Of a DNA stretch of 64,000 bases, positions 1 to 64,000 are shown piece by piece. Position 1 is the stretch's first letter, and each line of letters begins with the position of its first letter. Origin of the DNA: Knoellia sinensis KCTC 19936 (GTDB lineage Bacteria > Actinomycetota > Actinomycetes > Actinomycetales > Dermatophilaceae). The notes under the pieces were generated by a model. The model was given only the letters and a program-made list of their open reading frames with translations, was not told where the DNA came from and did no database searches. Where the stretch lies: positions 186,001-250,000 of the forward strand of contig NZ_AVPJ01000002.1 of the NCBI RefSeq assembly GCF_000768705.1, given 5' to 3'. The position numbers and the translations under genes are program-made.

Positions 1-1
1 C

Positions 2-313
2 TCCATGACCGACGAAGAACGAACCAACGGGTATGCCGTCTACGGCCGCTTCACGGAGCAGCTCGGCGAGCGTGGCCACATCGTCACCGGCGGCGCCGAA
101 CTGCACGGGAGGGCCACTGCGAAGTCGATCCCGGTCGGAGGAGGGCCGGTCACCGACGGCCCCTTCGCCGAGTCGGCCGAGCAGGTCGGCGGCTTCTTCC
201 AGGTCCAGACCGCCGACCTCGACGATCTGATGGACTGCTGCCAGCAGTTGGCCCAGATCGGCGAGGGCATCGAGGTGCGTCCCGTGGTCACTGATGCGGA
301 TCGTCAGTCATGA
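2..313 (+). CDS. YCII/DGPF-domain protein (5' end outside window)
   Basis: The reading frame is open to the left edge of the window, so the visible ATG at 5 is probably internal; intact family members have about 20 more N-terminal residues. The TDGPFAES signature typical of YCII-related DGPF proteins is present about halfway along. The stop overlaps the next start (ATGA at 310-313), so it is the first visible gene of a translationally coupled operon with two paralogues and an ECF42-type sigma factor. DGPF proteins have no firmly assigned biochemical function; the YCII fold is a small ferredoxin-like dimer. Partial at the window edge. Confidence 0.85.
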   Translation, partial: SMTDEERTNGYAVYGRFTEQLGERGHIVTGGAELHGRATAKSIPVGGGPVTDGPFAESAEQVGGFFQVQTADLDDLMDCCQQLAQIGEGIEVRPVVTDADRQS

Positions 314-726
314 AGGAGCGGTACGTGATTCTCCTGCCCGGGGACGAGTCTGCTTGGGAGAGTTCCACACAGGAGCACCGTGACGCGGTCTACGCCCGCC
401 ACGACGAGTTCGGCAAGCTCTTGCGCGAACGCGGTCACCAGGTCGTCGGTGGTGCCGAGCTGACCCACTCCCGCGAGGCCAAACTGGTGCGGGCCGACGC
501 AGCGGGCAAAGTGTTCATCTCCGATGGCCCGTTCGCCGAGTCCGCCGAGCAGTTGACCGGCTACTACGAGGTGGAGACCAACGATCTCGACGACCTTCTT
601 CAGGTGGTCGGCATCGTCGCTGGACCGGATCATGACCGCGCAGGGATGGGCGGTGTCGAGGTCCGTCGCGTCGTCTCGGATGAGGACCGCGCCGCCAGCG
701 GTCAGGACGCGGCTGGTGGGGCATGA
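310..726 (+). CDS. YCII/DGPF-domain protein
   Basis: 138 residues, full length for the family. Starts with a beta-strand (MKERYVILLPGDE) and contains SDGPFAESAEQ near residue 73, the DGPF signature. It overlaps its upstream neighbour by 4 bp and its downstream neighbour by 4 bp (ATG at 723), so the genes should be co-transcribed and translationally coupled. DGPF genes are known genomic partners of ECF42 sigma factors, and one follows at 1076. What the protein does (sensor, enzyme or effector) is not known from sequence. Confidence 0.88.
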   Translation: MKERYVILLPGDESAWESSTQEHRDAVYARHDEFGKLLRERGHQVVGGAELTHSREAKLVRADAAGKVFISDGPFAESAEQLTGYYEVETNDLDDLLQVVGIVAGPDHDRAGMGGVEVRRVVSDEDRAASGQDAAGGA

Positions 727-1079
727 AGCGATACCTCGTGCTGATCGCCTACGAGCCAGGCGACTGGGAGGCGGCCGGCCCCGAGGAACGCCAGATCTAC
801 ATCGACGGTCACCAGGCGTTCCACGACTTCGTGGATGAGCACGGTCGCCGCATCTCCGGCGCGGCACTGGCAGGCGCCGACACGGCAACGACGGTCAGGC
901 AGTCTGCAGTGACGGACGGGCCGTTCGCCGAGACCGCGGAGATGATCGGCGGCTACTACGACGTGGAACTCCCCGACCTTGACCACGCCATCACCGCAGC
1001 TCGGCTGCTGCCGCCCTCCTACGCAGTCGAGATCCGCTCGGTCATCGACCTCGACGCGGCCGGCGAACGGGTCGGATGA
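723..1079 (+). CDS. YCII/DGPF-domain protein
   Basis: 118 residues with MKRYLVLIAYEPGDWE at the N terminus and TDGPFAETAEM near residue 64. It is the third DGPF paralogue in the run and the closest to the usual length of about 115-120 residues. The ATG overlaps the previous stop, and its own stop overlaps the sigma factor start at 1076. Three tandem paralogues that have diverged suggest different partner or ligand specificities rather than a recent duplication; that is inference. Confidence 0.88.
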   Translation: MKRYLVLIAYEPGDWEAAGPEERQIYIDGHQAFHDFVDEHGRRISGAALAGADTATTVRQSAVTDGPFAETAEMIGGYYDVELPDLDHAITAARLLPPSYAVEIRSVIDLDAAGERVG

Positions 1080-2320
1080 CCGCACTCGAGCGCGTCGTGC
1101 GCGAGGAGTGGGGCCGACTCGTGGCCCTTCTCCTCGCGCAGTTCCGCCGGCTCGACCTCGTCGAGGACGCGCTCGCCGACGCGGTCGAGGCAGCGCAGGT
1201 CCACTGGCCCAGCGACGGAGAACCCGACAACGCGAGCGCTTGGCTCGTGACGACAGCGCGTCGCCGCATCCTCGACCGGCTGCGCGCCGAGGCCATGGCC
1301 GCACGCAAGGAACCGCTGCTCGCGACCGAGGCCGAGCGCCGACCGCAGGAGGGAGTCATGGCCGACACCGGCGATGTCGTCGACGACGATCTCCTCCGCC
1401 TTGTCCTCATGTGTGCGCACCCAGCGCTCCCACCCGAGGGCGCCAGTGCACTGTCGCTACGGCTTGTCATGGGCATCGCCACCCCCGACATCGCCCGGCT
1501 ATTCCTCGTGTCCGAGTCGACCATGGCGGCCCGGATCACGAGGGCCAAGAAGAAGATCGTCACCGCTGGCATCCCGTTCGCCATCCCCGGAACCGAAGCG
1601 ATCGGTGAGCGATTGGACGTCGTCGGGCACACGGCATACCTCGCGTTCACGGCCGGCTACGCGCCCGGAAGCGGACCCGATCTCCTCCGGGCCGAGCTCG
1701 CAGGGGAGGCCATCCGACTGGCCCGGGTCACGCACGCCCTCCGCCCGAGCGACACCCTCGCCCACCTCATCGCCCTCATGGTGCTGCAGCACTCCCGGCG
1801 AGATGCGCGGATCGGCGCCGACGGCGAACTCGTCCTGCTGCCGGAGCAGGATCGAGGTCGCTGGCACCACGACGAGATCGCCGACGCGCTCGCAGTTCTC
1901 GCCGGCGCAGGTCCGGCATCCTCACCGCTCTCGGAGAGCTATCGACTGCAGGCCCTCATCGCGGCCGAGCACGCCACCGCACCGTCGTCCCAGGAGACTC
2001 GCTGGGACCGAATCACCGATATGTATGCCGCGCTCGAAGTCATCTCTCCATCACCTGCCGTCCGGGTCGCGCGGGCGGTCTCGGTCGCCGAAGCGGAGGG
2101 CCCAGTGGCCGGTCTGGCGCTGTTGGAGAGCCTCGGCATGACAGGCCACCGACTGCCCGCGGTGCGAGGCGAGCTGCTGGCCCGCGCCGGCGACGCTCAG
2201 GCCGCGCGCGTGGCCCTGGACGAAGCCATCGCGCTGTGCGACAACGACGTCGAGCGTCGTCATCTGGAATCCCGTCGGGCAGGACTCGACGCACCGGGAG
2301 CGACTGCAGAGCGGACGTGA
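1076..2320 (+). CDS. ECF42-type RNA polymerase sigma factor
   Basis: 414 residues, far longer than a classical ECF sigma factor (about 190). Region 2 is at about residues 10-80 (VREEWGRLVALL, then VEDALADAVEAA) and region 4 at about 120-180 (ATPDIARLFLVSESTMAARITRAKKK, a helix-turn-helix). The remaining 230 residues are helical, Ala/Leu-rich and TPR-like, as in ECF42 factors, where a C-terminal extension replaces a cognate anti-sigma factor. No anti-sigma gene is present. Position immediately after three DGPF genes is the published hallmark of this group. Start ATG overlaps the upstream stop. Confidence 0.9.
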   Translation: MTALERVVREEWGRLVALLLAQFRRLDLVEDALADAVEAAQVHWPSDGEPDNASAWLVTTARRRILDRLRAEAMAARKEPLLATEAERRPQEGVMADTGDVVDDDLLRLVLMCAHPALPPEGASALSLRLVMGIATPDIARLFLVSESTMAARITRAKKKIVTAGIPFAIPGTEAIGERLDVVGHTAYLAFTAGYAPGSGPDLLRAELAGEAIRLARVTHALRPSDTLAHLIALMVLQHSRRDARIGADGELVLLPEQDRGRWHHDEIADALAVLAGAGPASSPLSESYRLQALIAAEHATAPSSQETRWDRITDMYAALEVISPSPAVRVARAVSVAEAEGPVAGLALLESLGMTGHRLPAVRGELLARAGDAQAARVALDEAIALCDNDVERRHLESRRAGLDAPGATAERT

Positions 2321-2426
2321 GGTCGGCCACTTTTCGGGAACAAAATTGAACAAAAGTCGACCACGTGGGCTGCAGCCTTCCCTAAGATCCGCCACGACGT
2401 TGCCGTCGGGACCCAAGGAGGAGCAG

Positions 2427-3467
2427 ATGCACAAGACCGTGCTGCGCTCGACCCGTGGAGCCGCCGTCACCGTGGCGGTGGCGGCCGAACGTGGCGTGCC
2501 GCCGGAGGTGTCACTGAGAGGCACCGGCATCACAGCCGAGATGCTCGAGTCTTCGGACGCGGAAGTCACCCGCGAACAGGACATCGCCCTCGTCACCAAC
2601 GTCATCAGGGAGCTTGGACCCACGGTCGGTCTCGGATCACAGGTGGGGATGGGCTACTCCGTCCGCACCTTCGGCGTGTGGGGCTATGCGCTCCTCACCA
2701 GCCCGAACCTCGGCAGCGCGCTGCGCACCGGCATGCGATTCCTCGACCTGAGCTTTGCCCTCAGCGTGCCTTCGTTGCGGGTCGTGGGTGACGAAGCGCG
2801 GCTTCACTACGACGTCTCACAACTCCCGGAGGAGATCCGCGGCTTCACCCTCGAACGCGACGGGATGGCGACGAGACGGATCGAACTCGACCTGCTCGGC
2901 TACCTCATCGAACTGCGACACATCGAGACGCAGGAACCGGGGACGCCAGAGGAGGAGGCGATGCTCAGCCAGTTCTTCCAGACACCGGTGACCATGAATG
3001 CTGCGGAGAGCTACGGCGCCTTCGACGCAGCTCTCCTCGAGTCGCCGCTCGCCCACGCGGATCCCGAGCGTGCGGAAGTCGCGCTGAGCCAGTGCCGCGC
3101 GGCTCTCGCCTTCAAACGTTCCCGAATCGGGTATGCCGGCGCGGTCCGTTCCGCCCTCATCTCCGGGCCGCAGCGGTGGAGTGACATCGGCGCGATCGCC
3201 GCAGGCATGCACATCTCCGAGCGGACCCTGCAGCGACGGCTCATCCAGGAGGGCACCTCCTTCCGCGACCTCGTCGCAGAGGTGCGCGAGTCGCTGGCGA
3301 TCGAACTGCTCGCTACCGGCATGCCCGTCGCCGAGGTGGCCGAACGTCTCGGCTACGTCGAGGTGTCGAGCTTCTCCCAGGCGTTCCACCGGTGGCGCGG
3401 AGTCGGGCCGAGCGCCTACCGGGCCAAACAGCCGTCAGACGTGTGGGAGGACAGGGCGCTCGTCTGA
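2427..3467 (+). CDS. AraC-family transcriptional regulator (OruR/arabinose-binding-like N-terminus)
   Basis: The chosen ATG at 2427 has AGGAGGAG 5 nt upstream; a longer frame exists from 2346 but lacks a ribosome binding site. 346 residues: an N-terminal ligand-binding region (about 20-210) of the type found in ornithine-utilisation and lipid-responsive AraC regulators, and a C-terminal double helix-turn-helix (about 245-340; HISERTLQRRL, then GYVEVSSFSQAFHRWRGVGPS). It lies 120 bp upstream of alkB in the same orientation. An 18-nt motif between it and alkB recurs before the esterase at 13104, so it may control both; that is inference. Confidence 0.88.
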   Translation: MHKTVLRSTRGAAVTVAVAAERGVPPEVSLRGTGITAEMLESSDAEVTREQDIALVTNVIRELGPTVGLGSQVGMGYSVRTFGVWGYALLTSPNLGSALRTGMRFLDLSFALSVPSLRVVGDEARLHYDVSQLPEEIRGFTLERDGMATRRIELDLLGYLIELRHIETQEPGTPEEEAMLSQFFQTPVTMNAAESYGAFDAALLESPLAHADPERAEVALSQCRAALAFKRSRIGYAGAVRSALISGPQRWSDIGAIAAGMHISERTLQRRLIQEGTSFRDLVAEVRESLAIELLATGMPVAEVAERLGYVEVSSFSQAFHRWRGVGPSAYRAKQPSDVWEDRALV

Positions 3468-3503
3468 GCCGACGCGGCCATCGACAACAACGGGTCACAA
3501 ACC

Positions 3504-3521
3504 TGTCGTCTTCGAGTATGT
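3504..3521 (+). promoter_or_regulatory. 18-nt motif upstream of alkB, shared with esterase operon
   Basis: TGTCGTCTTCGAGTATGT ends 66 bp before the alkB start. The identical 18-mer lies in the same relative orientation 83 bp before the esterase gene (13188-13205, minus strand). Similarity continues downstream: CTACC followed by a similar spacer and AGTAG occurs in both. Best read as a common activator site plus promoter, with the adjacent AraC protein as the candidate regulator. Confidence 0.6.
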
Positions 3522-3587
3522 CCACGGTCACTACCCGTGAGTAGCGTGCGGTCACGACGTAGTGCCCGACCCCCTCCTGGAGGAGCA

Positions 3588-4817
3588 ATGACGCTCTCCA
3601 CCGACCACTCGGTGACCGCACCGCCGACCTCGATCGCCCGGGCGTCGGCGCGCCCTTGGCGAGACCACAAGAAGCCGCTGTGGGTCCTGGGCCTGATCAT
3701 CCCGGTGCTGCCGTTCCTCGGGTGGGGCCTCGTCACCGTCACCGGGCAGAGCATCTTCTGGTTCACCCCGCCAGTGGTCGTCTTCGTCGTCATCCCGATC
3801 ATCGACCTCTTCGCCGGCCTCGACCCCGACAACCCTCCGGACGAGGTCATCGAGTCGCTCGAGGAGGACCGCTACTACCGCTGGGTGATCTTCCTCTTCC
3901 TGCCGCTGCAGTACGCCTCGCTCATCGGGGGTGCCTACCTGCTCGGTGGTGGGGATGCCGTCGGCGCCACGCCAGTGACTGTCTGGGACAAGCTCGGTCT
4001 CGCGTTCGGCCTCGGCACGGTCGCGGGCATCGCGATCAACACGGCGCACGAGCTCGGGCACAAGAAGGAGCACCACGAGCGCTGGCTCGCCCGCGTGGCC
4101 CTGGCGCAGACCTTCTACGGCCACTTCTACATCGAGCACAACCGCGGCCATCACGTTCGAGTCGCGACGCCTGATGACCCGGCGAGTTCACGCCTGGGCG
4201 AGACGGTGTGGGAGTTCTTCCCGCGCACCGTCATCGGCAGCTTCAAGAGTGCCTGGCGCCTCGAGAAGAAACGCTTCGGACGGCGCGACCAGTCGCCGTG
4301 GACGCTGCGCAACGACGTCCTCAACGCGTGGGCCATGTCGGCGGTGCTCTTCACGGGTCTCGTGCTCGCGTTCGGCATCGGGATCCTGCCCTACCTGATC
4401 GTCCAGGCCGTCGTCGGGATCTGGTTCCTCGAGTCCGTCAACTACCTCGAGCACTACGGCATGAAGCGAGCGATCCTCCCGAACGGTCGGGTCGAGCGGG
4501 TCAACCCGAGCCACAGCTGGAACAGCAACAACATCGGGACCAACGTGCTGCTCTACCACCTGCAGCGCCACAGCGACCACCACGCGAACCCGACGCGGCG
4601 CTACCAGTCTCTGCGCGACTTCCCCGAGTCGCCGGTCCTCCCGACCGGGTACGCCGGGATGATCGTCCTCACGTGGGTCCCGGCGATCTGGCGTCGTGTC
4701 ATGGACCCGCGCGTCCTCGCCCACTACGACGGCGACGTCACGCGGGCCAACCTCCAACCACGGAAGCGTGAGGCGCTCCTCGCCCGCCACGGCCGAGGCG
4801 GAGGCGAAGTCGCGTGA
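3588..4817 (+). CDS. alkB: alkane 1-monooxygenase
   Basis: Integral-membrane non-haem di-iron hydroxylase converting medium-chain alkanes to 1-alkanols with electrons from rubredoxin. The ATG at 3588 follows GGAGGAG. 409 residues, as expected. The histidine boxes are present: HELGHKKEHH at 154-163, EHNRGHH at 183-189 and LQRHSDHH at 325-332, plus NYLEHYG before the last. Hydrophobic segments surround them. The rubredoxin gene starts within its stop codon (overlap at 4814-4817), so hydroxylase and electron donor are co-translated. No rubredoxin reductase is seen in the window. Confidence 0.96.
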   Translation: MTLSTDHSVTAPPTSIARASARPWRDHKKPLWVLGLIIPVLPFLGWGLVTVTGQSIFWFTPPVVVFVVIPIIDLFAGLDPDNPPDEVIESLEEDRYYRWVIFLFLPLQYASLIGGAYLLGGGDAVGATPVTVWDKLGLAFGLGTVAGIAINTAHELGHKKEHHERWLARVALAQTFYGHFYIEHNRGHHVRVATPDDPASSRLGETVWEFFPRTVIGSFKSAWRLEKKRFGRRDQSPWTLRNDVLNAWAMSAVLFTGLVLAFGIGILPYLIVQAVVGIWFLESVNYLEHYGMKRAILPNGRVERVNPSHSWNSNNIGTNVLLYHLQRHSDHHANPTRRYQSLRDFPESPVLPTGYAGMIVLTWVPAIWRRVMDPRVLAHYDGDVTRANLQPRKREALLARHGRGGGEVA

Positions 4818-4987
4818 GCACCTACATCTGTCCGGGGTGCGACTACCTCTATGACGAAGCCGCGGGCGACCCCCGCGAGGGGTGGCCGCCCGGCACGGCA
4901 TTCGCCGACCTCGATCCCGACTGGTGCTGCCCCGACTGCGGGGTCCGTGAAGCACAGGACTTCGTCCTTGCCACGAACAGCGCCTGA
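4814..4987 (+). CDS. rubredoxin
   Basis: 57 residues from GTG at 4814, overlapping the alkB stop by 4 bp. The product starts VSTYICPGCDYLYDEAAGD and contains two CxxC iron ligands: CPGC near residue 6 and CPDC near residue 40, with the WPPGTAF segment typical of AlkG-type rubredoxins. It transfers electrons to AlkB. The gene is short and easily missed by length-filtered gene finding. Of the AlkG1/AlkG2 classes, only the functional type (AlkG2) supports alkane oxidation; assigning this one needs an alignment. Confidence 0.95.
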   Translation: MSTYICPGCDYLYDEAAGDPREGWPPGTAFADLDPDWCCPDCGVREAQDFVLATNSA

Positions 4988-5026
4988 CCACAACGCTTTC
5001 CACACTTCCACTCCCGAAGGACACCC

Positions 5027-5966
5027 ATGAGCCTCATTGACGCTGACGCCGACGGAGCACCCGCCGCCGCGCCTGACACGGCGACGATCGCCGCCGAGGC
5101 GCACGAAGGCCGCGACGCTGCGCCGCTCGCGTATCCCCTCCTCGTCATCGCCGGCCTCCTCGCGCTTGTCGCCGGCCTCGTGGCGTTCGCCGGCAGCAAC
5201 AACAGCAAGGAGTTCTTCGCCTGGGGCTTCGCGAGCCCGGTGAGCTCGGTTCTCGTGGGCGCAGGTCTCCTCGGGGTTGTGCCGATGAATGTTCAGTGCG
5301 TCGGTGCGGACGCTCTGGGAGGAACTCCGCATCGCGGTCATCCCGGCGGGGTTCCTCGTGAGCAGCATGCTCGTCGTCTCGCTCCTGCACCTCGACGAGT
5401 TGGCCCTTCGCGGTGGTGGCGTGATCGCTTTCGTCCTCTCCTGGGGTTGGCTGCTCGCGATGCTCGGCCTCACCCTGTTCGTGGGCCTCGTCCTCGTGAC
5501 GCAGTTCCGTGAGCCAGGCTTCCCGCTGACGTCGCACGCGCCGATGCCGAAGGTGGTCATCCCGCTCATCGCACTCGAGGGTTCGGCCTTCTTCGGCCTC
5601 GGTCTCGGCCTCCTCATTCGCCCCGACTTCTGGGGTGGGCTCGTGCCGTGGGAGGTCTCGACCATCGACGCCCGCGCCCTCGGCGCGTGGTGCCTGACCC
5701 TGGGTGCCGCGCTCCTGCAGGCGCTCGTCGACGCTGACCTCGACCGTCTCAAGCCGGGCCTCATCGCGCTCACCGGTATCGGTGCCCTCTGTCTCATCGG
5801 TGTCGCCTGGCACCGCGCCGAGATCGAGTGGGCGACCTGGACCGCACCCATCGCAGTCGGTCTCCTCGTCGCACTTCTCGCGACGGGCGTCATTGGCTCG
5901 TTCCTGCTGCGTCGCGCCGAGGCCGCCGCGGCTGCCCCCGCGGCGTTGGAGGTGCCCACGGCCTGA
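5027..5966 (+). pseudogene. multi-pass membrane protein, frameshifted
   Basis: Two overlapping frames together make one plausible protein. From ATG 5027 the first frame encodes a soluble N-terminus and one hydrophobic segment (LLVIAGLLALVAGLVAF) up to about 5285, then becomes Arg/Pro-rich nonsense. The second frame, usable from about 5289, continues with VRTLWEELRIAVIPAG and five or six hydrophobic segments to 5966, including PWEVSTIDARALGAWCL. Homologous actinobacterial membrane proteins carry both halves in one chain. A stop lies at 5286 in the second frame, so the shift falls between about 5286 and 5305. Either a real frameshift or a sequencing error. Its function is unknown; it follows alkB-rubredoxin by 39 bp. 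Confidence 0.65.
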
Positions 5967-5990
5967 CTCGCGGTCGTCCCCTGAACGTGG

Positions 5991-6051
5991 GCGGACGGCA
6001 TACACAGCCTCCCGGGCCGCCGGGGTCCGGGAGGTGGTGTATGCCGTCCGC
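5991..6051. terminator. long hairpin built from inverted GTATGCCGTCCGC copies
   Basis: A 15-bp perfect stem pairs GCGGACGGCATACAC (5991-6005) with GTGTATGCCGTCCGC (6037-6051). An inner 8-bp stem pairs CCTCCCGG (6008-6015) with CCGGGAGG (6027-6034), leaving an 11-nt loop. It lies 24 bp after the stop of the preceding membrane gene, so a terminator role is likely, although no T-run follows. Both outer arms contain the window's iterated octamer. Confidence 0.7.
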
Positions 6052-6152
6052 TCGCCTGTGCTCGTCGCTCGCCCGGGCTTCGCGGATCAGTCGGGCGATA
6101 TGCGTCCATCAAAGCCTCCCGTGGTCAATAACGTTGTGCCAGACTGACGTTC

Positions 6153-7166
6153 ATGAGGGGGAGACGACGCGGGGTCGCCGCGGGTTTGGCTGGTCTGGCG
6201 CCCGCGGGTGTCCTGTCGGGCTGCGCAGAGCAGAGCCGCGGGCAGTCGACGGCAACAGCCTCCGCTGCGGCAGCGGCCCAGACCACGGCGACTGAGCCGG
6301 TGAAACTGTGGGAGCGGCGCGAACTCGGTGCCGCAGTGTCGTCACAGGGAGCCAACTCGTGGATCTCCGTGACCGACTGGTCCACCGGGATCAGCCGCGC
6401 CAGGCAGACCCATCCGGGCCCCTTGGTCGCGTACGCCGCCGCTTCAGGCGAGCAGCTGTGGTCGGCGAGCCCGCAGGGCGACAACGTCGTGTGCTCGATG
6501 TCGAAGCACTTCGGTGGTGCGAGCGTGATCGGGGTCGTCGGCGGCGACGGGTGCAGGACCCTTTTCGGGGTCGACGTGGCGACGGGTCAGCGCCTGTGGT
6601 CGGTCACGCATGGTCGCTCGCAGGACTACAGCGTCCGGACGGAGACGGGTGCGATCGCGCTGGTGGACTTCGGTTCGCCGTCGCGCCCGGACGAGCCGTC
6701 TGTCTGCTTCGCCTCCGACGACGGGTCGCCCCTTCCCGCCACCTCTGCAGCCTGCGCCGCGGCAACGGAGCCCAAGCCCAGATTGGTACGAGCCGATGGG
6801 TCGCCTGCGGACGTTGACTCCTACTTCGAACTCGCCCGCCACGGCACCGTCAGGATCGGGTGGCTCAGCAGTGAGAGCGAGAGCCAGCTCTTCGCGTTCG
6901 ACACGACGTCGGGCAAGGAGATCTGGCAGCGCTCGCGGCTCAACGGCGAGACAGTGTTCGCAGATGGTCGCGGGTTCGTCCGCGTGCTCCCCGACGGTGA
7001 TCTGCTCAACCTGACACGTGTCGATGGCCGCACCTGGGCGACGAGCGCCGAATTGGGTTCCGTGCAGGGGTCCGGCTTCGTCGCTCACGTGGGCGACGTG
7101 TCGATGTTCTTGCGCCCGGAGCCGAATTGGCACAACCCCTGGCTGACCGGCTATCGGATCCCCTGA
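6153..7166 (+). CDS. lipoprotein with PQQ-like beta-propeller repeats
   Basis: 337 residues. An Arg-rich start (MRGRRRGVAAGLAGLAPAGV) is followed by the lipobox LSGC, predicting a lipid-anchored extracytoplasmic protein. The body contains repeated blades of the GEQLW, GQRLWSVTHG and GKEIWQRS type, as in PQQ-binding-like beta-propellers (BamB-like fold). No quinone-binding or catalytic residues can be assigned, and in Gram-positives such proteins usually have unknown roles. It stands alone, convergent with purA. Confidence 0.75.
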   Translation: MRGRRRGVAAGLAGLAPAGVLSGCAEQSRGQSTATASAAAAAQTTATEPVKLWERRELGAAVSSQGANSWISVTDWSTGISRARQTHPGPLVAYAAASGEQLWSASPQGDNVVCSMSKHFGGASVIGVVGGDGCRTLFGVDVATGQRLWSVTHGRSQDYSVRTETGAIALVDFGSPSRPDEPSVCFASDDGSPLPATSAACAAATEPKPRLVRADGSPADVDSYFELARHGTVRIGWLSSESESQLFAFDTTSGKEIWQRSRLNGETVFADGRGFVRVLPDGDLLNLTRVDGRTWATSAELGSVQGSGFVAHVGDVSMFLRPEPNWHNPWLTGYRIP

Positions 7167-7184
7167 CGCGGGGCTCCGAACGAT

Positions 7185-8549
<1,365 letters not shown>

Positions 8550-8579
8550 TCACGCGGCGGGACTCCGACGCGAAACAGC

Positions 8580-9389
8580 CTATCTGGTATGCCGTCCGCC
8601 CACGGTCGCTGCCGACCTCCCGGACCCCGCGAGGGCGGCCCCGAGCTGGAACCTCGTGTCGACGCCGTGCACCGCCATGAGAGAGGCGACGCGGCGCCGA
8701 ACGGTCCGAAGCCCCACGCCGAGGAAGCGGGCGATGGCCTCGTCCTTGAGGCCCAGGCCGAGGAGTTCGATGAGTCGGTCGTCGCCGGGCTGGCTCGCGG
8801 CGTACGGCACCGCGTGAGAGTGCTCCCACGCGAGGTCGAAGTAGGCCGCCAACGTGGAGATGAGGAGGGGGTCACGAATGAGGACGTAGCCCGACGTCAG
8901 GTCGCCCCAGCGCGCCAGGGCCACAGCGCCGACGTCGCCGAAGACGGCGTACTCCGATGCGACTAGGGGGAGGAGGCGCTGCTCCTCCCCGATGGACGCC
9001 CACGAGCGCAGCCACTGCATGCCCTGCGGGGTGTCGAGCGATGAGGCCGGGTAGATGGTCCGCTGGATGTTGCCGCTCGCGATCCAGTGCTGGTTGTCAC
9101 GCATCGTCGTTTCGTCGAGGGCGGGGCCGGCGTCGACGACCATGACGAAGTTGCGGAGGAGCCCGCTCGACTCGTGGATGAGGCGCTGGACCACGGTGGG
9201 GGCAAGGTCGTCGCTGATCGCCTCGACCCCGGGTGCGGTCGACGGCAGGTCCGACCCGATGAGCCGGTCCAGCAGGCCGCGGGCCTGGCTGAGATCGCGG
9301 AATCTCTCCTCGATGCGTGCGTCTTCGCGGTCGAAATACTCCTCGAGAAGCCGGGTCGGTGAGGTGACATCAGGGGAGGTCAGGTCCAT
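8580..9389 (-). CDS. LuxR-type transcriptional regulator
   Basis: The ATG at 9389 is preferred because AAAGGAGC lies just upstream; the frame extends further but with no signal. 269 residues. About 190 N-terminal residues form an uncharacterised sensor-like domain. The C-terminus (about 195-255) is a LuxR-type helix-turn-helix with KDEAIARFLGVGLRTVRRRV. A second regulator with a similar C-terminal arrangement lies at 20844-21836. The last residues (GGRHTR) are encoded by a copy of the GTATGCCGTCCGC repeat that supplies the end of the gene. An inverted repeat at 9416-9433 may be its autoregulatory operator. Confidence 0.8.
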   Translation of the reverse strand: MDLTSPDVTSPTRLLEEYFDREDARIEERFRDLSQARGLLDRLIGSDLPSTAPGVEAISDDLAPTVVQRLIHESSGLLRNFVMVVDAGPALDETTMRDNQHWIASGNIQRTIYPASSLDTPQGMQWLRSWASIGEEQRLLPLVASEYAVFGDVGAVALARWGDLTSGYVLIRDPLLISTLAAYFDLAWEHSHAVPYAASQPGDDRLIELLGLGLKDEAIARFLGVGLRTVRRRVASLMAVHGVDTRFQLGAALAGSGRSAATVGGRHTR

Positions 9390-9415
9390 ATTCGGCTCCT
9401 TTCGTGCGCAAGGCG

Positions 9416-9433
9416 TTGGCAGGTTGCTGCCAA
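9416..9433 (-). promoter_or_regulatory. inverted repeat between promoter and LuxR-type gene
   Basis: TTGGCAG-GTTG-CTGCCAA, a perfect 7-bp inverted repeat with a 4-nt spacer, lies 27 bp upstream of the start at 9389. A minus-strand TTAGAT box is at 9438-9443. The repeat therefore sits about at the transcription start, a classical repressor position. Candidate autoregulation site. Confidence 0.45.
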
Positions 9434-9557
9434 TGGCATCTAAGTGTCGCAGAATTCGATGACGGGGATGCATAGTTGTGGTCACACGGCCGAGGTGGCA
9501 GGGGACACAACGGACGTGCTTCACGCTTCGGCGTGGTGCTCCCTGGCAGGGGCAAAG

Positions 9558-9589
9558 AGAGGGGCTCGGACCGCGGTCCGAGCCCCTCT
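9558..9589. terminator. perfect 32-bp palindrome, terminator downstream of DUF3151 gene
   Basis: AGAGGGGCTCGGACCG (9558-9573) is followed directly by its exact reverse complement (9574-9589). It lies 28 bp beyond the stop of the minus-strand DUF3151 gene, and in that direction is followed by a short T-containing stretch. It probably terminates the fbaA-DUF3151 transcript. Confidence 0.75.
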
Positions 9590-9617
9590 TGTCATGCCGG
9601 GTGGTGCGACAGGCCAG

Positions 9618-10022
9618 TCACAGGCCCAGTTCGCGCGCTCCGGTCGCCGACGAATCCCGGAGGAAGTCGGCGCACCGACGCTCCTCGCCGGTCTCGCCGA
9701 TCGCGCCCGCGGCCCGGGACAGGGCGGCGAGGGCTCGGAGGAAACCACGGTTGGGCTCGTGCTCCCACGGCACCGGACCCTGACCGCGCCATCCGTTCTT
9801 GCGCAGGGTGTCGAGCGCCCGGTGGTAGCCGGTGCGGGCGTAGGCGTAGCCCTCGATGGTGCGGCCGTCCTCCAGCGCGTCCTCGGCGAGGGTTGCCCAC
9901 GCGATCGGAGAGGCCGGGTATGCCGTCGCGACCTGGTCCGCGGCCACGCCGGCTTCCAGCTTGCTCGCCGCCGGGTCGTCGGGGAGGCGGGTCTCGGGGA
10001 TGCCGAGAAGGTTGTCACTCAT
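9618..10022 (-). CDS. DUF3151 family protein
   Basis: 134 residues from ATG 10022 (GGAGCA box upstream), starting MSDNLLGIPETRLPDDPAAS. The core ASPIAWATLAEDALEDGRTIEGYAYARTGYHRALD and the RRNGWRGQGP-like segment (KNGWRGQGPVPW) match the actinobacterial DUF3151 family. These genes commonly sit immediately downstream of the class II aldolase gene, as here (17 bp gap). The function is unknown; it looks soluble and helical. Confidence 0.88.
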   Translation of the reverse strand: MSDNLLGIPETRLPDDPAASKLEAGVAADQVATAYPASPIAWATLAEDALEDGRTIEGYAYARTGYHRALDTLRKNGWRGQGPVPWEHEPNRGFLRALAALSRAAGAIGETGEERRCADFLRDSSATGARELGL

Positions 10023-10039
10023 GGTCTGCTCCTGCTGAC

Positions 10040-11068
10040 TCAGGCGTGGGTGCCGGCGGAACGGAGGTTCTCGCAGGCCTCGACGACGCGCCGAGCCATG
10101 GCGGCCTCGGCTTCCTTGCCCCAGGCGCGGGGGTCGTACTGCTTCTTGTTGCCGACCTCGCCGTCGACCTTGAGGACGCCGTCGAAGTTGCGCATCATCC
10201 ACTCGGCGACGGGGCGGGTGAAGGCGTACTGGGTGTCGGTGTCGACGTTCATCTTGATGACGCCGTAGTCGACGGCAGCCGCGATCTCCTCGGCGGTCGA
10301 GCCGGAGCCACCGTGGAAGACGAGGTCGAAGGGGCGGGCGTCGGCGGCGAGGCCGAGCTCGCCAGCTGCAGCCTCCTGCGCCGACTTGAGAATCTCGGGG
10401 CGGAGCTTGACGTTGCCCGGCTTGTAGACGCCGTGGACGTTGCCGAAGGTCAGGGCGGTCAGGTAGCGGCCCTCCTCGCCAGAGCCGAGAGCCTTCACCG
10501 TCGCGATGGCGTCCTCGGGCGTCGTGTAGAGCTGGTCGTTGATCTCGTTGGCGACGCCATCCTCCTCGCCACCGACGACGCCGACCTCGATCTCGAGGAT
10601 GACGTTGGCGGCCTTGCACAGCGCCAGGAGTTCGTCCGCGATCTGCAGGTTCTCCTCAAGTGGCACGGCCGAGCCGTCCCACATGTGGCTCTGGAAGATC
10701 GGCAGCCCTCCGGCCTTGACCCGCTCGGTGCTCGCCGCGAGGAGCGGGCGGACGAAGCCGTCGAGCTTGTCCTTGGGGCAGTGGTCGGTGTGGAGCGCGA
10801 TGTTGACCGGGTAGTTCTTCGCGACCTCCTCGGCGTAGGCCGCGAGGGCCTTGGCCCCGGTGACCATGTCCTTGATCGTCGCGCCGGAGGCGTATTCGCC
10901 ACCACCGGTCGAGACCTGGATGATGCCGTCGCTGCCGGCCTCGGCGAACCCGCGGATCGCCGCCGTCACCGTCTGGCTCGAGGTGATGTTGATGGCCGGG
11001 TAGGCGAACGAGCCGGCCTTGGCTCGGTCGAGCATGTCGGCATAGATCTCGGGGGTGGCGATGGGCAT
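10040..11068 (-). CDS. fbaA: class II fructose-bisphosphate aldolase
   Basis: Zinc-dependent aldolase cleaving fructose 1,6-bisphosphate into DHAP and glyceraldehyde 3-phosphate in glycolysis and gluconeogenesis. 342 residues. Starts MPIATPEIYADMLDRAKAGS. The zinc and active-site regions are recognisable: ALHTDHCPKDK near residue 107-117, EIEVGVVGGEEDGV near 178, and FHGGSGST near 249. An AAGGAGACC box precedes the ATG. Followed by DUF3151 in the same orientation, a conserved actinobacterial pairing. Confidence 0.97.
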   Translation of the reverse strand: MPIATPEIYADMLDRAKAGSFAYPAINITSSQTVTAAIRGFAEAGSDGIIQVSTGGGEYASGATIKDMVTGAKALAAYAEEVAKNYPVNIALHTDHCPKDKLDGFVRPLLAASTERVKAGGLPIFQSHMWDGSAVPLEENLQIADELLALCKAANVILEIEVGVVGGEEDGVANEINDQLYTTPEDAIATVKALGSGEEGRYLTALTFGNVHGVYKPGNVKLRPEILKSAQEAAAGELGLAADARPFDLVFHGGSGSTAEEIAAAVDYGVIKMNVDTDTQYAFTRPVAEWMMRNFDGVLKVDGEVGNKKQYDPRAWGKEAEAAMARRVVEACENLRSAGTHA

Positions 11069-11197
11069 GGGGTCTCCTTGTCAGCGGCGAGCCGGATTGG
11101 GGCCGATCTTTCCACGCGGGGTTGGGGCAGCGACAGGGAGCGCCCACCGACCGGTCGGCGACTCTGGCCCTCGGGCAGCTGGCCCCACCTGAGCACC

Positions 11198-11278
11198 CCC
11201 CGACTTTGTGCCCCATTGGGACACTTCGGCCGGGCCCTCGGCCCGATCGAGGTGTCCCAATGGGGCACAAAGTCGGGG
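11198..11278. repeat. 27-bp-stem hairpin, REP-like family copy 1
   Basis: The left arm (11198-11224) begins CCCCGACTTTGTGCCCCATT and the right arm (11252-11278) is its exact reverse complement over 27 bp; the 27-nt interior can form a second GC-rich stem. It ends 7 bp beyond the stop of the minus-strand hydrolase gene, a terminator position. A near-identical copy lies at 58091-58170, with an A-T pair replaced by G-C in both arms, so base pairing is conserved. Confidence 0.85.
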
Positions 11279-11284
11279 CAAGAG

Positions 11285-12115
11285 TCAGGAAGCGGCCGTG
11301 ATCGACGGCGCTGCCGCGGGGCGTCGACCCGCGTCGGCTCGCCGCATCGTGCTGAGCGCGTGCTCGACGACCCGCTCGGGCACGTCGAGCTGCGGGCAGT
11401 GTGCCGCACCCTTGAGGGTCGCGTGGAGAGCTTGGGGCAGTCGGCGGCGCGCGACCTTCGCCTGTGTCGGCAGGAGGATCGCGTCGCGGTCGCCCCAGAG
11501 CACTGCGGTGGGCATCTGCGGTGTGCCTCTGTACTGGTAGAAGGGCAGCCGGATGTAGTTGGCCAGGAACCCCGGCGCGCGACGGATGTTGAGCGCGTCG
11601 TGGACGAAGTCGTCCTGCGTGAGCAGCTCCGTGTGGGCATACAGCGGCCACATGATGAGTCGCCGACCCACTGGATGACTGCCGAAGAGTCGGATGACGA
11701 ACGTCGGGGAGTAGGACAGGGCCTTGAGAGTGGTGAGCACCCCTGCGGCCCAACCCAATCCGGCCGGAGACCAGAATCCCGCGGGGGCCAGCGCGGTCAC
11801 TGAGCGCACCGACCCGCGTGCCCCGAGTTCGAGTGCGATGGCACCGCCGAGAGAGTTGCCGATGACGTGCGGCTGATCCAGACCGAGCTCGTCGAAGAAC
11901 TCCTCGATCTGTGCGCACTGGTCTGCGAGCGACCAGCCGTGCCCGCTGCCGGGCTTCGGCGACGCGCCGTGTCCCGGTAGATCGATCGCGATGACGTCGT
12001 AGTCGTCCTTGAGCAGCTCGGGCACCGTCTCCCACACACGGCCCGAGTGGCCGATGCCATGGATGAGGACGACGGGCTCGCCAGTACCGGTGCGGCTGTA
12101 GTGAATCGTCGACAT
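11285..12115 (-). CDS. alpha/beta-fold hydrolase
   Basis: 276 residues from ATG 12115, starting 5 nt after the esterase stop, so the two are co-transcribed. The fold is clear: VVLIHGIGHSG (oxyanion loop), nucleophile elbow GNSLGG at about 98-103, acid LWGDRD at about 213, and histidine in GAAHCPQLDVPE near 246. The substrate is unknown; related enzymes hydrolyse esters, lactones or C-C bonds. Context with a hormone-sensitive-lipase-type esterase under an alkB-like promoter points to lipid or alkane-derived ester metabolism, as inference. Confidence 0.85.
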   Translation of the reverse strand: MSTIHYSRTGTGEPVVLIHGIGHSGRVWETVPELLKDDYDVIAIDLPGHGASPKPGSGHGWSLADQCAQIEEFFDELGLDQPHVIGNSLGGAIALELGARGSVRSVTALAPAGFWSPAGLGWAAGVLTTLKALSYSPTFVIRLFGSHPVGRRLIMWPLYAHTELLTQDDFVHDALNIRRAPGFLANYIRLPFYQYRGTPQMPTAVLWGDRDAILLPTQAKVARRRLPQALHATLKGAAHCPQLDVPERVVEHALSTMRRADAGRRPAAAPSITAAS

Positions 12116-12120
12116 GGCGG

Positions 12121-13104
12121 TCACGCCGCCTGTGCGGCCGTGGCCGTCGCCGCGCTGACGCGCTCGGTGATGAAGTCTGTCGCCGTCGTGAGGGCCCGCT
12201 TGCTGTCGGGGGTGATGTGCGAGAGCACCGGGAAGGCGTGCACCGTTCCGGGCCAGATGGTCAGCCGGGTCGGCACGCCGGCGGCGGCAAGACGCTCGGC
12301 CATCAACTCCGCGTCGACGAGGAGGATCTCGTCGGCCGAGGCAGTCATGAGGACCGGCGGCAGGAGCGACAGGTCCTTGGCTTCCACCGGCGCGATGGTG
12401 AGGTCGGCCTCGGGCAGCTTGTGCAGCACCGCGGCGATGCCCGCCAGTCGGTTGACCGGGATGAAGACGTCCTTGCGGGCATTGGCGTGGGCGCGCTTGG
12501 ACTTCGTGCAGAAGTCGGTCCACGGTGAGAAGCCCACGAGTCCCGCTGGCCGCTCGCCGAGGGCGGAGGCAGCCAGCCCGGTGGTGAAGGTGAGCATCCC
12601 GCCCGCCGAGTCGCCGGCGATGACGATCCGGTCGGGTGCGACACCGACGACGTCGACGAGGTGGCGCCACGCCTCGACCGCGTCGGCCTTGGCCTCGGCG
12701 TAGCCGCCGATCGGGTGCTGGCGATAGTCGACGGTGAGGACGGGCAGCCCTGTCGCGAGGGCGATGCGTTCGACGACTCGACGGTGGCTGCGGAGTCCGC
12801 AGAAGGCGAACGCGCCGCCGTGGAAGTAGAGAACTGCGCCGCGCTCCTTCGCGTCCTCCACGCTGAGCTCGGCGGGACGCACCAGTTCTGCCCGCCACGT
12901 CGGCGCATCGACCTTGTCGTGCACCGTGCCGCGCAGCCGCGGAACGGGGGCGAAGACGGCGTCGATGCCCCGCATCACCGGTGCCAGGGGGCCATGGAGC
13001 GGCCACGACGTGAGGGTCGGCCGCACGAAGATGCGGCACAGCCAGCGCACGATGAGGGCGGGCAGGCCCTTGCCTGCGGGGATGACGTCGGTCTGCAGCG
13101 ACAA
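12121..13104 (-). CDS. alpha/beta hydrolase, hormone-sensitive lipase type esterase
   Basis: 327 residues. The HSL family oxyanion motif is present as YFHGGAF near residue 93, the nucleophile motif is GDSAGG near residue 165, the acid lies in SADEILLVDAE, and the His in PGTVHAFPVL. The start used is TTG at 13104 with GGAG 8 nt upstream; no ATG or GTG is available in frame just upstream, so it may begin slightly later. It leads a two-gene operon with the hydrolase at 11285. Its upstream region carries the motif found before alkB. Confidence 0.85.
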   Translation of the reverse strand: MSLQTDVIPAGKGLPALIVRWLCRIFVRPTLTSWPLHGPLAPVMRGIDAVFAPVPRLRGTVHDKVDAPTWRAELVRPAELSVEDAKERGAVLYFHGGAFAFCGLRSHRRVVERIALATGLPVLTVDYRQHPIGGYAEAKADAVEAWRHLVDVVGVAPDRIVIAGDSAGGMLTFTTGLAASALGERPAGLVGFSPWTDFCTKSKRAHANARKDVFIPVNRLAGIAAVLHKLPEADLTIAPVEAKDLSLLPPVLMTASADEILLVDAELMAERLAAAGVPTRLTIWPGTVHAFPVLSHITPDSKRALTTATDFITERVSAATATAAQAA

Positions 13105-13187
13105 CGCGGACTCCAGCGTGGAGACGGGGGCGGACTCCGTCGTCCACCGTGAATGCCGCGAGCCTACTGAGCGGTAGCCAAGCCTTC

Positions 13188-13205
13188 ACATACTCGAAGA
13201 CGACA
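13188..13205 (-). promoter_or_regulatory. 18-nt motif upstream of esterase operon, shared with alkB
   Basis: On the minus strand this is TGTCGTCTTCGAGTATGT, identical to 3504-3521. Downstream both have CTACC, a short spacer and AGTAG, so about 45 bp are alike. It ends 83 bp before the esterase start. It also abuts a GTATGCCGTCCGC copy at 13208. Candidate activator site or promoter for a shared regulon. Confidence 0.6.
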
Positions 13206-13207
13206 AG

Positions 13208-13334
13208 GTATGCCGTCCGCCCGCGTCCGCGGGATCGGTCGCTCTGGCGACCACATCTCCGGACGCAAGCGCGCGGCATACCGGCGGCGTCCGCAACTGT
13301 GGTCGCTCCGGCGACCACATCCCCGGACGCAAGC
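13208..13334. repeat. composite repeat: inverted octamers plus 64-bp-period duplicated hairpin
   Basis: A GTATGCCGTCCGC copy at 13208 and an inverted CGGCATAC at 13274-13281 flank the hairpin GGTCGCTCTGGCGACC (13237-13252). A 34-nt block (13237-13270) recurs 64 bp later (13301-13334) with two substitutions; its hairpin is GTGGTCGCTCCGGCGACCAC (13299-13318). The region lies between the esterase promoter and the end of the signal peptidase gene. No coding potential. Confidence 0.75.
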
Positions 13335-13346
13335 AGGCAGGTCCGT

Positions 13347-14018
13347 TCAGCCGACCGGGCGGAGGGTGACGTCGTGTGGAACGCGGCCGAATTCACCCAG
13401 CGGCAGGATGCGGAAGTTCAGCGAGGCGCCCACGCGGTCGGCGGCGACGAAGCCGAAGACGCGCGAGTCGTCGGATGCCCCCCAGTTGTCGCCGACGATC
13501 CAGTACCGGCCGGAGGGCACCGTGACTCGGGTGGGCTCGGGGGTGCCCTTCCCGTCGGGCGTGCAGCAGGTGTCCTTGTTGCCGGCCAGGCGCGCTGTCC
13601 AGGAAGGGTTGTCGACGATCTGGTCCGCATCGCCTCCGGACGGCCGGACGACCACCACGGGCCGGTCGTTCTCGACCCGGATCTCGACGGTGTCGCCCGG
13701 CATGCCGATGACACGCTTGACCACGACGCCCACATCCTCCACCCGGGCTCCGACGAGGTCGAAGCGCTGCACTTCCGAGCCGCCGCCGAGGACGTCTGTG
13801 ACCAGGCGATCGCCGGGCGCGAGGGTGGGCTCCATGCTGCGGCCGGACACCTGCACCGAGAACGTCAGCGCGGCAATGACCGCGACGACCGCCAGCACGA
13901 CGATCGCGGCGAGGAGCCCTGCGGCGATGGTGAGTCCACGACGGCGGGGCTCGTCGAACTCGTCGTCGAACGGCCAGTCGGAGGCACCGTGGGACTGGTC
14001 CGGGGCTTCGATGGTCAC
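13347..14018 (-). CDS. lepB: signal peptidase I
   Basis: Membrane serine protease removing Sec and Tat signal peptides. With a GTG start at 14018 (GAGG upstream) the protein has 223 residues; another GTG at 14054 would add 12. One transmembrane segment at about 31-52, then the catalytic SGRSMEPTL with Ser61 and the Lys box KRVIGMPGD with Lys101, followed by the GDNWGASDDSRVFG box. It is divergent from a cluster of exported DUF6230 proteins that begins at 14371, so it could serve them, but a housekeeping role is equally possible. Confidence 0.92.
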   Translation of the reverse strand: MTIEAPDQSHGASDWPFDDEFDEPRRRGLTIAAGLLAAIVVLAVVAVIAALTFSVQVSGRSMEPTLAPGDRLVTDVLGGGSEVQRFDLVGARVEDVGVVVKRVIGMPGDTVEIRVENDRPVVVVRPSGGDADQIVDNPSWTARLAGNKDTCCTPDGKGTPEPTRVTVPSGRYWIVGDNWGASDDSRVFGFVAADRVGASLNFRILPLGEFGRVPHDVTLRPVG

Positions 14019-14139
14019 GGCGTGGGGTCCTCTGCTCGATCCCGGAACCCCCACAGGAGTGGGCCGGGCGCGCGCAGTTTAGGGCAACGATCGCGCGAGC
14101 GCTAGGTTCCAACCCGCCCTCATTTTTGGACCCAAGACC

Positions 14140-14350
14140 TACCGCAGTTACTGGCCGGTATGTCAATCTTTCGACGCGCGGAGCATCACCGGTCCCGACC
14201 GGGGTTGCCGAGCCGGGCGGCAAAGATGCCTCACCTCCTTGCGAGGGACGTCGTCGACGCCTCCCTCCGCGCGGAGGTGAGGGCTCCTGCCCTTTCCTTC
14301 AGGCCGTCTCCGCCTCGGAGGCGGCTTCCACGGTGACCGAGTGGTCACCC
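14140..14350 (+). promoter_or_regulatory. structured leader of the DUF6230/DUF6114 cluster
   Basis: The 352-bp gap 14019-14370 holds no gene. It contains a palindrome-like element around CAGTTACTG (14140-14160; arms TACCG and CGGTA). Next come a stem of CCTCACCTCC (14229-14238) with GGAGGTGAGG (14273-14282), a tight hairpin at about 14311-14323 (CGCCTC/GAGGCG), and GGTGACC-GAGT-GGTCACC (14332-14349), a perfect 7-bp inverted repeat 21 bp before the start codon. It could be an operator plus a structured 5' UTR. No known riboswitch class was recognised. Confidence 0.4.
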
Positions 14351-14370
14351 CTGTGCCCAATGGAGGGTTC

Positions 14371-15000
14371 ATGAAGGAATTCGGAATGGGTCGCACCCGC
14401 GCCGGCAAGTTCGCTGCCGTCTCGGTTCCGGCTCTCGCAGTCAGCCTCGGCTTCGGCGTTGCCATCGCCCAGGGCCTCGTCAGCGCGACGCTCTCGTCGG
14501 CCAACGGCTTCGAGCTGGCAGGCTCGAAGACGACGGCGACGAGCATGAAGCTCGGCCTCGGTACCGCGCAGGTCGCCGGTGCAGCCGGCGCCACTGACAA
14601 GCAGGCGGCCGTCGCCGACATGGCCGGGACCAAGCTCACCGGCATGTGCATGGCTGCCAACGACACGATCCCTGTGTTCGGCAACATCGGCGTCAAGATC
14701 GCCACTGCCCCCGCCGACATCACCGACGTCGGCGCCGTCACGCTCAACGCGGCATCGATCACGGCCGGCACCACTGACCTGCCGAAGACGACGGTTGGTC
14801 AGGCCGCGTCGGAGGCTGGCGTGTCCAGCAGCTCCGCCAACCCGAACGGGTTCGCGCTCACCTCCGTGAGCCAGTCGGGCACCGACCTTGTCGACCTCAC
14901 GGGCATGAACGCGACGGCCTACGCCCTCACCCTCGAGAGCGGCCTGACCCTGAGCAGCCTCAACGTCACGCCGACCACGTCGACGGCGACCTGCGGCTGA
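14371..15000 (+). CDS. DUF6230 family exported protein, first of three
   Basis: 209 residues from ATG 14371, preceded by GGAGGG. One N-terminal hydrophobic segment (FAAVSVPALAVSLGFGVAIAQGLV) acts as signal anchor or signal peptide. The extracytoplasmic part is Thr/Ala/Ser-rich. Features shared with the paralogues at 15653 and 17651 are KLTGMC near the middle and a cysteine at the C-terminus (TATCG), which could form a disulfide, and a YALTLESGLTLSSLNV segment before the last Cys. The family is widespread in actinobacteria, often next to DUF6114; function unknown. Confidence 0.75.
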   Translation: MKEFGMGRTRAGKFAAVSVPALAVSLGFGVAIAQGLVSATLSSANGFELAGSKTTATSMKLGLGTAQVAGAAGATDKQAAVADMAGTKLTGMCMAANDTIPVFGNIGVKIATAPADITDVGAVTLNAASITAGTTDLPKTTVGQAASEAGVSSSSANPNGFALTSVSQSGTDLVDLTGMNATAYALTLESGLTLSSLNVTPTTSTATCG

Positions 15001-15141
15001 TCCAGCTTCATCGTCGTCCGACCGCCGCCAACCCGGCAGGTGGCGGTCGGACGACGCAGCTCCTCTCGGGCGTCACCCGGCAATACCCGCTCATCACCCA
15101 AGCACCGCCTCCACACGCACCACCCAGAAAGACCACCTGTC

Positions 15142-15653
15142 ATGGCTGAGCTCGCCCCCACGCACCCACTCCCGCCCCGATCGCACCCCCCGCTACGCGG
15201 AAGCGCAGCCCTTGGGCGCGGTTCACGACGTGGCGTCGCCGTCGCCCCTTCTGGGGTGCCCTCATCCTCATCCTCGGCGGGTGGCTGGTCATGCGCCCCG
15301 TCGTGGGCGCGACGAGCATGCTGCTCAGCCTGGGCGTCGGTGGGGTCTCGGCCTACGTCCTCGGGCTCGGCATGATCGCCGCCGCCCTGACCGCCCTCTT
15401 CCTCCCGGCCCAGCGCCACTTCCCGGCGATCATGGCGGTCCTGATGTCCCTCGCGTCCCTCCCACTCGCCAACCTCGGCGGCTGGGTCGTCGGCATGCTC
15501 TGCGGCGTCGTCGGCGCCTCGATGATCTTTGCCTGGACGCCCTACTCGGAGGCGGAGGTCGAGAAGCACAACGCCAGGGAAGCGCGCCGCACCTCGCGCC
15601 AGCGCGCTGCTCGCTCGGCCAAGGGAAGTGTCGCCAAGGGGAGTGCGGCCTGA
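15142..15653 (+). CDS. DUF6114 family membrane protein, apparently frameshifted at a C tract
   Basis: The C-terminal 120 residues are clear from 15291, and the same frame upstream (15196-15290) encodes SPWARFTTWRRRRPFWGALI, which matches the start of DUF6114 proteins. That frame has a stop at 15144 and no usable start codon. The ATG at 15142 is in another frame. Adding one C to the C6 run at 15186-15191 joins them into one 170-residue protein, so an indel there is the simplest explanation. About three or four hydrophobic segments. Its stop overlaps the next ATG (TGATG). Function unknown; usual partner of DUF6230. Confidence 0.65.
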
Positions 15654-16471
15654 TGCGATTCCGTCGCCGCTCGCACGGCAGCCATCGCTCTCGAACCCGC
15701 ATGCCCGTCGCCTCACGTGTCCGTGCGGCCAGTGGCGCCTGGGCCGATCAGTTGCGTGCCGACGCAGCCGCGCGCACCGAGACGATGGTTGACTCGGCGC
15801 TCAGCACTCGACGAGGTACTCGAAGGCGAGTCGTGGCACCCGCCGTCGCCGGGTTCGCCGCACTGGGGGCCATGTTCACCCTGGTGACCCAGAACGCACT
15901 GGCGGTGAACTTCACGTCGGTCGACACGGCATACAAGGTCTATACGAACAAGATCTCCGGAACGCACGGCGCCGGCTTCATCGACGAGCAGCAGACCAAG
16001 AACAACGGCAAGGTTGCCGTCTCCGAGATGGGCTTCGCCGAGGCAAAGCTCGCCGGCCTGTGCGCCATCGCTCACCAGAATCTCCCAACGGTCGGAGACG
16101 TGTCCTTCGTCCTGCGTGCCGGAGAAACTGTTGACGGCACCCTCGAGGCCGGAGCGGAACAGGTCAGTGCGACCAAGCTGTTCTTCGCGTCTCCCGGACT
16201 GTCCGGGTACGGCGACGAGATTGCCTCCCTCAATCTCGGGCAGTCGGCCGACTCCGTGACCATGAACGGCGACACCTTCCCGGCGCCGATGGCAGGGGCG
16301 CCCGGCGCATTCGGTCTGCAGGCCAAGGTCCTCACCATCAGCAACCTCAAGTCCCAGGCCTATGGCATCGACCTGCAGGGATCGATCAAGCTCCCCAACC
16401 TCCGGATCCAGATCGTGCCGGGCAAGAAGGACCACGCCGACTGCGCCACGCTGGCGAACCCCGCGTCATGA
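15653..16471 (+). CDS. DUF6230 family exported protein, second of three
   Basis: 272 residues from ATG 15653, overlapping the DUF6114 stop. It has an unusually long basic N-terminus (MRFRRRSHGSHRSRTRMPVASR) of about 60 residues before the hydrophobic segment VVAPAVAGFAALGAMFTLVTQ. The extracytoplasmic part shares the paralogues' KLAGLC and the final segment YGIDLQGSIKLPNLRI followed by a Cys (DHADCATL). The next gene starts within its stop codon (ATGA at 16468), so translation is coupled. Function unknown. Confidence 0.78.
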   Translation: MRFRRRSHGSHRSRTRMPVASRVRAASGAWADQLRADAAARTETMVDSALSTRRGTRRRVVAPAVAGFAALGAMFTLVTQNALAVNFTSVDTAYKVYTNKISGTHGAGFIDEQQTKNNGKVAVSEMGFAEAKLAGLCAIAHQNLPTVGDVSFVLRAGETVDGTLEAGAEQVSATKLFFASPGLSGYGDEIASLNLGQSADSVTMNGDTFPAPMAGAPGAFGLQAKVLTISNLKSQAYGIDLQGSIKLPNLRIQIVPGKKDHADCATLANPAS

Positions 16472-16926
16472 GCGCCGCAACCGCCTCTCCTGCAAGGGGA
16501 TCCGTTCGTGAGTTCGCCGGCTCGTTCCGTCGGCTCTTCCGAGCGTTCCGCCAGACCCGACCGTTCTGGGGCGGTCTGCTGCTGATCCTCGCCGGGGTCT
16601 GGATCATCAGGTTGATGTCGTTCAGCTTCGGGTTCGTCATCACCGGTGGCTGGAACGCCACGGCCGGCTATGTGCTCGGTGGTGCGCTCATCATCTTCGG
16701 CCTCGCCGTCTGGGCATCCCCGCTCTATGCGCCGCTGCTCGGGCTGTTGTCCGTGCTCGTGGCGCTCGCCGCCTTCATCAGTGCCAACCTCGGCGGCTAC
16801 CTCGTCGGCAGTCTGCTCGGCGTCCTCGGCGGCTCCATGGTGTGGGCCTGGGGCGAGAAGCGGCCCAAGGGTCCGAAGCGTTCCAGGGTTTCCCGTCGTC
16901 GACAGGTCGACGGATCGGCCTCGTGA
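16468..16926 (+). CDS. DUF6114 family membrane protein
   Basis: 152 residues, intact, so it serves as template for the broken paralogue at 15142. RRLFRAFRQTRPFWGGLLLILAGVWI starts the conserved domain, followed by four hydrophobic segments and ANLGGYLVGSLLGVLGGSMVWAWG, then a basic tail (KRPKGPKRSRVSRRR). Predicted polytopic inner-membrane protein with both ends cytoplasmic. It overlaps both neighbours by 4 bp. Pairing of DUF6114 with DUF6230 suggests a membrane complex or dedicated export of the DUF6230 product; that is inference. Confidence 0.8.
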   Translation: MSAATASPARGSVREFAGSFRRLFRAFRQTRPFWGGLLLILAGVWIIRLMSFSFGFVITGGWNATAGYVLGGALIIFGLAVWASPLYAPLLGLLSVLVALAAFISANLGGYLVGSLLGVLGGSMVWAWGEKRPKGPKRSRVSRRRQVDGSAS

Positions 16927-17654
16927 AGGCTCGCGTCGTCTGTGGTCGGAGAGTGCAACGGTTTGCCGTTGTCCTCGCCCTGTTCGCAGTGCTCTCGGGG
17001 TTGCTCGTGTTCCCGATCCGGGGTGAGTCGTCGGCACGGGCACTGACGGACACCCACCAATGCGGGGCGAACGACGCCAACCGGGCGACTCTGAGGACTC
17101 ACCACGGGGGCATCCAGATGCGCCCCTGCCTGACTGGCACCAACGTCAACATGAACATCCCCCTTGGCCCCTGGGGCTACGGCTCGTACCCGTTCTGTGC
17201 GCTGGGGTGCTACGAGCGGCGCTTCCAGGTCGACGAGATCCGCCGCATCGGGCAGGAAGCAGTCAGGATGGCGGACGGGTCCACCCAGAACCTGTGGCAC
17301 TTCTCGTTCGCCCGTTTCCAGGTCAACAAGGCGATGACGTTCAGGACGACCAACGGCACGGGCCACACCGCCTCCTTCATCCCGGACGCCTTCTCCCAGC
17401 TCGGTGGCAAGAACGACCAAGGCGTCGTCATGTACACCGACCTGTGGATCACCGACGGCTCCTTCGGGATCAGTGGTTTCTGCGGCACCCCTGTTGCAGC
17501 CGACAGCTTCCTGGTGGCCCTGGTTCAGGGCTCCGACATCGCCGGGTGCCAGATGAACCTCAACATCAAGTACCTGGTGACCTACAACGCCACTCCGGGG
17601 GCCACTGGTCAGTACCCCCTGCGCATGCCGAAGACGACGGTGACCGTCCAGTGA
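16923..17654 (+). CDS. secreted Cys-containing protein of unknown function
   Basis: 243 residues from GTG 16923, overlapping the upstream stop. A signal peptide is evident (FAVVLALFAVLSGLLVFPIRG, then SSARA). The mature part has several cysteines (QCGAND, RPCLTG, FCALGCYERR, GFCGTP, GCQMN), consistent with disulfides, and is rich in aromatic and Gly residues. No family recognised. It sits between DUF6114 and the third DUF6230 gene with 4-bp overlaps on both sides, so it belongs to the same exported system. Confidence 0.7.
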   Translation: MKARVVCGRRVQRFAVVLALFAVLSGLLVFPIRGESSARALTDTHQCGANDANRATLRTHHGGIQMRPCLTGTNVNMNIPLGPWGYGSYPFCALGCYERRFQVDEIRRIGQEAVRMADGSTQNLWHFSFARFQVNKAMTFRTTNGTGHTASFIPDAFSQLGGKNDQGVVMYTDLWITDGSFGISGFCGTPVAADSFLVALVQGSDIAGCQMNLNIKYLVTYNATPGATGQYPLRMPKTTVTVQ

Positions 17655-18382
17655 CCGAGAAGGCCTCGAACGAGCAGTCGCCGCCGACCCGCGCCGCACA
17701 CGGCACGCGCTGGGGCCGTGCTGCATTCGTTGCCCTGCCCGCCCTTGCGCTCATGGGCGGCACCCTCGGGATGCTCAAGTCCAACGTCATCGCCTCGCAG
17801 ATCACCGTGCAGAAGGGCACAGCCGAGTTCTCCACGGGGCGCGTCCACGGGGACGTCGTCGCGATGGGGATCGTCACCGTCCCGGTGAGCACGGGGGTGG
17901 CCGGACAGTCGACGCCGAAGCCGGTGTTGCGCACCGGATTTGCAGGCGCCAACCTCAACGGCTTCTGCTTCTCGCAGATCCAGCAGCTCGCCGGGGTCAA
18001 CTGGACGATCAAGGTCACGTCGGGCGACGACAACCCCAACACCTTCGAGTCGACCGGCAAGAACATCGTCTTCGACGTCACTGAGATCAGGGGCACGTCA
18101 GACCCCGGCATCAACCTCGACGGCCTCGTCGAGATCGGGCCACGGGCATCCTCGCTGCGGACGATCCCCGATCCCAACGACCCGACGAAGTTCCTCGACA
18201 ACCCGCTCGAGGCGCCGACCACCGGCAACTACCTCGGGATCCAGGCGTCGATCGGCGAGCTCTACCAGTTGCGCGGCAAGGTCTACGACATGCAGATCGG
18301 TGGCCCGCTCAACCTGCCGAACCTCGACATCACCGTGACCCGCAACGGCCAGACCTGCAACCAATTGCCCATCAAGAACTGA
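17651..18382 (+). CDS. DUF6230 family exported protein, third of three
   Basis: 243 residues from GTG 17651, overlapping the upstream stop. N-terminal hydrophobic segment AAFVALPALALMGGTLGML, then an extracytoplasmic part with NLNGFC in the middle and YDMQIGGPLNLPNLDI followed by the terminal Cys (GQTCNQL), the same two-cysteine pattern as the other paralogues. Last gene of the operon; a strong hairpin follows at 18403. Divergence between the three copies is large, so the duplication is old. Confidence 0.78.
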   Translation: MTEKASNEQSPPTRAAHGTRWGRAAFVALPALALMGGTLGMLKSNVIASQITVQKGTAEFSTGRVHGDVVAMGIVTVPVSTGVAGQSTPKPVLRTGFAGANLNGFCFSQIQQLAGVNWTIKVTSGDDNPNTFESTGKNIVFDVTEIRGTSDPGINLDGLVEIGPRASSLRTIPDPNDPTKFLDNPLEAPTTGNYLGIQASIGELYQLRGKVYDMQIGGPLNLPNLDITVTRNGQTCNQLPIKN

Positions 18383-18402
18383 CTCTGGTCACCAACGGCT
18401 CC

Positions 18403-18444
18403 CGCAACGTCAGCGGGAACGGCCGCTAGAGCGACCGTTGACGC
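18403..18444. terminator. bidirectional terminator hairpin
   Basis: CGCAACGTCAGCG (18403-18415) pairs perfectly over 13 bp with CGCTGACGTTGCG (18432-18444); AACGG and CCGTT inside the loop can add a second stem. It lies between the convergent DUF6230 gene (ends 18382) and helD (ends 18465), serving both. Confidence 0.75.
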
Positions 18445-18464
18445 TGACGTTGCGAGGGGGCGGG

Positions 18465-20684
18465 TCAGGTGGTGCTGGGGCGAAGGACAGTCATGCGGTG
18501 GGCGGCGCGGGTGAGCACGACATAGAGGACGCGCACCCCACCCGGCGACTCCTCGATGATGCCGTCGGGGTCGACGACCACCGTGGCGTCCCACTCAAGA
18601 CCCTTGGTCGAGAGCGGGTCGATGACCTGGACCCGTCCGTCGCCGGCGCCCTCGAGATGCGCCAACCGGTCAGCCCACCGTGTCGGCGTGATGACCGCGA
18701 TCGACCCCTCGACCTCGCCGAGCAACTCGTCGACGGCCGCCTCCGCAGCAGCCACGGGCGGCGCCTCGACAGCCCGGTCGATCGGGTCGACACCGGTCTC
18801 TCGCACGGCGGCCGGGATGTCCGCGTCGGGCACCAGCGGCAGGATCACATCGCGCGCGTAGTCGAAGATCTCACGTGCGTTGCGGTAGTTGGTGTCCATG
18901 TGGAAGCGGCGCAGTTCTTGCGACCCATAGGCCTCGCGCCGTGCCGCCAAGGCCTCGTCGAGATCCCCCCACGACGCCTGCGCGGCGTCGCCCACGACGG
19001 TCCACGACGCGTTGCGTCCCCGACGGGCCAGGGTGCGCCACTGCATGGGGGAGAGGTCTTGTGCCTCGTCGACGAGGACGTGGGCGCTGCTCGACGGGCG
19101 CTCGATGCGGCCGTGGAGGAGGCGTTCGCGGGCGTCGGTCGGGGTGATGACACTGCGGGACGACGCGTCGGGGCCGCGTCGTCCGACGCCCGCCCGCACG
19201 TCAGTCACGCCATAGGCGGACAGGTCGTCGAACTCCTCGATCTCATAGAAGCCGCGCTCCTCGGCCTCGGGCTCCTGCACCTGTCCGAGCCTCGCAGAGA
19301 CATCGTCGATGAGAGCGACGTCGGCGACCGACCACGTGCCGAGCTGGAGCGCCTCACGCATCGATCCGGCGATCGCGGCCGCCTCCTCGTGGTCGAGGAC
19401 GCCACGTGCCAGGCCGGAGGTGTGGTCGGTGTCGGCGAGAGCCAGAAGCACCTCGCGAGGGTCGATCTGCCGCCACCACGTCTGCATGAACTCGTCGACG
19501 TCGCGGGACGAGTCGAAGGCATCGAGGAACTCGTCGCGGTCGCCTTGCCGCACCGACTTCCACGCCTCCTGGGCGAGGGACTCACGGGCCTGAGCAGTGG
19601 CGAGATTGTGCTGTCCCGATCGCAGCACCTGGCGCCGGATGCGGTGCAGGACAGGCTCGTCGAGGCGGACGGCGTGCCCGTTGACGAAGACCCGGAACTG
19701 CTTCGGAGCTCCCACGGGAGGCCGTGACGCCGCACGCGAGAGCAGGCGACGAATCCGCAGTGAACCCTTGATCGCCGCCACCTCGGGCGAGTCCAGTCGC
19801 ACCGCGGTGACCCCGTCGACGAGGTCTCCGAGGGCACGCAGCGCCACGCTGTCCTCGCCGAGTGAGGGCAGCACGCGTTCGATGTAGGCCGTGTAGGCCG
19901 CGGACGGGCCGACCACGAGGATCCCGCCGGACTCGAACCGGCGACGTTCCGAATAGAGCAGGTATGCCGCACGGTGCAGCGCGACGACCGTCTTGCCGGT
20001 GCCGGGGCCGCCGGTGATCTCGGTGACGCCTCGCGAGGGGGCCCGGATCGCTTCATCCTGGTGGCGCTGGATCGTCGCGACGATGTCGCGCATCTGCCGC
20101 CCACGGGACCTGGTCAGGGCCGCGATGAGCGCGCCGTCCCCGAGGACCACGAGGTCGTCCGGCGCCTCGGGGACCATGAGGTCGTCCTCGGCGCCGACGA
20201 CCGTCGCGCCCTTGCAGCGGAGGACGCGGCGGCGGATGACGCCCATGGGGTCGACCGGGGTCGCCCGATAGAAGGCCGACGCGGCAGGGGCCCGCCAGTC
20301 GATGACCAACGGCTCGTAGTCGTCGTCGCGCACCCCGAGTCGCCCGATGTGCCGGACCTCGCGTTCGGCGGCCGGAGTCCCCATGTCGCCGAGGTCGAGT
20401 CGACCGAAGACGAGCCCTTCGTATTGCTTCTCGATCGCGGAACGGCGCTTCGCGGCGGCATACACGAGAGCGTCGCGTTCGAAGAGCCCAGTGAGCTCCT
20501 CGTCGCGGACATCCCCGGTGCGGCTCGTCCGACCGCGCGCCAGGCCCTCGGCCTCGACGTCGGCCACGCGGGACGACGCCTTCTCGAGTTCGGCGTAGAC
20601 GCGGTCGACGTGTGCCTGCTCAAACGCGATCTCGCGGGCGACGTCCGCCGTGGTGTCGGTGGCGCCGGAGCGAGTGGTCGTCAC
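18465..20684 (-). CDS. helD: HelD-like superfamily 1 helicase/ATPase (RNA polymerase recycling)
   Basis: 739 residues. The N-terminal coiled coil (IAFEQAHVDRVYAELEKASSRVADVEAE) is the secondary-channel arm of HelD proteins. Walker A GGPGTGKT is at 225-232. Later UvrD-like motifs include VDEAQDLSPMQWRTL, GDAAQAS, and STKGLEWDATVVVDPD with YVVLTRA at the C-terminus. HelD proteins remove RNA polymerase from DNA and can protect it from rifamycins. No rifamycin-associated palindrome was seen upstream. Start is GTG; the 159-bp upstream gap carries a 15-bp tandem repeat at 20795-20824. Confidence 0.9.
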   Translation of the reverse strand: MTTTRSGATDTTADVAREIAFEQAHVDRVYAELEKASSRVADVEAEGLARGRTSRTGDVRDEELTGLFERDALVYAAAKRRSAIEKQYEGLVFGRLDLGDMGTPAAEREVRHIGRLGVRDDDYEPLVIDWRAPAASAFYRATPVDPMGVIRRRVLRCKGATVVGAEDDLMVPEAPDDLVVLGDGALIAALTRSRGRQMRDIVATIQRHQDEAIRAPSRGVTEITGGPGTGKTVVALHRAAYLLYSERRRFESGGILVVGPSAAYTAYIERVLPSLGEDSVALRALGDLVDGVTAVRLDSPEVAAIKGSLRIRRLLSRAASRPPVGAPKQFRVFVNGHAVRLDEPVLHRIRRQVLRSGQHNLATAQARESLAQEAWKSVRQGDRDEFLDAFDSSRDVDEFMQTWWRQIDPREVLLALADTDHTSGLARGVLDHEEAAAIAGSMREALQLGTWSVADVALIDDVSARLGQVQEPEAEERGFYEIEEFDDLSAYGVTDVRAGVGRRGPDASSRSVITPTDARERLLHGRIERPSSSAHVLVDEAQDLSPMQWRTLARRGRNASWTVVGDAAQASWGDLDEALAARREAYGSQELRRFHMDTNYRNAREIFDYARDVILPLVPDADIPAAVRETGVDPIDRAVEAPPVAAAEAAVDELLGEVEGSIAVITPTRWADRLAHLEGAGDGRVQVIDPLSTKGLEWDATVVVDPDGIIEESPGGVRVLYVVLTRAAHRMTVLRPSTT

Positions 20685-20794
20685 GGTCGAGGCCCTCCCT
20701 GCAGAGCTGCGTGTGGTGGCCGTGTGCTCAGCACACGGAAGCGTCGAGTCTACGCGGGCGTGGCGCCCACCGAGGCCACGGCGGCCACACCTGA

Positions 20795-20824
20795 GACGGT
20801 CACACCCGCGACGGTCACACCCGC
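20795..20824 (-). repeat. 15-bp tandem repeat upstream of helD
   Basis: GACGGTCACACCCGC occurs twice in tandem (20795-20809, 20810-20824), with a diverged third copy just upstream. It lies 110-140 bp before the helD start and just beyond the end of the LuxR-type gene. It could be a binding site array for a helD regulator, or chance. Confidence 0.4.
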
Positions 20825-20843
20825 TACGTCCGCAGGGCCGAGC

Positions 20844-21836
20844 TCACAGGAAGCCGCGCCGCACCGCGTTGGTCCCGGCCTGGAAGCGGGTGGTCGCTCC
20901 GAGCTCCTCCATGATCGTGCGTACTCGACGTTCGACGGTGCGCTGCGAGATCGCGAGCTGTCGGGCAATCGTCGCGTCGCTCGCGCCGGCGGCGAGCAGA
21001 GCGATGATCTCGCCGTCGCGTTGGGTGAGCCGGTGCAGGGCCGGCCCGCTGGGGGTGCGTGGCAGAGGGGTGCTCAGCGAGAAGAGGCCGATGCACATGT
21101 CCATGAGGGCGCTGGCGAGTTGGCGCTGCTGGACATAGAGCGAACCGCCCCCGCCCGGCTCCAGGTGGCTGATGTCGATGACGGCCGCCGCGCGGTCCAC
21201 CGCGAGGACCGAGAAGGCCAGGTGGGGGGTGAGGCGCACGTCGATCCCGTCGGCACGCAGGGCCGACAGCGCGTTGAAGGCCCCCTCGACCTCGAGGATC
21301 GACTGCTCGAAGACGACGAGCCTCTCGAGGCTCGGGTGGGTCTTGGTCGGTCGCGCCGCGATGATCGACTCCGCGTGCCGGATGACGACCTGGTCCATCC
21401 GGTCGCTGCGCGCCACGAGACGGACGATGCGGCTCTCTGCCCGCCCGGAGGCGCGGAAGAAGGCCGACTCGATGTCGGCAACGCTGTCGAGCAGGGAGAC
21501 GTCCTGACTGGTGCGTGCGGTGCCCCCGGTCGAGCGGGCTTCGTAGTAGGTGTGGGCGAGCCCCTCGATGGCCGAGCGGGTGGCGCGTGCCTGTCGCTCG
21601 AGGTCGGCGGCGTAGGCGGGCAGGGTCGTGTCGGGCGGGTGGACTTCGATGACGTCCCTTCGGCTGGCGTCGATGAGCCTGCGGGACTGGAGCGATCCCA
21701 GGGCGGCCGCGACCTCCTCCTCGGAGTAGCCCTCCTGGAGCAGGAGGCTGCGGCGGGGGGCCTTGAGCCGGAGCAGGAGCATGTAGACGCGAGTGGTGAG
21801 CTCGTCACCCACAGGGCGTTCGTCCGGCACCGTCAC
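20844..21836 (-). CDS. LuxR-type transcriptional regulator with TrmB-like N-terminus
   Basis: About 330 residues. The N-terminal winged-helix-like region (TTRVYMLLLRLKAPRRSLLLQEGYSEEEVAAALGSL) resembles TrmB-type regulators, a middle region of about 200 residues is probably a sensor, and the C-terminus is a LuxR helix-turn-helix (LTQRDGEIIALLAAGASDATIARQLAISQRTVERR). The GTG at 21836 is favoured because a CTGACA-N17-TAGTCT promoter ends 6 nt before it; the frame also allows GTG 21842. Organised like the regulator at 8580-9389. Confidence 0.82.
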   Translation of the reverse strand: MTVPDERPVGDELTTRVYMLLLRLKAPRRSLLLQEGYSEEEVAAALGSLQSRRLIDASRRDVIEVHPPDTTLPAYAADLERQARATRSAIEGLAHTYYEARSTGGTARTSQDVSLLDSVADIESAFFRASGRAESRIVRLVARSDRMDQVVIRHAESIIAARPTKTHPSLERLVVFEQSILEVEGAFNALSALRADGIDVRLTPHLAFSVLAVDRAAAVIDISHLEPGGGGSLYVQQRQLASALMDMCIGLFSLSTPLPRTPSGPALHRLTQRDGEIIALLAAGASDATIARQLAISQRTVERRVRTIMEELGATTRFQAGTNAVRRGFL

Positions 21837-21842
21837 GGGCAC

Positions 21843-21871
21843 AGACTATGGCGGGATCACGACATTGTCAG
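21843..21871 (-). promoter_or_regulatory. leaderless promoter of the LuxR-type gene
   Basis: On the minus strand CTGACA (21871-21866), a 17-nt spacer and TAGTCT (21848-21843) are followed by 6 nt and GTG at 21836. Good agreement with a housekeeping promoter with transcription starting at the start codon. Confidence 0.6.
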
Positions 21872-21989
21872 GAATCCGCCGTGTCTCAGTTTGAATGAAC
21901 CATGAACGACGTGTCATGGTGGTTCACGTCGACCTCGTCGACGTTCGCGCAGAGCCCCGGTTCCCCCCAACCGTGATGGCCGCGCGGAC

Positions 21990-22050
21990 GGGCGCGGCGC
22001 ACCCGGGGGTACCCCCCTGCTCCCCGGGCGCGTCGCGCCCACACTTTTTT
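21990..22050 (+). terminator. strong intrinsic terminator upstream of purD without an upstream gene
   Basis: GGGCGCGGCGCACCCGGGG (21990-22008) pairs with CCCCGGGCGCGTCGCGCCC (22022-22040) with one G-U wobble and one mismatch over 19 bp, and TTTTTT follows at 22045-22050. This is the best Rho-independent terminator shape in the window, yet no plus-strand gene precedes it. Another hairpin lies at 21896-21926 (TGAACC/GGTTCA plus CATGA/TCATG). Either an attenuator in a longer purD leader or the end of a small RNA. Confidence 0.6.
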
Positions 22051-22125
22051 CTCGGACCCTTGGCGTATGCCGTGTGCGGACGGCCGCTTCGGCTCACCGT
22101 CTGCAGCCTGCACTTGGAGCGCATC

Positions 22126-22131
22126 TAGAGT
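22126..22131 (+). promoter_or_regulatory. -10 box of a leaderless purD promoter
   Basis: TAGAGT ends 8 nt before the purD ATG at 22140. No ribosome binding site is present between box and start. It would bypass the terminator at 21990-22050. Confidence 0.5.
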
Positions 22132-22139
22132 TGGCGCCC

Positions 22140-23420
22140 ATGAAGGTCCTCGTCATCGGTTCGGGTGCTCGTGAGCACGCCATCGTCCGCAGCCTCGTCG
22201 CCGACCAGGCGGTGGACGCCGTGATCGCCGCCCCGGGCAATCCGGGCATCGACCAGGTCGCACTCTGTGAACCCCTCGCCGACGCCACGGACGCCGCCGC
22301 CGTTCTCGCGGTGGCACAGCGCCACGAGCCTGACCTGGTCGTCATCGGCCCCGAGGCTCCGCTTGTCGCCGGTGTCGCGGATGTGTTGCGGGACAACGGC
22401 TTCGATGTCTTCGGACCATCGGCCGAGGCGGCGCGTCTCGAGGGCAGCAAGGCCTTCGCCAAGGAGGTCATGTCGGCGGCGGACGTGCCCACCGGCCTGG
22501 CGCACCTCTGCACGACGCTGGAGGAGGTCGCCGAGTCGGTGGACGCCCTGGGCTCCCCCTACGTCATCAAGGACGACGGACTGGCCGCAGGCAAGGGTGT
22601 CGTCGTCACCGAGGACCGTGAGGCCGCACTGGCCCACGCCGAGATGTGCCTCGCCAAGGACGGCGGCCGCGTCGTCGTCGAGGAGTTCCTCGACGGCCCC
22701 GAGGTGTCGCTCTTCGTCCTCAGTGACGGGGTGACCGCGCTGCCGCTCTCACCCGCGCAGGACTTCAAGCGGGTGGGGGACGACGACGCTGGACCCAACA
22801 CCGGGGGCATGGGTGCCTACAGCCCGCTGAGCTGGGCGCCCGAGAGCCTCACGGACGACCTCATGTCGCGGGTCGCTCAGCCGACGATTGACGAAATGCG
22901 ACGCCGGGGCACTCCGTTCGTCGGGGTCCTCTTCATCGGCCTGGCCATCACGTCGCGCGGTCCCCGCGTCATCGAGTTCAACGCCCGCTTCGGTGACCCC
23001 GAGACCCAGGTCGTCCTCGCGCGGCTCCTCACCCCGTTGGGCGGCCTGCTCAAGGCGGCCGCCACTCAGCGCCTTGACGACTTCCCCCGTCTCCGGTGGG
23101 CCGATGAGCACGCTGTGACCGTCGTCGTGGCCTCCCACAACTACCCGGGGACGCCGCGCACGGGTGACCCGATCGTGGGGCTCGATGACATCGCCACCGT
23201 GCCCACGGCATACGTGCTGCATGCCGGAACCGCACGAGATGGTGACGGGACCCTCGTCTCCGCCGGTGGGCGGGTGCTCTCCGTCGTCGCAACGGGCGCG
23301 GACCTGACGGAGGCTCGCGAACGCGCCTATGCCGCCGTGGACCTCATCCAGCTCGACGGCTCGCACCACCGCACTGACATCGCCCTCAAGGCTGCCCGCG
23401 GCCAGATCGCGATCAGCTGA
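22140..23420 (+). CDS. purD: phosphoribosylamine-glycine ligase
   Basis: ATP-dependent GAR synthetase joining phosphoribosylamine and glycine, step 2 of purine synthesis. 426 residues, starting MKVLVIGSGAREHAIV at ATG 22140; the frame extends upstream to 22074 but the conserved N-terminus starts here. The ATP-grasp region is clear: IKDDGLAAGKGVVV near 142-155, EEFLDGPEVSLFVL, and GPNTGGMGAYSP. The C-terminal VIEFNARFGDPETQVVL is diagnostic. It overlaps the convergent LLM gene by 8 bp at the 3' end. Confidence 0.97.
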   Translation: MKVLVIGSGAREHAIVRSLVADQAVDAVIAAPGNPGIDQVALCEPLADATDAAAVLAVAQRHEPDLVVIGPEAPLVAGVADVLRDNGFDVFGPSAEAARLEGSKAFAKEVMSAADVPTGLAHLCTTLEEVAESVDALGSPYVIKDDGLAAGKGVVVTEDREAALAHAEMCLAKDGGRVVVEEFLDGPEVSLFVLSDGVTALPLSPAQDFKRVGDDDAGPNTGGMGAYSPLSWAPESLTDDLMSRVAQPTIDEMRRRGTPFVGVLFIGLAITSRGPRVIEFNARFGDPETQVVLARLLTPLGGLLKAAATQRLDDFPRLRWADEHAVTVVVASHNYPGTPRTGDPIVGLDDIATVPTAYVLHAGTARDGDGTLVSAGGRVLSVVATGADLTEARERAYAAVDLIQLDGSHHRTDIALKAARGQIAIS

Positions 23421-24342
23421 CCTGCGGCAGGACCGTCGACGCGAACTCCTCGATGTGGTCGAGGTCCGACAGGTCGAGCACCTGGAGATAGAAGCGCGTC
23501 GCCCCGACCTCGGCGAAGCGGCCGATCCGGTCGACGATCTCGTCGGTGGAGCCCGCGAGGCCGTTGCTGCGGAGCTCGTCGACGTCGCGTGAGATGGCGT
23601 CGGCGCGGCGTCGCAGGGTGGCCTCGTCGTTGCCGACGCAGAGCACCTGCGCGACCGACAGGGTCAGCTCGTCGGGGTCGCGGCGGTGGTCCTCGCACGC
23701 GGCGCGAACGCGCGTGAACAGTTCGCCGCTCACCTCGGGGGAGTCGAACGCAGCGTTGAACTCCTCCGCATACCGCGCGGCCAACGCGGGCGTGCGCCGC
23801 TTGCCGCTGCCGCCGACGATGATCGGCACCCCGCCCGCCTGCGCAGGGGCGACGAGGCCGGGGGCGTCGGCGATCGGGTAGTGCGAGCCGTCATGGCTGA
23901 ACGTCTCACCCTGCGGCGTGGTCCACAGCCCGGTGATGACGGCGAGCTGCTCCTCGAGTCGGTCGAACCGCTCCTTCACGTCGGGGAAGTCGATCCCGTA
24001 TGCCGTGTGCTCGGCCTCGAACCATCCCGCACCTAGGCCGAGCTCGACTCGACCCCCGGACATCTGGTCGACGCCGGCGACCGCGATGGCGAGCGGTCCT
24101 GGCAGGCGGAAGGTCGCGGCGGTGACGAGCGTCCCGAGGCGGAGGCGGCTCGTGTCACGGGCGAGGCCGGCCAGCGTGATCCACGCATCGGTGGGTCCGG
24201 GAGTGCCATCGCCGCTCATGTGGAGGTAGTGGTCGGACCGGAAGAACCCGTCGAACCCGGCGTCCTCGGCGGTGCGCGCGACGGCGAGGAGATCGTCGTA
24301 GGTCGCACCCTGCTGTGGCTCGGTGAAGATCCGGAAGTCCAT
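23413..24342 (-). CDS. LLM-class F420-dependent oxidoreductase
   Basis: 309 residues of the bacterial luciferase-like TIM-barrel type. MDFRIFTEPQQGATYDDLLAVARTAEDAGFDGFFRSDHYL is the typical start; LGLGAGWFEAEHTAYGIDFP and the glycine-rich GGVPIIVGGSGKRRTPALAARYA are class signatures. It probably uses F420 rather than FMN given other F420-type genes here, but the cofactor cannot be proved from sequence. The substrate is unknown. A TAATGT box 6 nt before the ATG suggests a leaderless mRNA. Confidence 0.88.
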   Translation of the reverse strand: MDFRIFTEPQQGATYDDLLAVARTAEDAGFDGFFRSDHYLHMSGDGTPGPTDAWITLAGLARDTSRLRLGTLVTAATFRLPGPLAIAVAGVDQMSGGRVELGLGAGWFEAEHTAYGIDFPDVKERFDRLEEQLAVITGLWTTPQGETFSHDGSHYPIADAPGLVAPAQAGGVPIIVGGSGKRRTPALAARYAEEFNAAFDSPEVSGELFTRVRAACEDHRRDPDELTLSVAQVLCVGNDEATLRRRADAISRDVDELRSNGLAGSTDEIVDRIGRFAEVGATRFYLQVLDLSDLDHIEEFASTVLPQVS

Positions 24343-24348
24343 GAACCC

Positions 24349-24354
24349 ACATTA
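24349..24354 (-). promoter_or_regulatory. -10 box of leaderless LLM oxidoreductase promoter
   Basis: Minus-strand TAATGT, then GGGTTC (6 nt) and the ATG at 24342. It is divergent from and only 20 bp away from the VOC gene box, so the two promoters nearly overlap. Confidence 0.5.
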
Positions 24355-24374
24355 GGGCTGTCGGTGCCTCTCGC

Positions 24375-24380
24375 TACTTT
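24375..24380 (+). promoter_or_regulatory. -10 box of leaderless VOC gene promoter
   Basis: TACTTT followed by GGGGAG (6 nt) and the ATG at 24387. The same GGGGAG could serve as a ribosome binding site only if transcription started further upstream. Confidence 0.45.
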
Positions 24381-24386
24381 GGGGAG

Positions 24387-24830
24387 ATGGATGGGGACCC
24401 GGTGCTCGGCATCACGTTCGACTGCGTCGACGCGCAGGTGGTGGCCACGTTCTGGTGCCGAGCGCTCGGTTATGTCGAGGCGCCCCCGCCCACAGGGTGG
24501 TCCGACTGGCCGAGTTTCTTGCGCGACCATGACGTGCCCGAGGAGGAGTGGGGTGACGGGGCGGCCATCCGACCGGCGACCGGAGAGGGTCCGACGATCA
24601 GCTTCCTCAAGGTCCCGGAACCCAAATCGGTGAAGAACCGCGTGCACCTCGACGTCAAGGTCAGCGGAGGCCGCCATGTCGATCAGGAGCTGCGGCTCAC
24701 GAGGATCAGGGCCAAGGAGTCCGACCTCGTGGCCCACGGTGCGACGACTCAGCGAGAGGACGTCGTCGACGGGCACCTCGACCACCTCGTCATGACCGAT
24801 CCAGAGGGCAACGAGTTCTGCATCGCCTGA
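24387..24830 (+). CDS. VOC family (glyoxalase-like) protein
   Basis: 147 residues. One half-domain pattern GITFDCVDAQVVATFWCRALGYVEAPP at the start and LDHLVMTDPEGNEFCIA at the end are typical of the actinobacterial glyoxalase-like family. Metal-ligand candidates are the His in NRVHLDVKV and the terminal Glu in NEFC. Members range from dioxygenases to resistance proteins; no substrate can be assigned. Divergent from an F420-type oxidoreductase with a 44-bp shared promoter region. Confidence 0.85.
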   Translation: MDGDPVLGITFDCVDAQVVATFWCRALGYVEAPPPTGWSDWPSFLRDHDVPEEEWGDGAAIRPATGEGPTISFLKVPEPKSVKNRVHLDVKVSGGRHVDQELRLTRIRAKESDLVAHGATTQREDVVDGHLDHLVMTDPEGNEFCIA

Positions 24831-24856
24831 CTTTCCCCGACCAACAAGTCGTGCTG

Positions 24857-25462
24857 TCAGTCGTCGACGCCGCGGGCGGCCAGGGCCTCGCCGAGACGGT
24901 CGGCGTGCCGCAGCGACCGGACGATCAGTGGGACTGCGAAGGCGCGCGGGCTGGCGCGCAGGCCGCGGGCGTACTGCGCCTCACGTACCTCCTCGGCGAG
25001 CCCGATGACGACGTGCACCGAGCGGATGCCCAGCGCGAGCATGAGGCCGACCCGCTCGGGGTCGACGCCGAACCGACGCAGCCACCCGGCCATGCGGACG
25101 ACGACGTCGACCATCGCCGTCGTCCGTGTCGTCAGGGTGACCAGACCGGCGAGGAGGACGAGCGACACGAAGGAACCCACGACCCCGACGCCGGCCTGCC
25201 AGGACGCGAAGATCCACTGAACGGCAAACAGCGGCAACGCAATCCACGCCAGCGAGCGAACCTGACGAAGGAGGACTCGGAGCGGCAGGCACGCGACGGC
25301 ATACCCGAGGAGGACGAGCGTGAGGGCGAGTGCGACCTGCCAGGGCGACCGCCAGATGGTCAACGCGATCCCGGTCGCGAGGAGGACGAGCAGCTTGGGG
25401 CCGGCACCGACTCTGTGGATGACCGACGAGCCGGGGAGATAGAGGGGAACGGGCGCGGACAT
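24857..25462 (-). CDS. bioN: energy-coupling factor transporter transmembrane protein (BioN type)
   Basis: 201 residues, five or so transmembrane helices, starting MSAPVPLYLPGSSVIHRVGAGPK as in EcfT/BioN proteins. The coupling-helix motif EAQYARGL near residue 169 (consensus ExxxARG) contacts the ATPase. Its ATG overlaps the stop of the ATPase gene by 1 bp. It completes a three-gene BioY-BioM-BioN biotin transporter. Length is near 200, typical of the dedicated BioN group rather than the longer shared EcfT. Confidence 0.9.
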   Translation of the reverse strand: MSAPVPLYLPGSSVIHRVGAGPKLLVLLATGIALTIWRSPWQVALALTLVLLGYAVACLPLRVLLRQVRSLAWIALPLFAVQWIFASWQAGVGVVGSFVSLVLLAGLVTLTTRTTAMVDVVVRMAGWLRRFGVDPERVGLMLALGIRSVHVVIGLAEEVREAQYARGLRASPRAFAVPLIVRSLRHADRLGEALAARGVDD

Positions 25463-26157
25463 CAGCGCATCGCGAGTTCGCGGTAGGCCGCGACGGCCTC
25501 GGTGGGCTTGCCGTCGTTCGCGATTCGTCCGTCGTCGAAGACCAGCACCCGGTCGAAGCCGTCGAGCAGGTCGAGGTGGTGGGTCACGAGGACGACCTGC
25601 TGCGGGAGGTCGTCGACGAGCCGCCGGACCATCGCGGCGTTGCGGAGATCGAGCAGCGTCGTGGGTTCGTCGAGCACGAGAAGGTCCGGCTCGGTCACGA
25701 GGACGCTGGCGAGGGCGAGGAGCTGCTTCTGGCCGCCGGAGAGCAGGTGCGCCGGGTGGTCGGCGTGACCCTCGAGCCCGTATGCCGTGAGCGCGCGTCG
25801 GGTGCGCTCGTCCCGTTCCGCTCGGCTCAGGCCACGACGACGCAGGCCGAAGGCGATGTCCTCGGCGACGGTCGGCATGACGATCTGGGCATCGGGGTCG
25901 GTGAAGCAGAAGCCGACCCGGCGCCGAACCTCAGGACCGTCCCGGACGGTGTCGCGTCCGTCGATCGTCACGGTGCCGGAGTCGGGCTGGACGAGGCCGT
26001 TGAGCAGGCGCACGAACGTCGACTTGCCGGAGCCGTTGGCGCCGATGATGCCGATCCGGGGTTCGGCGAGCCTGACGCTGACGTCACGCAACACCTGCCG
26101 TCGCGTCGACCCGTCGCCGAAGGAGTGGCTGACGGACTCGACGCGGATCTCGGGCAT
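25462..26157 (-). CDS. bioM: biotin ECF transporter ATP-binding protein
   Basis: 231 residues. Walker A GANGSGKST at 39-47, signature LSGGQKQLLALASVL near 138, Walker B LLVLDEPTTLLD near 160, and His switch VTHHLDLLDGFD. Single ATPase gene, so it probably forms the homodimeric motor with BioN and the S-component BioY encoded just upstream at 26179. Gene order bioY-bioM-bioN on the minus strand with gaps of 21 bp and a 1-bp overlap indicates an operon. Confidence 0.93.
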   Translation of the reverse strand: MPEIRVESVSHSFGDGSTRRQVLRDVSVRLAEPRIGIIGANGSGKSTFVRLLNGLVQPDSGTVTIDGRDTVRDGPEVRRRVGFCFTDPDAQIVMPTVAEDIAFGLRRRGLSRAERDERTRRALTAYGLEGHADHPAHLLSGGQKQLLALASVLVTEPDLLVLDEPTTLLDLRNAAMVRRLVDDLPQQVVLVTHHLDLLDGFDRVLVFDDGRIANDGKPTEAVAAYRELAMR

Positions 26158-26178
26158 GGTGCGCGGCAGCGGAGCGGG

Positions 26179-26769
26179 TCAGGCGGCGATGCGCTCGGCC
26201 GCTGCCGCACTGCGCTCGGCGCGGGCCGGGATGAGGCCCGGGTAGGCGGCGTGGACGCCGGCCGCGACGAACGCCGTGACGACGGCCTTGGCGAGGTCAC
26301 CGGGGATGAATGCCGCGGCGATCGTGGTGGCCTTGACGAGGGACACGTCGAGGACGAGTGCCATGCCGACGATGCCGATGGCGTTGAGGGCGATGATGCC
26401 GCCGAGGATGTTGGCCATGACGCCGAGCGTGAGCTTGTAGGGCCGCCCGATGCGCTCGGTGAGCAGGCCGACGAGGAAGGCGGCGATCGGGAAGCCGATG
26501 AGGTAGCCGACGCTCGGCCCGGCGAACACGCCCAGACCGCCGCGGCCGCCGGAGAGGAGCGGGAGACCGACGGCGACGAGCGCGAGGAAGAGCAGCACGG
26601 AGAGTGCGCCGCGCTTCGATCCCAGGATCGCGCCGGCGAGCATGATGCCCATCGACTGCGCGGTGATCGGCACGGCACTGCCGAACGGGGCGAAGGCCGG
26701 GATGAGGCCGAGGGCGGCGATGATTCCGGTGAAGATGGCGATCAGCGCGAGGTCGCGGGACTTGAGCAT
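26179..26769 (-). CDS. bioY: biotin transporter substrate-binding S-component
   Basis: 196 residues, six hydrophobic segments. Starts MLKSRDLALIAIFTGIIAALG; AVPITAQSMGIMLAGAILGSKRG and GVFAGPSVGYLIGFPIAAFLVG match BioY signature regions. It captures biotin and delivers it with BioM/BioN. First gene of the operon. No BirA-type operator was recognised in the 52-bp gap to the MFS gene at 26822. Confidence 0.93.
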   Translation of the reverse strand: MLKSRDLALIAIFTGIIAALGLIPAFAPFGSAVPITAQSMGIMLAGAILGSKRGALSVLLFLALVAVGLPLLSGGRGGLGVFAGPSVGYLIGFPIAAFLVGLLTERIGRPYKLTLGVMANILGGIIALNAIGIVGMALVLDVSLVKATTIAAAFIPGDLAKAVVTAFVAAGVHAAYPGLIPARAERSAAAAERIAA

Positions 26770-26821
26770 GGGACGGAGTGTGCCAGTCCGCCGAGGGCCG
26801 TGGCACCTCCGTCCGGACCAG

Positions 26822-28273
26822 TCAGAGGGCTCGCACGCGTAGCCGGGGCGTGATCGTGAGGGCGATCACGGCCGCAGCGATGGCGATACCCATGAGTACG
26901 GCGAAGAGGCGGCCGTCGAGGCTGTCGTGCCGGGCAGCGATGAGGGCTCCGCCGCCCACCATCGTGAGGGCGCTGCCCAGGCTGGCGCCGATCTGGGATG
27001 CCGCGGTCGCCTGACCCTGCTCGTGCCGCGGAGCGAGCGTGAAGATCTCCGTCGCGAGGCTGGGTGAGGCCAGCCCCATGCCGGTGGCCGCCAGGGCCCA
27101 GCCGGTGAGTCCCGGAACCATCCCGACCACGTCGAGGGCGAGCAGGACCGGGCCGATCCCGCCGATCGCGATGAACGCCAGTCCCAGGCGCACGCGACCG
27201 GCGGCGTCGAGTCGGCTCTGAACGGCATCGAGGCTGTGGACGGCCGACCCCCCGGCCCAGAAGACGCCGGTGACGCTGAGGCTGATGCCCGCGAGGGCTG
27301 GGCCGACGTCGTGCGTCACGTCGAGCATGAGGGGGAGATAACCCCCGATGCCGCCGAACGCGATGACGAGCAGCGTGCGCAGAGCAACAACGGCCGGTAT
27401 GCCGTGTGCCGCGGTGAGCGTTCCGGGTGGCAGTGCCGCTCGGATCGTGACCACGAGCAGAACCGCGCCCATCACGAGGCTGGACAGGCCGGCATACCGA
27501 TGAGGCCCTCCGTCGAAGGCGAGTGGGCCTCCGACGCTGAGAAGCGCGACGGCTCCCGCAAGACCGACGGCGGGGACGAGGGGCTTGTCGCTGTTCGACG
27601 TGCTCGTGCCGTCAGTGGGTGGCCCGCTGACGCGCCGCAGGCCGGGCAGGAGGAGGAGCAGCGCAGGAACGAGAAGGAAGGTCGGCAGGAGGAAGACGAG
27701 TCGCCATCCGACGAGGGACTCGGCGACGCCGGCCGCCCCCGGACCCACAAGGCTCGGCAGGATCCAGGCGGCCGCGAAGGTCGCGAAGACCTTGGCGCGG
27801 AGGTGCTCGGGGAGGGCGCGGGCCGCGAAGACGAGGGTCGAGACGTCGATCAGCCCCTCGGCCACTCCTGAGATGCCGCGCCCGACGATGAACACCGCCA
27901 TCGCGGGGGCGCTCGCGGTGACGACCTGGGCGACGGCGAAGGTGCCCAGACCGGCGAGGAGGACGGCACGCGACCCGATCCGGTCGACCCACCGCCTCGC
28001 CATGGCGACCGCCACCATGAACGTGACCATGGAGGCCGCATTGGCCGGCCCGAACCAGGCCAGCCCGTCGAGCTCCCGGGCTGCGGTCGGAAGGATGCTG
28101 ATCGTGGCGCGGTTCTCGAACGCCCCGAGGGTCACGAGCGCGACGACGCCGACGGCGACCGGGAGGTGCTTGGCACTGAACAGGCGCTCAGGAGTGAGGG
28201 AATCGTCGGTTGTCGACGACACGGTCGTGGTTGTGGGGGAAGGTGCGGCGGCCGTCGAGGTCATGGGCGGCAT
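26822..28273 (-). CDS. MFS transporter, probable SoxR-regulated drug/redox-compound exporter
   Basis: 483 residues with about 14 hydrophobic segments, like DHA2-type multidrug exporters. RWVDRIGSRAVLLAGLGTFAVAQ corresponds to the loop 2-3 motif A (usually GxLaDrxGxrr). The ATG at 28273 or the second one at 28264 may be the start. It is divergent from a soxR gene with a clear SoxR palindrome (28320-28335) between them, so export of redox-active compounds induced by SoxR is the likely role, as known in Streptomyces. Confidence 0.85.
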   Translation of the reverse strand: MPPMTSTAAAPSPTTTTVSSTTDDSLTPERLFSAKHLPVAVGVVALVTLGAFENRATISILPTAARELDGLAWFGPANAASMVTFMVAVAMARRWVDRIGSRAVLLAGLGTFAVAQVVTASAPAMAVFIVGRGISGVAEGLIDVSTLVFAARALPEHLRAKVFATFAAAWILPSLVGPGAAGVAESLVGWRLVFLLPTFLLVPALLLLLPGLRRVSGPPTDGTSTSNSDKPLVPAVGLAGAVALLSVGGPLAFDGGPHRYAGLSSLVMGAVLLVVTIRAALPPGTLTAAHGIPAVVALRTLLVIAFGGIGGYLPLMLDVTHDVGPALAGISLSVTGVFWAGGSAVHSLDAVQSRLDAAGRVRLGLAFIAIGGIGPVLLALDVVGMVPGLTGWALAATGMGLASPSLATEIFTLAPRHEQGQATAASQIGASLGSALTMVGGGALIAARHDSLDGRLFAVLMGIAIAAAVIALTITPRLRVRAL

Positions 28274-28319
28274 CCTGATATCTCAGGCGCACTGGAGATC
28301 AAGCCCGCGGGTCCGGCAT

Positions 28320-28335
28320 CTCAAGTGAACTTGAG
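28320..28335. promoter_or_regulatory. SoxR box
   Basis: CTCAAGT-GA-ACTTGAG, a perfect 7+7 inverted repeat, agrees with the known SoxR site CCTCAAGT-TA-ACTTGAGG except at the centre and one flanking base. It lies between the soxR gene (start 28357) and the divergent MFS gene (start 28273 or 28264), 9 bp upstream of the soxR -10 box. Confidence 0.88.
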
Positions 28336-28344
28336 GTGAACGCC

Positions 28345-28350
28345 TAGGGT
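28345..28350 (+). promoter_or_regulatory. -10 box of leaderless soxR promoter
   Basis: TAGGGT ends 6 nt before the soxR ATG at 28357. The SoxR palindrome lies directly upstream, overlapping the expected -35 position, so autorepression is plausible. Confidence 0.55.
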
Positions 28351-28356
28351 GGGGCC

Positions 28357-28812
28357 ATGGACAAGCACGACCTCCTGCCCATCGGTGACGTCGCTGCCCG
28401 CAGCGGTGTCTCCGTCCCCACCGTCCGCTTCGATGAGGAGCGCGGACTCATCCACAGCGAGAGGAACGCCGGGAACCACCGCCGGTATGGACGGCATACA
28501 TTGCGTCGGATCGCGGTCATCCGCGCAGGGCAACGGTTCGGACTGAGCCTCGCCGAGATCGGGGAGGCGCTCGCGACGTTGCCGACCGACCACCCGCCGA
28601 CCAAGCGGGACTGGACGCGGATGTCGGCGCGGTGGCACGACACCCTGACCGCGCGCATCGAGGCCATGATCGAGGTGCGCGACGGACTCACGGGCTGCAT
28701 CGGCTGCGGGTGTCTGTCGGTGACGACGTGCCCGATCTACAACCCCGGCGACGAGCTCTCGGCCGAAGGCGCGGGGGCCCAGCGCTGGCCGGAGGACGCG
28801 AGGGGCGAGTGA
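28357..28812 (+). CDS. soxR: redox-sensing MerR-family regulator SoxR
   Basis: 151 residues. MerR helix-turn-helix at 6-45 (LLPIGDVAARSGVSVPTVRFDEERGLI). The [2Fe-2S] ligands C114, C117, C119 and C125 appear in CIGCGCLSVTTC, the CX2CXCX5C arrangement diagnostic for SoxR. A small change from the usual VSxxTLRFYE (here VPTVRFDEE) is notable. Oxidation of the cluster by redox-cycling compounds activates target promoters; the facing MFS exporter is the obvious target. Start has no ribosome binding site and a -10 box close by. Confidence 0.95.
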   Translation: MDKHDLLPIGDVAARSGVSVPTVRFDEERGLIHSERNAGNHRRYGRHTLRRIAVIRAGQRFGLSLAEIGEALATLPTDHPPTKRDWTRMSARWHDTLTARIEAMIEVRDGLTGCIGCGCLSVTTCPIYNPGDELSAEGAGAQRWPEDARGE

Positions 28813-28843
28813 GCCGCGCTGAGGTCAACCCCGGGCTGGCGTG

Positions 28844-28953
28844 CCGAACTCACCCAATAGGACGGACCCGTACCGAACTCACCCAATAGGACGGACTCGG
28901 ACCGAACTCACCCAATAGGACGGACTCGTACCGAACTCACCCAATAAGACGGT
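28844..28953. repeat. 29-bp tandem repeat array (3.8 copies) between soxR and purC
   Basis: Units start CCGAACTCACCCAATAGGAC at 28844, 28873, 28902 and 28931, exact 29-bp period with one or two substitutions; the last copy is truncated and changed (AATAAGAC). Units are contiguous with no spacers, so this is not a CRISPR. It ends 56 bp before the purC start, so it may act as a repeated operator or be a variable-number repeat. Confidence 0.85.
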
Positions 28954-28995
28954 TCGGGGACATGAGTGGGGTGAAGTGTCGGGGGGAGTGGCTGC

Positions 28996-29001
28996 GAGAA
29001 T
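28996..29001 (+). promoter_or_regulatory. -10 box of possible leaderless purC promoter
   Basis: GAGAAT followed by CTGCGAC (7 nt) and the ATG at 29009. It lies 43 bp after the tandem array, so the array covers the region upstream of the -35. Confidence 0.4.
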
Positions 29002-29008
29002 CTGCGAC

Positions 29009-29890
29009 ATGACTTCGGACGCTCCGCTCGAGATCCCCGGATTTGCGCACCTCTACTCCGGCAAGGTTCGAGACCTCTATGTCCCGGACGGGCGCGACGA
29101 CCAGTTGCTGCTCGTCGCGTCCGACCGGATCTCGGCGTTCGACTTCATCCTCGACCCGCCGATCCCGGACAAGGGCGCGGTGCTGACCCAGCTGTCGCTG
29201 TGGTGGTTCGAGCAACTGGCCGACCTCGTGCCGAACCACGTCGTGTCGACCGACGTGCCGGACGTGGTCCAAGGGCGCGCAGTGCTCGTGCAGCGTCTCG
29301 AGATGGTGCCGGTGGAGTGTGTGGCTCGCGCCTATCTGACGGGCGGCGGGCTGCGCGAATACCAAGCGGACGGCACCGTGAGCGGGCTGGAACTCCCGGA
29401 GGGGCTGCGCGACGGCGACCGGTTCGACGTGCCGATCTTCACGGCGTCCACGAAGGCCCCGGTCGGGGAGCACGACGAGCCGATGCCCTACGAGGATGTC
29501 GAGGCCGCCGTCGGCACTGCGCGAGCGGCCGAGCTGCGCGACATCACGACGCGGATCCTCACTCGTGGCAACGAGATCGCCGCCGAGCGCGGCATCCTCA
29601 TCGCGGACACCAAGGTCGAGTTCGGCGTCGATGCGACTGGTGGCCTGGTGCTGGCCGACGAGGTGCTCACCCCCGACTCGTCCCGGTTCTGGCCGGCCGA
29701 CCAGTGGGAGCCGGGGCACACGCAGCCGAGCTTCGACAAGGAGTTCGTGCGCGAGTGGCTGCTGTCGCCCGAGAGCGGCTGGTCGAAGTCGTCCGGGGAG
29801 GCGCCGCCGGCGTTGCCGATCGAGGTGGTCGAGCGGACGCGGGCGAAGTATGTCGAGGCCTACGAGCGCCTCACCGGCCGCACCTTCTGA
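29009..29890 (+). CDS. purC: phosphoribosylaminoimidazole-succinocarboxamide synthase
   Basis: Converts CAIR, aspartate and ATP to SAICAR in purine synthesis. 293 residues from ATG 29009; the frame extends to 28976 but conserved sequence begins later (FAHLYSGKVRDLYVP). Family motifs: LLVASDRISAFDFIL, RLEMVPVECVARAYLTGGG, GFDVP-like segment DRFDVPIFTAS, IADTKVEFGVD and DEVLTPDSSRFWP. About 290-300 residues is the longer SAICAR synthetase type usual in actinobacteria. Stands alone after soxR. Confidence 0.97.
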   Translation: MTSDAPLEIPGFAHLYSGKVRDLYVPDGRDDQLLLVASDRISAFDFILDPPIPDKGAVLTQLSLWWFEQLADLVPNHVVSTDVPDVVQGRAVLVQRLEMVPVECVARAYLTGGGLREYQADGTVSGLELPEGLRDGDRFDVPIFTASTKAPVGEHDEPMPYEDVEAAVGTARAAELRDITTRILTRGNEIAAERGILIADTKVEFGVDATGGLVLADEVLTPDSSRFWPADQWEPGHTQPSFDKEFVREWLLSPESGWSKSSGEAPPALPIEVVERTRAKYVEAYERLTGRTF

Positions 29891-29957
29891 TCGTTTTTCC
29901 GCGAGACTAAACCTCGGGAGACGCGCACAGCGTCTGCACGGGTATGGGGTACTGGTC

Positions 29958-30530
29958 ATGACGCGAGACGAGACGGACGCACGCTTCAGCGTTTTCGCTG
30001 CCGAAGCGATCGTTCGCCTGCGCCCCCTGGCACATGCCACGGCGCGAGACGCCCACCGCGCTGACGATCTCGTCCAGACAACCCTCGAGAAGATGTATGC
30101 CGCGTGGCCGCGGATCGAGCGCACCGCGTCCGATCCCATGGCCTATGCCCGGACAGTGCTCGTGCGGTCGCTGATCTCCGAGCGGCGACGACTGTCCTGG
30201 AGTCGCGAGGTTCTCGTCGATGCCGGGTTCTCGAGCGCGAACCTCGCCGCTGAGCGCGCGCCGGACCATGGCGAGGCGGTGTCAGCGCGCTTGGCACTCC
30301 ATGAAGCATTGAGGCGGCTGCCACCACGCCAGCGGATGGCCGTCGTCCTGCGACATCTCGAGGACCTGTCCGTCGAGGAGGTGTCCCGACTCATGAACTG
30401 TTCGCCGGGCACGGTCAAGAGCGCGACGAACGCGGGCGTGCGAGCGCTGCGCTCACTCCTCGCTGACGACGTGTTGAACGGGGACGACGTGTTGAACGGG
30501 GACGACGTGATGAACGGAGTTGACCGATGA
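29958..30530 (+). CDS. ECF RNA polymerase sigma factor (SigE-like 70 family)
   Basis: 190 residues from ATG 29958. Region 2 lies at about 10-80 (RLRPLAHATARDAHRADDLVQTTLEKMYAAWPRI) and region 4 at about 110-165 (LPPRQRMAVVLRHLEDLSVEEVSRLMNCSPGTVKSATNAGVRALR). The C-terminal tail contains three tandem DDVLNG/DDVMNG hexapeptides encoded by an 18-bp DNA repeat (30466-30519), unusual for the family. The next gene, a single-span membrane protein overlapping by 4 bp, is the candidate anti-sigma partner. Confidence 0.9.
   Translation: MTRDETDARFSVFAAEAIVRLRPLAHATARDAHRADDLVQTTLEKMYAAWPRIERTASDPMAYARTVLVRSLISERRRLSWSREVLVDAGFSSANLAAERAPDHGEAVSARLALHEALRRLPPRQRMAVVLRHLEDLSVEEVSRLMNCSPGTVKSATNAGVRALRSLLADDVLNGDDVLNGDDVMNGVDR
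30466..30519 (+). repeat. 18-bp in-frame minisatellite at the sigma factor C-terminus
   Basis: GACGACGTGTTGAACGGG at 30466-30483 and 30484-30501 are identical; 30502-30519 differs at two positions. Each encodes DDVLNG or DDVMNG. The multiple of three keeps the frame if copy number changes, and the last copy carries part of the downstream start region. Confidence 0.85.
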
Positions 30531-31282
30531 CGAACGACCTACTTTCCGAGCGCGCTCAGGACGAGTATCGCGAGGTGCCCCGGCCCGGCTTCTCCGTCGA
30601 GGACCTCCTGCGTGGGGGTCGCCGCCGGATCCGGCGACGCCGGGCTGTCCGAGGGGTGGGCGTCGTCGCTGCCGTCGCAGCGGTCGCCCTCGCAGCAGGA
30701 CCCGGTCTGGCGCTTCTCCGAGACACCCCTGGAACGACGTTGCCCGGTGGGCCGGCCTCACCGACTCCCACGTCGACCGTCTCGGTCGGCTGCCTGAAGC
30801 CGTCGGACCTCGCCGGGTGCGACGCGCGGATCCGGGCGTGGGCTGCCGGGTCCAAAGGAACGTGGGACCTCAGCCAGAGCGAGTTCGAGGTCGTGACGCC
30901 CAGTCAGCCGGAGAACGTTCGCTCCATCTCGGTGACGCGTGACCGTCGTCCCGAGGGCGGTCGCATCACTGAGTACCTCCAGATCAGCCTCGTCCCCGGA
31001 GACTTCGAACTTCACGAGGAGCTCCCTGAACTCCGCTTCCCCCCCGACCCGCCGGATGCGCTGTCGGATGGGTCCCCGATCCGAATCGCGCCCATGGCTC
31101 CCGAGACTCACATGGAGGGAACGGTGCTCGAGGCGGTCGATGGCCGTCGTGCCGCCGTGATGATCCTCCTCAAATCCGATGACACCAGCACGAACACGCT
31201 GACTCCTGGGATGGCGCCCCTTCCGGAGGGGTGGGATGAGGACGTGCGGGCCCTGCTGGAGGCCCTGATCGCGCCGCGCTGA
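30527..31282 (+). CDS. single-span membrane protein, partner of ECF sigma factor
   Basis: 251 residues, ATG overlapping the sigma stop (ATGA). A cytoplasmic N-terminus of about 38 residues (MTNDLLSERAQDEYREVPRPGFSVEDLLRGG) ends in an Arg cluster (RRRIRRRRAVRG), followed by one transmembrane helix (about 39-63) and a Thr/Pro linker. The extracytoplasmic domain is unrecognised. The layout fits anti-sigma-like proteins that follow SigE-type factors, but no zinc-binding HxxxCxxC is present. Regulation of the sigma factor is therefore inference. Confidence 0.65.
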   Translation: MTNDLLSERAQDEYREVPRPGFSVEDLLRGGRRRIRRRRAVRGVGVVAAVAAVALAAGPGLALLRDTPGTTLPGGPASPTPTSTVSVGCLKPSDLAGCDARIRAWAAGSKGTWDLSQSEFEVVTPSQPENVRSISVTRDRRPEGGRITEYLQISLVPGDFELHEELPELRFPPDPPDALSDGSPIRIAPMAPETHMEGTVLEAVDGRRAAVMILLKSDDTSTNTLTPGMAPLPEGWDEDVRALLEALIAPR

Positions 31283-31308
31283 GCACCGGGTCATCGTGCT
31301 CCTCGGGC

Positions 31309-31314
31309 TACGGT
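31309..31314 (+). promoter_or_regulatory. -10 box of leaderless methyltransferase promoter
   Basis: TACGGT followed by CGTGGA (6 nt) and the ATG at 31321. Confidence 0.45.
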
Positions 31315-31320
31315 CGTGGA

Positions 31321-31989
31321 ATGAGCACTGAACCGCGGCGCTGGCAGACCGAGGCTGACCGGCTCGCCAACGCGAGTCTTGAGAAGGGCGATCCGACGGG
31401 GTGGTTCGAGCAGCTCTATGCCGCGGGTGAGTCGGGCGCGGTCACGATGGCGTGGGACCACTCGGAGCCCCACTCCCTGCTCGCTGACTGGACCAATGCG
31501 GGCGCCGTGGATGGGACGGGCAAGCGTGCCGTTGTCGTCGGATGCGGACTGGGGGCCGGCGCGGAGCACGTGGCCGGGCTGGGTTTCGCGACGACCGGTT
31601 TCGACCTGTCGCCAACGGCGATCCGCACGGCGAAGTCACGCAACCCCGAGTCGTCGGTCGACTTCCGCGTGGCCGACCTCTTCGAGCTGCCCGACGACTG
31701 GCGACGCTCGTTCGACCTCGTGGTGGAGATCTACACCGTTCAGGCCCTGCCGAGAGATCTGCGCGAGCAGACGGTCGGAGCCGTGGTCGACCTGGTTGCG
31801 CCGGGGGGTGCGCTGCTGGCGATCCAAGGCGTGCGTGCGCCTGACGACGACGGGTCCGGACCGCCTTGGCCACTGACGCGCGACGAGATCGAGCTGTTCT
31901 CGGGCTCCGGGCTCCGCAGGGTCGCCCTTGAGAAGCTCCGTGACGCACAGGGCTTCACTGACTGGCGGGCCGAGTTCACTCGGGGCTGA
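31321..31989 (+). CDS. class I SAM-dependent methyltransferase (thiopurine-methyltransferase-like)
   Basis: 222 residues. The AdoMet-binding glycine loop is VVVGCGLGAGAEHVAGLG near 70-87, acidic motif II in TTGFDLSPTAIRTAKSR, and the post-I region VDFRVADLFELPD. The N-terminal W-rich region (GWFEQLYAAGES) and the APGGALLAIQG strand fit the TPMT/TehB group. The acceptor substrate is not predictable. Single gene with its own promoter. Confidence 0.85.
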   Translation: MSTEPRRWQTEADRLANASLEKGDPTGWFEQLYAAGESGAVTMAWDHSEPHSLLADWTNAGAVDGTGKRAVVVGCGLGAGAEHVAGLGFATTGFDLSPTAIRTAKSRNPESSVDFRVADLFELPDDWRRSFDLVVEIYTVQALPRDLREQTVGAVVDLVAPGGALLAIQGVRAPDDDGSGPPWPLTRDEIELFSGSGLRRVALEKLRDAQGFTDWRAEFTRG

Positions 31990-32066
31990 GCGCGTTCCAT
32001 GACTTTCGGGCTGCGTCAGGATCCGCAACCACCTGATCCAACGCACGATCTGCGAGACCATGAGTC

Positions 32067-33614
32067 ATGCTGCGGGACAAGCCTGCGGTGGGGCCGGGGC
32101 CACGTCTGGCCGCGCTGGCCGTGGGGATTCTGGCTGTCGCGTCGATCGGTGCGGCTGTTCCGCCGAGTTCGACCGGCTCACCCGGCCGCACGGGTGCACC
32201 GGCGCGTGTGGGTGCGTCCCCGGCCAGCGCAGACGAGATTCGGCGGTTCATCGACGCGCGTGCCGAGGCCATGCGCCTGCCCAGCCTCGCCGTCGTCGTC
32301 ATCAAGGATGGAGAGCCCTTCGTCGAGCACTACGTCGGCGGGGCCGACGGGGCCACCCCCTACTTCTTGGGCTCGACCTCGAAGCAGTTCACGGGATTCG
32401 CCATCCAGGCACTCATCGCAGACGGTCGCCTGAACCTTGAGGACACCCTCGGCGACCTCCTGCCGGAGTTCGAGCAGGCCTCCGCCGATGCGCGCTCCGT
32501 CACCGTCCGCCAACTACTGGGCCATACGTCGGGCTGGTCGCAGGCGACCGGGTTGCGGAAGTGGGGCTGGTTCGCCGGGGCTCCGGACTCGATTCGAGGG
32601 GAGGCCGCCGCAATCGCCGACACGGCGCTTGTGCGTGCACCGGGGGCTGAGTTCGAGTACACCAACACCGGCTACGACCTCCTCGGTGCCGTCATCGAGG
32701 AGGTGACGGGTACGGCATACGCCACAGCCTTGAAGGAACTGGTCATCACGCCCATGGGACTGACGCGGACGACCGGGGACATGTCGGAGGCGGAGGCCTG
32801 GGGAGTGGCGGGCGACCACTACACGTGGTTCGGCACGTTCACTCGACCCACTCCTGCGCCGCATCCGGCCGGGGGAGTCCCCTCGGCGCTCGTCGTCTCG
32901 AGCGCCGATGACCTGACTCGGCTGATCAGGGCCCACCTCGGCACGTCGGAGACCGACGTCGCGGGCCCGGTGCTGGAAGCCGCGCGGAGGCCGCACTCGC
33001 GCGTCAATGAGTTCGTCGAGTACGGCAGTGGCTGGTTCGTCCGTGATCTGTGGGAGGCGACTCCACCTGGCGGGGACTGGCGCACGGCCACCCTGCCGGC
33101 CTGCCTTGAGCATGACGGCTCGATCGACCGATCGATGACCACGATGATCGTGTGCCCGGACGCGGGCCTGGGTGTCGTCGCCCTGACGAACGTCGGTGCG
33201 GCGCCCGACGAGTTCAGGCTGCAGCGGTTGCGCAGTGAACTGGTCCATCAGCTGCTCGGCACCGAGATTGGTCCGAGGCCGAGCGACTTCCTCGTGGACC
33301 GGGCGACCTGGATCCTCGTCGGGCTCCCCGTGCTGCACGCAGCCCTGGTCGGGTCCTGGATCGTCGCTCGCCGTCGTGGTCGACGTGGCTGGCCCGTCCT
33401 CCTCCTTGGGGGACTGGCACTCGCGTTCTCAGCCGCTGTGCTGTGGCTTGCCCTCATCCACATTCCTCGTCGTGACGGGACCCTGAGAACGCTGCGCTCA
33501 CTGTGGACGACGGTGCCCGACCTCGGCGTCGTCTCGATCATCTCGGTGGGCTTCACCGTGGTTGCGGTCTGGCTTGCCCTCCGCTCGGCACGGGAGCACC
33601 GCTCGTCGCAGTGA
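32067..33614 (+). CDS. membrane-anchored serine hydrolase, beta-lactamase/esterase class C fold
   Basis: 515 residues. An N-terminal hydrophobic segment (LAALAVGILAVASIGAAV) precedes the extracytoplasmic catalytic domain. The SxxK motif is STSKQF near residue 108 and the YxN motif is YTNTGY near 200, as in PF00144 penicillin-binding-protein-like hydrolases. The C-terminus has three hydrophobic helices (WILVGLPVLHAALVGSWIV and two more), so the enzyme is tethered at both ends. It may be an esterase or D-amino-acid peptidase; specificity unknown. Confidence 0.85.
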   Translation: MLRDKPAVGPGPRLAALAVGILAVASIGAAVPPSSTGSPGRTGAPARVGASPASADEIRRFIDARAEAMRLPSLAVVVIKDGEPFVEHYVGGADGATPYFLGSTSKQFTGFAIQALIADGRLNLEDTLGDLLPEFEQASADARSVTVRQLLGHTSGWSQATGLRKWGWFAGAPDSIRGEAAAIADTALVRAPGAEFEYTNTGYDLLGAVIEEVTGTAYATALKELVITPMGLTRTTGDMSEAEAWGVAGDHYTWFGTFTRPTPAPHPAGGVPSALVVSSADDLTRLIRAHLGTSETDVAGPVLEAARRPHSRVNEFVEYGSGWFVRDLWEATPPGGDWRTATLPACLEHDGSIDRSMTTMIVCPDAGLGVVALTNVGAAPDEFRLQRLRSELVHQLLGTEIGPRPSDFLVDRATWILVGLPVLHAALVGSWIVARRRGRRGWPVLLLGGLALAFSAAVLWLALIHIPRRDGTLRTLRSLWTTVPDLGVVSIISVGFTVVAVWLALRSAREHRSSQ

Positions 33615-33622
33615 AGTCGTGG

Positions 33623-34063
33623 TCACCCGGGCAGGTCGGCCTCGAGGACGGCCATGGGGATCGTGCGGCGCGCCTTGAGGGCAAAGCGTTCGACCTCCGG
33701 TGCCTCACGCAGGACGTAGGCCCACTCGTCGGCGAGTTCGGTGCCACGGAGTTCGCGCGGGTGGCAGGTGAAGTGACCGCCTCGCACCTGGACGTCGACC
33801 GTGCCCCCGGCAGCCTCGACCGCCCGCACGTTGCGGAACCAGTCCGGATCTGTGAGGGAGCCGCTCCCGGTGCCCCAGACGAGGAAGCCGCCGTCGTGCA
33901 TCAGGTAGCGGACGCAGGTCGAGCGGGGTTTGCCTGTCCGGCGACCCGGCGACGTGAGGAGCAGCACCGTGACCTTCTTGCTGCCGCTCGCGAGGCGCCC
34001 GTCGAGCGTTCTGTACATCCAGACGCCGATGCGTCCTCCGGTCCGGGTCAACGTCTTGTTCAT
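33623..34063 (-). CDS. deazaflavin (F420)-dependent nitroreductase family protein
   Basis: 146 residues from ATG 34063, preceded by AGGAGG. The split-barrel Ddn/DUF385 family pattern is clear: TVLLLTSPGRRTGKPRSTCVRYLMHDGGFLVWGTGSGSLTDPDWFRNV, with the GRRTGK.R segment binding F420 phosphate. RGTELADEWAYVLREAPE corresponds to the C-terminal helix. Substrates in this family range from menaquinone to nitroimidazoles. It supports an F420-producing host. Confidence 0.9.
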   Translation of the reverse strand: MNKTLTRTGGRIGVWMYRTLDGRLASGSKKVTVLLLTSPGRRTGKPRSTCVRYLMHDGGFLVWGTGSGSLTDPDWFRNVRAVEAAGGTVDVQVRGGHFTCHPRELRGTELADEWAYVLREAPEVERFALKARRTIPMAVLEADLPG

Positions 34064-34120
34064 GGCGGCACCTCCTGCGTGCTTCAAGGTTCCTCCCGCG
34101 AGGTCGGCACGCACAAGGGG

Positions 34121-34807
34121 TCACCCAGTCAGGTCGGGGGTCCGGCGAAGCCACCACTCGCCGACCGCGACATGCGTGCCGAGTCCCAGCCAGAACGCGA
34201 CGCCGAACGTGAACGGATCGGGCAGGGTCCGGTCGGCGCCGGAGGTCGCCATGATCACCGCAGTGAAGAGGCCGACCCAGATCCGGATGGACGCGACGCC
34301 CAGCCCCACGGCGAAGGCCCTCACCATCCAGCGCCGGTGCTGCGCAACGGCTCCACCGCGGATCGCGAGGAAGGCGCGCACCAGGCACAACACGAACCAG
34401 GAGCCGAACACGAGTGCCGCAGCCGCCTCCAGCGGACCACCCCACGGATGGAGCACGCCGAAGACCAAGGCGGCCGCACCGCTCCCGAGGCCGCACGCCA
34501 ACAACACCCGGCCGAGCCTTCGGTGCAGCGTGTAGTGCCGCGTGCGGATCCGCGCGGCCAGCTGGAACGGAGCGCCGAGCAGGTAGACCAGGCCCAGGCC
34601 GATGTGGAGGTAGGCCGTCCACGGATGGGCGACGTAGCGCTCCGCGAAGTCGTCGTCGGGCGCTGTTCCCGCGAGGATGTGCGGCCAGTCGGTCGTCACC
34701 CGGATGGCGATGAAGACCAGCATGATCACGAGCAGACCGGCCACCGTCGCCGTGAGCGCGACCGCCCTCCGCCCGTCGCGCGGGGTGGGAGGGCTGTCGG
34801 CGGTCAT
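34121..34807 (-). CDS. DUF2306 family membrane protein
   Basis: 228 residues, about seven hydrophobic segments. TAYLHIGLGLVYLLGAPFQLAARIRTRHYTLHRRLGRVLLA and GGAVAQHRRWMVRAF are conserved DUF2306 features, with His residues (HIG, LHR, QHRRW) that could bind haem or metal. The family resembles small cytochrome-like membrane proteins, but the function is unproven. Ends 57 bp before the F420 protein gene start. Confidence 0.85.
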   Translation of the reverse strand: MTADSPPTPRDGRRAVALTATVAGLLVIMLVFIAIRVTTDWPHILAGTAPDDDFAERYVAHPWTAYLHIGLGLVYLLGAPFQLAARIRTRHYTLHRRLGRVLLACGLGSGAAALVFGVLHPWGGPLEAAAALVFGSWFVLCLVRAFLAIRGGAVAQHRRWMVRAFAVGLGVASIRIWVGLFTAVIMATSGADRTLPDPFTFGVAFWLGLGTHVAVGEWWLRRTPDLTG

Positions 34808-34810
34808 GGG

Positions 34811-35143
34811 CTACTTCGGCGGCAGGGCCTGCACGAAGGCCACCCCGCGGCTGACCCAGGTGCGAAGGGAAGAGTCGTCTTCCAACTCATCGCGGGCCAC
34901 CAGCAGCCAGCCGTTCAGCGTGCGATTGCCCATCTCCATGGGCCGGACGGACTCACCGTCCACCCACTCCGCGCCGGCGGCCGGGTCGACCCGCACCATC
35001 AGGGCACCCTCGCTGGCGGCCGCAGCAGCCATGTGGCCGTGGACCATGAACCCCAGCCCGCCGAACATCTTGCGCTCGGTCACCCCGTCGACCTCTGCGA
35101 GCACTTCGCGGATCCGATCGGCAAGCACCTCGTCGTACGCCAT
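34811..35143 (-). CDS. TfoX/Sxy N-terminal domain protein
   Basis: 110 residues from ATG 35143 (MAYDEVLADRIREVLAEVDG). VTERKMFGGLGFMVHGHMAA followed by ALMVRVDPAAGAEWV matches the TfoX N-terminal domain, the family named after a competence regulator. Stand-alone copies are frequent in actinobacteria and have no proven role in competence. Four bp separate it from the next minus-strand gene at 34807. A CATAGT box 7 nt before the ATG suggests leaderless transcription. Confidence 0.85.
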   Translation of the reverse strand: MAYDEVLADRIREVLAEVDGVTERKMFGGLGFMVHGHMAAAAASEGALMVRVDPAAGAEWVDGESVRPMEMGNRTLNGWLLVARDELEDDSSLRTWVSRGVAFVQALPPK

Positions 35144-35150
35144 GACAAGC

Positions 35151-35156
35151 ACTATG
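35151..35156 (-). promoter_or_regulatory. -10 box of leaderless TfoX-domain gene promoter
   Basis: Minus-strand CATAGT followed by GCTTGTC (7 nt) and the ATG at 35143. Confidence 0.45.
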
Positions 35157-35215
35157 CCGCGCCCCCGCCTCGATGCGATGCCAACGGTGGGATTCACTCT
35201 GTCACCCATTGGGCA

Positions 35216-35221
35216 TACCAT
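35216..35221 (+). promoter_or_regulatory. -10 box of leaderless antitoxin promoter
   Basis: TACCAT followed by GGCCTG (6 nt) and the ATG at 35228. It is divergent from the TfoX-domain gene. Confidence 0.45.
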
Positions 35222-35227
35222 GGCCTG

Positions 35228-35479
35228 ATGAGCACCCAGATCTCCGTCCGCCTCAACGACCGGGTCGTCGCTGAGCTTGATGCCCTCGTCGCATCCGGGG
35301 CAGCCAAGAGTCGCGCCGAGCTCGTCGAGTCCGCACTCGAGCGAGAACTGCGCCGCCGCCTCTACGAGAGGGAGGTCGAGATGCTCATGGCCCAGAAGGC
35401 GTCCGGAGTCCCGGAGGACGATGACCTTGCTGGGTTGGCTGAGTGGGCTCGGACCCGCACCTATCCCGATCTCGACTGA
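35228..35479 (+). CDS. ribbon-helix-helix antitoxin
   Basis: 83 residues from ATG 35228. MSTQISVRLNDRVVAELDALVASGAAKSRAELVESAL is a typical ribbon-helix-helix DNA-binding domain with antiparallel strand ISVRL. The C-terminal part (VPEDDDLAGLAEWARTRTYPDLD) is acidic and probably wraps the toxin. It ends in the TGATG overlap with a MazF-type toxin gene, the usual type II module order. It probably autorepresses the operon. Confidence 0.88.
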   Translation: MSTQISVRLNDRVVAELDALVASGAAKSRAELVESALERELRRRLYEREVEMLMAQKASGVPEDDDLAGLAEWARTRTYPDLD

Positions 35480-35790
35480 TGCGGCCGATTCACGTCGTTC
35501 AACTGGACAAAGCACGGCTGGCCTTGATCCTGACCCGCGAACTGGTCCGGCCGCACCTCCGCATGATCACGATCGCGCCGATCACGAGCACGATCCGAGG
35601 AGGGTTCACCGAGCTCGCCGTGGGCAAGTCCAATGGTCTGGACCACTCGTGTGTCGTGAGGCTCGACAACATTCAGGCCGTTGACGCCAGCCAGGTTGGT
35701 CGACTGGTCGGTTTCCTCCTGCCCGACCAAGAACGAGAACTGGCGACCGCGATCAGTCGCGCGTTCGACCTCGCGGATCCGGGTTTCTGA
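35479..35790 (+). CDS. MazF/PemK-family endoribonuclease toxin
   Basis: 103 residues from ATG 35479, overlapping the antitoxin stop. The start [20 protein letters not shown] and the segment [21 protein letters not shown] correspond to the MazF core; TSTIRG carries the conserved strand before the catalytic Arg/Thr. [18 protein letters not shown] is the C-terminal signature. Cleaves mRNA when freed from the antitoxin. Just upstream of purL; the toxin-antitoxin pair appears intact. Confidence 0.88.
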
Positions 35791-35855
35791 GGCGTCGACC
35801 AAGACCAGTAGCCTGTGACCCGGCCCTGCCGCACCTCCCTGGAGATCCCTGCCTG

Positions 35856-38800
35856 ATGGTTTCGTCGCCCGACCTCGCCCTCACCACCGTCGACGGCGGG
35901 TCCGCGCTGTCGCCCTTCCGGGCGCGCGCCCTCCTCGCCCGCCTCCAGAGCATCGATCCTGCGATCACGGACGTCACCGCTCGCTTCGTCCACTGGGTCG
36001 CGAGTGATGCGCCCCTCGACTCCGCGCAGCGCGAGACCGTCGAGCGGCTCCTGACCTACGGCGAGGCGTATGCCGGCCAGTCACCTTCCGAGACTGCGCA
36101 GACCCTCGTCGTGGTCGGCCCGCGACTGGGCACGATCTCCCCGTGGGCGAGCAAGGCCACCGACATCGCCCACAACTGCGGCATCGACCTCCGTCGCGTC
36201 GAGCGGGTCACCGAGTTCACCGTCGAGGGCGTCGCACTGACGGCTGACGCGTGGGGCGAGGTCGCAGCCGTCCTCCACGACCGCATGACCGAGACCGCAC
36301 TGCCGACCCGCGAGGCCACCGCTGCCCTCTTCGAGGAGCGCGAGGCCGAGCCCATGGAGCACGTCGACGTGCTCGCGGGCGGGCGCGCTGCGCTGGAAGG
36401 CGCGAACACGGCATACGGGCTGGCTTTGTCGGACGACGAGATCGACTACCTGCGCGACGCGTTCACGGGACTCCAGCGCAACCCCACCGATGTCGAGCTC
36501 ATGATGTTTGCCCAGGCGAACTCCGAGCACTGCCGCCACAAGATCTTCAACGCGGACTTCATCGTCGACGGTGAGCCGCAGGTCAAGAGCCTGTTCGGGA
36601 TGATCCGGCACACCGAGGCCGTGGCCGGGGCCGGCACGGTCGTGGCCTACAAGGACAACGCCTCCGTCATGCAGGGTGGCCGCATCGAGCGCTGGCTGCC
36701 GGAGCGCGGCGACGGACCTGCGCCCTATGTCGCCACGGAGGAGGACGTGCACGTCCTCATGAAGGTCGAGACGCACAACCACCCGACGGCGATCTCACCG
36801 TTCCCGGGTGCCGCGACCGGTGCCGGTGGCGAGATTCGGGACGAGGGGGCGACCGGGCGCGGCTCCGCGCCCAAGGCGGGGCTCACCGGGTTCGTCGTCT
36901 CGAACCTCCACCTGCCCGGCACGGAGGAGCCCTGGGAGGCGGACCCCTACGGCGCGCCGGGCCACATCGCCGCGCCGCTCGACATCATGGTCGAGGGGCC
37001 GATCGGTGCCGCGTCCTTCAACAACGAGTTCGGTCGGCCCGGGATCGGCGGCTTCTTCCGCGTCTACGAGCAGACCGTCGACGGCGTGCGTCGCGGCTAC
37101 CACAAGCCGATCATGAGCGCCGGTGGTCTGGGTGCCATCAGTGCGGACCAGACCGAGAAGGTGCGCTTCCCCGCAGGCACGCTACTCATCCAGATCGGTG
37201 GGCCGGGCATGCGCATCGGCATGGGTGGTGGAGCCGCCTCGTCGATGGCCGCCGGGGCCAACGCGGCCGACCTCGACTTCGACTCCGTGCAGCGCGGCAA
37301 CCCCGAGATGGAGCGGCGGGCGCAGGAGGTCATCAACCACTGCTGGGCGATGGGTTCGGCCAACCCGGTGCTGGCCATCCACGACGTCGGTGCGGGCGGT
37401 CTCTCCAACGCCTTCCCCGAGCTCGTCGACGACGCCGGGCTGGGTGCCCGCTTCGACCTGTCGGCGGTGCCGCTCGAGGAGTCCGGCCTTGCACCCAAGG
37501 AGATCTGGGTCAACGAGAGCCAGGAGCGCTACGTCCTCGCGATCGCGCCCGAGTCGCTCGAGCTCCTCGAGTCCTTCGCCGCACGGGAGCGGTGCCCGCT
37601 GTCCGTGATCGGTGTGGCCGCTGACGACGCGCAGTTGTTTGTGGCCGGCGAGTCCGATGCCCCGGAGGACGTCCCGATCGACATGCCGATGGAGGTCCTG
37701 CTGGGCAAGCCCCCGCGCATGACCCGCGACGTGGAGCGGGTGTCGTGGACTGGCGATTCGCTCGACGTGAGTTCGATGGCGTTGCGGGACACGGCATACG
37801 CCGTTCTGCGTCACCCGTCGGTGGCGAGCAAGCGGTTCCTCATCACCATTGGTGACCGGACAGTCGGCGGGCTCACGCATCGCGACCAGATGGTCGGCCC
37901 GTGGCAGGTGCCCGTCGCCGATGTTGCGGTCACCTTGGCGGATCACGCGGGCTTCGCGGGTGAGGCCATGACGTCGGGGGAGCGTATGCCGCTCGCTTCC
38001 GTCAACGCTCCCGCGTCCGGTCGCATGGCGGTCGGTGAGGCATTGACGAACCTGCTCGCGGCCCCGATCGCGTCGCTGTCGTCGGTGAAGTTGTCGTGCA
38101 ACTGGATGGCGGCCGCGGGCGAGACCGGTGAGGACGCCGCGCTCTATGACACCGTGCACGCCGTGGCGATGGAGCTCTGCCCGGCGCTGGGGATCTCGGT
38201 GCCGGTGGGCAAGGACTCGATGTCGATGCGGACCAAGTGGACCGATGAGGCATCTGGTGAGGAGCGCCAGGTGACCTCGCCGGTGTCCCTGGTCGTGTCG
38301 GCGTTCGCCGCCCTGCCGGATGTGCGAGGGACGCTCACGCCGCAGCTGCAGCCCGAGTCGGCGCTGGTCCTGGTGGATCTCGGTGCGGGGGCCAACCGTC
38401 TGGGTGGCTCGATCCTGGCGCAGGTGTCAGGGGCGTTCGGTGGGGACGTGCCGGACGTCGACGACCCCGCGCGTCTGGTTGCCCTGGCCGAGGCTGTGCA
38501 CGAATTGCGTTCTCGTGGGCTGGTTTCGGCCTATCACGACCGGTCCGATGGTGGCCTCTGGGCGACCGTGTGCGAGATGGCCTTCGCAAGCGGCCTGGGC
38601 GTCGAGGTTGCTGTCGACTCGGTCGAGGCGCTGTTCACTGAGGAGCTCGGTGCCGTGCTCGGAGTTCGCGCGGACTCGGTCGCCGAGGTGCGCGACGTCC
38701 TCGTCAAGGCCGGCGTCGGTGACCTCACGTCGGTCATCGGCGGCACCCACCCCGAGCGCCGCATTCAGGTGTCGGTCAACGGAGACATGCCCCTCGACGA

Positions 38801-39749
38801 GGCGGTCACCGACCTTGCCCAGGCGTGGGACGAGGTGTCCTGGCGGATCTCGGCCCTGCGCGACAACCCCGAGTGCGCCGACGAGGAGCACGCCGCGTTC
38901 GGTGCGGACGGGGATCCCGGCCTGCACGTGTCGACGACGTTCGAGCCCACCGACGACATCGCGGCACCGTTCCTCAACGTGGGTGCCAAGCCGCGCGTCG
39001 CCATCCTGCGCGAGCAGGGTGTCAACAGCCACGTCGAGACGGCTTATGCCTTCCACCGGGCTGGGTTCGAGACGCTCGACGTCCACATGACCGACCTGCA
39101 GACCGGGCGCGCGTCGCTCTCCGACGTCGTCGGACTGGTGGCCTGCGGTGGGTTCTCCTACGGCGACACGTTGGGCGCCGGCGAGGGCTGGGCGCGCTCG
39201 GTGCTCTTCAACGACAAGCTCACCGAGCAGTTCCATGAGTTCTTCCACCGTGGTGACACGTTCGGGCTCGGCATCTGCAATGGGTGCCAGATGTTCGCGG
39301 CGCTCGCCGACCTCATCCCGGGCGCCGAGGCCTGGCCGCGGTTCACCCGCAACCGGTCCGAGCAGTACGAAGCGCGCCTGTCGCTCGTCGAGGTCCTCGA
39401 GTCGCCGTCGATCTTCACGTCGGGCATGGCCGGGTCGCGCATCCCGATCGCCGTCGCCCATGGAGAGGGCTTCGCGAACTTCTCGGCGCGCGGTGACGCG
39501 TCGGCAGTGCAGCGGGTGGCGCGCTACGTCAACAACGATGGTGGCGTCGCGACGGCATACCCGTTCAACCCCAACGGCTCGCCGGACGGACTCACCGCGG
39601 TGACCACGACGGACGGCCGGTTCACGGCGATGATGCCGCACCCCGAGCGGGTCCAGCGCAACGCGCAGATGTCGTGGACGAGTGGTCGCATCGAGGACGT
39701 CTCGCCGTGGATGCGGATGTTCCGCAACGCCCGGACCTTCATCGGCTGA
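35856..39749 (+). CDS. purL: phosphoribosylformylglycinamidine synthase, single-chain type
   Basis: 1297 residues, the large PurL that carries synthase and glutaminase in one chain (as in enterobacteria), whereas many actinobacteria use separate PurS, PurQ and short PurL. Ordered features: [20 protein letters not shown] near 208, ATP-site [20 protein letters not shown] near 315, [24 protein letters not shown] near 785, and the C-terminal class I amidotransferase with [11 protein letters not shown] and nucleophile Cys1141 in [11 protein letters not shown], ending with the His/Glu of [11 protein letters not shown]- and glutamine-dependent step 4 of purine synthesis. Confidence 0.97.
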
Positions 39750-39754
39750 CGACT

Positions 39755-40075
39755 GTGGAGCACCCTGAGCCCGGGCGTCTGCGTGAGTTCGTCGCGTCCG
39801 TCGCGTGGCCCGACTGGCAGGTGACGATCGCGGGGCCGCGGGTGCGGTTCGTGTCCGACGAAGGTCAGCGGCGCGAGGTGGTCTGGGACATCACCGAGCC
39901 GGAGTTGGCGGCGCGCTGTCGCTCGCTCGATGACGAGACCCGGGTTGCGATGGGGCTGGGAGCGCATGGCTACCACCTGGTGCAGGTGCACCTGGAGGAG
40001 GCGTTGGCCACGTTCGAAGGCACGCACGGGCGGCTGGCTCTGACCACGCACGGTCTGGAAGTCAGCACCACCTGA
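39755..40075 (+). CDS. hypothetical protein downstream of purL
   Basis: 106 residues from GTG 39755, 5 bp after the purL stop, so probably co-transcribed. Starts VEHPEPGRLREFVASVAWPDWQVT. It has no signal peptide or membrane segment and no recognised family. It is a small soluble alpha/beta-looking protein (VRFVSDEGQRREVVWDITEPE). Codon use fits the host. A repeat hairpin (40081-40173) begins 5 bp after its stop. Confidence 0.6.
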   Translation: MEHPEPGRLREFVASVAWPDWQVTIAGPRVRFVSDEGQRREVVWDITEPELAARCRSLDDETRVAMGLGAHGYHLVQVHLEEALATFEGTHGRLALTTHGLEVSTT

Positions 40076-40080
40076 CCGTG

Positions 40081-40173
40081 CCTGCGGGCGGACGATCAGC
40101 TCACGGGAAACGTAGGCCCACTCCGGCGTGTCGCGCGGTCCGAGAGGTCAGCTGATCGTCGCCCGGTCGCAGG
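40081..40173. repeat. GATCAGC hairpin repeat, copy A
   Basis: GACGATCAGCT (40091-40101) pairs with AGCTGATCGTC (40150-40160), an 11-bp perfect stem that extends outward with GGGC/GCCC and CCTGCG/CGCAGG around small bulges. The loop contains CGGCGTGTCGCG, shared with copies B (45353) and C (46370). Lies between the convergent ends of the gene at 39755 and the MarR gene. Terminator-like. Confidence 0.7.
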
Positions 40174-40179
40174 GCCACA

Positions 40180-40635
40180 TCACTGAGGCGAGCGTGCAGC
40201 CGCGATGAGGCGCGTGAGGCCGTCACGCAGGTCCTCGAGCTCGCTCAACTCCATGCCGAGGCGGTCGATGATCGCCGGGGGCACCTTCTCGGCCCGACTC
40301 CTCAACTTGGCGCCGACTGCGGTGAGGGACACAGCGAGGGCACGCTCGTCGCGAGGGTCGCGCCCCCGGGTGATGTAGCCGTTCGTCTCGAGGCGCTTGA
40401 GCAGAGGGGACAGGGTTCCCGGCTCCAGGCTCACGCGGCGCCCCAGCTCGCCCACCGTCAGCGGCGTCTCCTCCCAGAGCGCGAGCATGACGAGGTATTG
40501 CGGGTGGGTCAGGCCCATCGGCTCGAGCAGCGGTCGATACAGCGCGATCACGTTGCGCGACGCGACCGCCAGCGCGTAGCAGACCTGGCGGTCGAGGGCG
40601 AGCAGGTCGGTGCCCGCGGGGCTGGTCTTCGACAT
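40180..40635 (-). CDS. MarR-family regulator, OhrR-like
   Basis: 151 residues from ATG 40635. LDRQVCYALAVASRNVIALYRPLLEPMGLTHPQYLVMLALWEE matches the OhrR group, with the peroxide-sensing cysteine conserved as C19. The winged helix spans about 55-105 (LTVGELGRRVSLEPGTLSPLLKRLETNGYITRGRDPRDERAL). OhrR normally represses an ohr peroxidase gene; none is present here. The divergent gene at 40711 is a small unknown protein, with a palindrome between them. Confidence 0.85.
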   Translation of the reverse strand: MSKTSPAGTDLLALDRQVCYALAVASRNVIALYRPLLEPMGLTHPQYLVMLALWEETPLTVGELGRRVSLEPGTLSPLLKRLETNGYITRGRDPRDERALAVSLTAVGAKLRSRAEKVPPAIIDRLGMELSELEDLRDGLTRLIAAARSPQ

Positions 40636-40668
40636 CGTCACGCCTCGCATCCTACGTCGGCTCGGTGA

Positions 40669-40696
40669 TATAGTGAGTGCACTAACCATTAGTACA
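40669..40696. promoter_or_regulatory. promoter and palindromic operator between OhrR-like gene and 40711 gene
   Basis: TATAGT (40669-40674) is a plus-strand -10 box. It overlaps closely with TGCACTAA-CCA-TTAGTACA (40678-40696), an inverted repeat with one mismatch, placed as a repressor site for the gene at 40711 and for the regulator itself. AAGGGAG before ATG 40711 serves as ribosome binding site. Confidence 0.6.
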
Positions 40697-40710
40697 CAAA
40701 GGGAGCATCG

Positions 40711-40908
40711 ATGAGCAAGCCGGAGAACAAGGGACTGTCGCTGGCCTACCGGGTCGGCTACCGGATCCAGATGGCGCTCATGGAGATCTTCGGCCCGGCG
40801 CAGCTCGGTGCTGCCGACGACCCGCAGATGCGACTCAAGCGCCGCCGGCAGGCCAGGGTCGAGGCCGCGCGCGCCGCCCGTCTGGCCCGAGAAGGCAGCG
40901 CGTCCTGA
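40711..40908 (+). CDS. small basic protein, divergent from OhrR-like regulator
   Basis: 65 residues: MSKPENKGLSLAYRVGYRIQ, an amphipathic or weakly hydrophobic segment (MALMEIFGPAQLG), then an Arg/Ala-rich helix (RLKRRRQARVEAARAARLAREG-like). No family recognised. It has a good ribosome binding site (AAAGGGAG) and its own promoter under the palindrome at 40678-40696, so it is likely expressed and controlled by the adjacent regulator. The basic tail could contact nucleic acid or membrane; unproven. Confidence 0.7.
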   Translation: MSKPENKGLSLAYRVGYRIQMALMEIFGPAQLGAADDPQMRLKRRRQARVEAARAARLAREGSAS

Positions 40909-40932
40909 CGCAGCCGCTCCGCATCAGACGGG

Positions 40933-41760
40933 TCAGTCGGGTGGGGCGGGGGACCAGGCGGTGTCGTTGGCCGCGGCACTGAATGGCTGGGCGCCGGCTC
41001 CACGGCTCAGCACCTCATCCGGCGCGACGACACCCGTCGGCAGCGCCAACCTCGCCGTCGCACGGCGCATCTCGAACAGCGGCAGCGGTCCGCGCGATGC
41101 CGCGAGGACGACGTTGCCGTATCCCTTCCCCTTGAGCACGTGGTGCAACCCGACGTATGCCGTCCGCGCACCTTCCCCATCCGCCTCCAGTCCCAGCGCG
41201 GCCCGGGCACCCGAGGCGACGCGTGCGGCATACCGCAGCCCAGGTCGATCGCCGAGGTTCGCGAGGAACAGCCCGCCCGGCGCGAGAACCCGTGCCATCT
41301 CACCCAGCCACTCGACGGTGGTGAGGGACGGAGGGACCTGCCCACCGGCATACGCATCGAGAATGACGAGATCTGCACTGGCAGAAGCCAATCCGGCAAC
41401 GCCTTCTTCGCCCGACAGCGGGCGCACGCGGATGCGATGACCACGCGGCAAGGGCAACTCGCGACGCACGGCCTCGGTCAGCACGACATCTGGTTCGAGC
41501 ACGATCTGCGGTGAGCCCGGCCGTGTGGCGTGCATCCAGCGCGCCAGGGTCAGCCCGGCACCCCCGACGTGCGTGACCCGCACCGGGGCCGGTCGAGCGA
41601 ACACCGCATCGACGCACAGGGCAAGGTGCTGGACGTACTCGAAGGCGAGGTGCTCCGGGTCAGCCAACGAAACGGCGGACTGCGCGTGACCATGCAGCCG
41701 GATCCACGTGACGTCGCCGTCCTGCTCGAACTCGGGCGCCTCGGTCACGCCCACAGCCAA
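40933..41760 (-). CDS. spermidine synthase-like methyltransferase-fold protein
   Basis: 275 residues. DPEHLAFEYVQHLALCVDAVFARPAPVRVTHVGGAGLTLARWMHATRPGSPQIVLEPD corresponds to the spermidine-synthase fold (Gly-rich loop and acidic strand end), then DLVILDAYAGGQVPPSLTTVEWLGEMARVLAPGGLFLANLGD. The catalytic aspartate region usually found in true spermidine synthases (GGGDG) is altered, so the activity may differ. Many actinobacteria have such standalone homologues of unknown function. Confidence 0.78.
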   Translation of the reverse strand: MAVGVTEAPEFEQDGDVTWIRLHGHAQSAVSLADPEHLAFEYVQHLALCVDAVFARPAPVRVTHVGGAGLTLARWMHATRPGSPQIVLEPDVVLTEAVRRELPLPRGHRIRVRPLSGEEGVAGLASASADLVILDAYAGGQVPPSLTTVEWLGEMARVLAPGGLFLANLGDRPGLRYAARVASGARAALGLEADGEGARTAYVGLHHVLKGKGYGNVVLAASRGPLPLFEMRRATARLALPTGVVAPDEVLSRGAGAQPFSAAANDTAWSPAPPD

Positions 41761-41793
41761 GCACCCCCTGCGCCGAAGTGGCGCAGGGGGTGC
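41761..41793. terminator. perfect 14-bp stem terminator
   Basis: GCACCCCCTGCGCC (41761-41774), 5-nt loop GAAGT, GGCGCAGGGGGTGC (41780-41793). Lies 28 bp after the stop of the minus-strand nucleotidase gene and directly before the start of the spermidine-synthase-like gene, so it should insulate the two. Confidence 0.75.
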
Positions 41794-41820
41794 TTTGGGT
41801 GAGCCTTCGGCTCGGTCCGG

Positions 41821-43569
41821 TCAGAGACCGCCGACGCGGCTGGCCGGAGCGGTGAGACCGGGGTTGGCCTGGAAGTACGCGACCAGGTTGGCCAGGTCCT
41901 CCGGGCCGCCGACGCGGTTCGTGCCCTGCGTGAAGGCCGTGAACAGGTCGCCACCGTCGGCGAGGAAGTTCAGGGTGGCCACGCGGTAGGTCTGGGTCGG
42001 GCTGATGGGAGTGCCGTTGAGCACCATCGAGCCGTTGACCACGCGCGAGCCCTGGGGCTGCGAGGCGTCCCACTCGTAGGTGAAGCCCTCGGACACGCCC
42101 AGCGCCAGCATCGGTCGGGAACCACGCTGGGCGACGGGCTGGTACTGCTGCTCGAGGACCTGTCGGATCTGGTCACCGGTCAGGTCGAGGGACACGAGCA
42201 GGTTGTTGAACGGCGCGACGTCGAACGCCTCGGCAAAGGTGATCTCGCCGGAGCCCTCGGTGTACTTCGGCGCCAGAGGCAGGTCCTCGCGGACACCGCC
42301 GACGTTCATGAGCGCCAGCTGCGCACCACCCTCGTCGGCACCGTCGGTGCCCCAGAGGATCGCGTCGGCCACGAGGTCGGCCATCGGGGTCTCGATGCCG
42401 CGGTTGCCGCTGGAGTCGCCGAGGATGTCATCGGTGTGGGTGCCGACGACCTGCGCCTTGAGCGGACCGGCGAGCTCGTTCCACTTGTCGATGATCTGGG
42501 TGATGCCGGCGTCCTTCGTCTTCCGGGCGACGAGGTGGTTGACCGCGGTCGAGGCCTCACGGTCCACGTCGCCGGTGCTCCGGTCGATGACGAGCTGAGT
42601 CTCGGTCACGGTGCGGCCGTAGTCGTGCGCGCTGGTCACGAGGCGGTCGTTGCCGGCCGGGTCGGGCAGCGAGCAGATGTACGCGCGGTGCGTGTGCCCG
42701 GTGATGATCTGGTCGATCTCGGGGCTCATCTGCGCGGCGATCTGGGCGATCGGCTCGGAGATGCCGTTGCAGTCGTTGATCGTGCCGCTCTGGTTGCCGC
42801 CCTCGTGCAGGAGCACGACGATCGCCTCGACGCCACGGCGCTTGAGCTCCGCAGCCTGGGCGTTGGCCGTCTCGACCTCGTCGAGGAAGTTGACGGTGGA
42901 GACGCCGGCGGGGCTCACCAGGGTGGGCGTGGCCTCGAGCGTCATGCCGATGAAGCCGATCTCGGTCCCACGGACCTTCTTGATGGACGTGCCCGGCAGC
43001 AGGGTGTTGCCGTTGTCCTTGCGGACGACGTTGGCCGACAGCCACTGGAAGTCGGCGCCGGCGTACGGCTGGTCCGGGAAGTAGCAGCCGTCGACCGGGT
43101 GGCAGCCGCCGTTCTGCATGCGGAGCAGCTCGTCGGTGCCCTCGTCGAACTCGTGGTTGCCGACCGAGCTCACGTCGAGCCCGATCGCGTTGAGGGACTC
43201 GACGGACGGCTCGTCGTGGAACATGCCGGAGAGGAACGGCGAGCCGCCGATGAGGTCACCGGCCGCGACGGTGAGGCTGCCGTCGTGGCCGGGGGCCTGA
43301 CGCAATTCCTTCAGCGTCGAGGAGAGGTACTCCGCGCCACCGACCGGCGTCTGGCTCGGGTCCTGGGCCGGCGAGAGCGGGCCGTCCGTGGCCTCGAGGT
43401 GGCCGTGGTAGTCGTTGAACGACAACAGCTGAACCGTCGTCTGCTTGTGCTTGGGGTTCTTCGGCTTGTCCTGGGGACGGTCGGCGCTCGCCGGCGCCGC
43501 GGCCAGGGTGGCTGCGCACGCCGCGGCCAGAATTGTCGCGCCGAGTCTGCGCGGGGTGAGGATCGTCAT
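41821..43569 (-). CDS. secreted bifunctional metallophosphatase/5'-nucleotidase
   Basis: 582 residues with a Sec signal peptide (LGATILAAACAATLAAAPASA). The metallophosphatase domain shows LLSFNDYHGHLE near 49, GGDLIGGS-like AAGDLIGGSPFLSG, SVGNHEFDEG near 140, LHEGGNQ, and GHTHRAYIC near 290. The C-terminal 5'-nucleotidase domain follows from about 370 (NRGIETPMADLVADAILWGTDGADE, LTGDQIRQVLEQQY). Hydrolyses extracellular nucleotides or NAD for salvage. No cell-wall anchor motif at the C-terminus, so probably released. Confidence 0.92.
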   Translation of the reverse strand: MTILTPRRLGATILAAACAATLAAAPASADRPQDKPKNPKHKQTTVQLLSFNDYHGHLEATDGPLSPAQDPSQTPVGGAEYLSSTLKELRQAPGHDGSLTVAAGDLIGGSPFLSGMFHDEPSVESLNAIGLDVSSVGNHEFDEGTDELLRMQNGGCHPVDGCYFPDQPYAGADFQWLSANVVRKDNGNTLLPGTSIKKVRGTEIGFIGMTLEATPTLVSPAGVSTVNFLDEVETANAQAAELKRRGVEAIVVLLHEGGNQSGTINDCNGISEPIAQIAAQMSPEIDQIITGHTHRAYICSLPDPAGNDRLVTSAHDYGRTVTETQLVIDRSTGDVDREASTAVNHLVARKTKDAGITQIIDKWNELAGPLKAQVVGTHTDDILGDSSGNRGIETPMADLVADAILWGTDGADEGGAQLALMNVGGVREDLPLAPKYTEGSGEITFAEAFDVAPFNNLLVSLDLTGDQIRQVLEQQYQPVAQRGSRPMLALGVSEGFTYEWDASQPQGSRVVNGSMVLNGTPISPTQTYRVATLNFLADGGDLFTAFTQGTNRVGGPEDLANLVAYFQANPGLTAPASRVGGL

Positions 43570-43763
43570 GCCTACTCCTGTTCGGCCCTTCGGCCGGGGT
43601 GAGTGCCCGCGGTGTCACGCGTGGTGACGACAGGGAGTCCGCGGCGCTGCTGGGGGTGCCCGATATGTTGCCCCACAACCGGGACGGATTCGCGCGGTTG
43701 GCATAACTATTTGTGAATTCGCCGTGAAGTCGACCGAGCGCGGAGCGCTGTGGTCACCGGCCC

Positions 43764-43769
43764 TAAAAT
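43764..43769 (+). promoter_or_regulatory. -10 box of leaderless SCP2-like gene promoter
   Basis: TAAAAT followed by CGCCCGT (7 nt) and ATG 43777. The start codon itself lies in a GTATGCCG octamer (43775-43782). Confidence 0.55.
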
Positions 43770-43776
43770 CGCCCGT

Positions 43777-44154
43777 ATGCCGTCCCGTCGCCGTGTGCCC
43801 GTCGCCGACGGTCGCGCTGCGCTCACCTCATGGGCGGCCGCCCCGGAAGCCGCGGACCGGGCGACGATCGCGCTCGCGGTGCGGTTCACCCTCGAGGAAC
43901 TCGGGGAGCGGGCACCCGGACGCAGCGTCGAGGTGCGCGTGCCGCCGTTCGGTGTCGTGCAGTGCATCGAGGGACTCCAGCACCGGCGTGGCACCCCACC
44001 CAATGTCATCGAGACCGACGCCGCGACGTGGCTGGCGCTCGCGGTCGGTCACCTCGACCCCGCGGTCGCGGCAGGCGAGGGGCGCCTCCGGGTGAGTGGC
44101 ACGCGAGCCGACCTCACGGCATACCTCCCGCTCTTTGCAGACGACGAAAGGTGA
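43777..44154 (+). CDS. sterol-carrier-family (MDMPI/SCP2-like) protein
   Basis: 125 residues from ATG 43777 (MPSRRRVPVADGRAALTSW). RSVEVRVPPFGVVQCIEGLQHRRGTPPNVIETDAATWLALAVG fits the small actinobacterial sterol-carrier family related to the C-terminal half of mycothiol-dependent isomerases. Lipid binding is presumed from the fold. The frame opens earlier at 43750, but the -10 box at 43764 makes the ATG at 43777 the likely start. Four bp precede the next gene, so co-transcribed. Confidence 0.78.
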   Translation: MPSRRRVPVADGRAALTSWAAAPEAADRATIALAVRFTLEELGERAPGRSVEVRVPPFGVVQCIEGLQHRRGTPPNVIETDAATWLALAVGHLDPAVAAGEGRLRVSGTRADLTAYLPLFADDER

Positions 44155-44158
44155 GCCG

Positions 44159-45067
44159 ATGACCGAGGTGCGACACGGGATCTCGATCCTTCCGGACCTG
44201 CCCTGGCGTGAGGCGGGGCCGCGCTGGCGCGCGGTCGAAGAAATGGGGTTCGCCCACGCCTGGGTTTATGACCACCTCGTCTGGGGTGGGCTGCCGGACA
44301 GCACGTGGTTCCCCGCTGTGTCGACACTTGCGGCGGCGGCTGGGGTGACATCGACGATCCGGCTCGGGACGTTCGTGACCTCGCCGAACTTCCGCCACCC
44401 CTATGTCTTCGCCCGCGACGTGCTCGCTCTCGACGACCTTTCCGAGGGCCGGTTCATCTGTGGACTGGGGACGGGTGGAGACCTCGACTCGGCGGTGCTG
44501 GGGGAGTCGCATGCGGTGAAGGCGCGCGTGGACCGATTCCACGAATACGTGCCTTTGCTCGATCGTCTGCTCCGCGAGGACCACGTGGACCACGACGGAG
44601 AGTGGTATGCCGTCCGCGACGCCCGCACCTTGCCGGGTCCCGTTCGCGACAGGGTGCCTTTCGTCATCGCGGCGAACGGGCCGCGGTCGCTGCGGCTCGC
44701 GGCGAAGTTCGGGCAGGGCTGGGTGACCACGGGTCCCGGCGGCGCCGAGACGTCGGAGGAGTGGTGGGCCGGCGTGGTGGGGTTGGCGCAGAAGTTCAGT
44801 GAGCTGCCGGGCACGGAGCCGCTGGACAGGGTGCTGTTGCTCGATGCATCGCCGCAGTTCTCGCTCGAGTCGGTCGGTGTCTATGAGGAGATGACGGGGC
44901 GGGCGGCGGAACTGGGCTTCACCGACACGATCACGCACTGGCCGCGCCCGGAGTCCCCGTATGCCGGGTCGGAGGCGACGTTGGAAGAGGTGGCCTCCCG
45001 CTTCGTCCGTTCCGCCCGCACCGGTGACACCGGGACCGGCGGCGGATGCGCGCCGCCGGCGAAGTAG
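44159..45067 (+). CDS. LLM-class F420-dependent oxidoreductase
   Basis: 302 residues from ATG 44159 (AAAGGTGA upstream). VRHGISILPDLPWREAGPRWRAVEEMGFAHAWVYDHLVWG is the luciferase-like start with the DHL/H motif; TIRLGTFVTSPNFRHP and FICGLGTGGDLDS are family signatures; FVIAANGPRSLRLAAKFGQGW is the phosphate-binding region. Cofactor F420 is likely but not shown. The SCP2-like gene just upstream suggests a lipid-type or bulky substrate, as inference. Confidence 0.88.
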   Translation: MTEVRHGISILPDLPWREAGPRWRAVEEMGFAHAWVYDHLVWGGLPDSTWFPAVSTLAAAAGVTSTIRLGTFVTSPNFRHPYVFARDVLALDDLSEGRFICGLGTGGDLDSAVLGESHAVKARVDRFHEYVPLLDRLLREDHVDHDGEWYAVRDARTLPGPVRDRVPFVIAANGPRSLRLAAKFGQGWVTTGPGGAETSEEWWAGVVGLAQKFSELPGTEPLDRVLLLDASPQFSLESVGVYEEMTGRAAELGFTDTITHWPRPESPYAGSEATLEEVASRFVRSARTGDTGTGGGCAPPAK

Positions 45068-45070
45068 CGT
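45065..45070 (+). promoter_or_regulatory. -10 box of leaderless small membrane gene promoter
   Basis: TAGCGT followed by TGAGTCC (7 nt) and GTG 45078. It overlaps the end of the LLM gene. Confidence 0.5.
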
Positions 45071-45077
45071 TGAGTCC

Positions 45078-45323
45078 GTGAGTACCCCGCGTAGCCCGAA
45101 CCACCTCCGTGTCCTCATCGTCGGAGCCGTGCTCGGGTTCGCCATCGGCGCGTTCCTCGGCGTCTACCGCGGTATGGAGTCGTCCAGCCGAGTCGCCCAG
45201 GGCGAGTACTCCACCGCCACCGCCGTCGGCTACCTCGGCCTGTTGGGCGCGTTGGTCGTGGGGTTGCTGGCCGCCGGGGTGTCCGTGCTGATCGAGTCCG
45301 TCTCCGAGCGCCGCAACCGCTGA
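45078..45323 (+). CDS. small two-span membrane protein
   Basis: 81 residues from GTG 45078: MSTPRSPNHLRVLIVGAVLG, with two hydrophobic helices (VLIVGAVLGFAIGAFLGVY and TAVGYLGLLGALVVGLLAAGVSVLI) joined by a short loop and ending in a charged tail (ESVSERRNR). No family assigned. It has its own leaderless-type promoter at 45065. Downstream is copy B of the GATCAGC repeat. Confidence 0.7.
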   Translation: MSTPRSPNHLRVLIVGAVLGFAIGAFLGVYRGMESSSRVAQGEYSTATAVGYLGLLGALVVGLLAAGVSVLIESVSERRNR

Positions 45324-45352
45324 CCGTCGGCAGTCGGCGCCTGAAGGCCAGC

Positions 45353-45442
45353 CCTGCCGGCCGACGATCAGCCCACGTGAGGGTGGCCCTGACATCAGCG
45401 TGTCGCGGTCACGCGACCACGGGCTGATAGTTCTCCGGTAGG
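45353..45442. repeat. GATCAGC hairpin repeat, copy B
   Basis: CCTGCCGGCCGACGATCAGC begins the left arm (45353-45374) and GGGCTGATAG the right arm (45421-45442). The loop contains CAGCGTGTCGCGG. The right arm encodes the last residues of the DUF559 gene on the minus strand. Same orientation as copies A and C; B and C flank the DUF559 gene. Confidence 0.65.
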
Positions 45443-46317
45443 CAACACAGCTCCTGCTGGCGCCGGAGGGCCACCGCAGCCACGATCTGGTCGCGGACCC
45501 ACTCGGGCTCGTGCATCACCTGTTCCCACGTGAACCTGAGCACGAGCCAGCCACTCGTCGTGAGCCGGGTGTAGCGGGCGCAGTCGCGGTCCTGAAGGGA
45601 GCGCTCGCCGTGATATTCCATGCTGTCCGCTTCGAGCACGAGGCGCAGCTGCACGTCGGCAAGATCCACCCGCCCGATCCCCCCGTCCGCGTCGTCGACG
45701 CGCACTTGCGTTGCGACGTTGAGCCACGGAATGTCGAGGGCGATGGCACGGAGCACCGATTCGAACGGCCCGGCCGCAGCGGCATTGGCCTCGCGCATGA
45801 CACGCCGCACGCGTTTGCGGTGCTGCACGGGGAGCGTGGCCACGATCCGCTTCAGCGCGAGCCGGTCCTTCTTGCCCAGCCCCACGCGGAGGGCGGAGTC
45901 GGCAACCGCGAGCGCCTCGTCGAAGGGGAGCAGGACCGCGCAGTCCACGAGGGTCCGTGCCCGCGAGGTGACCCAGCCGTCGACGGTGTCCTCGTCAGGG
46001 ATGGTGCGCCACCGGATCTCCACGTCGGGTGACGGCTGGATCTTGCGGCCTCGCGGCACGGCGATCTGGGGAACCTTGGGTGTCCACTTGCGAGCCCAGC
46101 CCCAGTGCGCGGCCGCGGACAGCAGGATGGCGACGCCGGTGAGCCGCCGGGCAGCGGCCTGTGCTTCGACGTCGGTGGGGAGTGCGTAGTGGCCGCGCCG
46201 CACCTTGACCACTTCGCCGCGTTCGACGGCCCGCTCGAGGTCGCCACGGCTCACGGCCTTGAGGGCTTTGCGGGAGCACACCCCACCCAGTCGTTCCACT
46301 TCGGCTGCGATATCCAT
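45409..46317 (-). CDS. DUF559-type protein with AbiEi-like N-terminal domain
   Basis: 302 residues from ATG 46317 (MDIAAEVERLGGVCSRKALKAVSRGDLERAVERGEVVKVRRGHYAL), an AbiEi antitoxin-like winged helix at the N-terminus. The C-terminal part (VLEADSMEYHGERSLQDRDCARYTRLTTSGWLVLRFTWEQV) matches the Vsr-like DUF559 nuclease fold with Glu and Asp at candidate catalytic sites. This architecture is frequent in actinobacteria and may be an orphan of a toxin-antitoxin or nuclease system. No AbiEii-type toxin gene adjoins it. It is flanked by direct repeats B and C. Confidence 0.8.
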   Translation of the reverse strand: MDIAAEVERLGGVCSRKALKAVSRGDLERAVERGEVVKVRRGHYALPTDVEAQAAARRLTGVAILLSAAAHWGWARKWTPKVPQIAVPRGRKIQPSPDVEIRWRTIPDEDTVDGWVTSRARTLVDCAVLLPFDEALAVADSALRVGLGKKDRLALKRIVATLPVQHRKRVRRVMREANAAAAGPFESVLRAIALDIPWLNVATQVRVDDADGGIGRVDLADVQLRLVLEADSMEYHGERSLQDRDCARYTRLTTSGWLVLRFTWEQVMHEPEWVRDQIVAAVALRRQQELCCLPENYQPVVA

Positions 46318-46369
46318 GTGGCTGAGTGTGGCCACAGCCGCGGATGTGGCCGTCGGCTTTTCCACAGCC

Positions 46370-46457
46370 CTGCGGGCCGACGATCAGCCCAGTGGGAATC
46401 AGGGCCACACCGGCGTGTCGCGGGGCCGGGCGTGCCTGCTGATAGTCGGCCGGCAGC
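46370..46457. repeat. GATCAGC hairpin repeat, copy C
   Basis: CTGCGGGCCGACGATCAGC (46370-46388) pairs with GCTGATAGTCGGCCGGCAG (46439-46457) with small mismatches. The loop has CGGCGTGTCGCGG. It lies between the DUF559 gene start and the end of the epimerase gene (46465). Confidence 0.7.
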
Positions 46458-46464
46458 CTTGGCG

Positions 46465-47433
46465 CTAGGACCTGAGGCTGGCGACGGTCTGGGCGAGGCC
46501 CTCGGCGAGCGGGCGGCTGGTCCAGCCCAACTCGCGCTCGGCCTTCGCCCTCGTGCCCGTGTAGTTCGCGAACGCGGCCCGCAGCGACTCGGGGTGATAG
46601 GTGGCCGGCACCGGCAGGACCCTGGCGATCGGGGTCATGAGCCTCTCGCCCACCTTCAGCGCCCCGCCGGGGACCAGCATCGGCCCCTTCGTCCCCGCAG
46701 CGTCGGCGGCCTGCTGGAGGAGTTCGGCAAGGGTCGCCGGATCCCCGGCCAGCATGTAGGCCTCACCAGGGGTGCCACGCTCCATGGCCAGGACGTGTCC
46801 GCGCGCAATGTCCTCGACGTGGGCCCACATGAGGACGCCGCCGCCGCGGGGGAGCGGTGGGCGCTTGCCGGCCACGACCTGGGCGAACAACTCGCCGACC
46901 TGCGAGGTGTCGCCCGGGCCGTAGATCCCGCCCGGCATGACCGTGACGACGGGCAGGCCCCGGTCCGCGAACTCCTCGGCGATGTGGTGGGCCTCGGCCT
47001 TCGTCCGGTCATATTCGGTGAGGTGACTTCCCGTATGCCGGTGGCTCTCGTCCCGGATCACGCTGCCACTTCCGCTGTCGCTGTTGACCGCCAACGTGCT
47101 CGTGTAGACGACCTTGGGGGTGCCGCACCGCTGGGCTGCGCGCAGGACGTTGCGGGTGCCGTCCACGTTGACGTGCTGACCCGCGGAGGGGTCGCGCTCC
47201 CCGAGTTTGTACCAACCCGCGACGTGGAAGAGCCCGTCTGCGCCGTCGAGGAGGTGGTCGAGCGCGGTGACATCGTCGAGGTCGCCCGCGACGAGTTCGA
47301 CGCCGAGCGCGCTGAGTTCGGTAGCCCTGCTTGGGGTCCGAACGAGCGCCACCACCTCGTGCCCGTCGGCGATGAGTTGTCGGGCGAGCACGCCACCGAC
47401 GAATCCCGTGGCTCCGGTGAGTGCATAGCGCAT
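46465..47433 (-). CDS. NAD-dependent epimerase/dehydratase (extended SDR)
   Basis: 322 residues from ATG 47433. The Rossmann motif GATGFVGG at 7-14, acidic strand end VALVRTPSR for cofactor choice, catalytic YDRTK near residue 145 (YxxxK), and GGIYGPGD define an extended short-chain dehydrogenase. The family includes dihydroflavonol-reductase-like and hopanoid-associated sugar epimerases; the substrate is not assignable. Divergent from an SRPBCC gene at 47467 with a 33-bp gap. Confidence 0.88.
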   Translation of the reverse strand: MRYALTGATGFVGGVLARQLIADGHEVVALVRTPSRATELSALGVELVAGDLDDVTALDHLLDGADGLFHVAGWYKLGERDPSAGQHVNVDGTRNVLRAAQRCGTPKVVYTSTLAVNSDSGSGSVIRDESHRHTGSHLTEYDRTKAEAHHIAEEFADRGLPVVTVMPGGIYGPGDTSQVGELFAQVVAGKRPPLPRGGGVLMWAHVEDIARGHVLAMERGTPGEAYMLAGDPATLAELLQQAADAAGTKGPMLVPGGALKVGERLMTPIARVLPVPATYHPESLRAAFANYTGTRAKAERELGWTSRPLAEGLAQTVASLRS

Positions 47434-47454
47434 GTTCCAGTCTCCCTCGGGCAG

Positions 47455-47460
47455 TAGCGT
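47455..47460 (+). promoter_or_regulatory. -10 box of leaderless SRPBCC gene promoter
   Basis: TAGCGT followed by TCGGGT (6 nt) and GTG 47467. Confidence 0.5.
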
Positions 47461-47466
47461 TCGGGT

Positions 47467-47910
47467 GTGAAGTACACACAGGAGATCGTGGTCGACGTGC
47501 CTCGCGCCCGGTTCATCGAGCTCTTCGATGACCCGGACAATCTGCCCAAGTGGCAGTCGGGACTGATCTCGTTCGAGCCCCTCAGCGGCGAGCCTGGCCG
47601 GCCAGGCGCCAAGTCCCGCCTGACCTTCAAGCGGGGCAAGGGCACGATGGAGATGATCGAGACGATCACCGACCGTGACCTCCCCGACGTCTTCGAGGCG
47701 ACCTACGACGCCAAGGGCGTCCACAACATCTGCCGCAACGAGTTCCATGAGGCGGGGTCCCACGCGACGCGGTGGGTCGCGCACAACGTCTTCGAGTTCA
47801 CCGGTGCCATGAAGTTCGCGGGGGCCCTCTTCGGGAAGAGCTTCCCGAAGGCGAGCTACAAGTACCAGGAGGCGTTCAAGGCCTTCGCCGAGTCGCAGCC
47901 GAAGCCATGA
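47467..47910 (+). CDS. SRPBCC (START-like) family protein
   Basis: 147 residues from GTG 47467: MKYTQEIVVDVPRARFIELFDDPDNLPKWQSGLISFEPL, the beginning of the Bet v1-like fold with the conserved D.P.N..KWQ segment. A hydrophobic ligand cavity is expected. Possibly a polyketide-cyclase-like or lipid-binding protein. The next ATG (47907) overlaps its stop, so it forms a two-gene operon with a small membrane protein. Confidence 0.85.
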   Translation: MKYTQEIVVDVPRARFIELFDDPDNLPKWQSGLISFEPLSGEPGRPGAKSRLTFKRGKGTMEMIETITDRDLPDVFEATYDAKGVHNICRNEFHEAGSHATRWVAHNVFEFTGAMKFAGALFGKSFPKASYKYQEAFKAFAESQPKP

Positions 47911-48092
47911 GTGCTGGGGTGCGGGTTGCTCTCGGGGTCGCGCTCGTCGTCGTCGGGCTGATCTGGTTCCTGCAGGGCTTGGGGATCCTGGGTGGCAGCG
48001 TCATGTCCGGCGTCACGCTGTGGGCGGTCATCGGCCCGGTGGTGGCTGCCGTCGGGGTGGCCGTGGCGATGAGCGGTCGCCGCCGCTCCTAG
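47907..48092 (+). CDS. small two-span membrane protein
   Basis: 61 residues from ATG 47907, overlapping the SRPBCC stop by 4 bp. Nearly all hydrophobic: two helices (VALGVALVVVGLIWFLQGLGIL and TLWAVIGPVVAAVGVAVAMSG) with a short basic tail. The WFLQGLGILGGSxMSG segment is a recurrent motif in small actinobacterial membrane proteins. Function unknown. Convergent with rskA, 8 bp apart. Confidence 0.75.
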   Translation: MSAGVRVALGVALVVVGLIWFLQGLGILGGSVMSGVTLWAVIGPVVAAVGVAVAMSGRRRS

Positions 48093-48100
48093 GCGCCCGG

Positions 48101-48874
48101 TCAGGTGAAGGAGAACAGGGCCACCGGATCACTCGTGGGCGCTTCGGATCCCGCAGCCGGCTCGAGGGTGATCCCGGCACCCGTGGCAGCAGCAGCGTCC
48201 CCGTCCAGCATGACGGTCACGGCCGCCCCGGAGGCGGGGATGAGCCCGGCACTCACCAAGCCTCGGCCCGGCAGGTCGAGCCACAACTGGTAGGCCTTCC
48301 CCGCAGGTGCGGCGGGCATGGCGTCGGCGACAAAGACCGCCTGGCCCCTCGCCGGGCTGCGGACGATCGCGATCTCGGAACCGTTCATGGGTTGCTCGAC
48401 CCGCTGCGCGTCCGGGGCCTGGAGCACCTGCTCGGTCGCGGTGAGCTGAGCAGGTCCGTCGTTCCACGGGGACCAGATGAGGGTTCCGACAGCGAGCACC
48501 GCGGCGGCAGCAGCGGCGGCGAGCCAGGGGCGCAACCGAGGGCGACGCCGGGTGGCGAGGTCGTCGGTGGTGCCAGCGGTGGCTCGGCTGCCGGTGGAGC
48601 CAGCGGTGGCGGCCGTGGGATCCGCGGGCTCGGTCACAGGGAGCGGCGGCAGTTGCCTGGTCTGCGCGATCGCTGACAGCACTGAGTTCCGCAGTGCGGG
48701 AGGAGGTGGCAGTTCAACGTCCGCGGCGAGAGCCGCGGCGGCGGCGCGGAGCTCGGTCACCTCGGCGCGACAGTCGGCGCACACCTCGAGATGTGCCTCG
48801 AACGAGCGGGACTCCTCGTCGGTCACGGCATTGACGGCATACGCGCCGGCCAGGGCGTGCGTGTCAGGGTTCAT
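48101..48874 (-). CDS. rskA: anti-sigma-K factor
   Basis: 257 residues. The N-terminal anti-sigma domain has HLEVCADCRAEV, the zinc-binding HxxxCxxC, at about 28-35. One transmembrane helix follows at about 118-135 (LRPWLAAAAAAAVLAVGTLIWS). The extracytoplasmic RskA domain contains GKAYQLWLDLPGRGLVSAGLIPASGAAVTVML. It overlaps the sigma factor by 4 bp. Holds SigK at the membrane until regulated proteolysis; sensing by redox or Cys state is reported for mycobacterial RskA. Confidence 0.93.
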   Translation of the reverse strand: MNPDTHALAGAYAVNAVTDEESRSFEAHLEVCADCRAEVTELRAAAAALAADVELPPPPALRNSVLSAIAQTRQLPPLPVTEPADPTAATAGSTGSRATAGTTDDLATRRRPRLRPWLAAAAAAAVLAVGTLIWSPWNDGPAQLTATEQVLQAPDAQRVEQPMNGSEIAIVRSPARGQAVFVADAMPAAPAGKAYQLWLDLPGRGLVSAGLIPASGAAVTVMLDGDAAAATGAGITLEPAAGSEAPTSDPVALFSFT

Positions 48875-49473
48875 GCCGTCACCTCCAAGGTGTCTCGCAA
48901 GCGGATGAGTCCGTCCCGGATCCGGGTCTTGGCCGTCCCGAGCGGGATGCCGAGCAGTGCCGCCACCTCAGTGTGCGTATGGCCGCCGAGGTAGGCCAGC
49001 TCGACTGCCCCACGCTGGGTCTCCGTGAGTGAGTCGAGCGCCCTGCGGACGCGTTGCTGATCCAGCCGGGTCTCGACCTTCTCGAGCGTGGTGTCGTGCT
49101 CGCGCTCGATGGTGGTCGACTCGTACGTCACTTCACGCGCCTTGCTCGCCTCGGCCGAGCGGACCCGGTCGACGGCCTTCCGGTGGGCGATGGTCAGCAT
49201 CCAGGCCAAGGGTGAGCCCCGCGACGGGTCGAATCGGGTGCAGTGCCGCCAGATGTCGAGGTAGGCCTCCTGGGTGACCTCCTCGCTCTGGGCGCGGTCG
49301 CGCACCACACGCACGACGAGCCCGTGCAGCCTGGCGGCGGTCGCGTCGTAGAGCTCGGCGAACGCGGCCTCGTCACCTCGCGCGGAGCGCGTCAGGAGGC
49401 GACCGAGATCCGGCCCCATGGCAGCAGTCGACGAGGACTCGTCCTCGGGTCCGACCGCTGCCATGAACACCAT
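48871..49473 (-). CDS. sigK: ECF sigma factor SigK
   Basis: 200 residues. Region 2 with FAELYDATAARLHGLVVRVVRDRAQSEEVTQEAYLDIWRHCTRFDP and region 4 with LDSLTETQRGAVELAYLGGHTHTEVAALLGIPLGTAKTRIRDGLIRLR match SigK. Three in-frame ATGs exist (49473, 49464, 49419); conserved sequence begins near GPDLGRLL, so the last is possible. The gene follows a fasciclin-domain lipoprotein gene and precedes rskA in one direction, the same association as sigK with mpt70/mpt83 in mycobacteria. Confidence 0.93.
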   Translation of the reverse strand: MVFMAAVGPEDESSSTAAMGPDLGRLLTRSARGDEAAFAELYDATAARLHGLVVRVVRDRAQSEEVTQEAYLDIWRHCTRFDPSRGSPLAWMLTIAHRKAVDRVRSAEASKAREVTYESTTIEREHDTTLEKVETRLDQQRVRRALDSLTETQRGAVELAYLGGHTHTEVAALLGIPLGTAKTRIRDGLIRLRDTLEVTA

Positions 49474-49503
49474 GATTGCCTACGCCTTCCGTCCGAGCTG
49501 GTT

Positions 49504-50151
49504 TCAGGAGGCGGGGAGCAGGACGCCGTCGATGATGTAGACGGTGGCGTTGGCGGTCTGGACGTTGCCGCAGATCACCTTGGCCTCGCCGACGGTGAAG
49601 GCCTCACCGCTGCCGGCGACCGTGATCGTTCCGCCACCGAGTGTCTTGTGGTCACCCGCGATCTTGTCCGGAGCGATCTTGCCCGCGACGACGTGGTTCG
49701 TGAGGACCTTGGTGAGGAGGCCCTTGGGGTCAGCCATGGCGGCGTCCATCGTCGCCTTCGGGACCGCCGCGAATGCGTCGTTGACCGGTGCGAAGACCGT
49801 GAGCTCGGGCGCCCCGTTGAGGGTGTCGACGAGGCCGGCCTCCTTGACGGCGGACACGAGCGTCGACAGCAGCGGGTTGGCGCTGGCGGCCGTGGCGACC
49901 GGAGCGGTCGACATGCCGTCGAACGAGCCGGCGCCGCTGGTCGGCACCTGGCTGCAGGCTGCGCCGAACGGCTCGCCCGTCATGCCGTCGCCCGTGGCGG
50001 ACTCGGACTCAGTGGGACTGGGTGCCATGGAAGTGGGCGACGACGTGGTGCCGGAATCGACCGTGTCGCCCGAGCTGCTGCCGCACGCGGCGAGGCCGAG
50101 CGGGAGCGAGAGGGTGAGGGCCAGAACAGCGGTGCGGTGCTTGAGCTTCAT
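49504..50151 (-). CDS. fasciclin-domain lipoprotein (MPT70/MPT83-like)
   Basis: 215 residues from ATG 50151. Signal peptide with lipobox LGLAACG, a Ser/Thr/Pro linker, then one fasciclin (FAS1) domain from about 80: NPLLSTLVSAVKEAGLVDTLNGAPELTVFAPVNDAFAAVP, ending with TANATVYIIDGVLLPAS. Extracytoplasmic adhesion-type protein. First gene of a unit with sigK and rskA, under a SigK-like promoter at 50187-50213. MPT83-like arrangement rather than the secreted MPT70. Confidence 0.93.
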   Translation of the reverse strand: MKLKHRTAVLALTLSLPLGLAACGSSSGDTVDSGTTSSPTSMAPSPTESESATGDGMTGEPFGAACSQVPTSGAGSFDGMSTAPVATAASANPLLSTLVSAVKEAGLVDTLNGAPELTVFAPVNDAFAAVPKATMDAAMADPKGLLTKVLTNHVVAGKIAPDKIAGDHKTLGGGTITVAGSGEAFTVGEAKVICGNVQTANATVYIIDGVLLPAS

Positions 50152-50186
50152 GATCGTCTCCTTGAGCGGGTTGGCGTACACCCGTT

Positions 50187-50213
50187 GTTCGGTGCCGATC
50201 AGGTCGCGGATGG
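50187..50213 (-). promoter_or_regulatory. SigK-like promoter of fasciclin-sigK-rskA
   Basis: Minus-strand CCATCC (50213-50208), a 15-nt spacer and CCGAAC (50192-50187), 35 bp before the start. The mycobacterial SigK promoter is reported with CCATCC and CCGAAT-type elements at about this spacing. An identical pair precedes the molybdopterin oxidoreductase gene. Confidence 0.65.
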
Positions 50214-50262
50214 GTTGTGCCCCAACCTTTTTCACCATCCCCGTATGCCGTCCGCCCACCAC

Positions 50263-50339
50263 CCGACTTATTGCGGATTGTTGTCGCACGCTGAGGGCCT
50301 TCGGCCCGAGTGCTGCGACAACAATCCGCAATAAGTCGG
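50263..50339. terminator. 26-bp-stem hairpin at the end of the molybdopterin oxidoreductase gene
   Basis: The left arm 50263-50288 begins CCGACTTATTGCGGATTG and the right arm 50314-50339 is its exact reverse complement over 26 bp. Inside, GGGCC/GGCCC form a second stem. It starts 1 bp beyond the minus-strand stop. Outer CCGACTT/AAGTCGG is shared with the hairpins at 11198 and 58091 although the rest differs. A GTATGCCGTCCGCCC copy lies 13 bp away at 50243. Confidence 0.8.
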
Positions 50340-51986
50340 TCAGCCGACGGTGACGGGGATGGTGTGCCAGCCGGTGGCACCCCGGGGGAACGGTGGGGTG
50401 CGGGCCTCGGTCTGGACCGCGCCCGTGAGGTCGGTCGCGCGCACCGTGAGCTCGTGACGTCCTTGACCTGCGTCCCACTCGAAATACCACTGCCGCCAGT
50501 AGTCGATGTTGGCGTCGGGACCCAGCGTGGCCTCTTGCCACGGATCGTTGTCCACCCGGATCTCAACCTTCTGTATGCCGCGTCCCTGAGCCCACGCGAC
50601 CCCACCGATGACGTTGCGTCCGGTCTTCAGGCGCGCCAGTCCGCGTGGGGTGTCGATCCGGGACTGAGTGAGGATCCGGCCGTCGATGGCCCAGTCGCGC
50701 TCGGTCCAGTACGCCTTCTGTGCGGCGTACGTGGTCGCCGTGAGGCGTTCGAGCCATTTCGTCGAGCCGACGAAGCCGTAGAGCCCCGGCGTCACCAGGC
50801 GCACCGGATAGCCATGGCGCCGAGGCAGAGCGCCTCCGTTCATCCCCACAGCGACCAGGGCGTCGCGGTCGTCGGTGAGGGCCTGGACGGGAGTCGAGAT
50901 CGTCATGCCGTCGACGGAGGTACTGAGGATCTGGTCGGCGCTCGCGCGAACCCCTGCGCGGGACAACAGTTCTCGCACGGGAACGCCGAGCCAGCGGGCG
51001 CCTCCGATGTAGCCGCCACCGACCTCGTTGCTCACGCAGCACATCGTGATGTCCTTCTCGATGAGGCCCATCGAGACGAGTTCGGTGAAGTCGATCGTGA
51101 ACGGGCTGTCGACGTCGCCGTCGATGGTCAGTCGCCAGTCCTTGACGTCGATGCGGGGGATCACGAGCGCAGTGTCGATCCGATAGAACTCCCCCGGCGG
51201 GGTACGCCACGGGGTGATGCCAGGGACGCGCCCTTCGAGTCCCGCGGGCAGAGCCGGCAACGGGTTCTCCACACCGGGCAGCGTGATCGAAGTGGGGTTG
51301 ACGGCGTCGGAGAGGAGGCGCTGGCCGATGCCGCCCACGGTCGCCGCCCCCACCGCGGTCGCGCCCGCTCCGAGGAGGAAGCCACGCCGCCCGGTCATGG
51401 TCGGCTCCCCGGTCGCCCGGGCGTTGTGATCCAGGGGGCTCTCTGCCGGCACACCTGTGGGCTGTGTCCCGTCCGGAGGAATTCGGTGAGTTCGGGACGG
51501 TTCGTCGGCGGTCGAGTCCCCGTGAGGCCGGACCTCGTCACGACGCATGAGGTTCAGGAGGAACCCGAGTACTCCGACGCCGACGAGGCCGGTCACGAGG
51601 CCGGGGACGACATCCAGCTGCCCAGCCGTGGGCCGCAATACGGCCGCCGCCGCGGCCAGCGCAGCGAGCCCGACGATCAGGAGGCGACCGGCCACTGGCC
51701 GCCGCCGGGACACCAGCCCCGCCACGGCCGCCAACGCAAGCGTGACCACTGCCACGCTGCCGATGAGGATCGGCTTGTCGGCCGTGCCCATCGTCCGCAC
51801 CGCCCATTCCTTGACGGGCGTCGGCGTCGCGTCGATGACCTGCGAACCCACGGCCAGCACCGGCGAGGCCTCGGGGGCCACCCACGCCGCCACGAAGTGA
51901 CCCGCGGCGGCACCGGCGGCCGCGGCGAGAAGGCCGCTCACGGCATACGGCCACCGTTTGTGGGAGAGCGGAACGGGAACGTCCAT
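50340..51986 (-). CDS. molybdopterin-dependent oxidoreductase, sulfite-oxidase-fold, with membrane N-terminus
   Basis: 548 residues from ATG 51986. About five hydrophobic segments occupy the first 160 residues, followed by a twin-arginine-like stretch (MTGRRGFLLGAGATAVGAATVGG) and the oxidoreductase domain. The molybdenum-ligand Cys lies in ITMCCVSNEVGGGYIGGARWLG. The C-terminal Ig-like dimer domain follows (VEIRVDNDPWQEATLG). SUOX/YedY-type fold; substrate not assignable. A SigK-like promoter at 51995-52021 places the ATG 8 nt after the -10 element. Confidence 0.88.
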   Translation of the reverse strand: MDVPVPLSHKRWPYAVSGLLAAAAGAAAGHFVAAWVAPEASPVLAVGSQVIDATPTPVKEWAVRTMGTADKPILIGSVAVVTLALAAVAGLVSRRRPVAGRLLIVGLAALAAAAAVLRPTAGQLDVVPGLVTGLVGVGVLGFLLNLMRRDEVRPHGDSTADEPSRTHRIPPDGTQPTGVPAESPLDHNARATGEPTMTGRRGFLLGAGATAVGAATVGGIGQRLLSDAVNPTSITLPGVENPLPALPAGLEGRVPGITPWRTPPGEFYRIDTALVIPRIDVKDWRLTIDGDVDSPFTIDFTELVSMGLIEKDITMCCVSNEVGGGYIGGARWLGVPVRELLSRAGVRASADQILSTSVDGMTISTPVQALTDDRDALVAVGMNGGALPRRHGYPVRLVTPGLYGFVGSTKWLERLTATTYAAQKAYWTERDWAIDGRILTQSRIDTPRGLARLKTGRNVIGGVAWAQGRGIQKVEIRVDNDPWQEATLGPDANIDYWRQWYFEWDAGQGRHELTVRATDLTGAVQTEARTPPFPRGATGWHTIPVTVG

Positions 51987-51994
51987 GCCTAGCC

Positions 51995-52021
51995 GTTCGG
52001 AGCGGGGGCGGGAGCGGATGG
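51995..52021 (-). promoter_or_regulatory. SigK-like promoter of the molybdopterin oxidoreductase
   Basis: Minus-strand CCATCC (52021-52016), 15-nt spacer, CCGAAC (52000-51995), then 8 nt and the ATG at 51986. Same hexamers and same spacing as at 50187-50213. Supports ATG 51986 as the start and a leaderless transcript. Confidence 0.65.
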
Positions 52022-52072
52022 GGCGAGGTGGGCCCGGCTCGGGGTCGCGCGAAGTCGTGGGACACTTTGAGT

Positions 52073-53647
52073 GTGGCACGCGGAGATGGACAGCTCACTC
52101 ATGACCTGATGCCGGGCGAGAAGGGGCCGCAGGACGCCTGCGGCGTCTTCGGTGTCTGGGCCCCCGGCGAGGACGTCGCCAAGCTGACCTACTACGGGCT
52201 CTATGCCCTGCAGCACCGCGGGCAGGAGTCCGCCGGCATCGCGGCGAGCAACGGCCGCCGCCTCCTCGTCTACAAGGACATGGGACTCGTCTCGCAGGTG
52301 TTCGACGAGCGCTCCCTCGGTTCGCTGACCGGTCACCTCGCGATCGGGCACTGCCGCTACTCGACGACCGGCGGGTCCACCTGGGAGAACGCCCAGCCGA
52401 CCCTCGGCGGCCACGACGGCGGCACACTCGCCCTCGCCCACAACGGCAACCTCATCAACTCGGCCGAACTGCGCGACCTCGTCTCCGAGGCCAACGGTGA
52501 GGGCCGCCACCGCGGCGAGATCGGGCGTGGCAACACGACCGACACCGCGCTCGTCACCGCACTTCTCACCGCAGACCCCGACCGCACGGTCGAGGCTGCC
52601 GCCATGGAGATCCTCCCGAAGCTGCGCGGCGCCTTCTGCTTCGTCTTCATGAACGAACACACCTTGTATGCCGCCCGCGACGCTCAGGGGATCCGTCCCC
52701 TCGTCCTGGGTCGCCTGGAGCGCGGCTGGGTCGTCGCCTCCGAGACTGCCGCGCTCGACATCGTCGGTGCCTCGTTCATCCGCGAGGTCGAGCCGGGTGA
52801 GCTCATCGCCATCGACGAGGACGGGCTCCGGTCCGAGCGTTTCGCCGAGGTCGACCGCAAGGGCTGCGTGTTCGAGTACGTCTACCTCGCCCGCCCCGAC
52901 ACGACGATCAACGGGCGCGTCGTCCACGAGGCCCGGGTCGAGATGGGACGTGCGCTGGCGCGCGAGCACCCGGTGGAGGCCGACCTCGTCATGCCGACGC
53001 CAGAGTCGGGCACGCCCGCGGCGATCGGCTACGCGCAGGAGTCCGGCATTCCCTATGGCCAAGGTCTGGTCAAGAACGCCTATGTCGGCCGCACCTTCAT
53101 CGCCCCGTCGCAGACGATCCGTCAACTCGGCATCCGGCTCAAGCTCAACCCGCTCAAGGAAGTCATCAAGGGCAAGCGCCTCGTCGTCGTCGACGACTCG
53201 ATCGTCCGCGGCAACACGCAGCGGGCGTTGGTGCGGATGCTCCGCGAAGCCGGTGCGGCCGAGGTGCACGTGCGGATCTCGTCGCCGCCGGTGCGCTGGC
53301 CCTGCTTCTATGGCATCGACTTCGCAACCCGCGCCGAACTCATTGCCACCGGGATCGGGGTCGAGGAGGTCTGCAACTCGATCGGGGCCGACTCGCTCGG
53401 CTACATCTCCGAGGACGGCATGATCGCGGCGACCGAGCAGGACCGTGAACGGCTCTGCACGGCGTGCTTCTCGGGTTCGTATCCCATCGAGTTGCCCTCG
53501 TCGGACCAGCTCGGCAAGGGTCTGCTCGAGCTGGAGTTCCCCGTCGATGGCGGCGTGACTGACGCCACGGAGACGGGCACGCTCGACGTCGATCGCGTCT
53601 CGGTCACCGCAGCGGGCGGGGCGGCCGAGGCCGTCCGTCGTCCCTGA
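52073..53647 (+). CDS. purF: amidophosphoribosyltransferase
   Basis: First committed step of purine synthesis: glutamine plus PRPP to phosphoribosylamine. Starting from GTG 52073 gives 524 residues with a short propeptide before the nucleophile Cys23 (DACGVFGVWAPG), the class II amidotransferase N-terminal cysteine. LQHRGQESAGIA, GHCRYSTTGGS and LAHNGNLIN are glutaminase motifs; the PRPP site is VVVDDSIVRGNT. C-terminal Cys residues (CNSIGADSLGYIS, LCTACFSGSYP) fit the Fe-S-containing type. A GACACT/CACTTT box precedes the start. Followed by purM after 24 bp. Confidence 0.97.
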   Translation: MARGDGQLTHDLMPGEKGPQDACGVFGVWAPGEDVAKLTYYGLYALQHRGQESAGIAASNGRRLLVYKDMGLVSQVFDERSLGSLTGHLAIGHCRYSTTGGSTWENAQPTLGGHDGGTLALAHNGNLINSAELRDLVSEANGEGRHRGEIGRGNTTDTALVTALLTADPDRTVEAAAMEILPKLRGAFCFVFMNEHTLYAARDAQGIRPLVLGRLERGWVVASETAALDIVGASFIREVEPGELIAIDEDGLRSERFAEVDRKGCVFEYVYLARPDTTINGRVVHEARVEMGRALAREHPVEADLVMPTPESGTPAAIGYAQESGIPYGQGLVKNAYVGRTFIAPSQTIRQLGIRLKLNPLKEVIKGKRLVVVDDSIVRGNTQRALVRMLREAGAAEVHVRISSPPVRWPCFYGIDFATRAELIATGIGVEEVCNSIGADSLGYISEDGMIAATEQDRERLCTACFSGSYPIELPSSDQLGKGLLELEFPVDGGVTDATETGTLDVDRVSVTAAGGAAEAVRRP

Positions 53648-53658
53648 TCGCCCGGCAC

Positions 53659-53664
53659 TAGGCT
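53659..53664 (+). promoter_or_regulatory. -10 box of leaderless purM promoter
   Basis: TAGGCT followed by CTCCGGC (7 nt) and GTG 53672. It would allow purM to be expressed separately from purF. Confidence 0.5.
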
Positions 53665-53671
53665 CTCCGGC

Positions 53672-54802
53672 GTGAGCGAGCAAGGCAGCCAAGGCGCACC
53701 CATCACCTATGCCGGAGCCGGCGTCGACGTCGAGGCCGGTGACAAGGCCGTCGAGTTGATGAAGGCCGACGTCCGGCGCGCGACCCGCCCTGAGGTCCTC
53801 GGCGGACTCGGCGGGTTCGCGGGCATGTTCGACGCCAGCGCGATCGCCCGCATGGATCGCCCGGTCCTGGCGACCTCGACGGACGGTGTGGGGACCAAGG
53901 TCGCCATCGCTCAAGCCCTCGACATCCACGACACCATCGGCTTCGACCTCGTCGGCATGGTCGTCGACGACATCATCGTGTGTGGCGCCGAGCCGCTCTT
54001 CATGACCGACTACATCGCGACCGGCAAGGTCGTTCCCGAGCGCATCGCCGCCATCGTCGGCGGCATCGCCCGCGCATGCGAGCAGGCCGGCGTGGCTCTT
54101 GTCGGTGGTGAGACCGCAGAGCACCCTGGGCTGCTCGAGCCGGACGAGTACGACGTCGCGGGTGCCGCGACGGGGGTCGTGGAGTATGCCGCGGTGTTGG
54201 GTCCGCAGCGCGTCCGCCCCGGTGACGTGGTCCTGGGTCTGGCGTCGTCGGGTCTGCACTCGAACGGCTACTCGCTCGTGCGCAAGGTGGTTGCGCACGC
54301 CGGGTGGGAGCTCGACCGCCACGTCGACGACTTCGGGCGCACGCTGGGTGAGGAGTTGCTCGAACCGACGCGCGTCTACTCCGCTGACCTCCTCTCACTG
54401 ATCCGGACCGATGGGCTCGACGTCCACGCGCTGTCCCACGTCACCGGTGGCGGACTCGCGGCCAACCTGGCCCGTGTGCTGCCCAGTGATGTCTTCGCGC
54501 GGGTGGACCGCTCGACGTGGACGCCGCCGGCGGTGTTCTCCACGGTCCAGTCCTTGGGCCGAGTGCCCCAGGCCGACATCGAGCGCACCCTCAACCAGGG
54601 TGTCGGGTTCGTCGCGATGCTGCCCGCCGACCAGGCCGACCTCGCCGTGCGCACCCTCGCCGAGCGCGGCATCGACGCGTGGCCGATGGGTGAGATCAGC
54701 GCCCTCGAGGATGCCCAGATCGAAGACGGCATCGAGGTCGTCCGAGGCGCCAAGGGCGTCGACGGCGGATCGGTGCAGGTCGTGGGCGACCACCCCGCCT
54801 GA
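53672..54802 (+). CDS. purM: phosphoribosylformylglycinamidine cyclo-ligase
   Basis: AIR synthetase, ATP-dependent ring closure of FGAM. 376 residues from GTG 53672. ITYAGAGVDVEAGDKAVELMK is the family start, followed by FDLVGMVVDDIIVCGAEPLFMTDYIA and VGGETAEHPG. Downstream VLGLASSGLHSNGYSLVRKV and THVTGGGLAANLARVLP are diagnostic. Clustered with purF as in other actinobacteria; DUF3073, which often follows purM in streptomycetes, lies 5.5 kb further on at 60298. Confidence 0.97.
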   Translation: MSEQGSQGAPITYAGAGVDVEAGDKAVELMKADVRRATRPEVLGGLGGFAGMFDASAIARMDRPVLATSTDGVGTKVAIAQALDIHDTIGFDLVGMVVDDIIVCGAEPLFMTDYIATGKVVPERIAAIVGGIARACEQAGVALVGGETAEHPGLLEPDEYDVAGAATGVVEYAAVLGPQRVRPGDVVLGLASSGLHSNGYSLVRKVVAHAGWELDRHVDDFGRTLGEELLEPTRVYSADLLSLIRTDGLDVHALSHVTGGGLAANLARVLPSDVFARVDRSTWTPPAVFSTVQSLGRVPQADIERTLNQGVGFVAMLPADQADLAVRTLAERGIDAWPMGEISALEDAQIEDGIEVVRGAKGVDGGSVQVVGDHPA

Positions 54803-55016
54803 GAGTCGATTCACCAGTTCGCTTGCGCGGCAACGGTGTCCGCGATGTCGAGCGCCTCAGAACTCGCACCCGCGCACTCAGCGACGCCACGGCATACACC
54901 ATTTTGCAGTCAGCCGCATGGCGAAATTCGGGCACCTCTGAACCACACGCGGGACCTCTACGCCGAGTAACTTCCGAAGTGTTCGGGCCGCCGGGCCCGG
55001 TGAAGCGAGAGGCGTC
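54803..55016. other. 214-bp intergenic region
   Basis: No gene supported. Contains one CGGCATAC octamer at 54890-54897 and AT-richer stretches (ACCATTTTGC, GCGAAATTCG) that may hold the promoter of the arfABC-like operon. AGCGAGAGGCG before ATG 55017 is a weak ribosome binding site. Confidence 0.4.
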
Positions 55017-56123
55017 ATGGACACACCAGAGAACCCCCGAGTCACCAATTCCGACTACGAATCGAGCCGTCGCGCCATGGGTGCCGACGGTTCTTTTGAC
55101 TCTCAAACGACGACCTCGTCGACGACCGAATGGGACACGGTCACGCGCAGATACAAGCGCGGGCTGGGTGGGCCGTGGTGGCTCGCACTCATCGGCGTCC
55201 CTGCCATCCTCGCGGCCGTGGGCCTAGGGCTGAACGGTGACGACACCGACGCCGAGGCGACTCCGACTGCCGCGACAAGCCCCACCTCCGCCGACGCGTC
55301 GGCAACTCCTTCGGACACGGCGTCCGCCAACGCCTCGGCGTCGCCGTTCTCGTTGGAGCGCGTCGGCAACGAGCTCACGGTCAGGGGAGTCGTGCCCGAC
55401 GACGCCGCCAAGACGGCACTCCTCGACGAACTCCGGGCCAAAGTGCCCGGCGTGAACATCGTCGACGAGCTCACGGTGACGGCTGGTGCCGCGGCCGCCC
55501 CGACAGCCGCATTGGGGGCTCTCGCCGATGCTGCCGGAGCCGGCGGTGACTTCTCCTTCGACTTCGACGGTTCCGCACTCGCGCTCAAGGGTGTCGCCGC
55601 CTCGGAGGATGCCAAGGCGGCAGCAGAGACAGCCGCCAAGGCGGCCTTCCCCGATGCCACCATCGACAACCAGCTCACCGTCGGTGCCGGCGGAGCAGCA
55701 ACGCCGAGCGCCAGTGCGAGCCCGTCTGCGAGCCCTTCGGCCGACGCCGCCGGGGCCGCGTGCGGCACCCTTGCCGCCGACATCAAGACGATCACCGACG
55801 CGTCGAAGATCAACTTCGCCAACAACGGCACGACCCTCGCGCCCGCGTCGGAGACCACGGTCAAGTCCATCGCCGAGAAGTGGCAGGGCTGCACGACGGC
55901 GAAGCTCAACGTCACCGGCTACACCAGCAGCCAAGGGTCCACCGCCACCAACCAGCGTCTCAGCACGGAGCGTGCGGCGGCGGTCAAGAAGGCACTCGAG
56001 GCGAACGGCGTGACTGCCGCCAACGTGACCTCGAGCGGCAAGGGCGAGGCCAACCCCATCGCGTCCAACAACACGACGGCGGGTCAGAACGCCAACCGCC
56101 GCGTCGAGATCACGGTCGGCTGA
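55017..56123 (+). CDS. arfA: OmpA-family protein, ArfA (OmpATb)-like
   Basis: 368 residues. One transmembrane helix at about 59-75 (WWLALIGVPAILAAVGLGL), then a Thr/Ala/Ser linker, two BON-like repeats (LERVGNELTVRGVVPDDAAKTALLDEL and FDGSALALKGVAASEDAKAAAET), and a C-terminal OmpA domain (INFANNGTTLAPASE, NVTGYTSSQGS, NQRLSTERAAAVKKAL, NRRVEI). The BON plus OmpA layout and the order with a tiny membrane protein and a third membrane protein match arfA-arfB-arfC of Mycobacterium (Rv0899-0901). The mycobacterial operon is linked to acid and ammonia adaptation; here the role is inferred only. Confidence 0.85.
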   Translation: MDTPENPRVTNSDYESSRRAMGADGSFDSQTTTSSTTEWDTVTRRYKRGLGGPWWLALIGVPAILAAVGLGLNGDDTDAEATPTAATSPTSADASATPSDTASANASASPFSLERVGNELTVRGVVPDDAAKTALLDELRAKVPGVNIVDELTVTAGAAAAPTAALGALADAAGAGGDFSFDFDGSALALKGVAASEDAKAAAETAAKAAFPDATIDNQLTVGAGGAATPSASASPSASPSADAAGAACGTLAADIKTITDASKINFANNGTTLAPASETTVKSIAEKWQGCTTAKLNVTGYTSSQGSTATNQRLSTERAAAVKKALEANGVTAANVTSSGKGEANPIASNNTTAGQNANRRVEITVG

Positions 56124-56133
56124 GGAGGCCAAC

Positions 56134-56289
56134 ATGACTGAGTTCCTGATCCAGTGGTTCTGGTACCTCATCGCCTTCGCGGTAGGTGCCCTCGTCGCCT
56201 GGCTCGGTGCCCGGAGCATCGAGCCGACCAGTGAGGATGAGGCCTTCGCGGATGTCCCGCAGGCTCGCGTGATCGGAGGCAACCGATGA
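56134..56289 (+). CDS. arfB: small membrane protein, ArfB-like
   Basis: 51 residues from ATG 56134 with GAGGAG 5-6 nt upstream: MTEFLIQWFWYLIAFAVGAL followed by VAWLGARSIEP and an acidic tail (SEDEAF). One transmembrane helix. The size and location between ArfA-like and ArfC-like genes agree with the 50-residue Rv0900. The next ATG overlaps its stop (ATGA at 56286). Too short for most gene finders. Confidence 0.8.
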   Translation: MTEFLIQWFWYLIAFAVGALVAWLGARSIEPTSEDEAFADVPQARVIGGNR

Positions 56290-58088
56290 GTGATGTCAAC
56301 TGGTGGCTGATGCTGCTGTCCTTCATTCTCGGCGCCCTCATCACGTGGTTCTGGATGGTTCGCCGCGCCACTCGCGAGGTGCCTCGCACCGTCGTGGACC
56401 GTGACCGGGACTTCTCGGTGTCCACGGGTGCCAAGGTGGCTGGCGGAGCCGGTCTCGCCGCTGCCGGTGCAGCCGGTGCGTCGGCTCTGCGTGATCGTGA
56501 TGTCGACCTCGACGTGGACCGTCCGGCCACGGAGGTCTACGACCGGACCGTGGACACCAAGTGGGACGCCCCGGACGTCGACGCGCCTGCCGCGGCCGCA
56601 CCTGTGGTCGACACGACCTGGGACGCCCCGGACGTGGACGTTCCGGACGTGGACGCACCGACGGTTCAGCGGTCGAGTCTCGACCTGCCGGACGTGGATG
56701 CTCCGGACGTGGATGCGCCCTCGGTGGACGCGTCCTTCGATCGGCCATCCTTCGAGCGCCCGGACCTCGATGCTCCTGAACTGGACGTGCCTGACGTCGA
56801 GGCGCCGACGGTCGCGCGGTCGAGTCTCGACCTGCCCGATGTCGATGTTCCCGATGTCGATGTCCCCGAGGTGGAGGTGCCTGACGTCAACGCTCCCAGC
56901 GTGGGCGGGGCCGTCGGTGGTGCGGCCGCGGCCGGTGCAGCAGGACTGGGTGCTGCCACGTGGGGTGCCCGCTCCGACGACGTCGACGACATCAGCGCCG
57001 AACCGTCCACGGAGCCGGTGCGGTTCGCCGACAGGTCGGAGCGCGACGCGGACACCGACGTCGACCTCTCGAGCGAGGCCGAGGTCATCGAGGCCGAGGC
57101 GGACCTCGAGACTCCGGCGGCGCCCACGGGTGAGGCGGACTGGTCGACGTCCACCGGTGCTGACGCCGACATCGACGAACTGCCGGTCGACGAGCCGGAA
57201 GTCATGGTCGAGGACGAGCCGGTCGTGGAGCCCGAAGCCATCGTCCGCGACGAGCCCTCAGAGTCGATTCCCCCTGTCGAGACGGACGTCGAATCGGCGG
57301 ATGCGGATCTCGTCCCCGACGCCCCCACCTCCAGTGGGGCCGCAGTCGGGGCTGCAGGAGCGGCTGGACTCGCCGGCGCGGGTGCGTTCGCCGCGGGACG
57401 CTTCGGCAAGGGCTCCGCGGACGCCGGTCCTGACGGCTCCGGCCCATCGGGCTGGACGATCAAGGGCAATGAGGACTCGATGCTCTTCCACACGCAGGAG
57501 AGCCCCTACTACGGCCGGACCAGGGCTGAGGTGTGGTTCGAGGATGAAGGGACCGCCCGCAAGGCCGGGTTCGTCCGCTGGGACGAGAAGGACCGTGCCG
57601 GCCGTGCTGGCGGCGCGGCGAAGCTCGTAGCCATCCCGGAGGGAAAGTTCGGCAAGGGTTCGGCTGACCCCTCCGAGGACGGCTCCGGACCCGAAGGCTG
57701 GACGATCAAGGGCAACGAGGACTCGAACCTCTTCCACACGCAGGAGAGCCCGTACTACGGCCGCACCAAGGCCGAGATCTGGTTCGACAGCGAGGAGTCC
57801 GCTCGTGGCGCAGGCTTCGTGCGCTGGGACGAGAGGGACCGTTCGGGTGCCGGGGCTCCCGCCACCCTCGTCAGCATCCCCGAGGGACGGTTCGGCAAGG
57901 GATCAGCAGATCCTGCCGAGGACGGTTCCGGACCGGACGGGTGGGCGATCAAGGGCAACGAGAACTCGATGCTCTTCCACACCGAGGACAGCCCGGCATA
58001 CAGGAAGACCAAGGCGGAGGTGTGGTTCCAGGACGAGGAGACGGCCCGCAAGGCCGGCTTCACGAAGTGGAACGAGCGCAGCCGCTGA
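56286..58088 (+). CDS. arfC: ArfC-like membrane protein with Asp-Val-Pro repeats and three sunset-like domains
   Basis: 600 residues. Transmembrane helix at about 7-25 (LMLLSFILGALITWFWMV), a low-complexity acidic region at about 70-220 dominated by PDVDVPDVDAP-type repeats, a Glu/Asp-rich region to about 345, and a Gly/Ala segment. Then come three 80-residue repeats starting at about 372, 454 and 535, each with FGKGSAD, GWTIKGNEDS, LFHT, YYGRT and AEVWF, and ending in RW or KW. IKGN...YYxRTxAEVWF resembles the sunset domain. Mycobacterial ArfC is much shorter (about 175 residues), so this copy is greatly expanded. Confidence 0.75.
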   Translation: MSDVNWWLMLLSFILGALITWFWMVRRATREVPRTVVDRDRDFSVSTGAKVAGGAGLAAAGAAGASALRDRDVDLDVDRPATEVYDRTVDTKWDAPDVDAPAAAAPVVDTTWDAPDVDVPDVDAPTVQRSSLDLPDVDAPDVDAPSVDASFDRPSFERPDLDAPELDVPDVEAPTVARSSLDLPDVDVPDVDVPEVEVPDVNAPSVGGAVGGAAAAGAAGLGAATWGARSDDVDDISAEPSTEPVRFADRSERDADTDVDLSSEAEVIEAEADLETPAAPTGEADWSTSTGADADIDELPVDEPEVMVEDEPVVEPEAIVRDEPSESIPPVETDVESADADLVPDAPTSSGAAVGAAGAAGLAGAGAFAAGRFGKGSADAGPDGSGPSGWTIKGNEDSMLFHTQESPYYGRTRAEVWFEDEGTARKAGFVRWDEKDRAGRAGGAAKLVAIPEGKFGKGSADPSEDGSGPEGWTIKGNEDSNLFHTQESPYYGRTKAEIWFDSEESARGAGFVRWDERDRSGAGAPATLVSIPEGRFGKGSADPAEDGSGPDGWAIKGNENSMLFHTEDSPAYRKTKAEVWFQDEETARKAGFTKWNERSR

Positions 58089-58090
58089 AA

Positions 58091-58170
58091 CCCCGACTTT
58101 GTGCCCCGTTGGGACACGGATCGCGAGGCCTGCGGCCGAGCGCCGGTGTCCCAACGGGGCACAAAGTCGG
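58091..58170. repeat. 27-bp-stem hairpin, REP-like family copy 2
   Basis: The left arm 58091-58117 begins CCCCGACTTTGTGCCCCGTT; the right arm 58146-58170 pairs with 25 of its bases perfectly. Compared with 11198-11278, A is replaced by G in the left arm and T by C in the right arm. It begins 2 bp after the stop of the arfC-like gene and ends 8 bp from the stop of the convergent isochorismatase gene. Confidence 0.85.
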
Positions 58171-58178
58171 AACCTGGG

Positions 58179-58733
58179 TCAGAGGACGGTGACCTGCGGG
58201 GCGAACATCTCCATGGCTCCGAGGGCCTGCTCGTGCTTGTCCGGGACGGACCCGGCACACGCCTGTGCGACGACCCGCACCGTCGCTCCCGCGTCACCGG
58301 CGGGGATCGCGGTCGCGATGACGCAGCAGTCGGTCGCCACGCCGGCGAGGGCGATGCGTGGTTGGTCGCCGACGACCGCACGGAGCCCAGGACCCCACTT
58401 CCCGAACGTCGGCTCGGTGACCACGTGGTCGGCGAGCGGGGCGATCTCGGGCACCACGGCATACAGGGGATCGGAGGCGGGGACGAGCGCGAACTGCCAG
58501 TCGTCGTAGTAGTCCGCCCACGAACCTCCCAGCCCCGGGTCGGCGACGAACCGGGTCACGACGACACGACCCTTGTATGCCGCCGCGAGACTCACGATGC
58601 GCGGCACCGTCTCTGCCCACATGGGTGAGCCCCACGCGCTCGCCTCCGGGTCGGCGAAGATCGCCTGGGGGTCGATGATCACGAGCCACTCGTCGTCGAG
58701 CGGCTCCACGGAGGCGACGTCCGCCCAGCTCAT
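58179..58733 (-). CDS. isochorismatase/nicotinamidase-family hydrolase
   Basis: 184 residues from ATG 58733. The triad is readable: Asp21 in LVIIDPQAIF, Lys in TFGKWGPGL, Cys in GVATDCCV. The start overlaps the stop of the NCS1 permease gene by 4 bp, so translation is coupled and the hydrolase probably acts on the imported compound (an amide, ureido or pyrimidine-derived substrate). The exact substrate is inference. VVTRFVADPGLGGSWADYYDDW is the segment that usually follows strand 2. Confidence 0.87.
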   Translation of the reverse strand: MSWADVASVEPLDDEWLVIIDPQAIFADPEASAWGSPMWAETVPRIVSLAAAYKGRVVVTRFVADPGLGGSWADYYDDWQFALVPASDPLYAVVPEIAPLADHVVTEPTFGKWGPGLRAVVGDQPRIALAGVATDCCVIATAIPAGDAGATVRVVAQACAGSVPDKHEQALGAMEMFAPQVTVL

Positions 58734-60235
58734 GTGCCGGACTCCTGGCGCTGCACGGTGCCCCGCCGAGCGAGATAGGTGACCACGAAGGACAGGACCA
58801 ACGAGAGGAGCACGCCAAGGTTGGCGTAGGCGAACGTGCCTTCCCAGAACGACCCGGCGGGGTCGTCGACGAAGGTGCCGAGGCCGAGGGGCTCGAGCAG
58901 ATAGCCCTGCCAGTTGTTCCACGCGGCGTCGTCCGCAAAGGAGTTGACGACCAGTCCCCAGCCGAGCACAGAGGCCACGACCATCGTTCCGATCGACACC
59001 CAGTCGAAGGCTCCGTAGCGGCCGGTGGAGTCGAAGAGGGCGTCCTCGTCGTAGTCGCGCTTGCGCAGTGCGATGTCGGCGATCATGATCCCCGCCCACG
59101 AGGCAAGCGGCACACCGAGGGTGATGAGGAACGACTGGAACGGGTTGATGAAGTTCTCGGCGACGAACACGACGTAGAACGTGCCGAGCGTGAGGATGAC
59201 GCCGTCGATCAGGGCGGCCATCGGGCGGGGGATGCGCACTCCCAGCGACAGCAGCGTCAGACCGGACGAGTAGATGCCGAGGACGGCGCCCGAGACGAGC
59301 GACAGGATCGCCGCGAGAAGGAACGGCACGAGGACCCAGGTGGGCAGGAGCGTGGCCAACGTGCCGATGGGGTCGGCACCGATGCCCTCGAGGACTGCGG
59401 GGTCGGAGCCGGCGAGGGCGAGGCCGAAGCAGACGAGCAGGGTCGGGGCCAGCGCCCCGCCGAACGTGTTCCAGCCGACGATCGCCGCGCCGCTGGCGTC
59501 CCGGCGCTGGTAGCGGGACCAGTCGGCGGCGATGTTGATCCAGCCGAGCCCGAACCCGGTCATGACCATGACGAGCGCGCCGATCGTGGCGCCGATGCCG
59601 CCGGAGGGGATCGAGGAGATCGCCGACCAGTCGATGTGGTTGAAGGTCATGACGACATAGAGGATCGTGATGGCGCCGGTGATCCAGGTGAGGACCGACT
59701 GCATCCGCATGATGATGTGATAGCCCGCCACGGCTGCGGTGACGATCATCGTGGCGACGACGATGGCGGCCACGATCTTGGTGCCGGTGCCTCCGCCCCA
59801 GCCGAGCCGCTCGAAGATCGTAGCCGTGGCGAGGACGGCCAGGATCGCGAGGAACGTCTCCCAGCCGATCGAGACCAGCCAGGAGATGACGCCCGGGACC
59901 TTCTGCCCCTTGACGCCGAAGGCGGCGCGCGACAGCACCATTGTCGGGGCAGATCCTCGCTTGCCGGCGATCGCGATGATCCCGCACAGCGCGAAGGAGA
60001 TGACGACGCCGATGATCGTCACGGCGACGGCCTGCCAGAAGGAGATGCCGAAGCCGAGGACGAACGCGGCATAGGAGATGCCGAAGACGGACACGTTGGC
60101 GGCGAACCAGGGCCAGAACAGGTCGCGAGGTGCCGCAGTGCGGTCCGCCTCGTCGATGATCTCGATCCCGGTGGTCTCGACGCCGAGTCGCTTCGCAGCG
60201 TCGGCTGTGCGCACGTCAGTCATGCTCGTGAGCAT
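58730..60235 (-). CDS. NCS1-family purine/cytosine permease-like transporter
   Basis: 501 residues (ATG 60235; another at 60223), about 12 transmembrane helices. LGVETTGIEIIDEADRTAAPRDLFWPWFAANVSVFGISYAAFVLG is the NCS1 N-terminus, and SYRAA-type segment VLSRAAFGVKGQKVPGVISWL and GWINIAADWSRY are conserved. The cluster with an isochorismatase-type hydrolase suggests uptake and hydrolysis of a nucleobase-like or amide compound. Substrate unproved. Confidence 0.9.
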   Translation of the reverse strand: MLTSMTDVRTADAAKRLGVETTGIEIIDEADRTAAPRDLFWPWFAANVSVFGISYAAFVLGFGISFWQAVAVTIIGVVISFALCGIIAIAGKRGSAPTMVLSRAAFGVKGQKVPGVISWLVSIGWETFLAILAVLATATIFERLGWGGGTGTKIVAAIVVATMIVTAAVAGYHIIMRMQSVLTWITGAITILYVVMTFNHIDWSAISSIPSGGIGATIGALVMVMTGFGLGWINIAADWSRYQRRDASGAAIVGWNTFGGALAPTLLVCFGLALAGSDPAVLEGIGADPIGTLATLLPTWVLVPFLLAAILSLVSGAVLGIYSSGLTLLSLGVRIPRPMAALIDGVILTLGTFYVVFVAENFINPFQSFLITLGVPLASWAGIMIADIALRKRDYDEDALFDSTGRYGAFDWVSIGTMVVASVLGWGLVVNSFADDAAWNNWQGYLLEPLGLGTFVDDPAGSFWEGTFAYANLGVLLSLVLSFVVTYLARRGTVQRQESGT

Positions 60236-60297
60236 GTCAGATCACGGGCGGCATACGGTGCATGCCGCACGAGGAACGTGAGTGTGGCGATCAGGCG

Positions 60298-60501
60298 TCA
60301 ACGACGCCCGGAGGCCCACTTGTCATAGTCGTCATCCTCGTCGGCGCCGTACTCAGAACCAGAAGTGGTCCGAGTCTGCGTCGTCGGGGTTGAACTTCCG
60401 TGGAGTTCTCGCTCAAGCGCGCTCAAGTCGGTGTCGGGGCTGAAGTACTTCAGCTCGCGTGCCACCTTGGTCTGCTTGGCTTTTGCCCGGCCGCGCCCCA
60501 T
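60298..60501 (-). CDS. DUF3073 family protein
   Basis: 67 residues from ATG 60501: MGRGRAKAKQTKVARELKYFSPDTDLSALERELHG, the invariant start of DUF3073, followed by an acidic, disordered tail (YGADEDDDYDKWASGRR). Small cytoplasmic protein conserved in actinobacteria, usually close to purM. Function unknown. GAGGGGGTCACGCC before the ATG holds the ribosome binding site. Divergent from the sigma gene at 60759. Confidence 0.93.
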   Translation of the reverse strand: MGRGRAKAKQTKVARELKYFSPDTDLSALERELHGSSTPTTQTRTTSGSEYGADEDDDYDKWASGRR

Positions 60502-60758
60502 GGCGTGACCCCCTCGTGCGTCTGCCGGGACGGCACACCGGTAGGGACGGCCCCGAAGGGTCATCCCAAGTCAGCCTGCGGTCCCGGGAATTGTGTGTAT
60601 GTCGTGGGGTCAACGCTACATCAGGCCGAGGTGTTTCCGCTCCACCGGTCGGTGGATCGGGTGCTCCCTCACACAAACTTCACGAAACGATGCAACCGTG
60701 GCTGCCGTGTGGGCGTAGACCGTGCGACAACCACGACACGACGGAGGGGAGCAGGCCC
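60502..60758. other. 257-bp intergenic region between DUF3073 and ECF sigma gene
   Basis: No gene. AACCG (about 60697) and CGTAGA (about 60715) about 15 nt apart on the plus strand could be an ECF-type autoregulatory promoter for the sigma gene at 60759. AGGGGAG precedes the ATG as ribosome binding site. Confidence 0.35.
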
Positions 60759-61250
60759 ATGGGCCCGGACGAGTTCGACCGGCTCTATCACGCGGCGGCA
60801 CCGAGGCTGATCAGTCAGGTGTACGCGATGTGTGGCAACCGGTCAGAGGCCGAGGATGTGGTCCAGGAGGCCTTCGAGCGGGCCTGGCAGCACCGCGACC
60901 GCATCGACGCCGAACGCGCCCCGGAGGCGTGGGTGCGCACGACAGCGATGCGTCTCGCGGTCAGCCGCTGGCGCAAGAGCCGCAACGCCCTCACGGCGTG
61001 GACCCGGCGCGGCGTCCGTGAGGAGCATGAGCACGCGGAGCCGTTCGATCCAGCCCTCGTGGCCGCGCTCAACGCCCTGCCCGAGGCCCAGCGCGAGGCC
61101 GTCGTCCTCCACCACCTCGCCGACCTTTCGGTCGCACAGATCGCCCAGGAACTGGGCGTGCCGGACGGGACCGTCAAGGCCCGCCTCTCTCGCGGCCGCA
61201 CCGCACTCGCCACCTTGCTTGCTCCCATCTCGGAGGGTTCCCATGTCTGA
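60759..61250 (+). CDS. ECF RNA polymerase sigma factor
   Basis: 163 residues from ATG 60759. Region 2: DEFDRLYHAAAPRLISQVYAMCGNRSEAEDVVQEAFERAWQHRDRI; region 4: LPEAQREAVVLHHLADLSVAQIAQELGVPDGTVKARLSRGRTALATLL. Short linker of Arg-rich sequence. It overlaps the following gene by 8 bp, a membrane protein likely to modulate it. Subgroup close to SigM/SigE-like factors; regulon unknown. Confidence 0.9.
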   Translation: MGPDEFDRLYHAAAPRLISQVYAMCGNRSEAEDVVQEAFERAWQHRDRIDAERAPEAWVRTTAMRLAVSRWRKSRNALTAWTRRGVREEHEHAEPFDPALVAALNALPEAQREAVVLHHLADLSVAQIAQELGVPDGTVKARLSRGRTALATLLAPISEGSHV

Positions 61251-62166
61251 CCACTTCAACCGGCCCCAGGGCGGAGACGACCCACTGGCCGATCGGCTCC
61301 GCGCCTTCGGGTCCGAGACGGCCCACTCGGCCCAGTTGCCCCCCGTCGACGAGATCCACAGGGGCGGTGACCGTCGCCGGCGCAACCAGCGCATCGTCGT
61401 CGGTGCGGCCACTCTCGCCGTCGCGGCCGTCATCGGCGGCACCGTCGTCGCCAGCCAGATGGTGGGGCGTGGTGACGAGACGCTGCTGCCGGCGACCCAG
61501 ACGCCCACTCCGACCCAGTCCGCCACTCCTACCCAGACGGCCTCGGAACCGGTGCCCACACTCACCGTGACGTCGACGCCCACGCAGGAGGCCACCGCGA
61601 GCACCGCGGCGTCGGTGCCGACGGCCACCGTCACACAGGACTCCCCGACCTATCCGGGCACCAGAACCGACGTCGTCGCCGGAAGCTCGTCCTTCGTCCT
61701 CCCAGAGGGCTGGACGGCCACGGCTCGCGACTCCGACCTCGGTCACATCGACCGCCCCGACGCGAAGGTGCACAGCCTCTGCCTTCGCGACGGGACGCCC
61801 CGCCCGACCGACATCGCCTGCGACATCTCGATCGAGGTGGGTGAGACCCTGCTCGGAGCTGAGGGACAACGCGTGTGGGAGCCCGGCCAGGTCGACGGCT
61901 GGAGCGACAACAGTGGCGCGACGGTGTGCCCCGGCAAGGACGACGGCGAGGACTACATGGTGGGTGGGGTGAAGCCCACGAAGTCGTTCGCCGACGTCGG
62001 TGCGAAGACCGCGGAGAAGTACACCTACGCGATGCCCTGCCAGTCCGGACTGACGTTCACGGTGACGCAGCACTGGTTGCCGACGTCCCACATCAGGATC
62101 ACCGACTACCTCGCGAACGACCGGACCGAGGACATCCTCGGCTCCTTCCGATTCACCGGTTCCTGA
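61243..62166 (+). CDS. single-span membrane protein, likely sigma-factor partner
   Basis: 307 residues from ATG 61243 (GGAGGG upstream), starting inside the sigma gene. A cytoplasmic N-terminus (MSDHFNRPQGGDDPLADRLRAFGSETA, then PPVDEIHRGGDRRRRNQR), one transmembrane helix at about 49-72, a long Thr/Pro/Ser linker, and an extracytoplasmic domain with three or four Cys (SLCLRD, IACDIS, VCPGKDD, MPCQSG). No zinc anti-sigma motif. It resembles the gene after the ECF factor at 29958 in layout. Confidence 0.7.
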   Translation: MSDHFNRPQGGDDPLADRLRAFGSETAHSAQLPPVDEIHRGGDRRRRNQRIVVGAATLAVAAVIGGTVVASQMVGRGDETLLPATQTPTPTQSATPTQTASEPVPTLTVTSTPTQEATASTAASVPTATVTQDSPTYPGTRTDVVAGSSSFVLPEGWTATARDSDLGHIDRPDAKVHSLCLRDGTPRPTDIACDISIEVGETLLGAEGQRVWEPGQVDGWSDNSGATVCPGKDDGEDYMVGGVKPTKSFADVGAKTAEKYTYAMPCQSGLTFTVTQHWLPTSHIRITDYLANDRTEDILGSFRFTGS

Positions 62167-62181
62167 TCCGACTCAAGACGA

Positions 62182-62225
62182 CGTATGCCGTCCGCTCACC
62201 TCGCGAGGTGAGCGGACGGCATACG
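62182..62225. repeat. perfect 44-bp palindrome containing two inverted GTATGCCGTCCGC copies
   Basis: The left half 62182-62203 starts CGTATGCCGTCCGCTCACCT and the right half 62204-62225 is its exact reverse complement with no spacer. It lies between the convergent genes ending at 62166 and 62250, and probably acts as a bidirectional terminator when transcribed. Both outer ends carry the iterated octamer. Confidence 0.9.
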
Positions 62226-62249
62226 GACGCTTGGGCCTGAAAGGCTCGG

Positions 62250-63422
62250 TCAGCGGGTGGGGAGCCAGATCGTGGGTGATCCGGCGGCCATGCGCTGCTC
62301 GGCGATGTGGTCGGCCGCGGCGGCAGGGCTCGTGCCGTGCTCGTCGGCGGTCCGCAGCACCTCGAGGGTGTGCTCGAAGATCGCGGTCGCGCCGACCTTG
62401 GCGCGGTCGAAGTCGAAGCCGAGGAGCTCGTCGCTCACCTGGATGACGCCGCCGGCGTTGACGAGGAAGTCGGGGCAGTAGGTGATGCCGCGCGCCACGA
62501 GGCGGTCGGCGGTGCCGCCCTCACCCTCGGTCACGAGCTGGTTGTTGGCCCCGCCGCAGACGATCGTCGCCTTGAGGGCGTCGACGGTGTCGTCGTCGAG
62601 GGCGCCACCGAGGGCGCAGGGGGCGTAGACGTCGAGCTCGCTGCGGACGAGGGCCGCCACGTCGCTGACCGACTCGATGCCGGGGTGGGTGGCCTTGAGG
62701 GCGTCGACGGCGGCTGCGTTGACGTCGGTGACGACGACCTGGGCGCCGTCCTCGACGAGGTGGCCGGCGAGGATGCGTCCGACCTTGCCGACGCCGGCGA
62801 TGCCGACGCGGCGACCCTTGAGGGTGGGCTCGCCCCACAGGTGCTGGGCCGCGGCGCGCATGCCCTGGAAGACGCCGAACGCCGTGAGGACCGAGGAGTC
62901 ACCGGCGCCGCCGTTCTCGGGGGAGCGGCCGGTCGCGAAGCGGGTCGTCTCGGAGACGACGTCCATGTCCTGCACGTAGGTGCCCACGTCGCACGCCGTG
63001 ACGTAGCGACCGCCGAGGCTCTCGACGAACCGGCCGAACGCACGGAGCAGTTCGGGGGACTTGTCGGAGTTCGGGTCGCCGATGATCACGGCCTTGCCGC
63101 CACCGTGCGGGATGCCTGCGACGGCGTTCTTGTAGGACATGCCCCGCGAGAGGCGCAGGACGTCGGCGAGAGCCTCGTCCTCGGTCGCATAGGGGTAGAA
63201 GCGCGTGCCGCCGAGCGCCGGGCCGAGGGCGGTGTTGTGAATCGAGATGATGGCGCGCAGCCCGGACTTCGGGTCGGAGCAGAAGACGACCTGCTCGTGA
63301 CCCGACGTGTCGGTCGGGGCGAGGGGCGCGGGGGTGGCGCTGGGGGCGCTGGACGCGGCGGGTGCCTCGGACGCGGGTGCGCTGGGCGCGGGGGCCGGGG
63401 CGGTGACGGGCGACGCGGTCAC
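62250..63422 (-). CDS. Glu/Leu/Phe/Val dehydrogenase (branched-chain amino acid type)
   Basis: 390 residues from GTG 63422 with AAAGGAG 9 nt upstream. Catalytic region [20 protein letters not shown] contains the conserved Lys. The NAD-binding Rossmann fold is [25 protein letters not shown] 35-residue Ala/Pro-rich N-terminal extension ([20 protein letters not shown]) precedes the enzyme domain, unusual for the family and probably disordered. It oxidatively deaminates leucine, valine or similar to 2-oxo acids. A valine dehydrogenase gene also lies near purM in streptomycetes. Confidence 0.9.
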
Positions 63423-63554
63423 GGTGGTGACTCCTTTGTCATGACTTGAGCCGCGAGGATGACGCGGCGAATCTGGGATGCACGGGTCTCATGCACTTCT
63501 CAGGGTAGGCCGACAGGGCGCCCGGACCATATTTGCGTGCGAGAGGATGGCGGC

Positions 63555-64000
63555 ATGCGTATCGGCTACAAGGCTTCGGCCGAGCAGTTCGCCCCCGCCG
63601 AGCTGGCGTCCTACGCCGTTCTCGCGGAGGAACTGGGACTGGACTCGGTGACGATCTCGGACCACTTCCAGCCCTGGCGGCTGGAGGGCGGGCACGCGCC
63701 GAACTCCATCGCGTGGCTGTCCTGGGTGGCGGCCCGGACCGAGCGCGTCCTGCTCGGGACGTCGGTCATGACGCCGACCTACCGCTACAACCCGGCCGTG
63801 ATCGCGCAGACCTTCGCGACGATGGCGTGCCTCGCTCCGGGCCGGATCATGCTCGGGGTCGGGACCGGGGAGGCGCTCAACGAGGTGGCCGTGGGCTCGG
63901 TGCCCGAGAGCGGCTGGCCCGAGTTCAAGGAACGCTATGCGCGGCTGCGCGAGTCGGTGCGCCTCATGCGTGCACTCTGGACGCAGGAGTCGGTGACGTT
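63555..64000 (+). CDS. fgd: F420-dependent glucose-6-phosphate dehydrogenase-like (3' end outside window)
   Basis: Runs off the right edge; 148 codons visible from ATG 63555. [41 protein letters not shown] is characteristic of FGD, with the SDHFQPW active-site His. [18 protein letters not shown] and [10 protein letters not shown] are the matching downstream signatures. Reduces F420 using glucose 6-phosphate, supplying F420H2 to the LLM and Ddn-type proteins in this window. A GAGGAT box lies 8 nt upstream, again suggesting leaderless transcription. Confidence 0.9.

Follow-up and report, generated by a model that had tools for sequence, protein, structure and literature searches.

The window analysed here, a 64,000-nt stretch of the Knoellia sinensis genome, contains one octamer, GTATGCCG, so often that it raises the question of whether the word is a tag by which this actinobacterium recognises its own DNA. 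The original prediction had counted about 50 repeats in both orientations, and our recount gave identical numbers: 50 exact copies, 26 on the + strand and 24 on the - strand, the first starting at 31 and the last at 62217-62224. Apart from three inverted pairs (see below), the exact matches on the + strand lie at 31..38, 2023..2030, 3131..3138, 8587..8594, 9918..9925, 19962..19969, 22065..22072, 23998..24005, 25780..25787, 27397..27404, 30095..30102, 36068..36075, 37984..37991, 41155..41162, 43775..43782, 44605..44612, 44959..44966, 47033..47040, 50243..50250, 50573..50580, 52666..52673, 54184..54191 and 58575..58582. Those on the - strand lie at 1632..1639, 7892..7899, 15927..15934, 20456..20463, 23206..23213, 25297..25304, 27490..27497, 28492..28499, 32713..32720, 36409..36416, 37792..37799, 39553..39560, 41226..41233, 41346..41353, 44117..44124, 48835..48842, 51941..51948, 54890..54897, 57994..58001, 58457..58464 and 60249..60256.

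Dinucleotide shuffling of the window gave an expectation of 0.90 copies (maximum 3 in 100 shuffles). The whole genome (3,987,063 bases, 61 contigs) harbours 2485 copies (1251 + 1234), 36-fold more than the reversed word used as a control (35 + 33 = 68); a genome-wide count close to the Markov expectation, which the original prediction had named as decisive against itself, is clearly not what was found. In a 464-kb sample of the genome (the 64-kb window plus 20 stretches of 20 kb), 318 copies were observed, whereas an order-3 Markov model predicted 14.0 (23-fold), and the z-score of GTATGCCG was the highest of all 8-mers listed, an overlapping word being second. The octamer is non-palindromic (not its own reverse complement), and its density, about one copy per 1-2 kb and far over expectation, is that of an uptake sequence.

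The 318 copies were located in genes (227), between genes (85) and at edges (6). The intergenic share was 27%, although intergenic sequence makes up 9.7% of the sample, and the density was 1.89/kb in intergenic sequence vs. 0.54/kb within genes (3.5-fold), genes being delimited by a simple, unvalidated caller written for this purpose; the intergenic excess noticed in the window (about a fifth of the copies) therefore extends to the larger sample. Inverted pairs, which the original prediction had noticed as inverted-repeat terminators, were found between genes in the 464 kb. The window contains three, each after gene ends: at 5996..6046 (copies 5996- and 6039+, downstream of a + gene ending at 5966), at 13208..13281 (copies 13208+ and 13274-, downstream of a - gene ending at 13347) and at 62183..62224, a perfect 42-bp inverted pair (copies 62183+ and 62217-) between convergent genes ending at 62166 and 62250. 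The lack of strand bias was also borne out. Strands were balanced on the sampled contigs (96/98 on C33 with the window and 52/59 on C1) when tested contig by contig, as well as in eight pieces of a single-contig chromosome from the same genus (61/57) and across the 61 genomes rich in GTATGCCG (standard deviation of strand z 0.82, largest 2.3).

Within genes, 119 copies were on the gene strand and 108 on the opposite one, and 180 of the 227 read Tyr-Ala or Ala-Tyr. The remark that the word forces minor codons holds, because TAT accounts for 23% of Tyr and GCA for 10% of Ala codons. In the G-Tyr-Ala-G context, TAT-GCC was used 95 times vs. 23 for TAC-GCC, compared to 51 vs. 108 elsewhere (Fisher p 6e-16); in the CG-Ala-Tyr context, GCA-TAC was used 85 times vs. 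42 for GCC-TAC, compared to 3 vs. 145 elsewhere (Fisher p 1e-34). GTATGCCG overrides synonymous codon preference. A codon-pair or compositional artefact, which the preponderance of Tyr-Ala and Ala-Tyr might suggest, is excluded for GTATGCCG here by the reversed word (36-fold), the Markov model (23-fold), the highest density being outside genes and the codon override, and its probability is negligible.

Two of the checks proposed with the original prediction, conservation at orthologous positions and the presence of late competence genes, were positive. Concerning the former, 144 of 189 aligned GTATGCCG sites were intact in five species of the same genus (81-82% identity), compared to an average of 38% for 466 8-mers of equal GC; these sites have a common ancestry and do not count as independent observations. 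In the Knoellia sinensis genome the word has an extended, GC-rich flank (T-S-C-G-C-Y-C-R-C-C-T), which was not found in the sampled genomes rich in the variants GGATGCCG and GTACGCCG. A common extended motif was rejected, other GTATGCCG genera matching the flank weakly and at positions 9 and 13 alone. Two surface-polysaccharide regions, 20.5 and 21.7 kb long, carry a single copy apiece, where about 14-15 would be expected; they were picked by searching for gaps, and their content and GC point to recent acquisition. These two gap-selected regions suggest that GTATGCCG is depleted in acquired DNA. Phage TJE1, which may or may not come from a host with the GTATGCCG dialect, has two copies in 49 kb, equal to its reversed-control count.

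Next, we analysed the distribution of the word and its relatives. GTATGCCG reached at least 200 copies/Mb in 61 of the 119 genomes sampled from the host's family (53 genera), some GTATGCCG-rich cases being just 2.5-fold above the reversed control, while other genomes of the family are rich in GGATGCCG or GTACGCCG instead. The three words are one-base variants with the common core G-x-A-x-GCCG; they occur in sister lineages, and one genus (g44) has two at once. The relatives therefore use dialects built on a constant inner core, a mark of uptake sequences. When GTATGCCG sites of three genomes were aligned, the counterpart was GTACGCCG in 39/116 cases for GTACGCCG-rich genomes and in 8/68 for genomes with no dialect: the dialects partly occupy the same positions across genomes. 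In the reverse direction, chance GTACGCCG words of no-dialect genomes aligned to GTATGCCG (8/21) at a rate similar to that of the GTACGCCG words from GTACGCCG-rich genomes (40/123), and consequently the ortholog test was used from GTATGCCG sites only.

Outside the family, GTATGCCG was clearly enriched in none of the 228 genomes that represented other families in the order sample, and there was no clear enrichment among the 296 genomes of the phylum sample. GTACGCCG was enriched in named Nocardioides loci and in family f23, and the idea of a phenomenon confined to one family was dropped for this word. Among the families followed up with sequence, GTACGCCG was the top 8-mer in f23 and f101 and was not in f89 and f22; family f92 was represented by a single 2.1-kb contig, and f20 was used as background. 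Because GTACGCCG has a codon background (Tyr-Ala as TAC-GCC), its enrichment is overestimated when measured against the reversed word. In other families, f20 and f22 among them, some of the GTACGCCG signal resembles codon or composition background, the sort of effect that an artefact would produce.

The second check concerned the machinery. The Knoellia sinensis genome encodes ComEA (SLBB + HHH_3), ComEC and, for the pilus, a Tad locus that includes TadE and Flp pilins, a gene content that provides the host with a DNA-uptake machine. The TfoX-domain gene noticed earlier was confirmed (TfoX_N at 34811..35143 on the - strand, E 2e-18); it carries no weight for the uptake reading. ComEC was present in 37/37 family genomes tested, dialect-bearing and dialect-free alike, and an ATPase of the broad T2SSE family in 118/119. 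The machinery was therefore rejected as a discriminator, and another factor must discriminate. In the Tad region, we found no sequence-specific receptor. A pilin comparison that started from 60 genomes, four being left out for having no usable match (G031, G079, G067 and G101), revealed an xRC motif in the TadE-like pilin (named by its place behind a TadA-type ATPase, not by family search) in 31/31 dialect genomes and in 15/25 without a strong dialect, the latter including two weak cases (G009 and G026). This RC motif was the best correlate of the dialects, in one direction only. Its association with the dialect was not significant in a phylogenetic pair test (median p 0.125), and the motif is widespread in other Actinomycetota; it was dropped as a receptor mark and indicates an intact locus at best. 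The Tad region of genome G112 is a divergent copy on a long branch.

Taken together, GTATGCCG is probably a DNA uptake sequence dispersed over the genome, a tag by which an actinobacterium would recognise its own DNA in natural transformation. Most genome-level signatures, the dialects and the uptake genes bear out this part of the original prediction; support is partial because the function itself, that is, the uptake preference, the receptor and the competence of Knoellia sinensis, is what we infer. A sequence-specific receptor, located on a Tad/Flp-type competence pilus or next to it, would prefer octamer-bearing DNA, which would pass to ComEA and then to ComEC; a single strand would enter and be integrated through homologous recombination. 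As tagged alleles would be taken up more often, tags would spread and persist by molecular drive. They would settle in both orientations where coding permits, in Tyr-Ala or Ala-Tyr codons, and would be densest intergenically, with inverted pairs near gene ends. A one-base shift in receptor specificity would let a new version accumulate while the old one decays, giving rise to the dialects GTATGCCG, GGATGCCG and GTACGCCG. On a wider proposal our judgement is evenly divided: an old code for the uptake of self-DNA that arose independently in Actinomycetota, with GTACGCCG in Nocardioides and some other families, changed again and again, one base at a time, to GTATGCCG or GGATGCCG in one family and missing in several of its genera, would be a third invention, in a monoderm, read via a Tad pilus by a putative receptor.

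A repeat kept up by methylation of the DNA, by mismatch repair or by another drive with no link to uptake would account for the copy number, the conservation and the patchy distribution without a receptor, and it suits the GTACGCCG-rich genomes, whose samples (60-160 kb) were not enriched in the word between genes. HIP1 of cyanobacteria (GCGATCGC) is a palindromic, extremely over-represented octamer tied to methylation. GTATGCCG is likewise extremely over-represented but is not a palindrome, and to our knowledge HIP1 has no dialects or hairpin pairs of the GTATGCCG kind. The inverted pairs, the 3.5-fold intergenic excess, the two depleted regions and the dialects are predictions of transfer-biased spread, and we regard a HIP1-like repeat as unlikely. 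The wide spread, the intergenic excess and the inverted pairs close to gene ends would be expected of binding sites for a nucleoid, segregation or transcription-termination protein, each under selection. Such sites are hard to reconcile with the lack of strand bias, the near-equal orientation of coding copies relative to their genes and two stretches of about 20 kb almost free of the word, and selection on thousands of single sites makes repeated one-base dialect changes improbable; this explanation is quite doubtful.

Chi words, recombination signals for the RecBCD or AddAB nuclease, resemble GTATGCCG in being abundant, short and different among lineages, while the known ones are strongly strand-biased, unlike GTATGCCG. 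RecC (PF04257) had no match in the Knoellia sinensis genome or in the four other same-genus genomes listed, and is present in many no-dialect genomes. The recombination hotspot offered as an alternative in the original prediction is thus excluded for this genome in its Chi-RecBCD form, and a Chi-type signal in general is very improbable.

If confirmed, the uptake function that we favour for GTATGCCG would place an uptake-sequence system beyond the two known Gram-negative families; such specificity would then have been invented independently, probably around a different pilus. Three questions would come within reach of experiments: whether a type IVa pilus is required for specific uptake, how genomes change dialect and what share transformation has in shaping these actinobacteria. 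The system might also offer a simple route to transformable laboratory actinobacteria. Our literature search found no uptake-sequence system described for Actinomycetota and no report of transformation in the host's group.

The Pasteurellaceae USS is present in many copies, and its motif extends past the core into a flank that is AT-rich, whereas that of GTATGCCG is GC-rich. In the part of a 2025 paper used here (PMC12616744), Neisseriaceae and Pasteurellaceae are the sole families known to have uptake sequences, and the Pasteurellaceae USS is of two types, AAGTGCGGT and ACAAGCGGT. The likeness to the present system thus comprises copy number, a flank beyond the core and more than one type in a family; the differences are the phylum and the core, given in that portion as GCGG vs. 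G-x-A-x-GCCG here. The Neisseriaceae DUS is a short word with thousands of copies and eight dialects, according to the portion of Frye 2013 that we draw on (PMC3630211), and the excerpt used of another study (PMC7371117) describes how the distribution of DUS dialects served to find integrative elements. A high-copy short word with family dialects is therefore common to both systems, while the inner core of DUS is CTG (PMC12616744, same part), and a type IVa pilus with ComP there stands against an actinobacterium with a Tad locus here. As these words are given in the sources used, GTATGCCG is the same as neither DUS nor USS, which gives no sign of descent from them. A system with related machinery is that of Micrococcus luteus. 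It needs two tad clusters, while the Tad role in competence here is putative, and a search for the term 'uptake sequence' in the article on it (PMC4322843) gave no match. According to that article, transformation depends on comEC and on almost every tad gene, and this member of the same phylum shares ComEA, ComEC and tad genes with the Knoellia sinensis genome.

The octamer GTATGCCG was present 50 times in the window (26 copies on the forward and 24 on the reverse strand), compared to 0.90 expected from shuffled sequences, so that the original prediction of about 50 copies in these two orientations, far above expectation, was exact. Against a Markov background, as proposed for a check and here of order 3, it was the top-ranked 8-mer of the 464 kb sample (the window plus 20 fetched stretches of 20 kb from this genome; 318 copies vs. 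14.0 expected). The whole genome (3,987,063 bases, 61 contigs) harboured 2485 copies vs. 68 reversed words (the octamer read backwards, used as count control). The predicted lack of strand bias was borne out: the two orientations numbered 96 and 98 on contig 33 with the window, 52 and 59 on contig 1, and 61 and 57 over eight pieces of a same-genus single-contig chromosome (G007; 12 and 4 in one piece). The core consists of the eight bases of GTATGCCG. Most of its one-base neighbours were near expectation in the 464 kb, with weak enrichment of GTAGGCCG (49 vs. 17.7) and CTATGCCG (20 vs. 6.6, order-2 model). In 51 intergenic single copies of this genome the 3' flank was T (74%)-C/G-C (66%)-G (70%)-C (58%)-Y-C (70%)-R-C (68%)-C (54%)-T (54%), and A was over-represented approximately 7-11 bases ahead of the core. 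The T at +9 reappeared in each of the two large classes of coding copies (44% and 62%), and the C at +15 in 65% of one class and 37% of the other. The extended form GTATGCCGTC of intergenic copies (e.g. window 5996-6046) includes ATGCCGTC, with which the Neisseria AT-DUS begins as well; this overlap is probably a coincidence.

Placement was analysed with a simple purpose-made, unvalidated gene caller, according to which 227 of the 318 copies were genic, 85 intergenic and 6 at edges, corresponding to 1.89/kb between genes vs. 0.54/kb within them. Many close pairs were intergenic inverted pairs, such as the one at 62183-62224, which is perfect and lies where two genes converge, and those at 5996-6046 and 13208-13281, each past a gene end. 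Coding copies were on the gene strand in 119 cases and on the opposite strand in 108, mostly as TAT-GCC (95) or GCA-TAC (85). Where the flanking bases complete the octamer, these compare with 23 TAC-GCC for Tyr-Ala and 42 GCC-TAC for Ala-Tyr; elsewhere, the corresponding numbers were 51 TAT-GCC vs. 108 TAC-GCC, and 3 GCA-TAC vs. 145 GCC-TAC (both Fisher-tested). Codon preference is overridden by GTATGCCG.

Conservation at orthologous positions, another proposed check, was analysed in alignments of 36-39 kb with each of five species of the genus (81-82% identity). Of the 189 aligned cases, 144 (76%) retained an intact GTATGCCG, compared to a mean of 38% for the 466 scored 8-mers of equal GC, GTATGCCG among them; it was fifth in this list, and the four higher 8-mers had 25-29 cases each. 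Identity per position was 0.86-0.99 in the core and 0.59-0.84 in the flank of the same codon phase (0.59-0.68 upstream). Intergenic copies alone were intact in 11 of 19 cases.

Octamer-poor regions were picked by seeking the largest gaps between copies. The first gap (contig 1, 35.6-56.2 kb) had one copy in 20.5 kb where approximately 14 were expected, and encoded a WecG/TagA glycosyltransferase, UDP-GlcNAc 2-epimerase, UDP-glucose dehydrogenase and asparagine synthase, most genes having 61-66% GC vs. 69% for the window. The second, taken from the genome-wide position list (contig 1, 218.2-239.9 kb; one copy in 21.7 kb), encoded an O-antigen ligase, three glycosyltransferases and an asparagine synthase. 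The Poisson p values, uncorrected for the gap search, were 1e-5 and 6e-6. We infer that both regions are recently acquired DNA. Approximately 7 kb of the second gap (stretch L252, ~980-7795; contig 1, ~233.0-239.8 kb) had neither a called gene nor an Rfam match; the simple gene caller may have failed here. Other repeats were also observed in this genome. A REP-like element, GACTTTGTGCCC with an inverted copy approximately 50-60 bp apart, formed 12 pairs in the 464 kb (window ~11200-11275 and ~58090-58170; also stretches L033, L034, L043, L045, L046 and L050). TCCAATTGGGTGAG formed short arrays of 6 and 4 copies (L039, ~541-735, and L048, ~1673-1802), and was also found singly and as inverted pairs (L033, L036), with further copies in L035 and L037.

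All nine genomes of the genus had approximately 1,970-3,280 copies of GTATGCCG. Within the family (f1; 119 genomes, 53 genera), 61 genomes had at least 200 copies/Mb, with a ratio to the reversed word of 2.5-50, 8 had 60-200 and 50 had fewer. None of the 228 other-family genomes of the order sample stood out, and the 296 genomes of the phylum sample likewise included no such case from another family. In 40-kb samples from 10 GTATGCCG-poor family genomes, one-base variants (dialects) led in some: GGATGCCG in G033, and GTACGCCG in G030 and G047 (sharing the lead with an overlapping word in the latter); at least five of the ten gave no clear candidate word. On the whole-genome scale, GGATGCCG had 3949 copies in G033, 3816 and 3838 in genus g17 and, across four genus-g44 genomes, 2099-4480; GTACGCCG had 2111-4185 copies in genus g40, 785-2618 in g48, 2216 in G030, 1359 in G031, 1463 in G075 and 2529 in G112. 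The g44 genomes (G051, G085, G108, G122) carried GGATGCCG and GTATGCCG together (1217 and 1189 GTATGCCG in G051 and G085 respectively), and are perhaps caught in dialect change. In a FastTree tree of 60 genomes from four Tad-region proteins, genomes with GGATGCCG fell into two separate parts and those with GTACGCCG into several; the dialect labels of 56 genomes required at least 11 changes, with two weak cases as their own labels. Several family genera had none of the three words clearly present. Two of these, g37 (G044, G080, G105) and g38 (G045, G081, G106, G121), had another enriched word, CGAAGGGG (62 vs. 10.5 in 100 kb and 39 vs. 7.7 in 73 kb respectively). The G075 samples (L059, L060, L084) were led by GTACGGCG (41 vs. 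9.4 in 60 kb) beside its GTACGCCG copies, perhaps a further dialect.

Sites were compared across dialects by aligning fetched Tad regions, each of at most 20 kb. In eight GTACGCCG-rich genomes, the GTATGCCG sites of G011, G118 and G025 read GTACGCCG in 39 of 116 cases and GTATGCCG in one, compared to 8 and 4 of 68 in four no-dialect genomes; among the three genomes themselves, GTATGCCG was found in 14 of 39. The Fisher p for 39/116 vs. 8/68 (0.0009) is only indicative, because aligned cases have common ancestry. In reverse, GTACGCCG sites of GTACGCCG-rich genomes read GTATGCCG in 40 of 123 cases and GTACGCCG in 5, and since control chance GTACGCCG words of no-dialect genomes read GTATGCCG in 8 of 21 (GTACGCCG in 5), this direction is not informative. 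Aligned to no-dialect genomes, GTACGCCG sites read GTACGCCG in 28 of 208 cases. In four GTATGCCG relatives, the GGATGCCG sites of G033 and G024 read GTATGCCG in 9 of 39 cases and GGATGCCG in 2; among these relatives GTATGCCG was retained in 78 of 101. In reverse, of 66 cases, the GTATGCCG sites of these relatives read GGATGCCG in 9, GTATGCCG in 6, GTACGCCG in 11 and CTACGCCG in 12 in G033 and G024. In the Tad regions of the G075 group the pattern was not observed (1/8 and 1/4).

Outside the family, GTACGCCG was the top 8-mer of four named Nocardioides loci (52 vs. 8.1 in 69 kb); CAGCGACT was also enriched in these pooled loci (L091, L112, L113, L114; 21 vs. 2.8). Among the 393 genomes of the class sample, GTACGCCG reached 3588 copies in the 4.2 Mb of G679 (family f23; 134 for the control), with 452 in the same-genus G950, and was high in some other families. 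Sequence checks supported enrichment in f23 and f101 and did not support it in f89 and f22. GTACGCCG-rich genomes had no intergenic excess of this word (e.g. 0.64/kb between vs. 0.75/kb within genes for four family genomes, sampled over 160 kb); in four genomes with no dialect the values were 0/kb between and 0.17/kb within genes.

Molecular drive accounts for the pattern in this genome through a single putative mechanism: biased uptake of octamer-tagged DNA would produce it. Each rival of this uptake reading leaves several features unaccounted for. The suggested search for late competence genes was positive, this genome encoding ComEA (SLBB and HHH_3 domains), ComEC and a Tad locus with a T2SSE ATPase, an AAA protein, RcpC, TadE and two Flp pilins. 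Within the family, ComEC (37/37) and T2SSE (118/119) failed to separate dialect from no-dialect genomes; RecC was matched in 47 of the 119 genomes and in none of the other 72, scattered among those with and without dialects. According to PMC4322843, Micrococcus luteus transformation requires comEC and nearly all tad genes. Among the matches listed in searches of the open-licence PMC literature, no actinobacterial uptake sequence was described. In its proposed working, GTATGCCG resembles the DNA uptake sequence (DUS) of Neisseriaceae and the uptake signal sequence (USS) of Pasteurellaceae, but by its word it is neither DUS nor USS.
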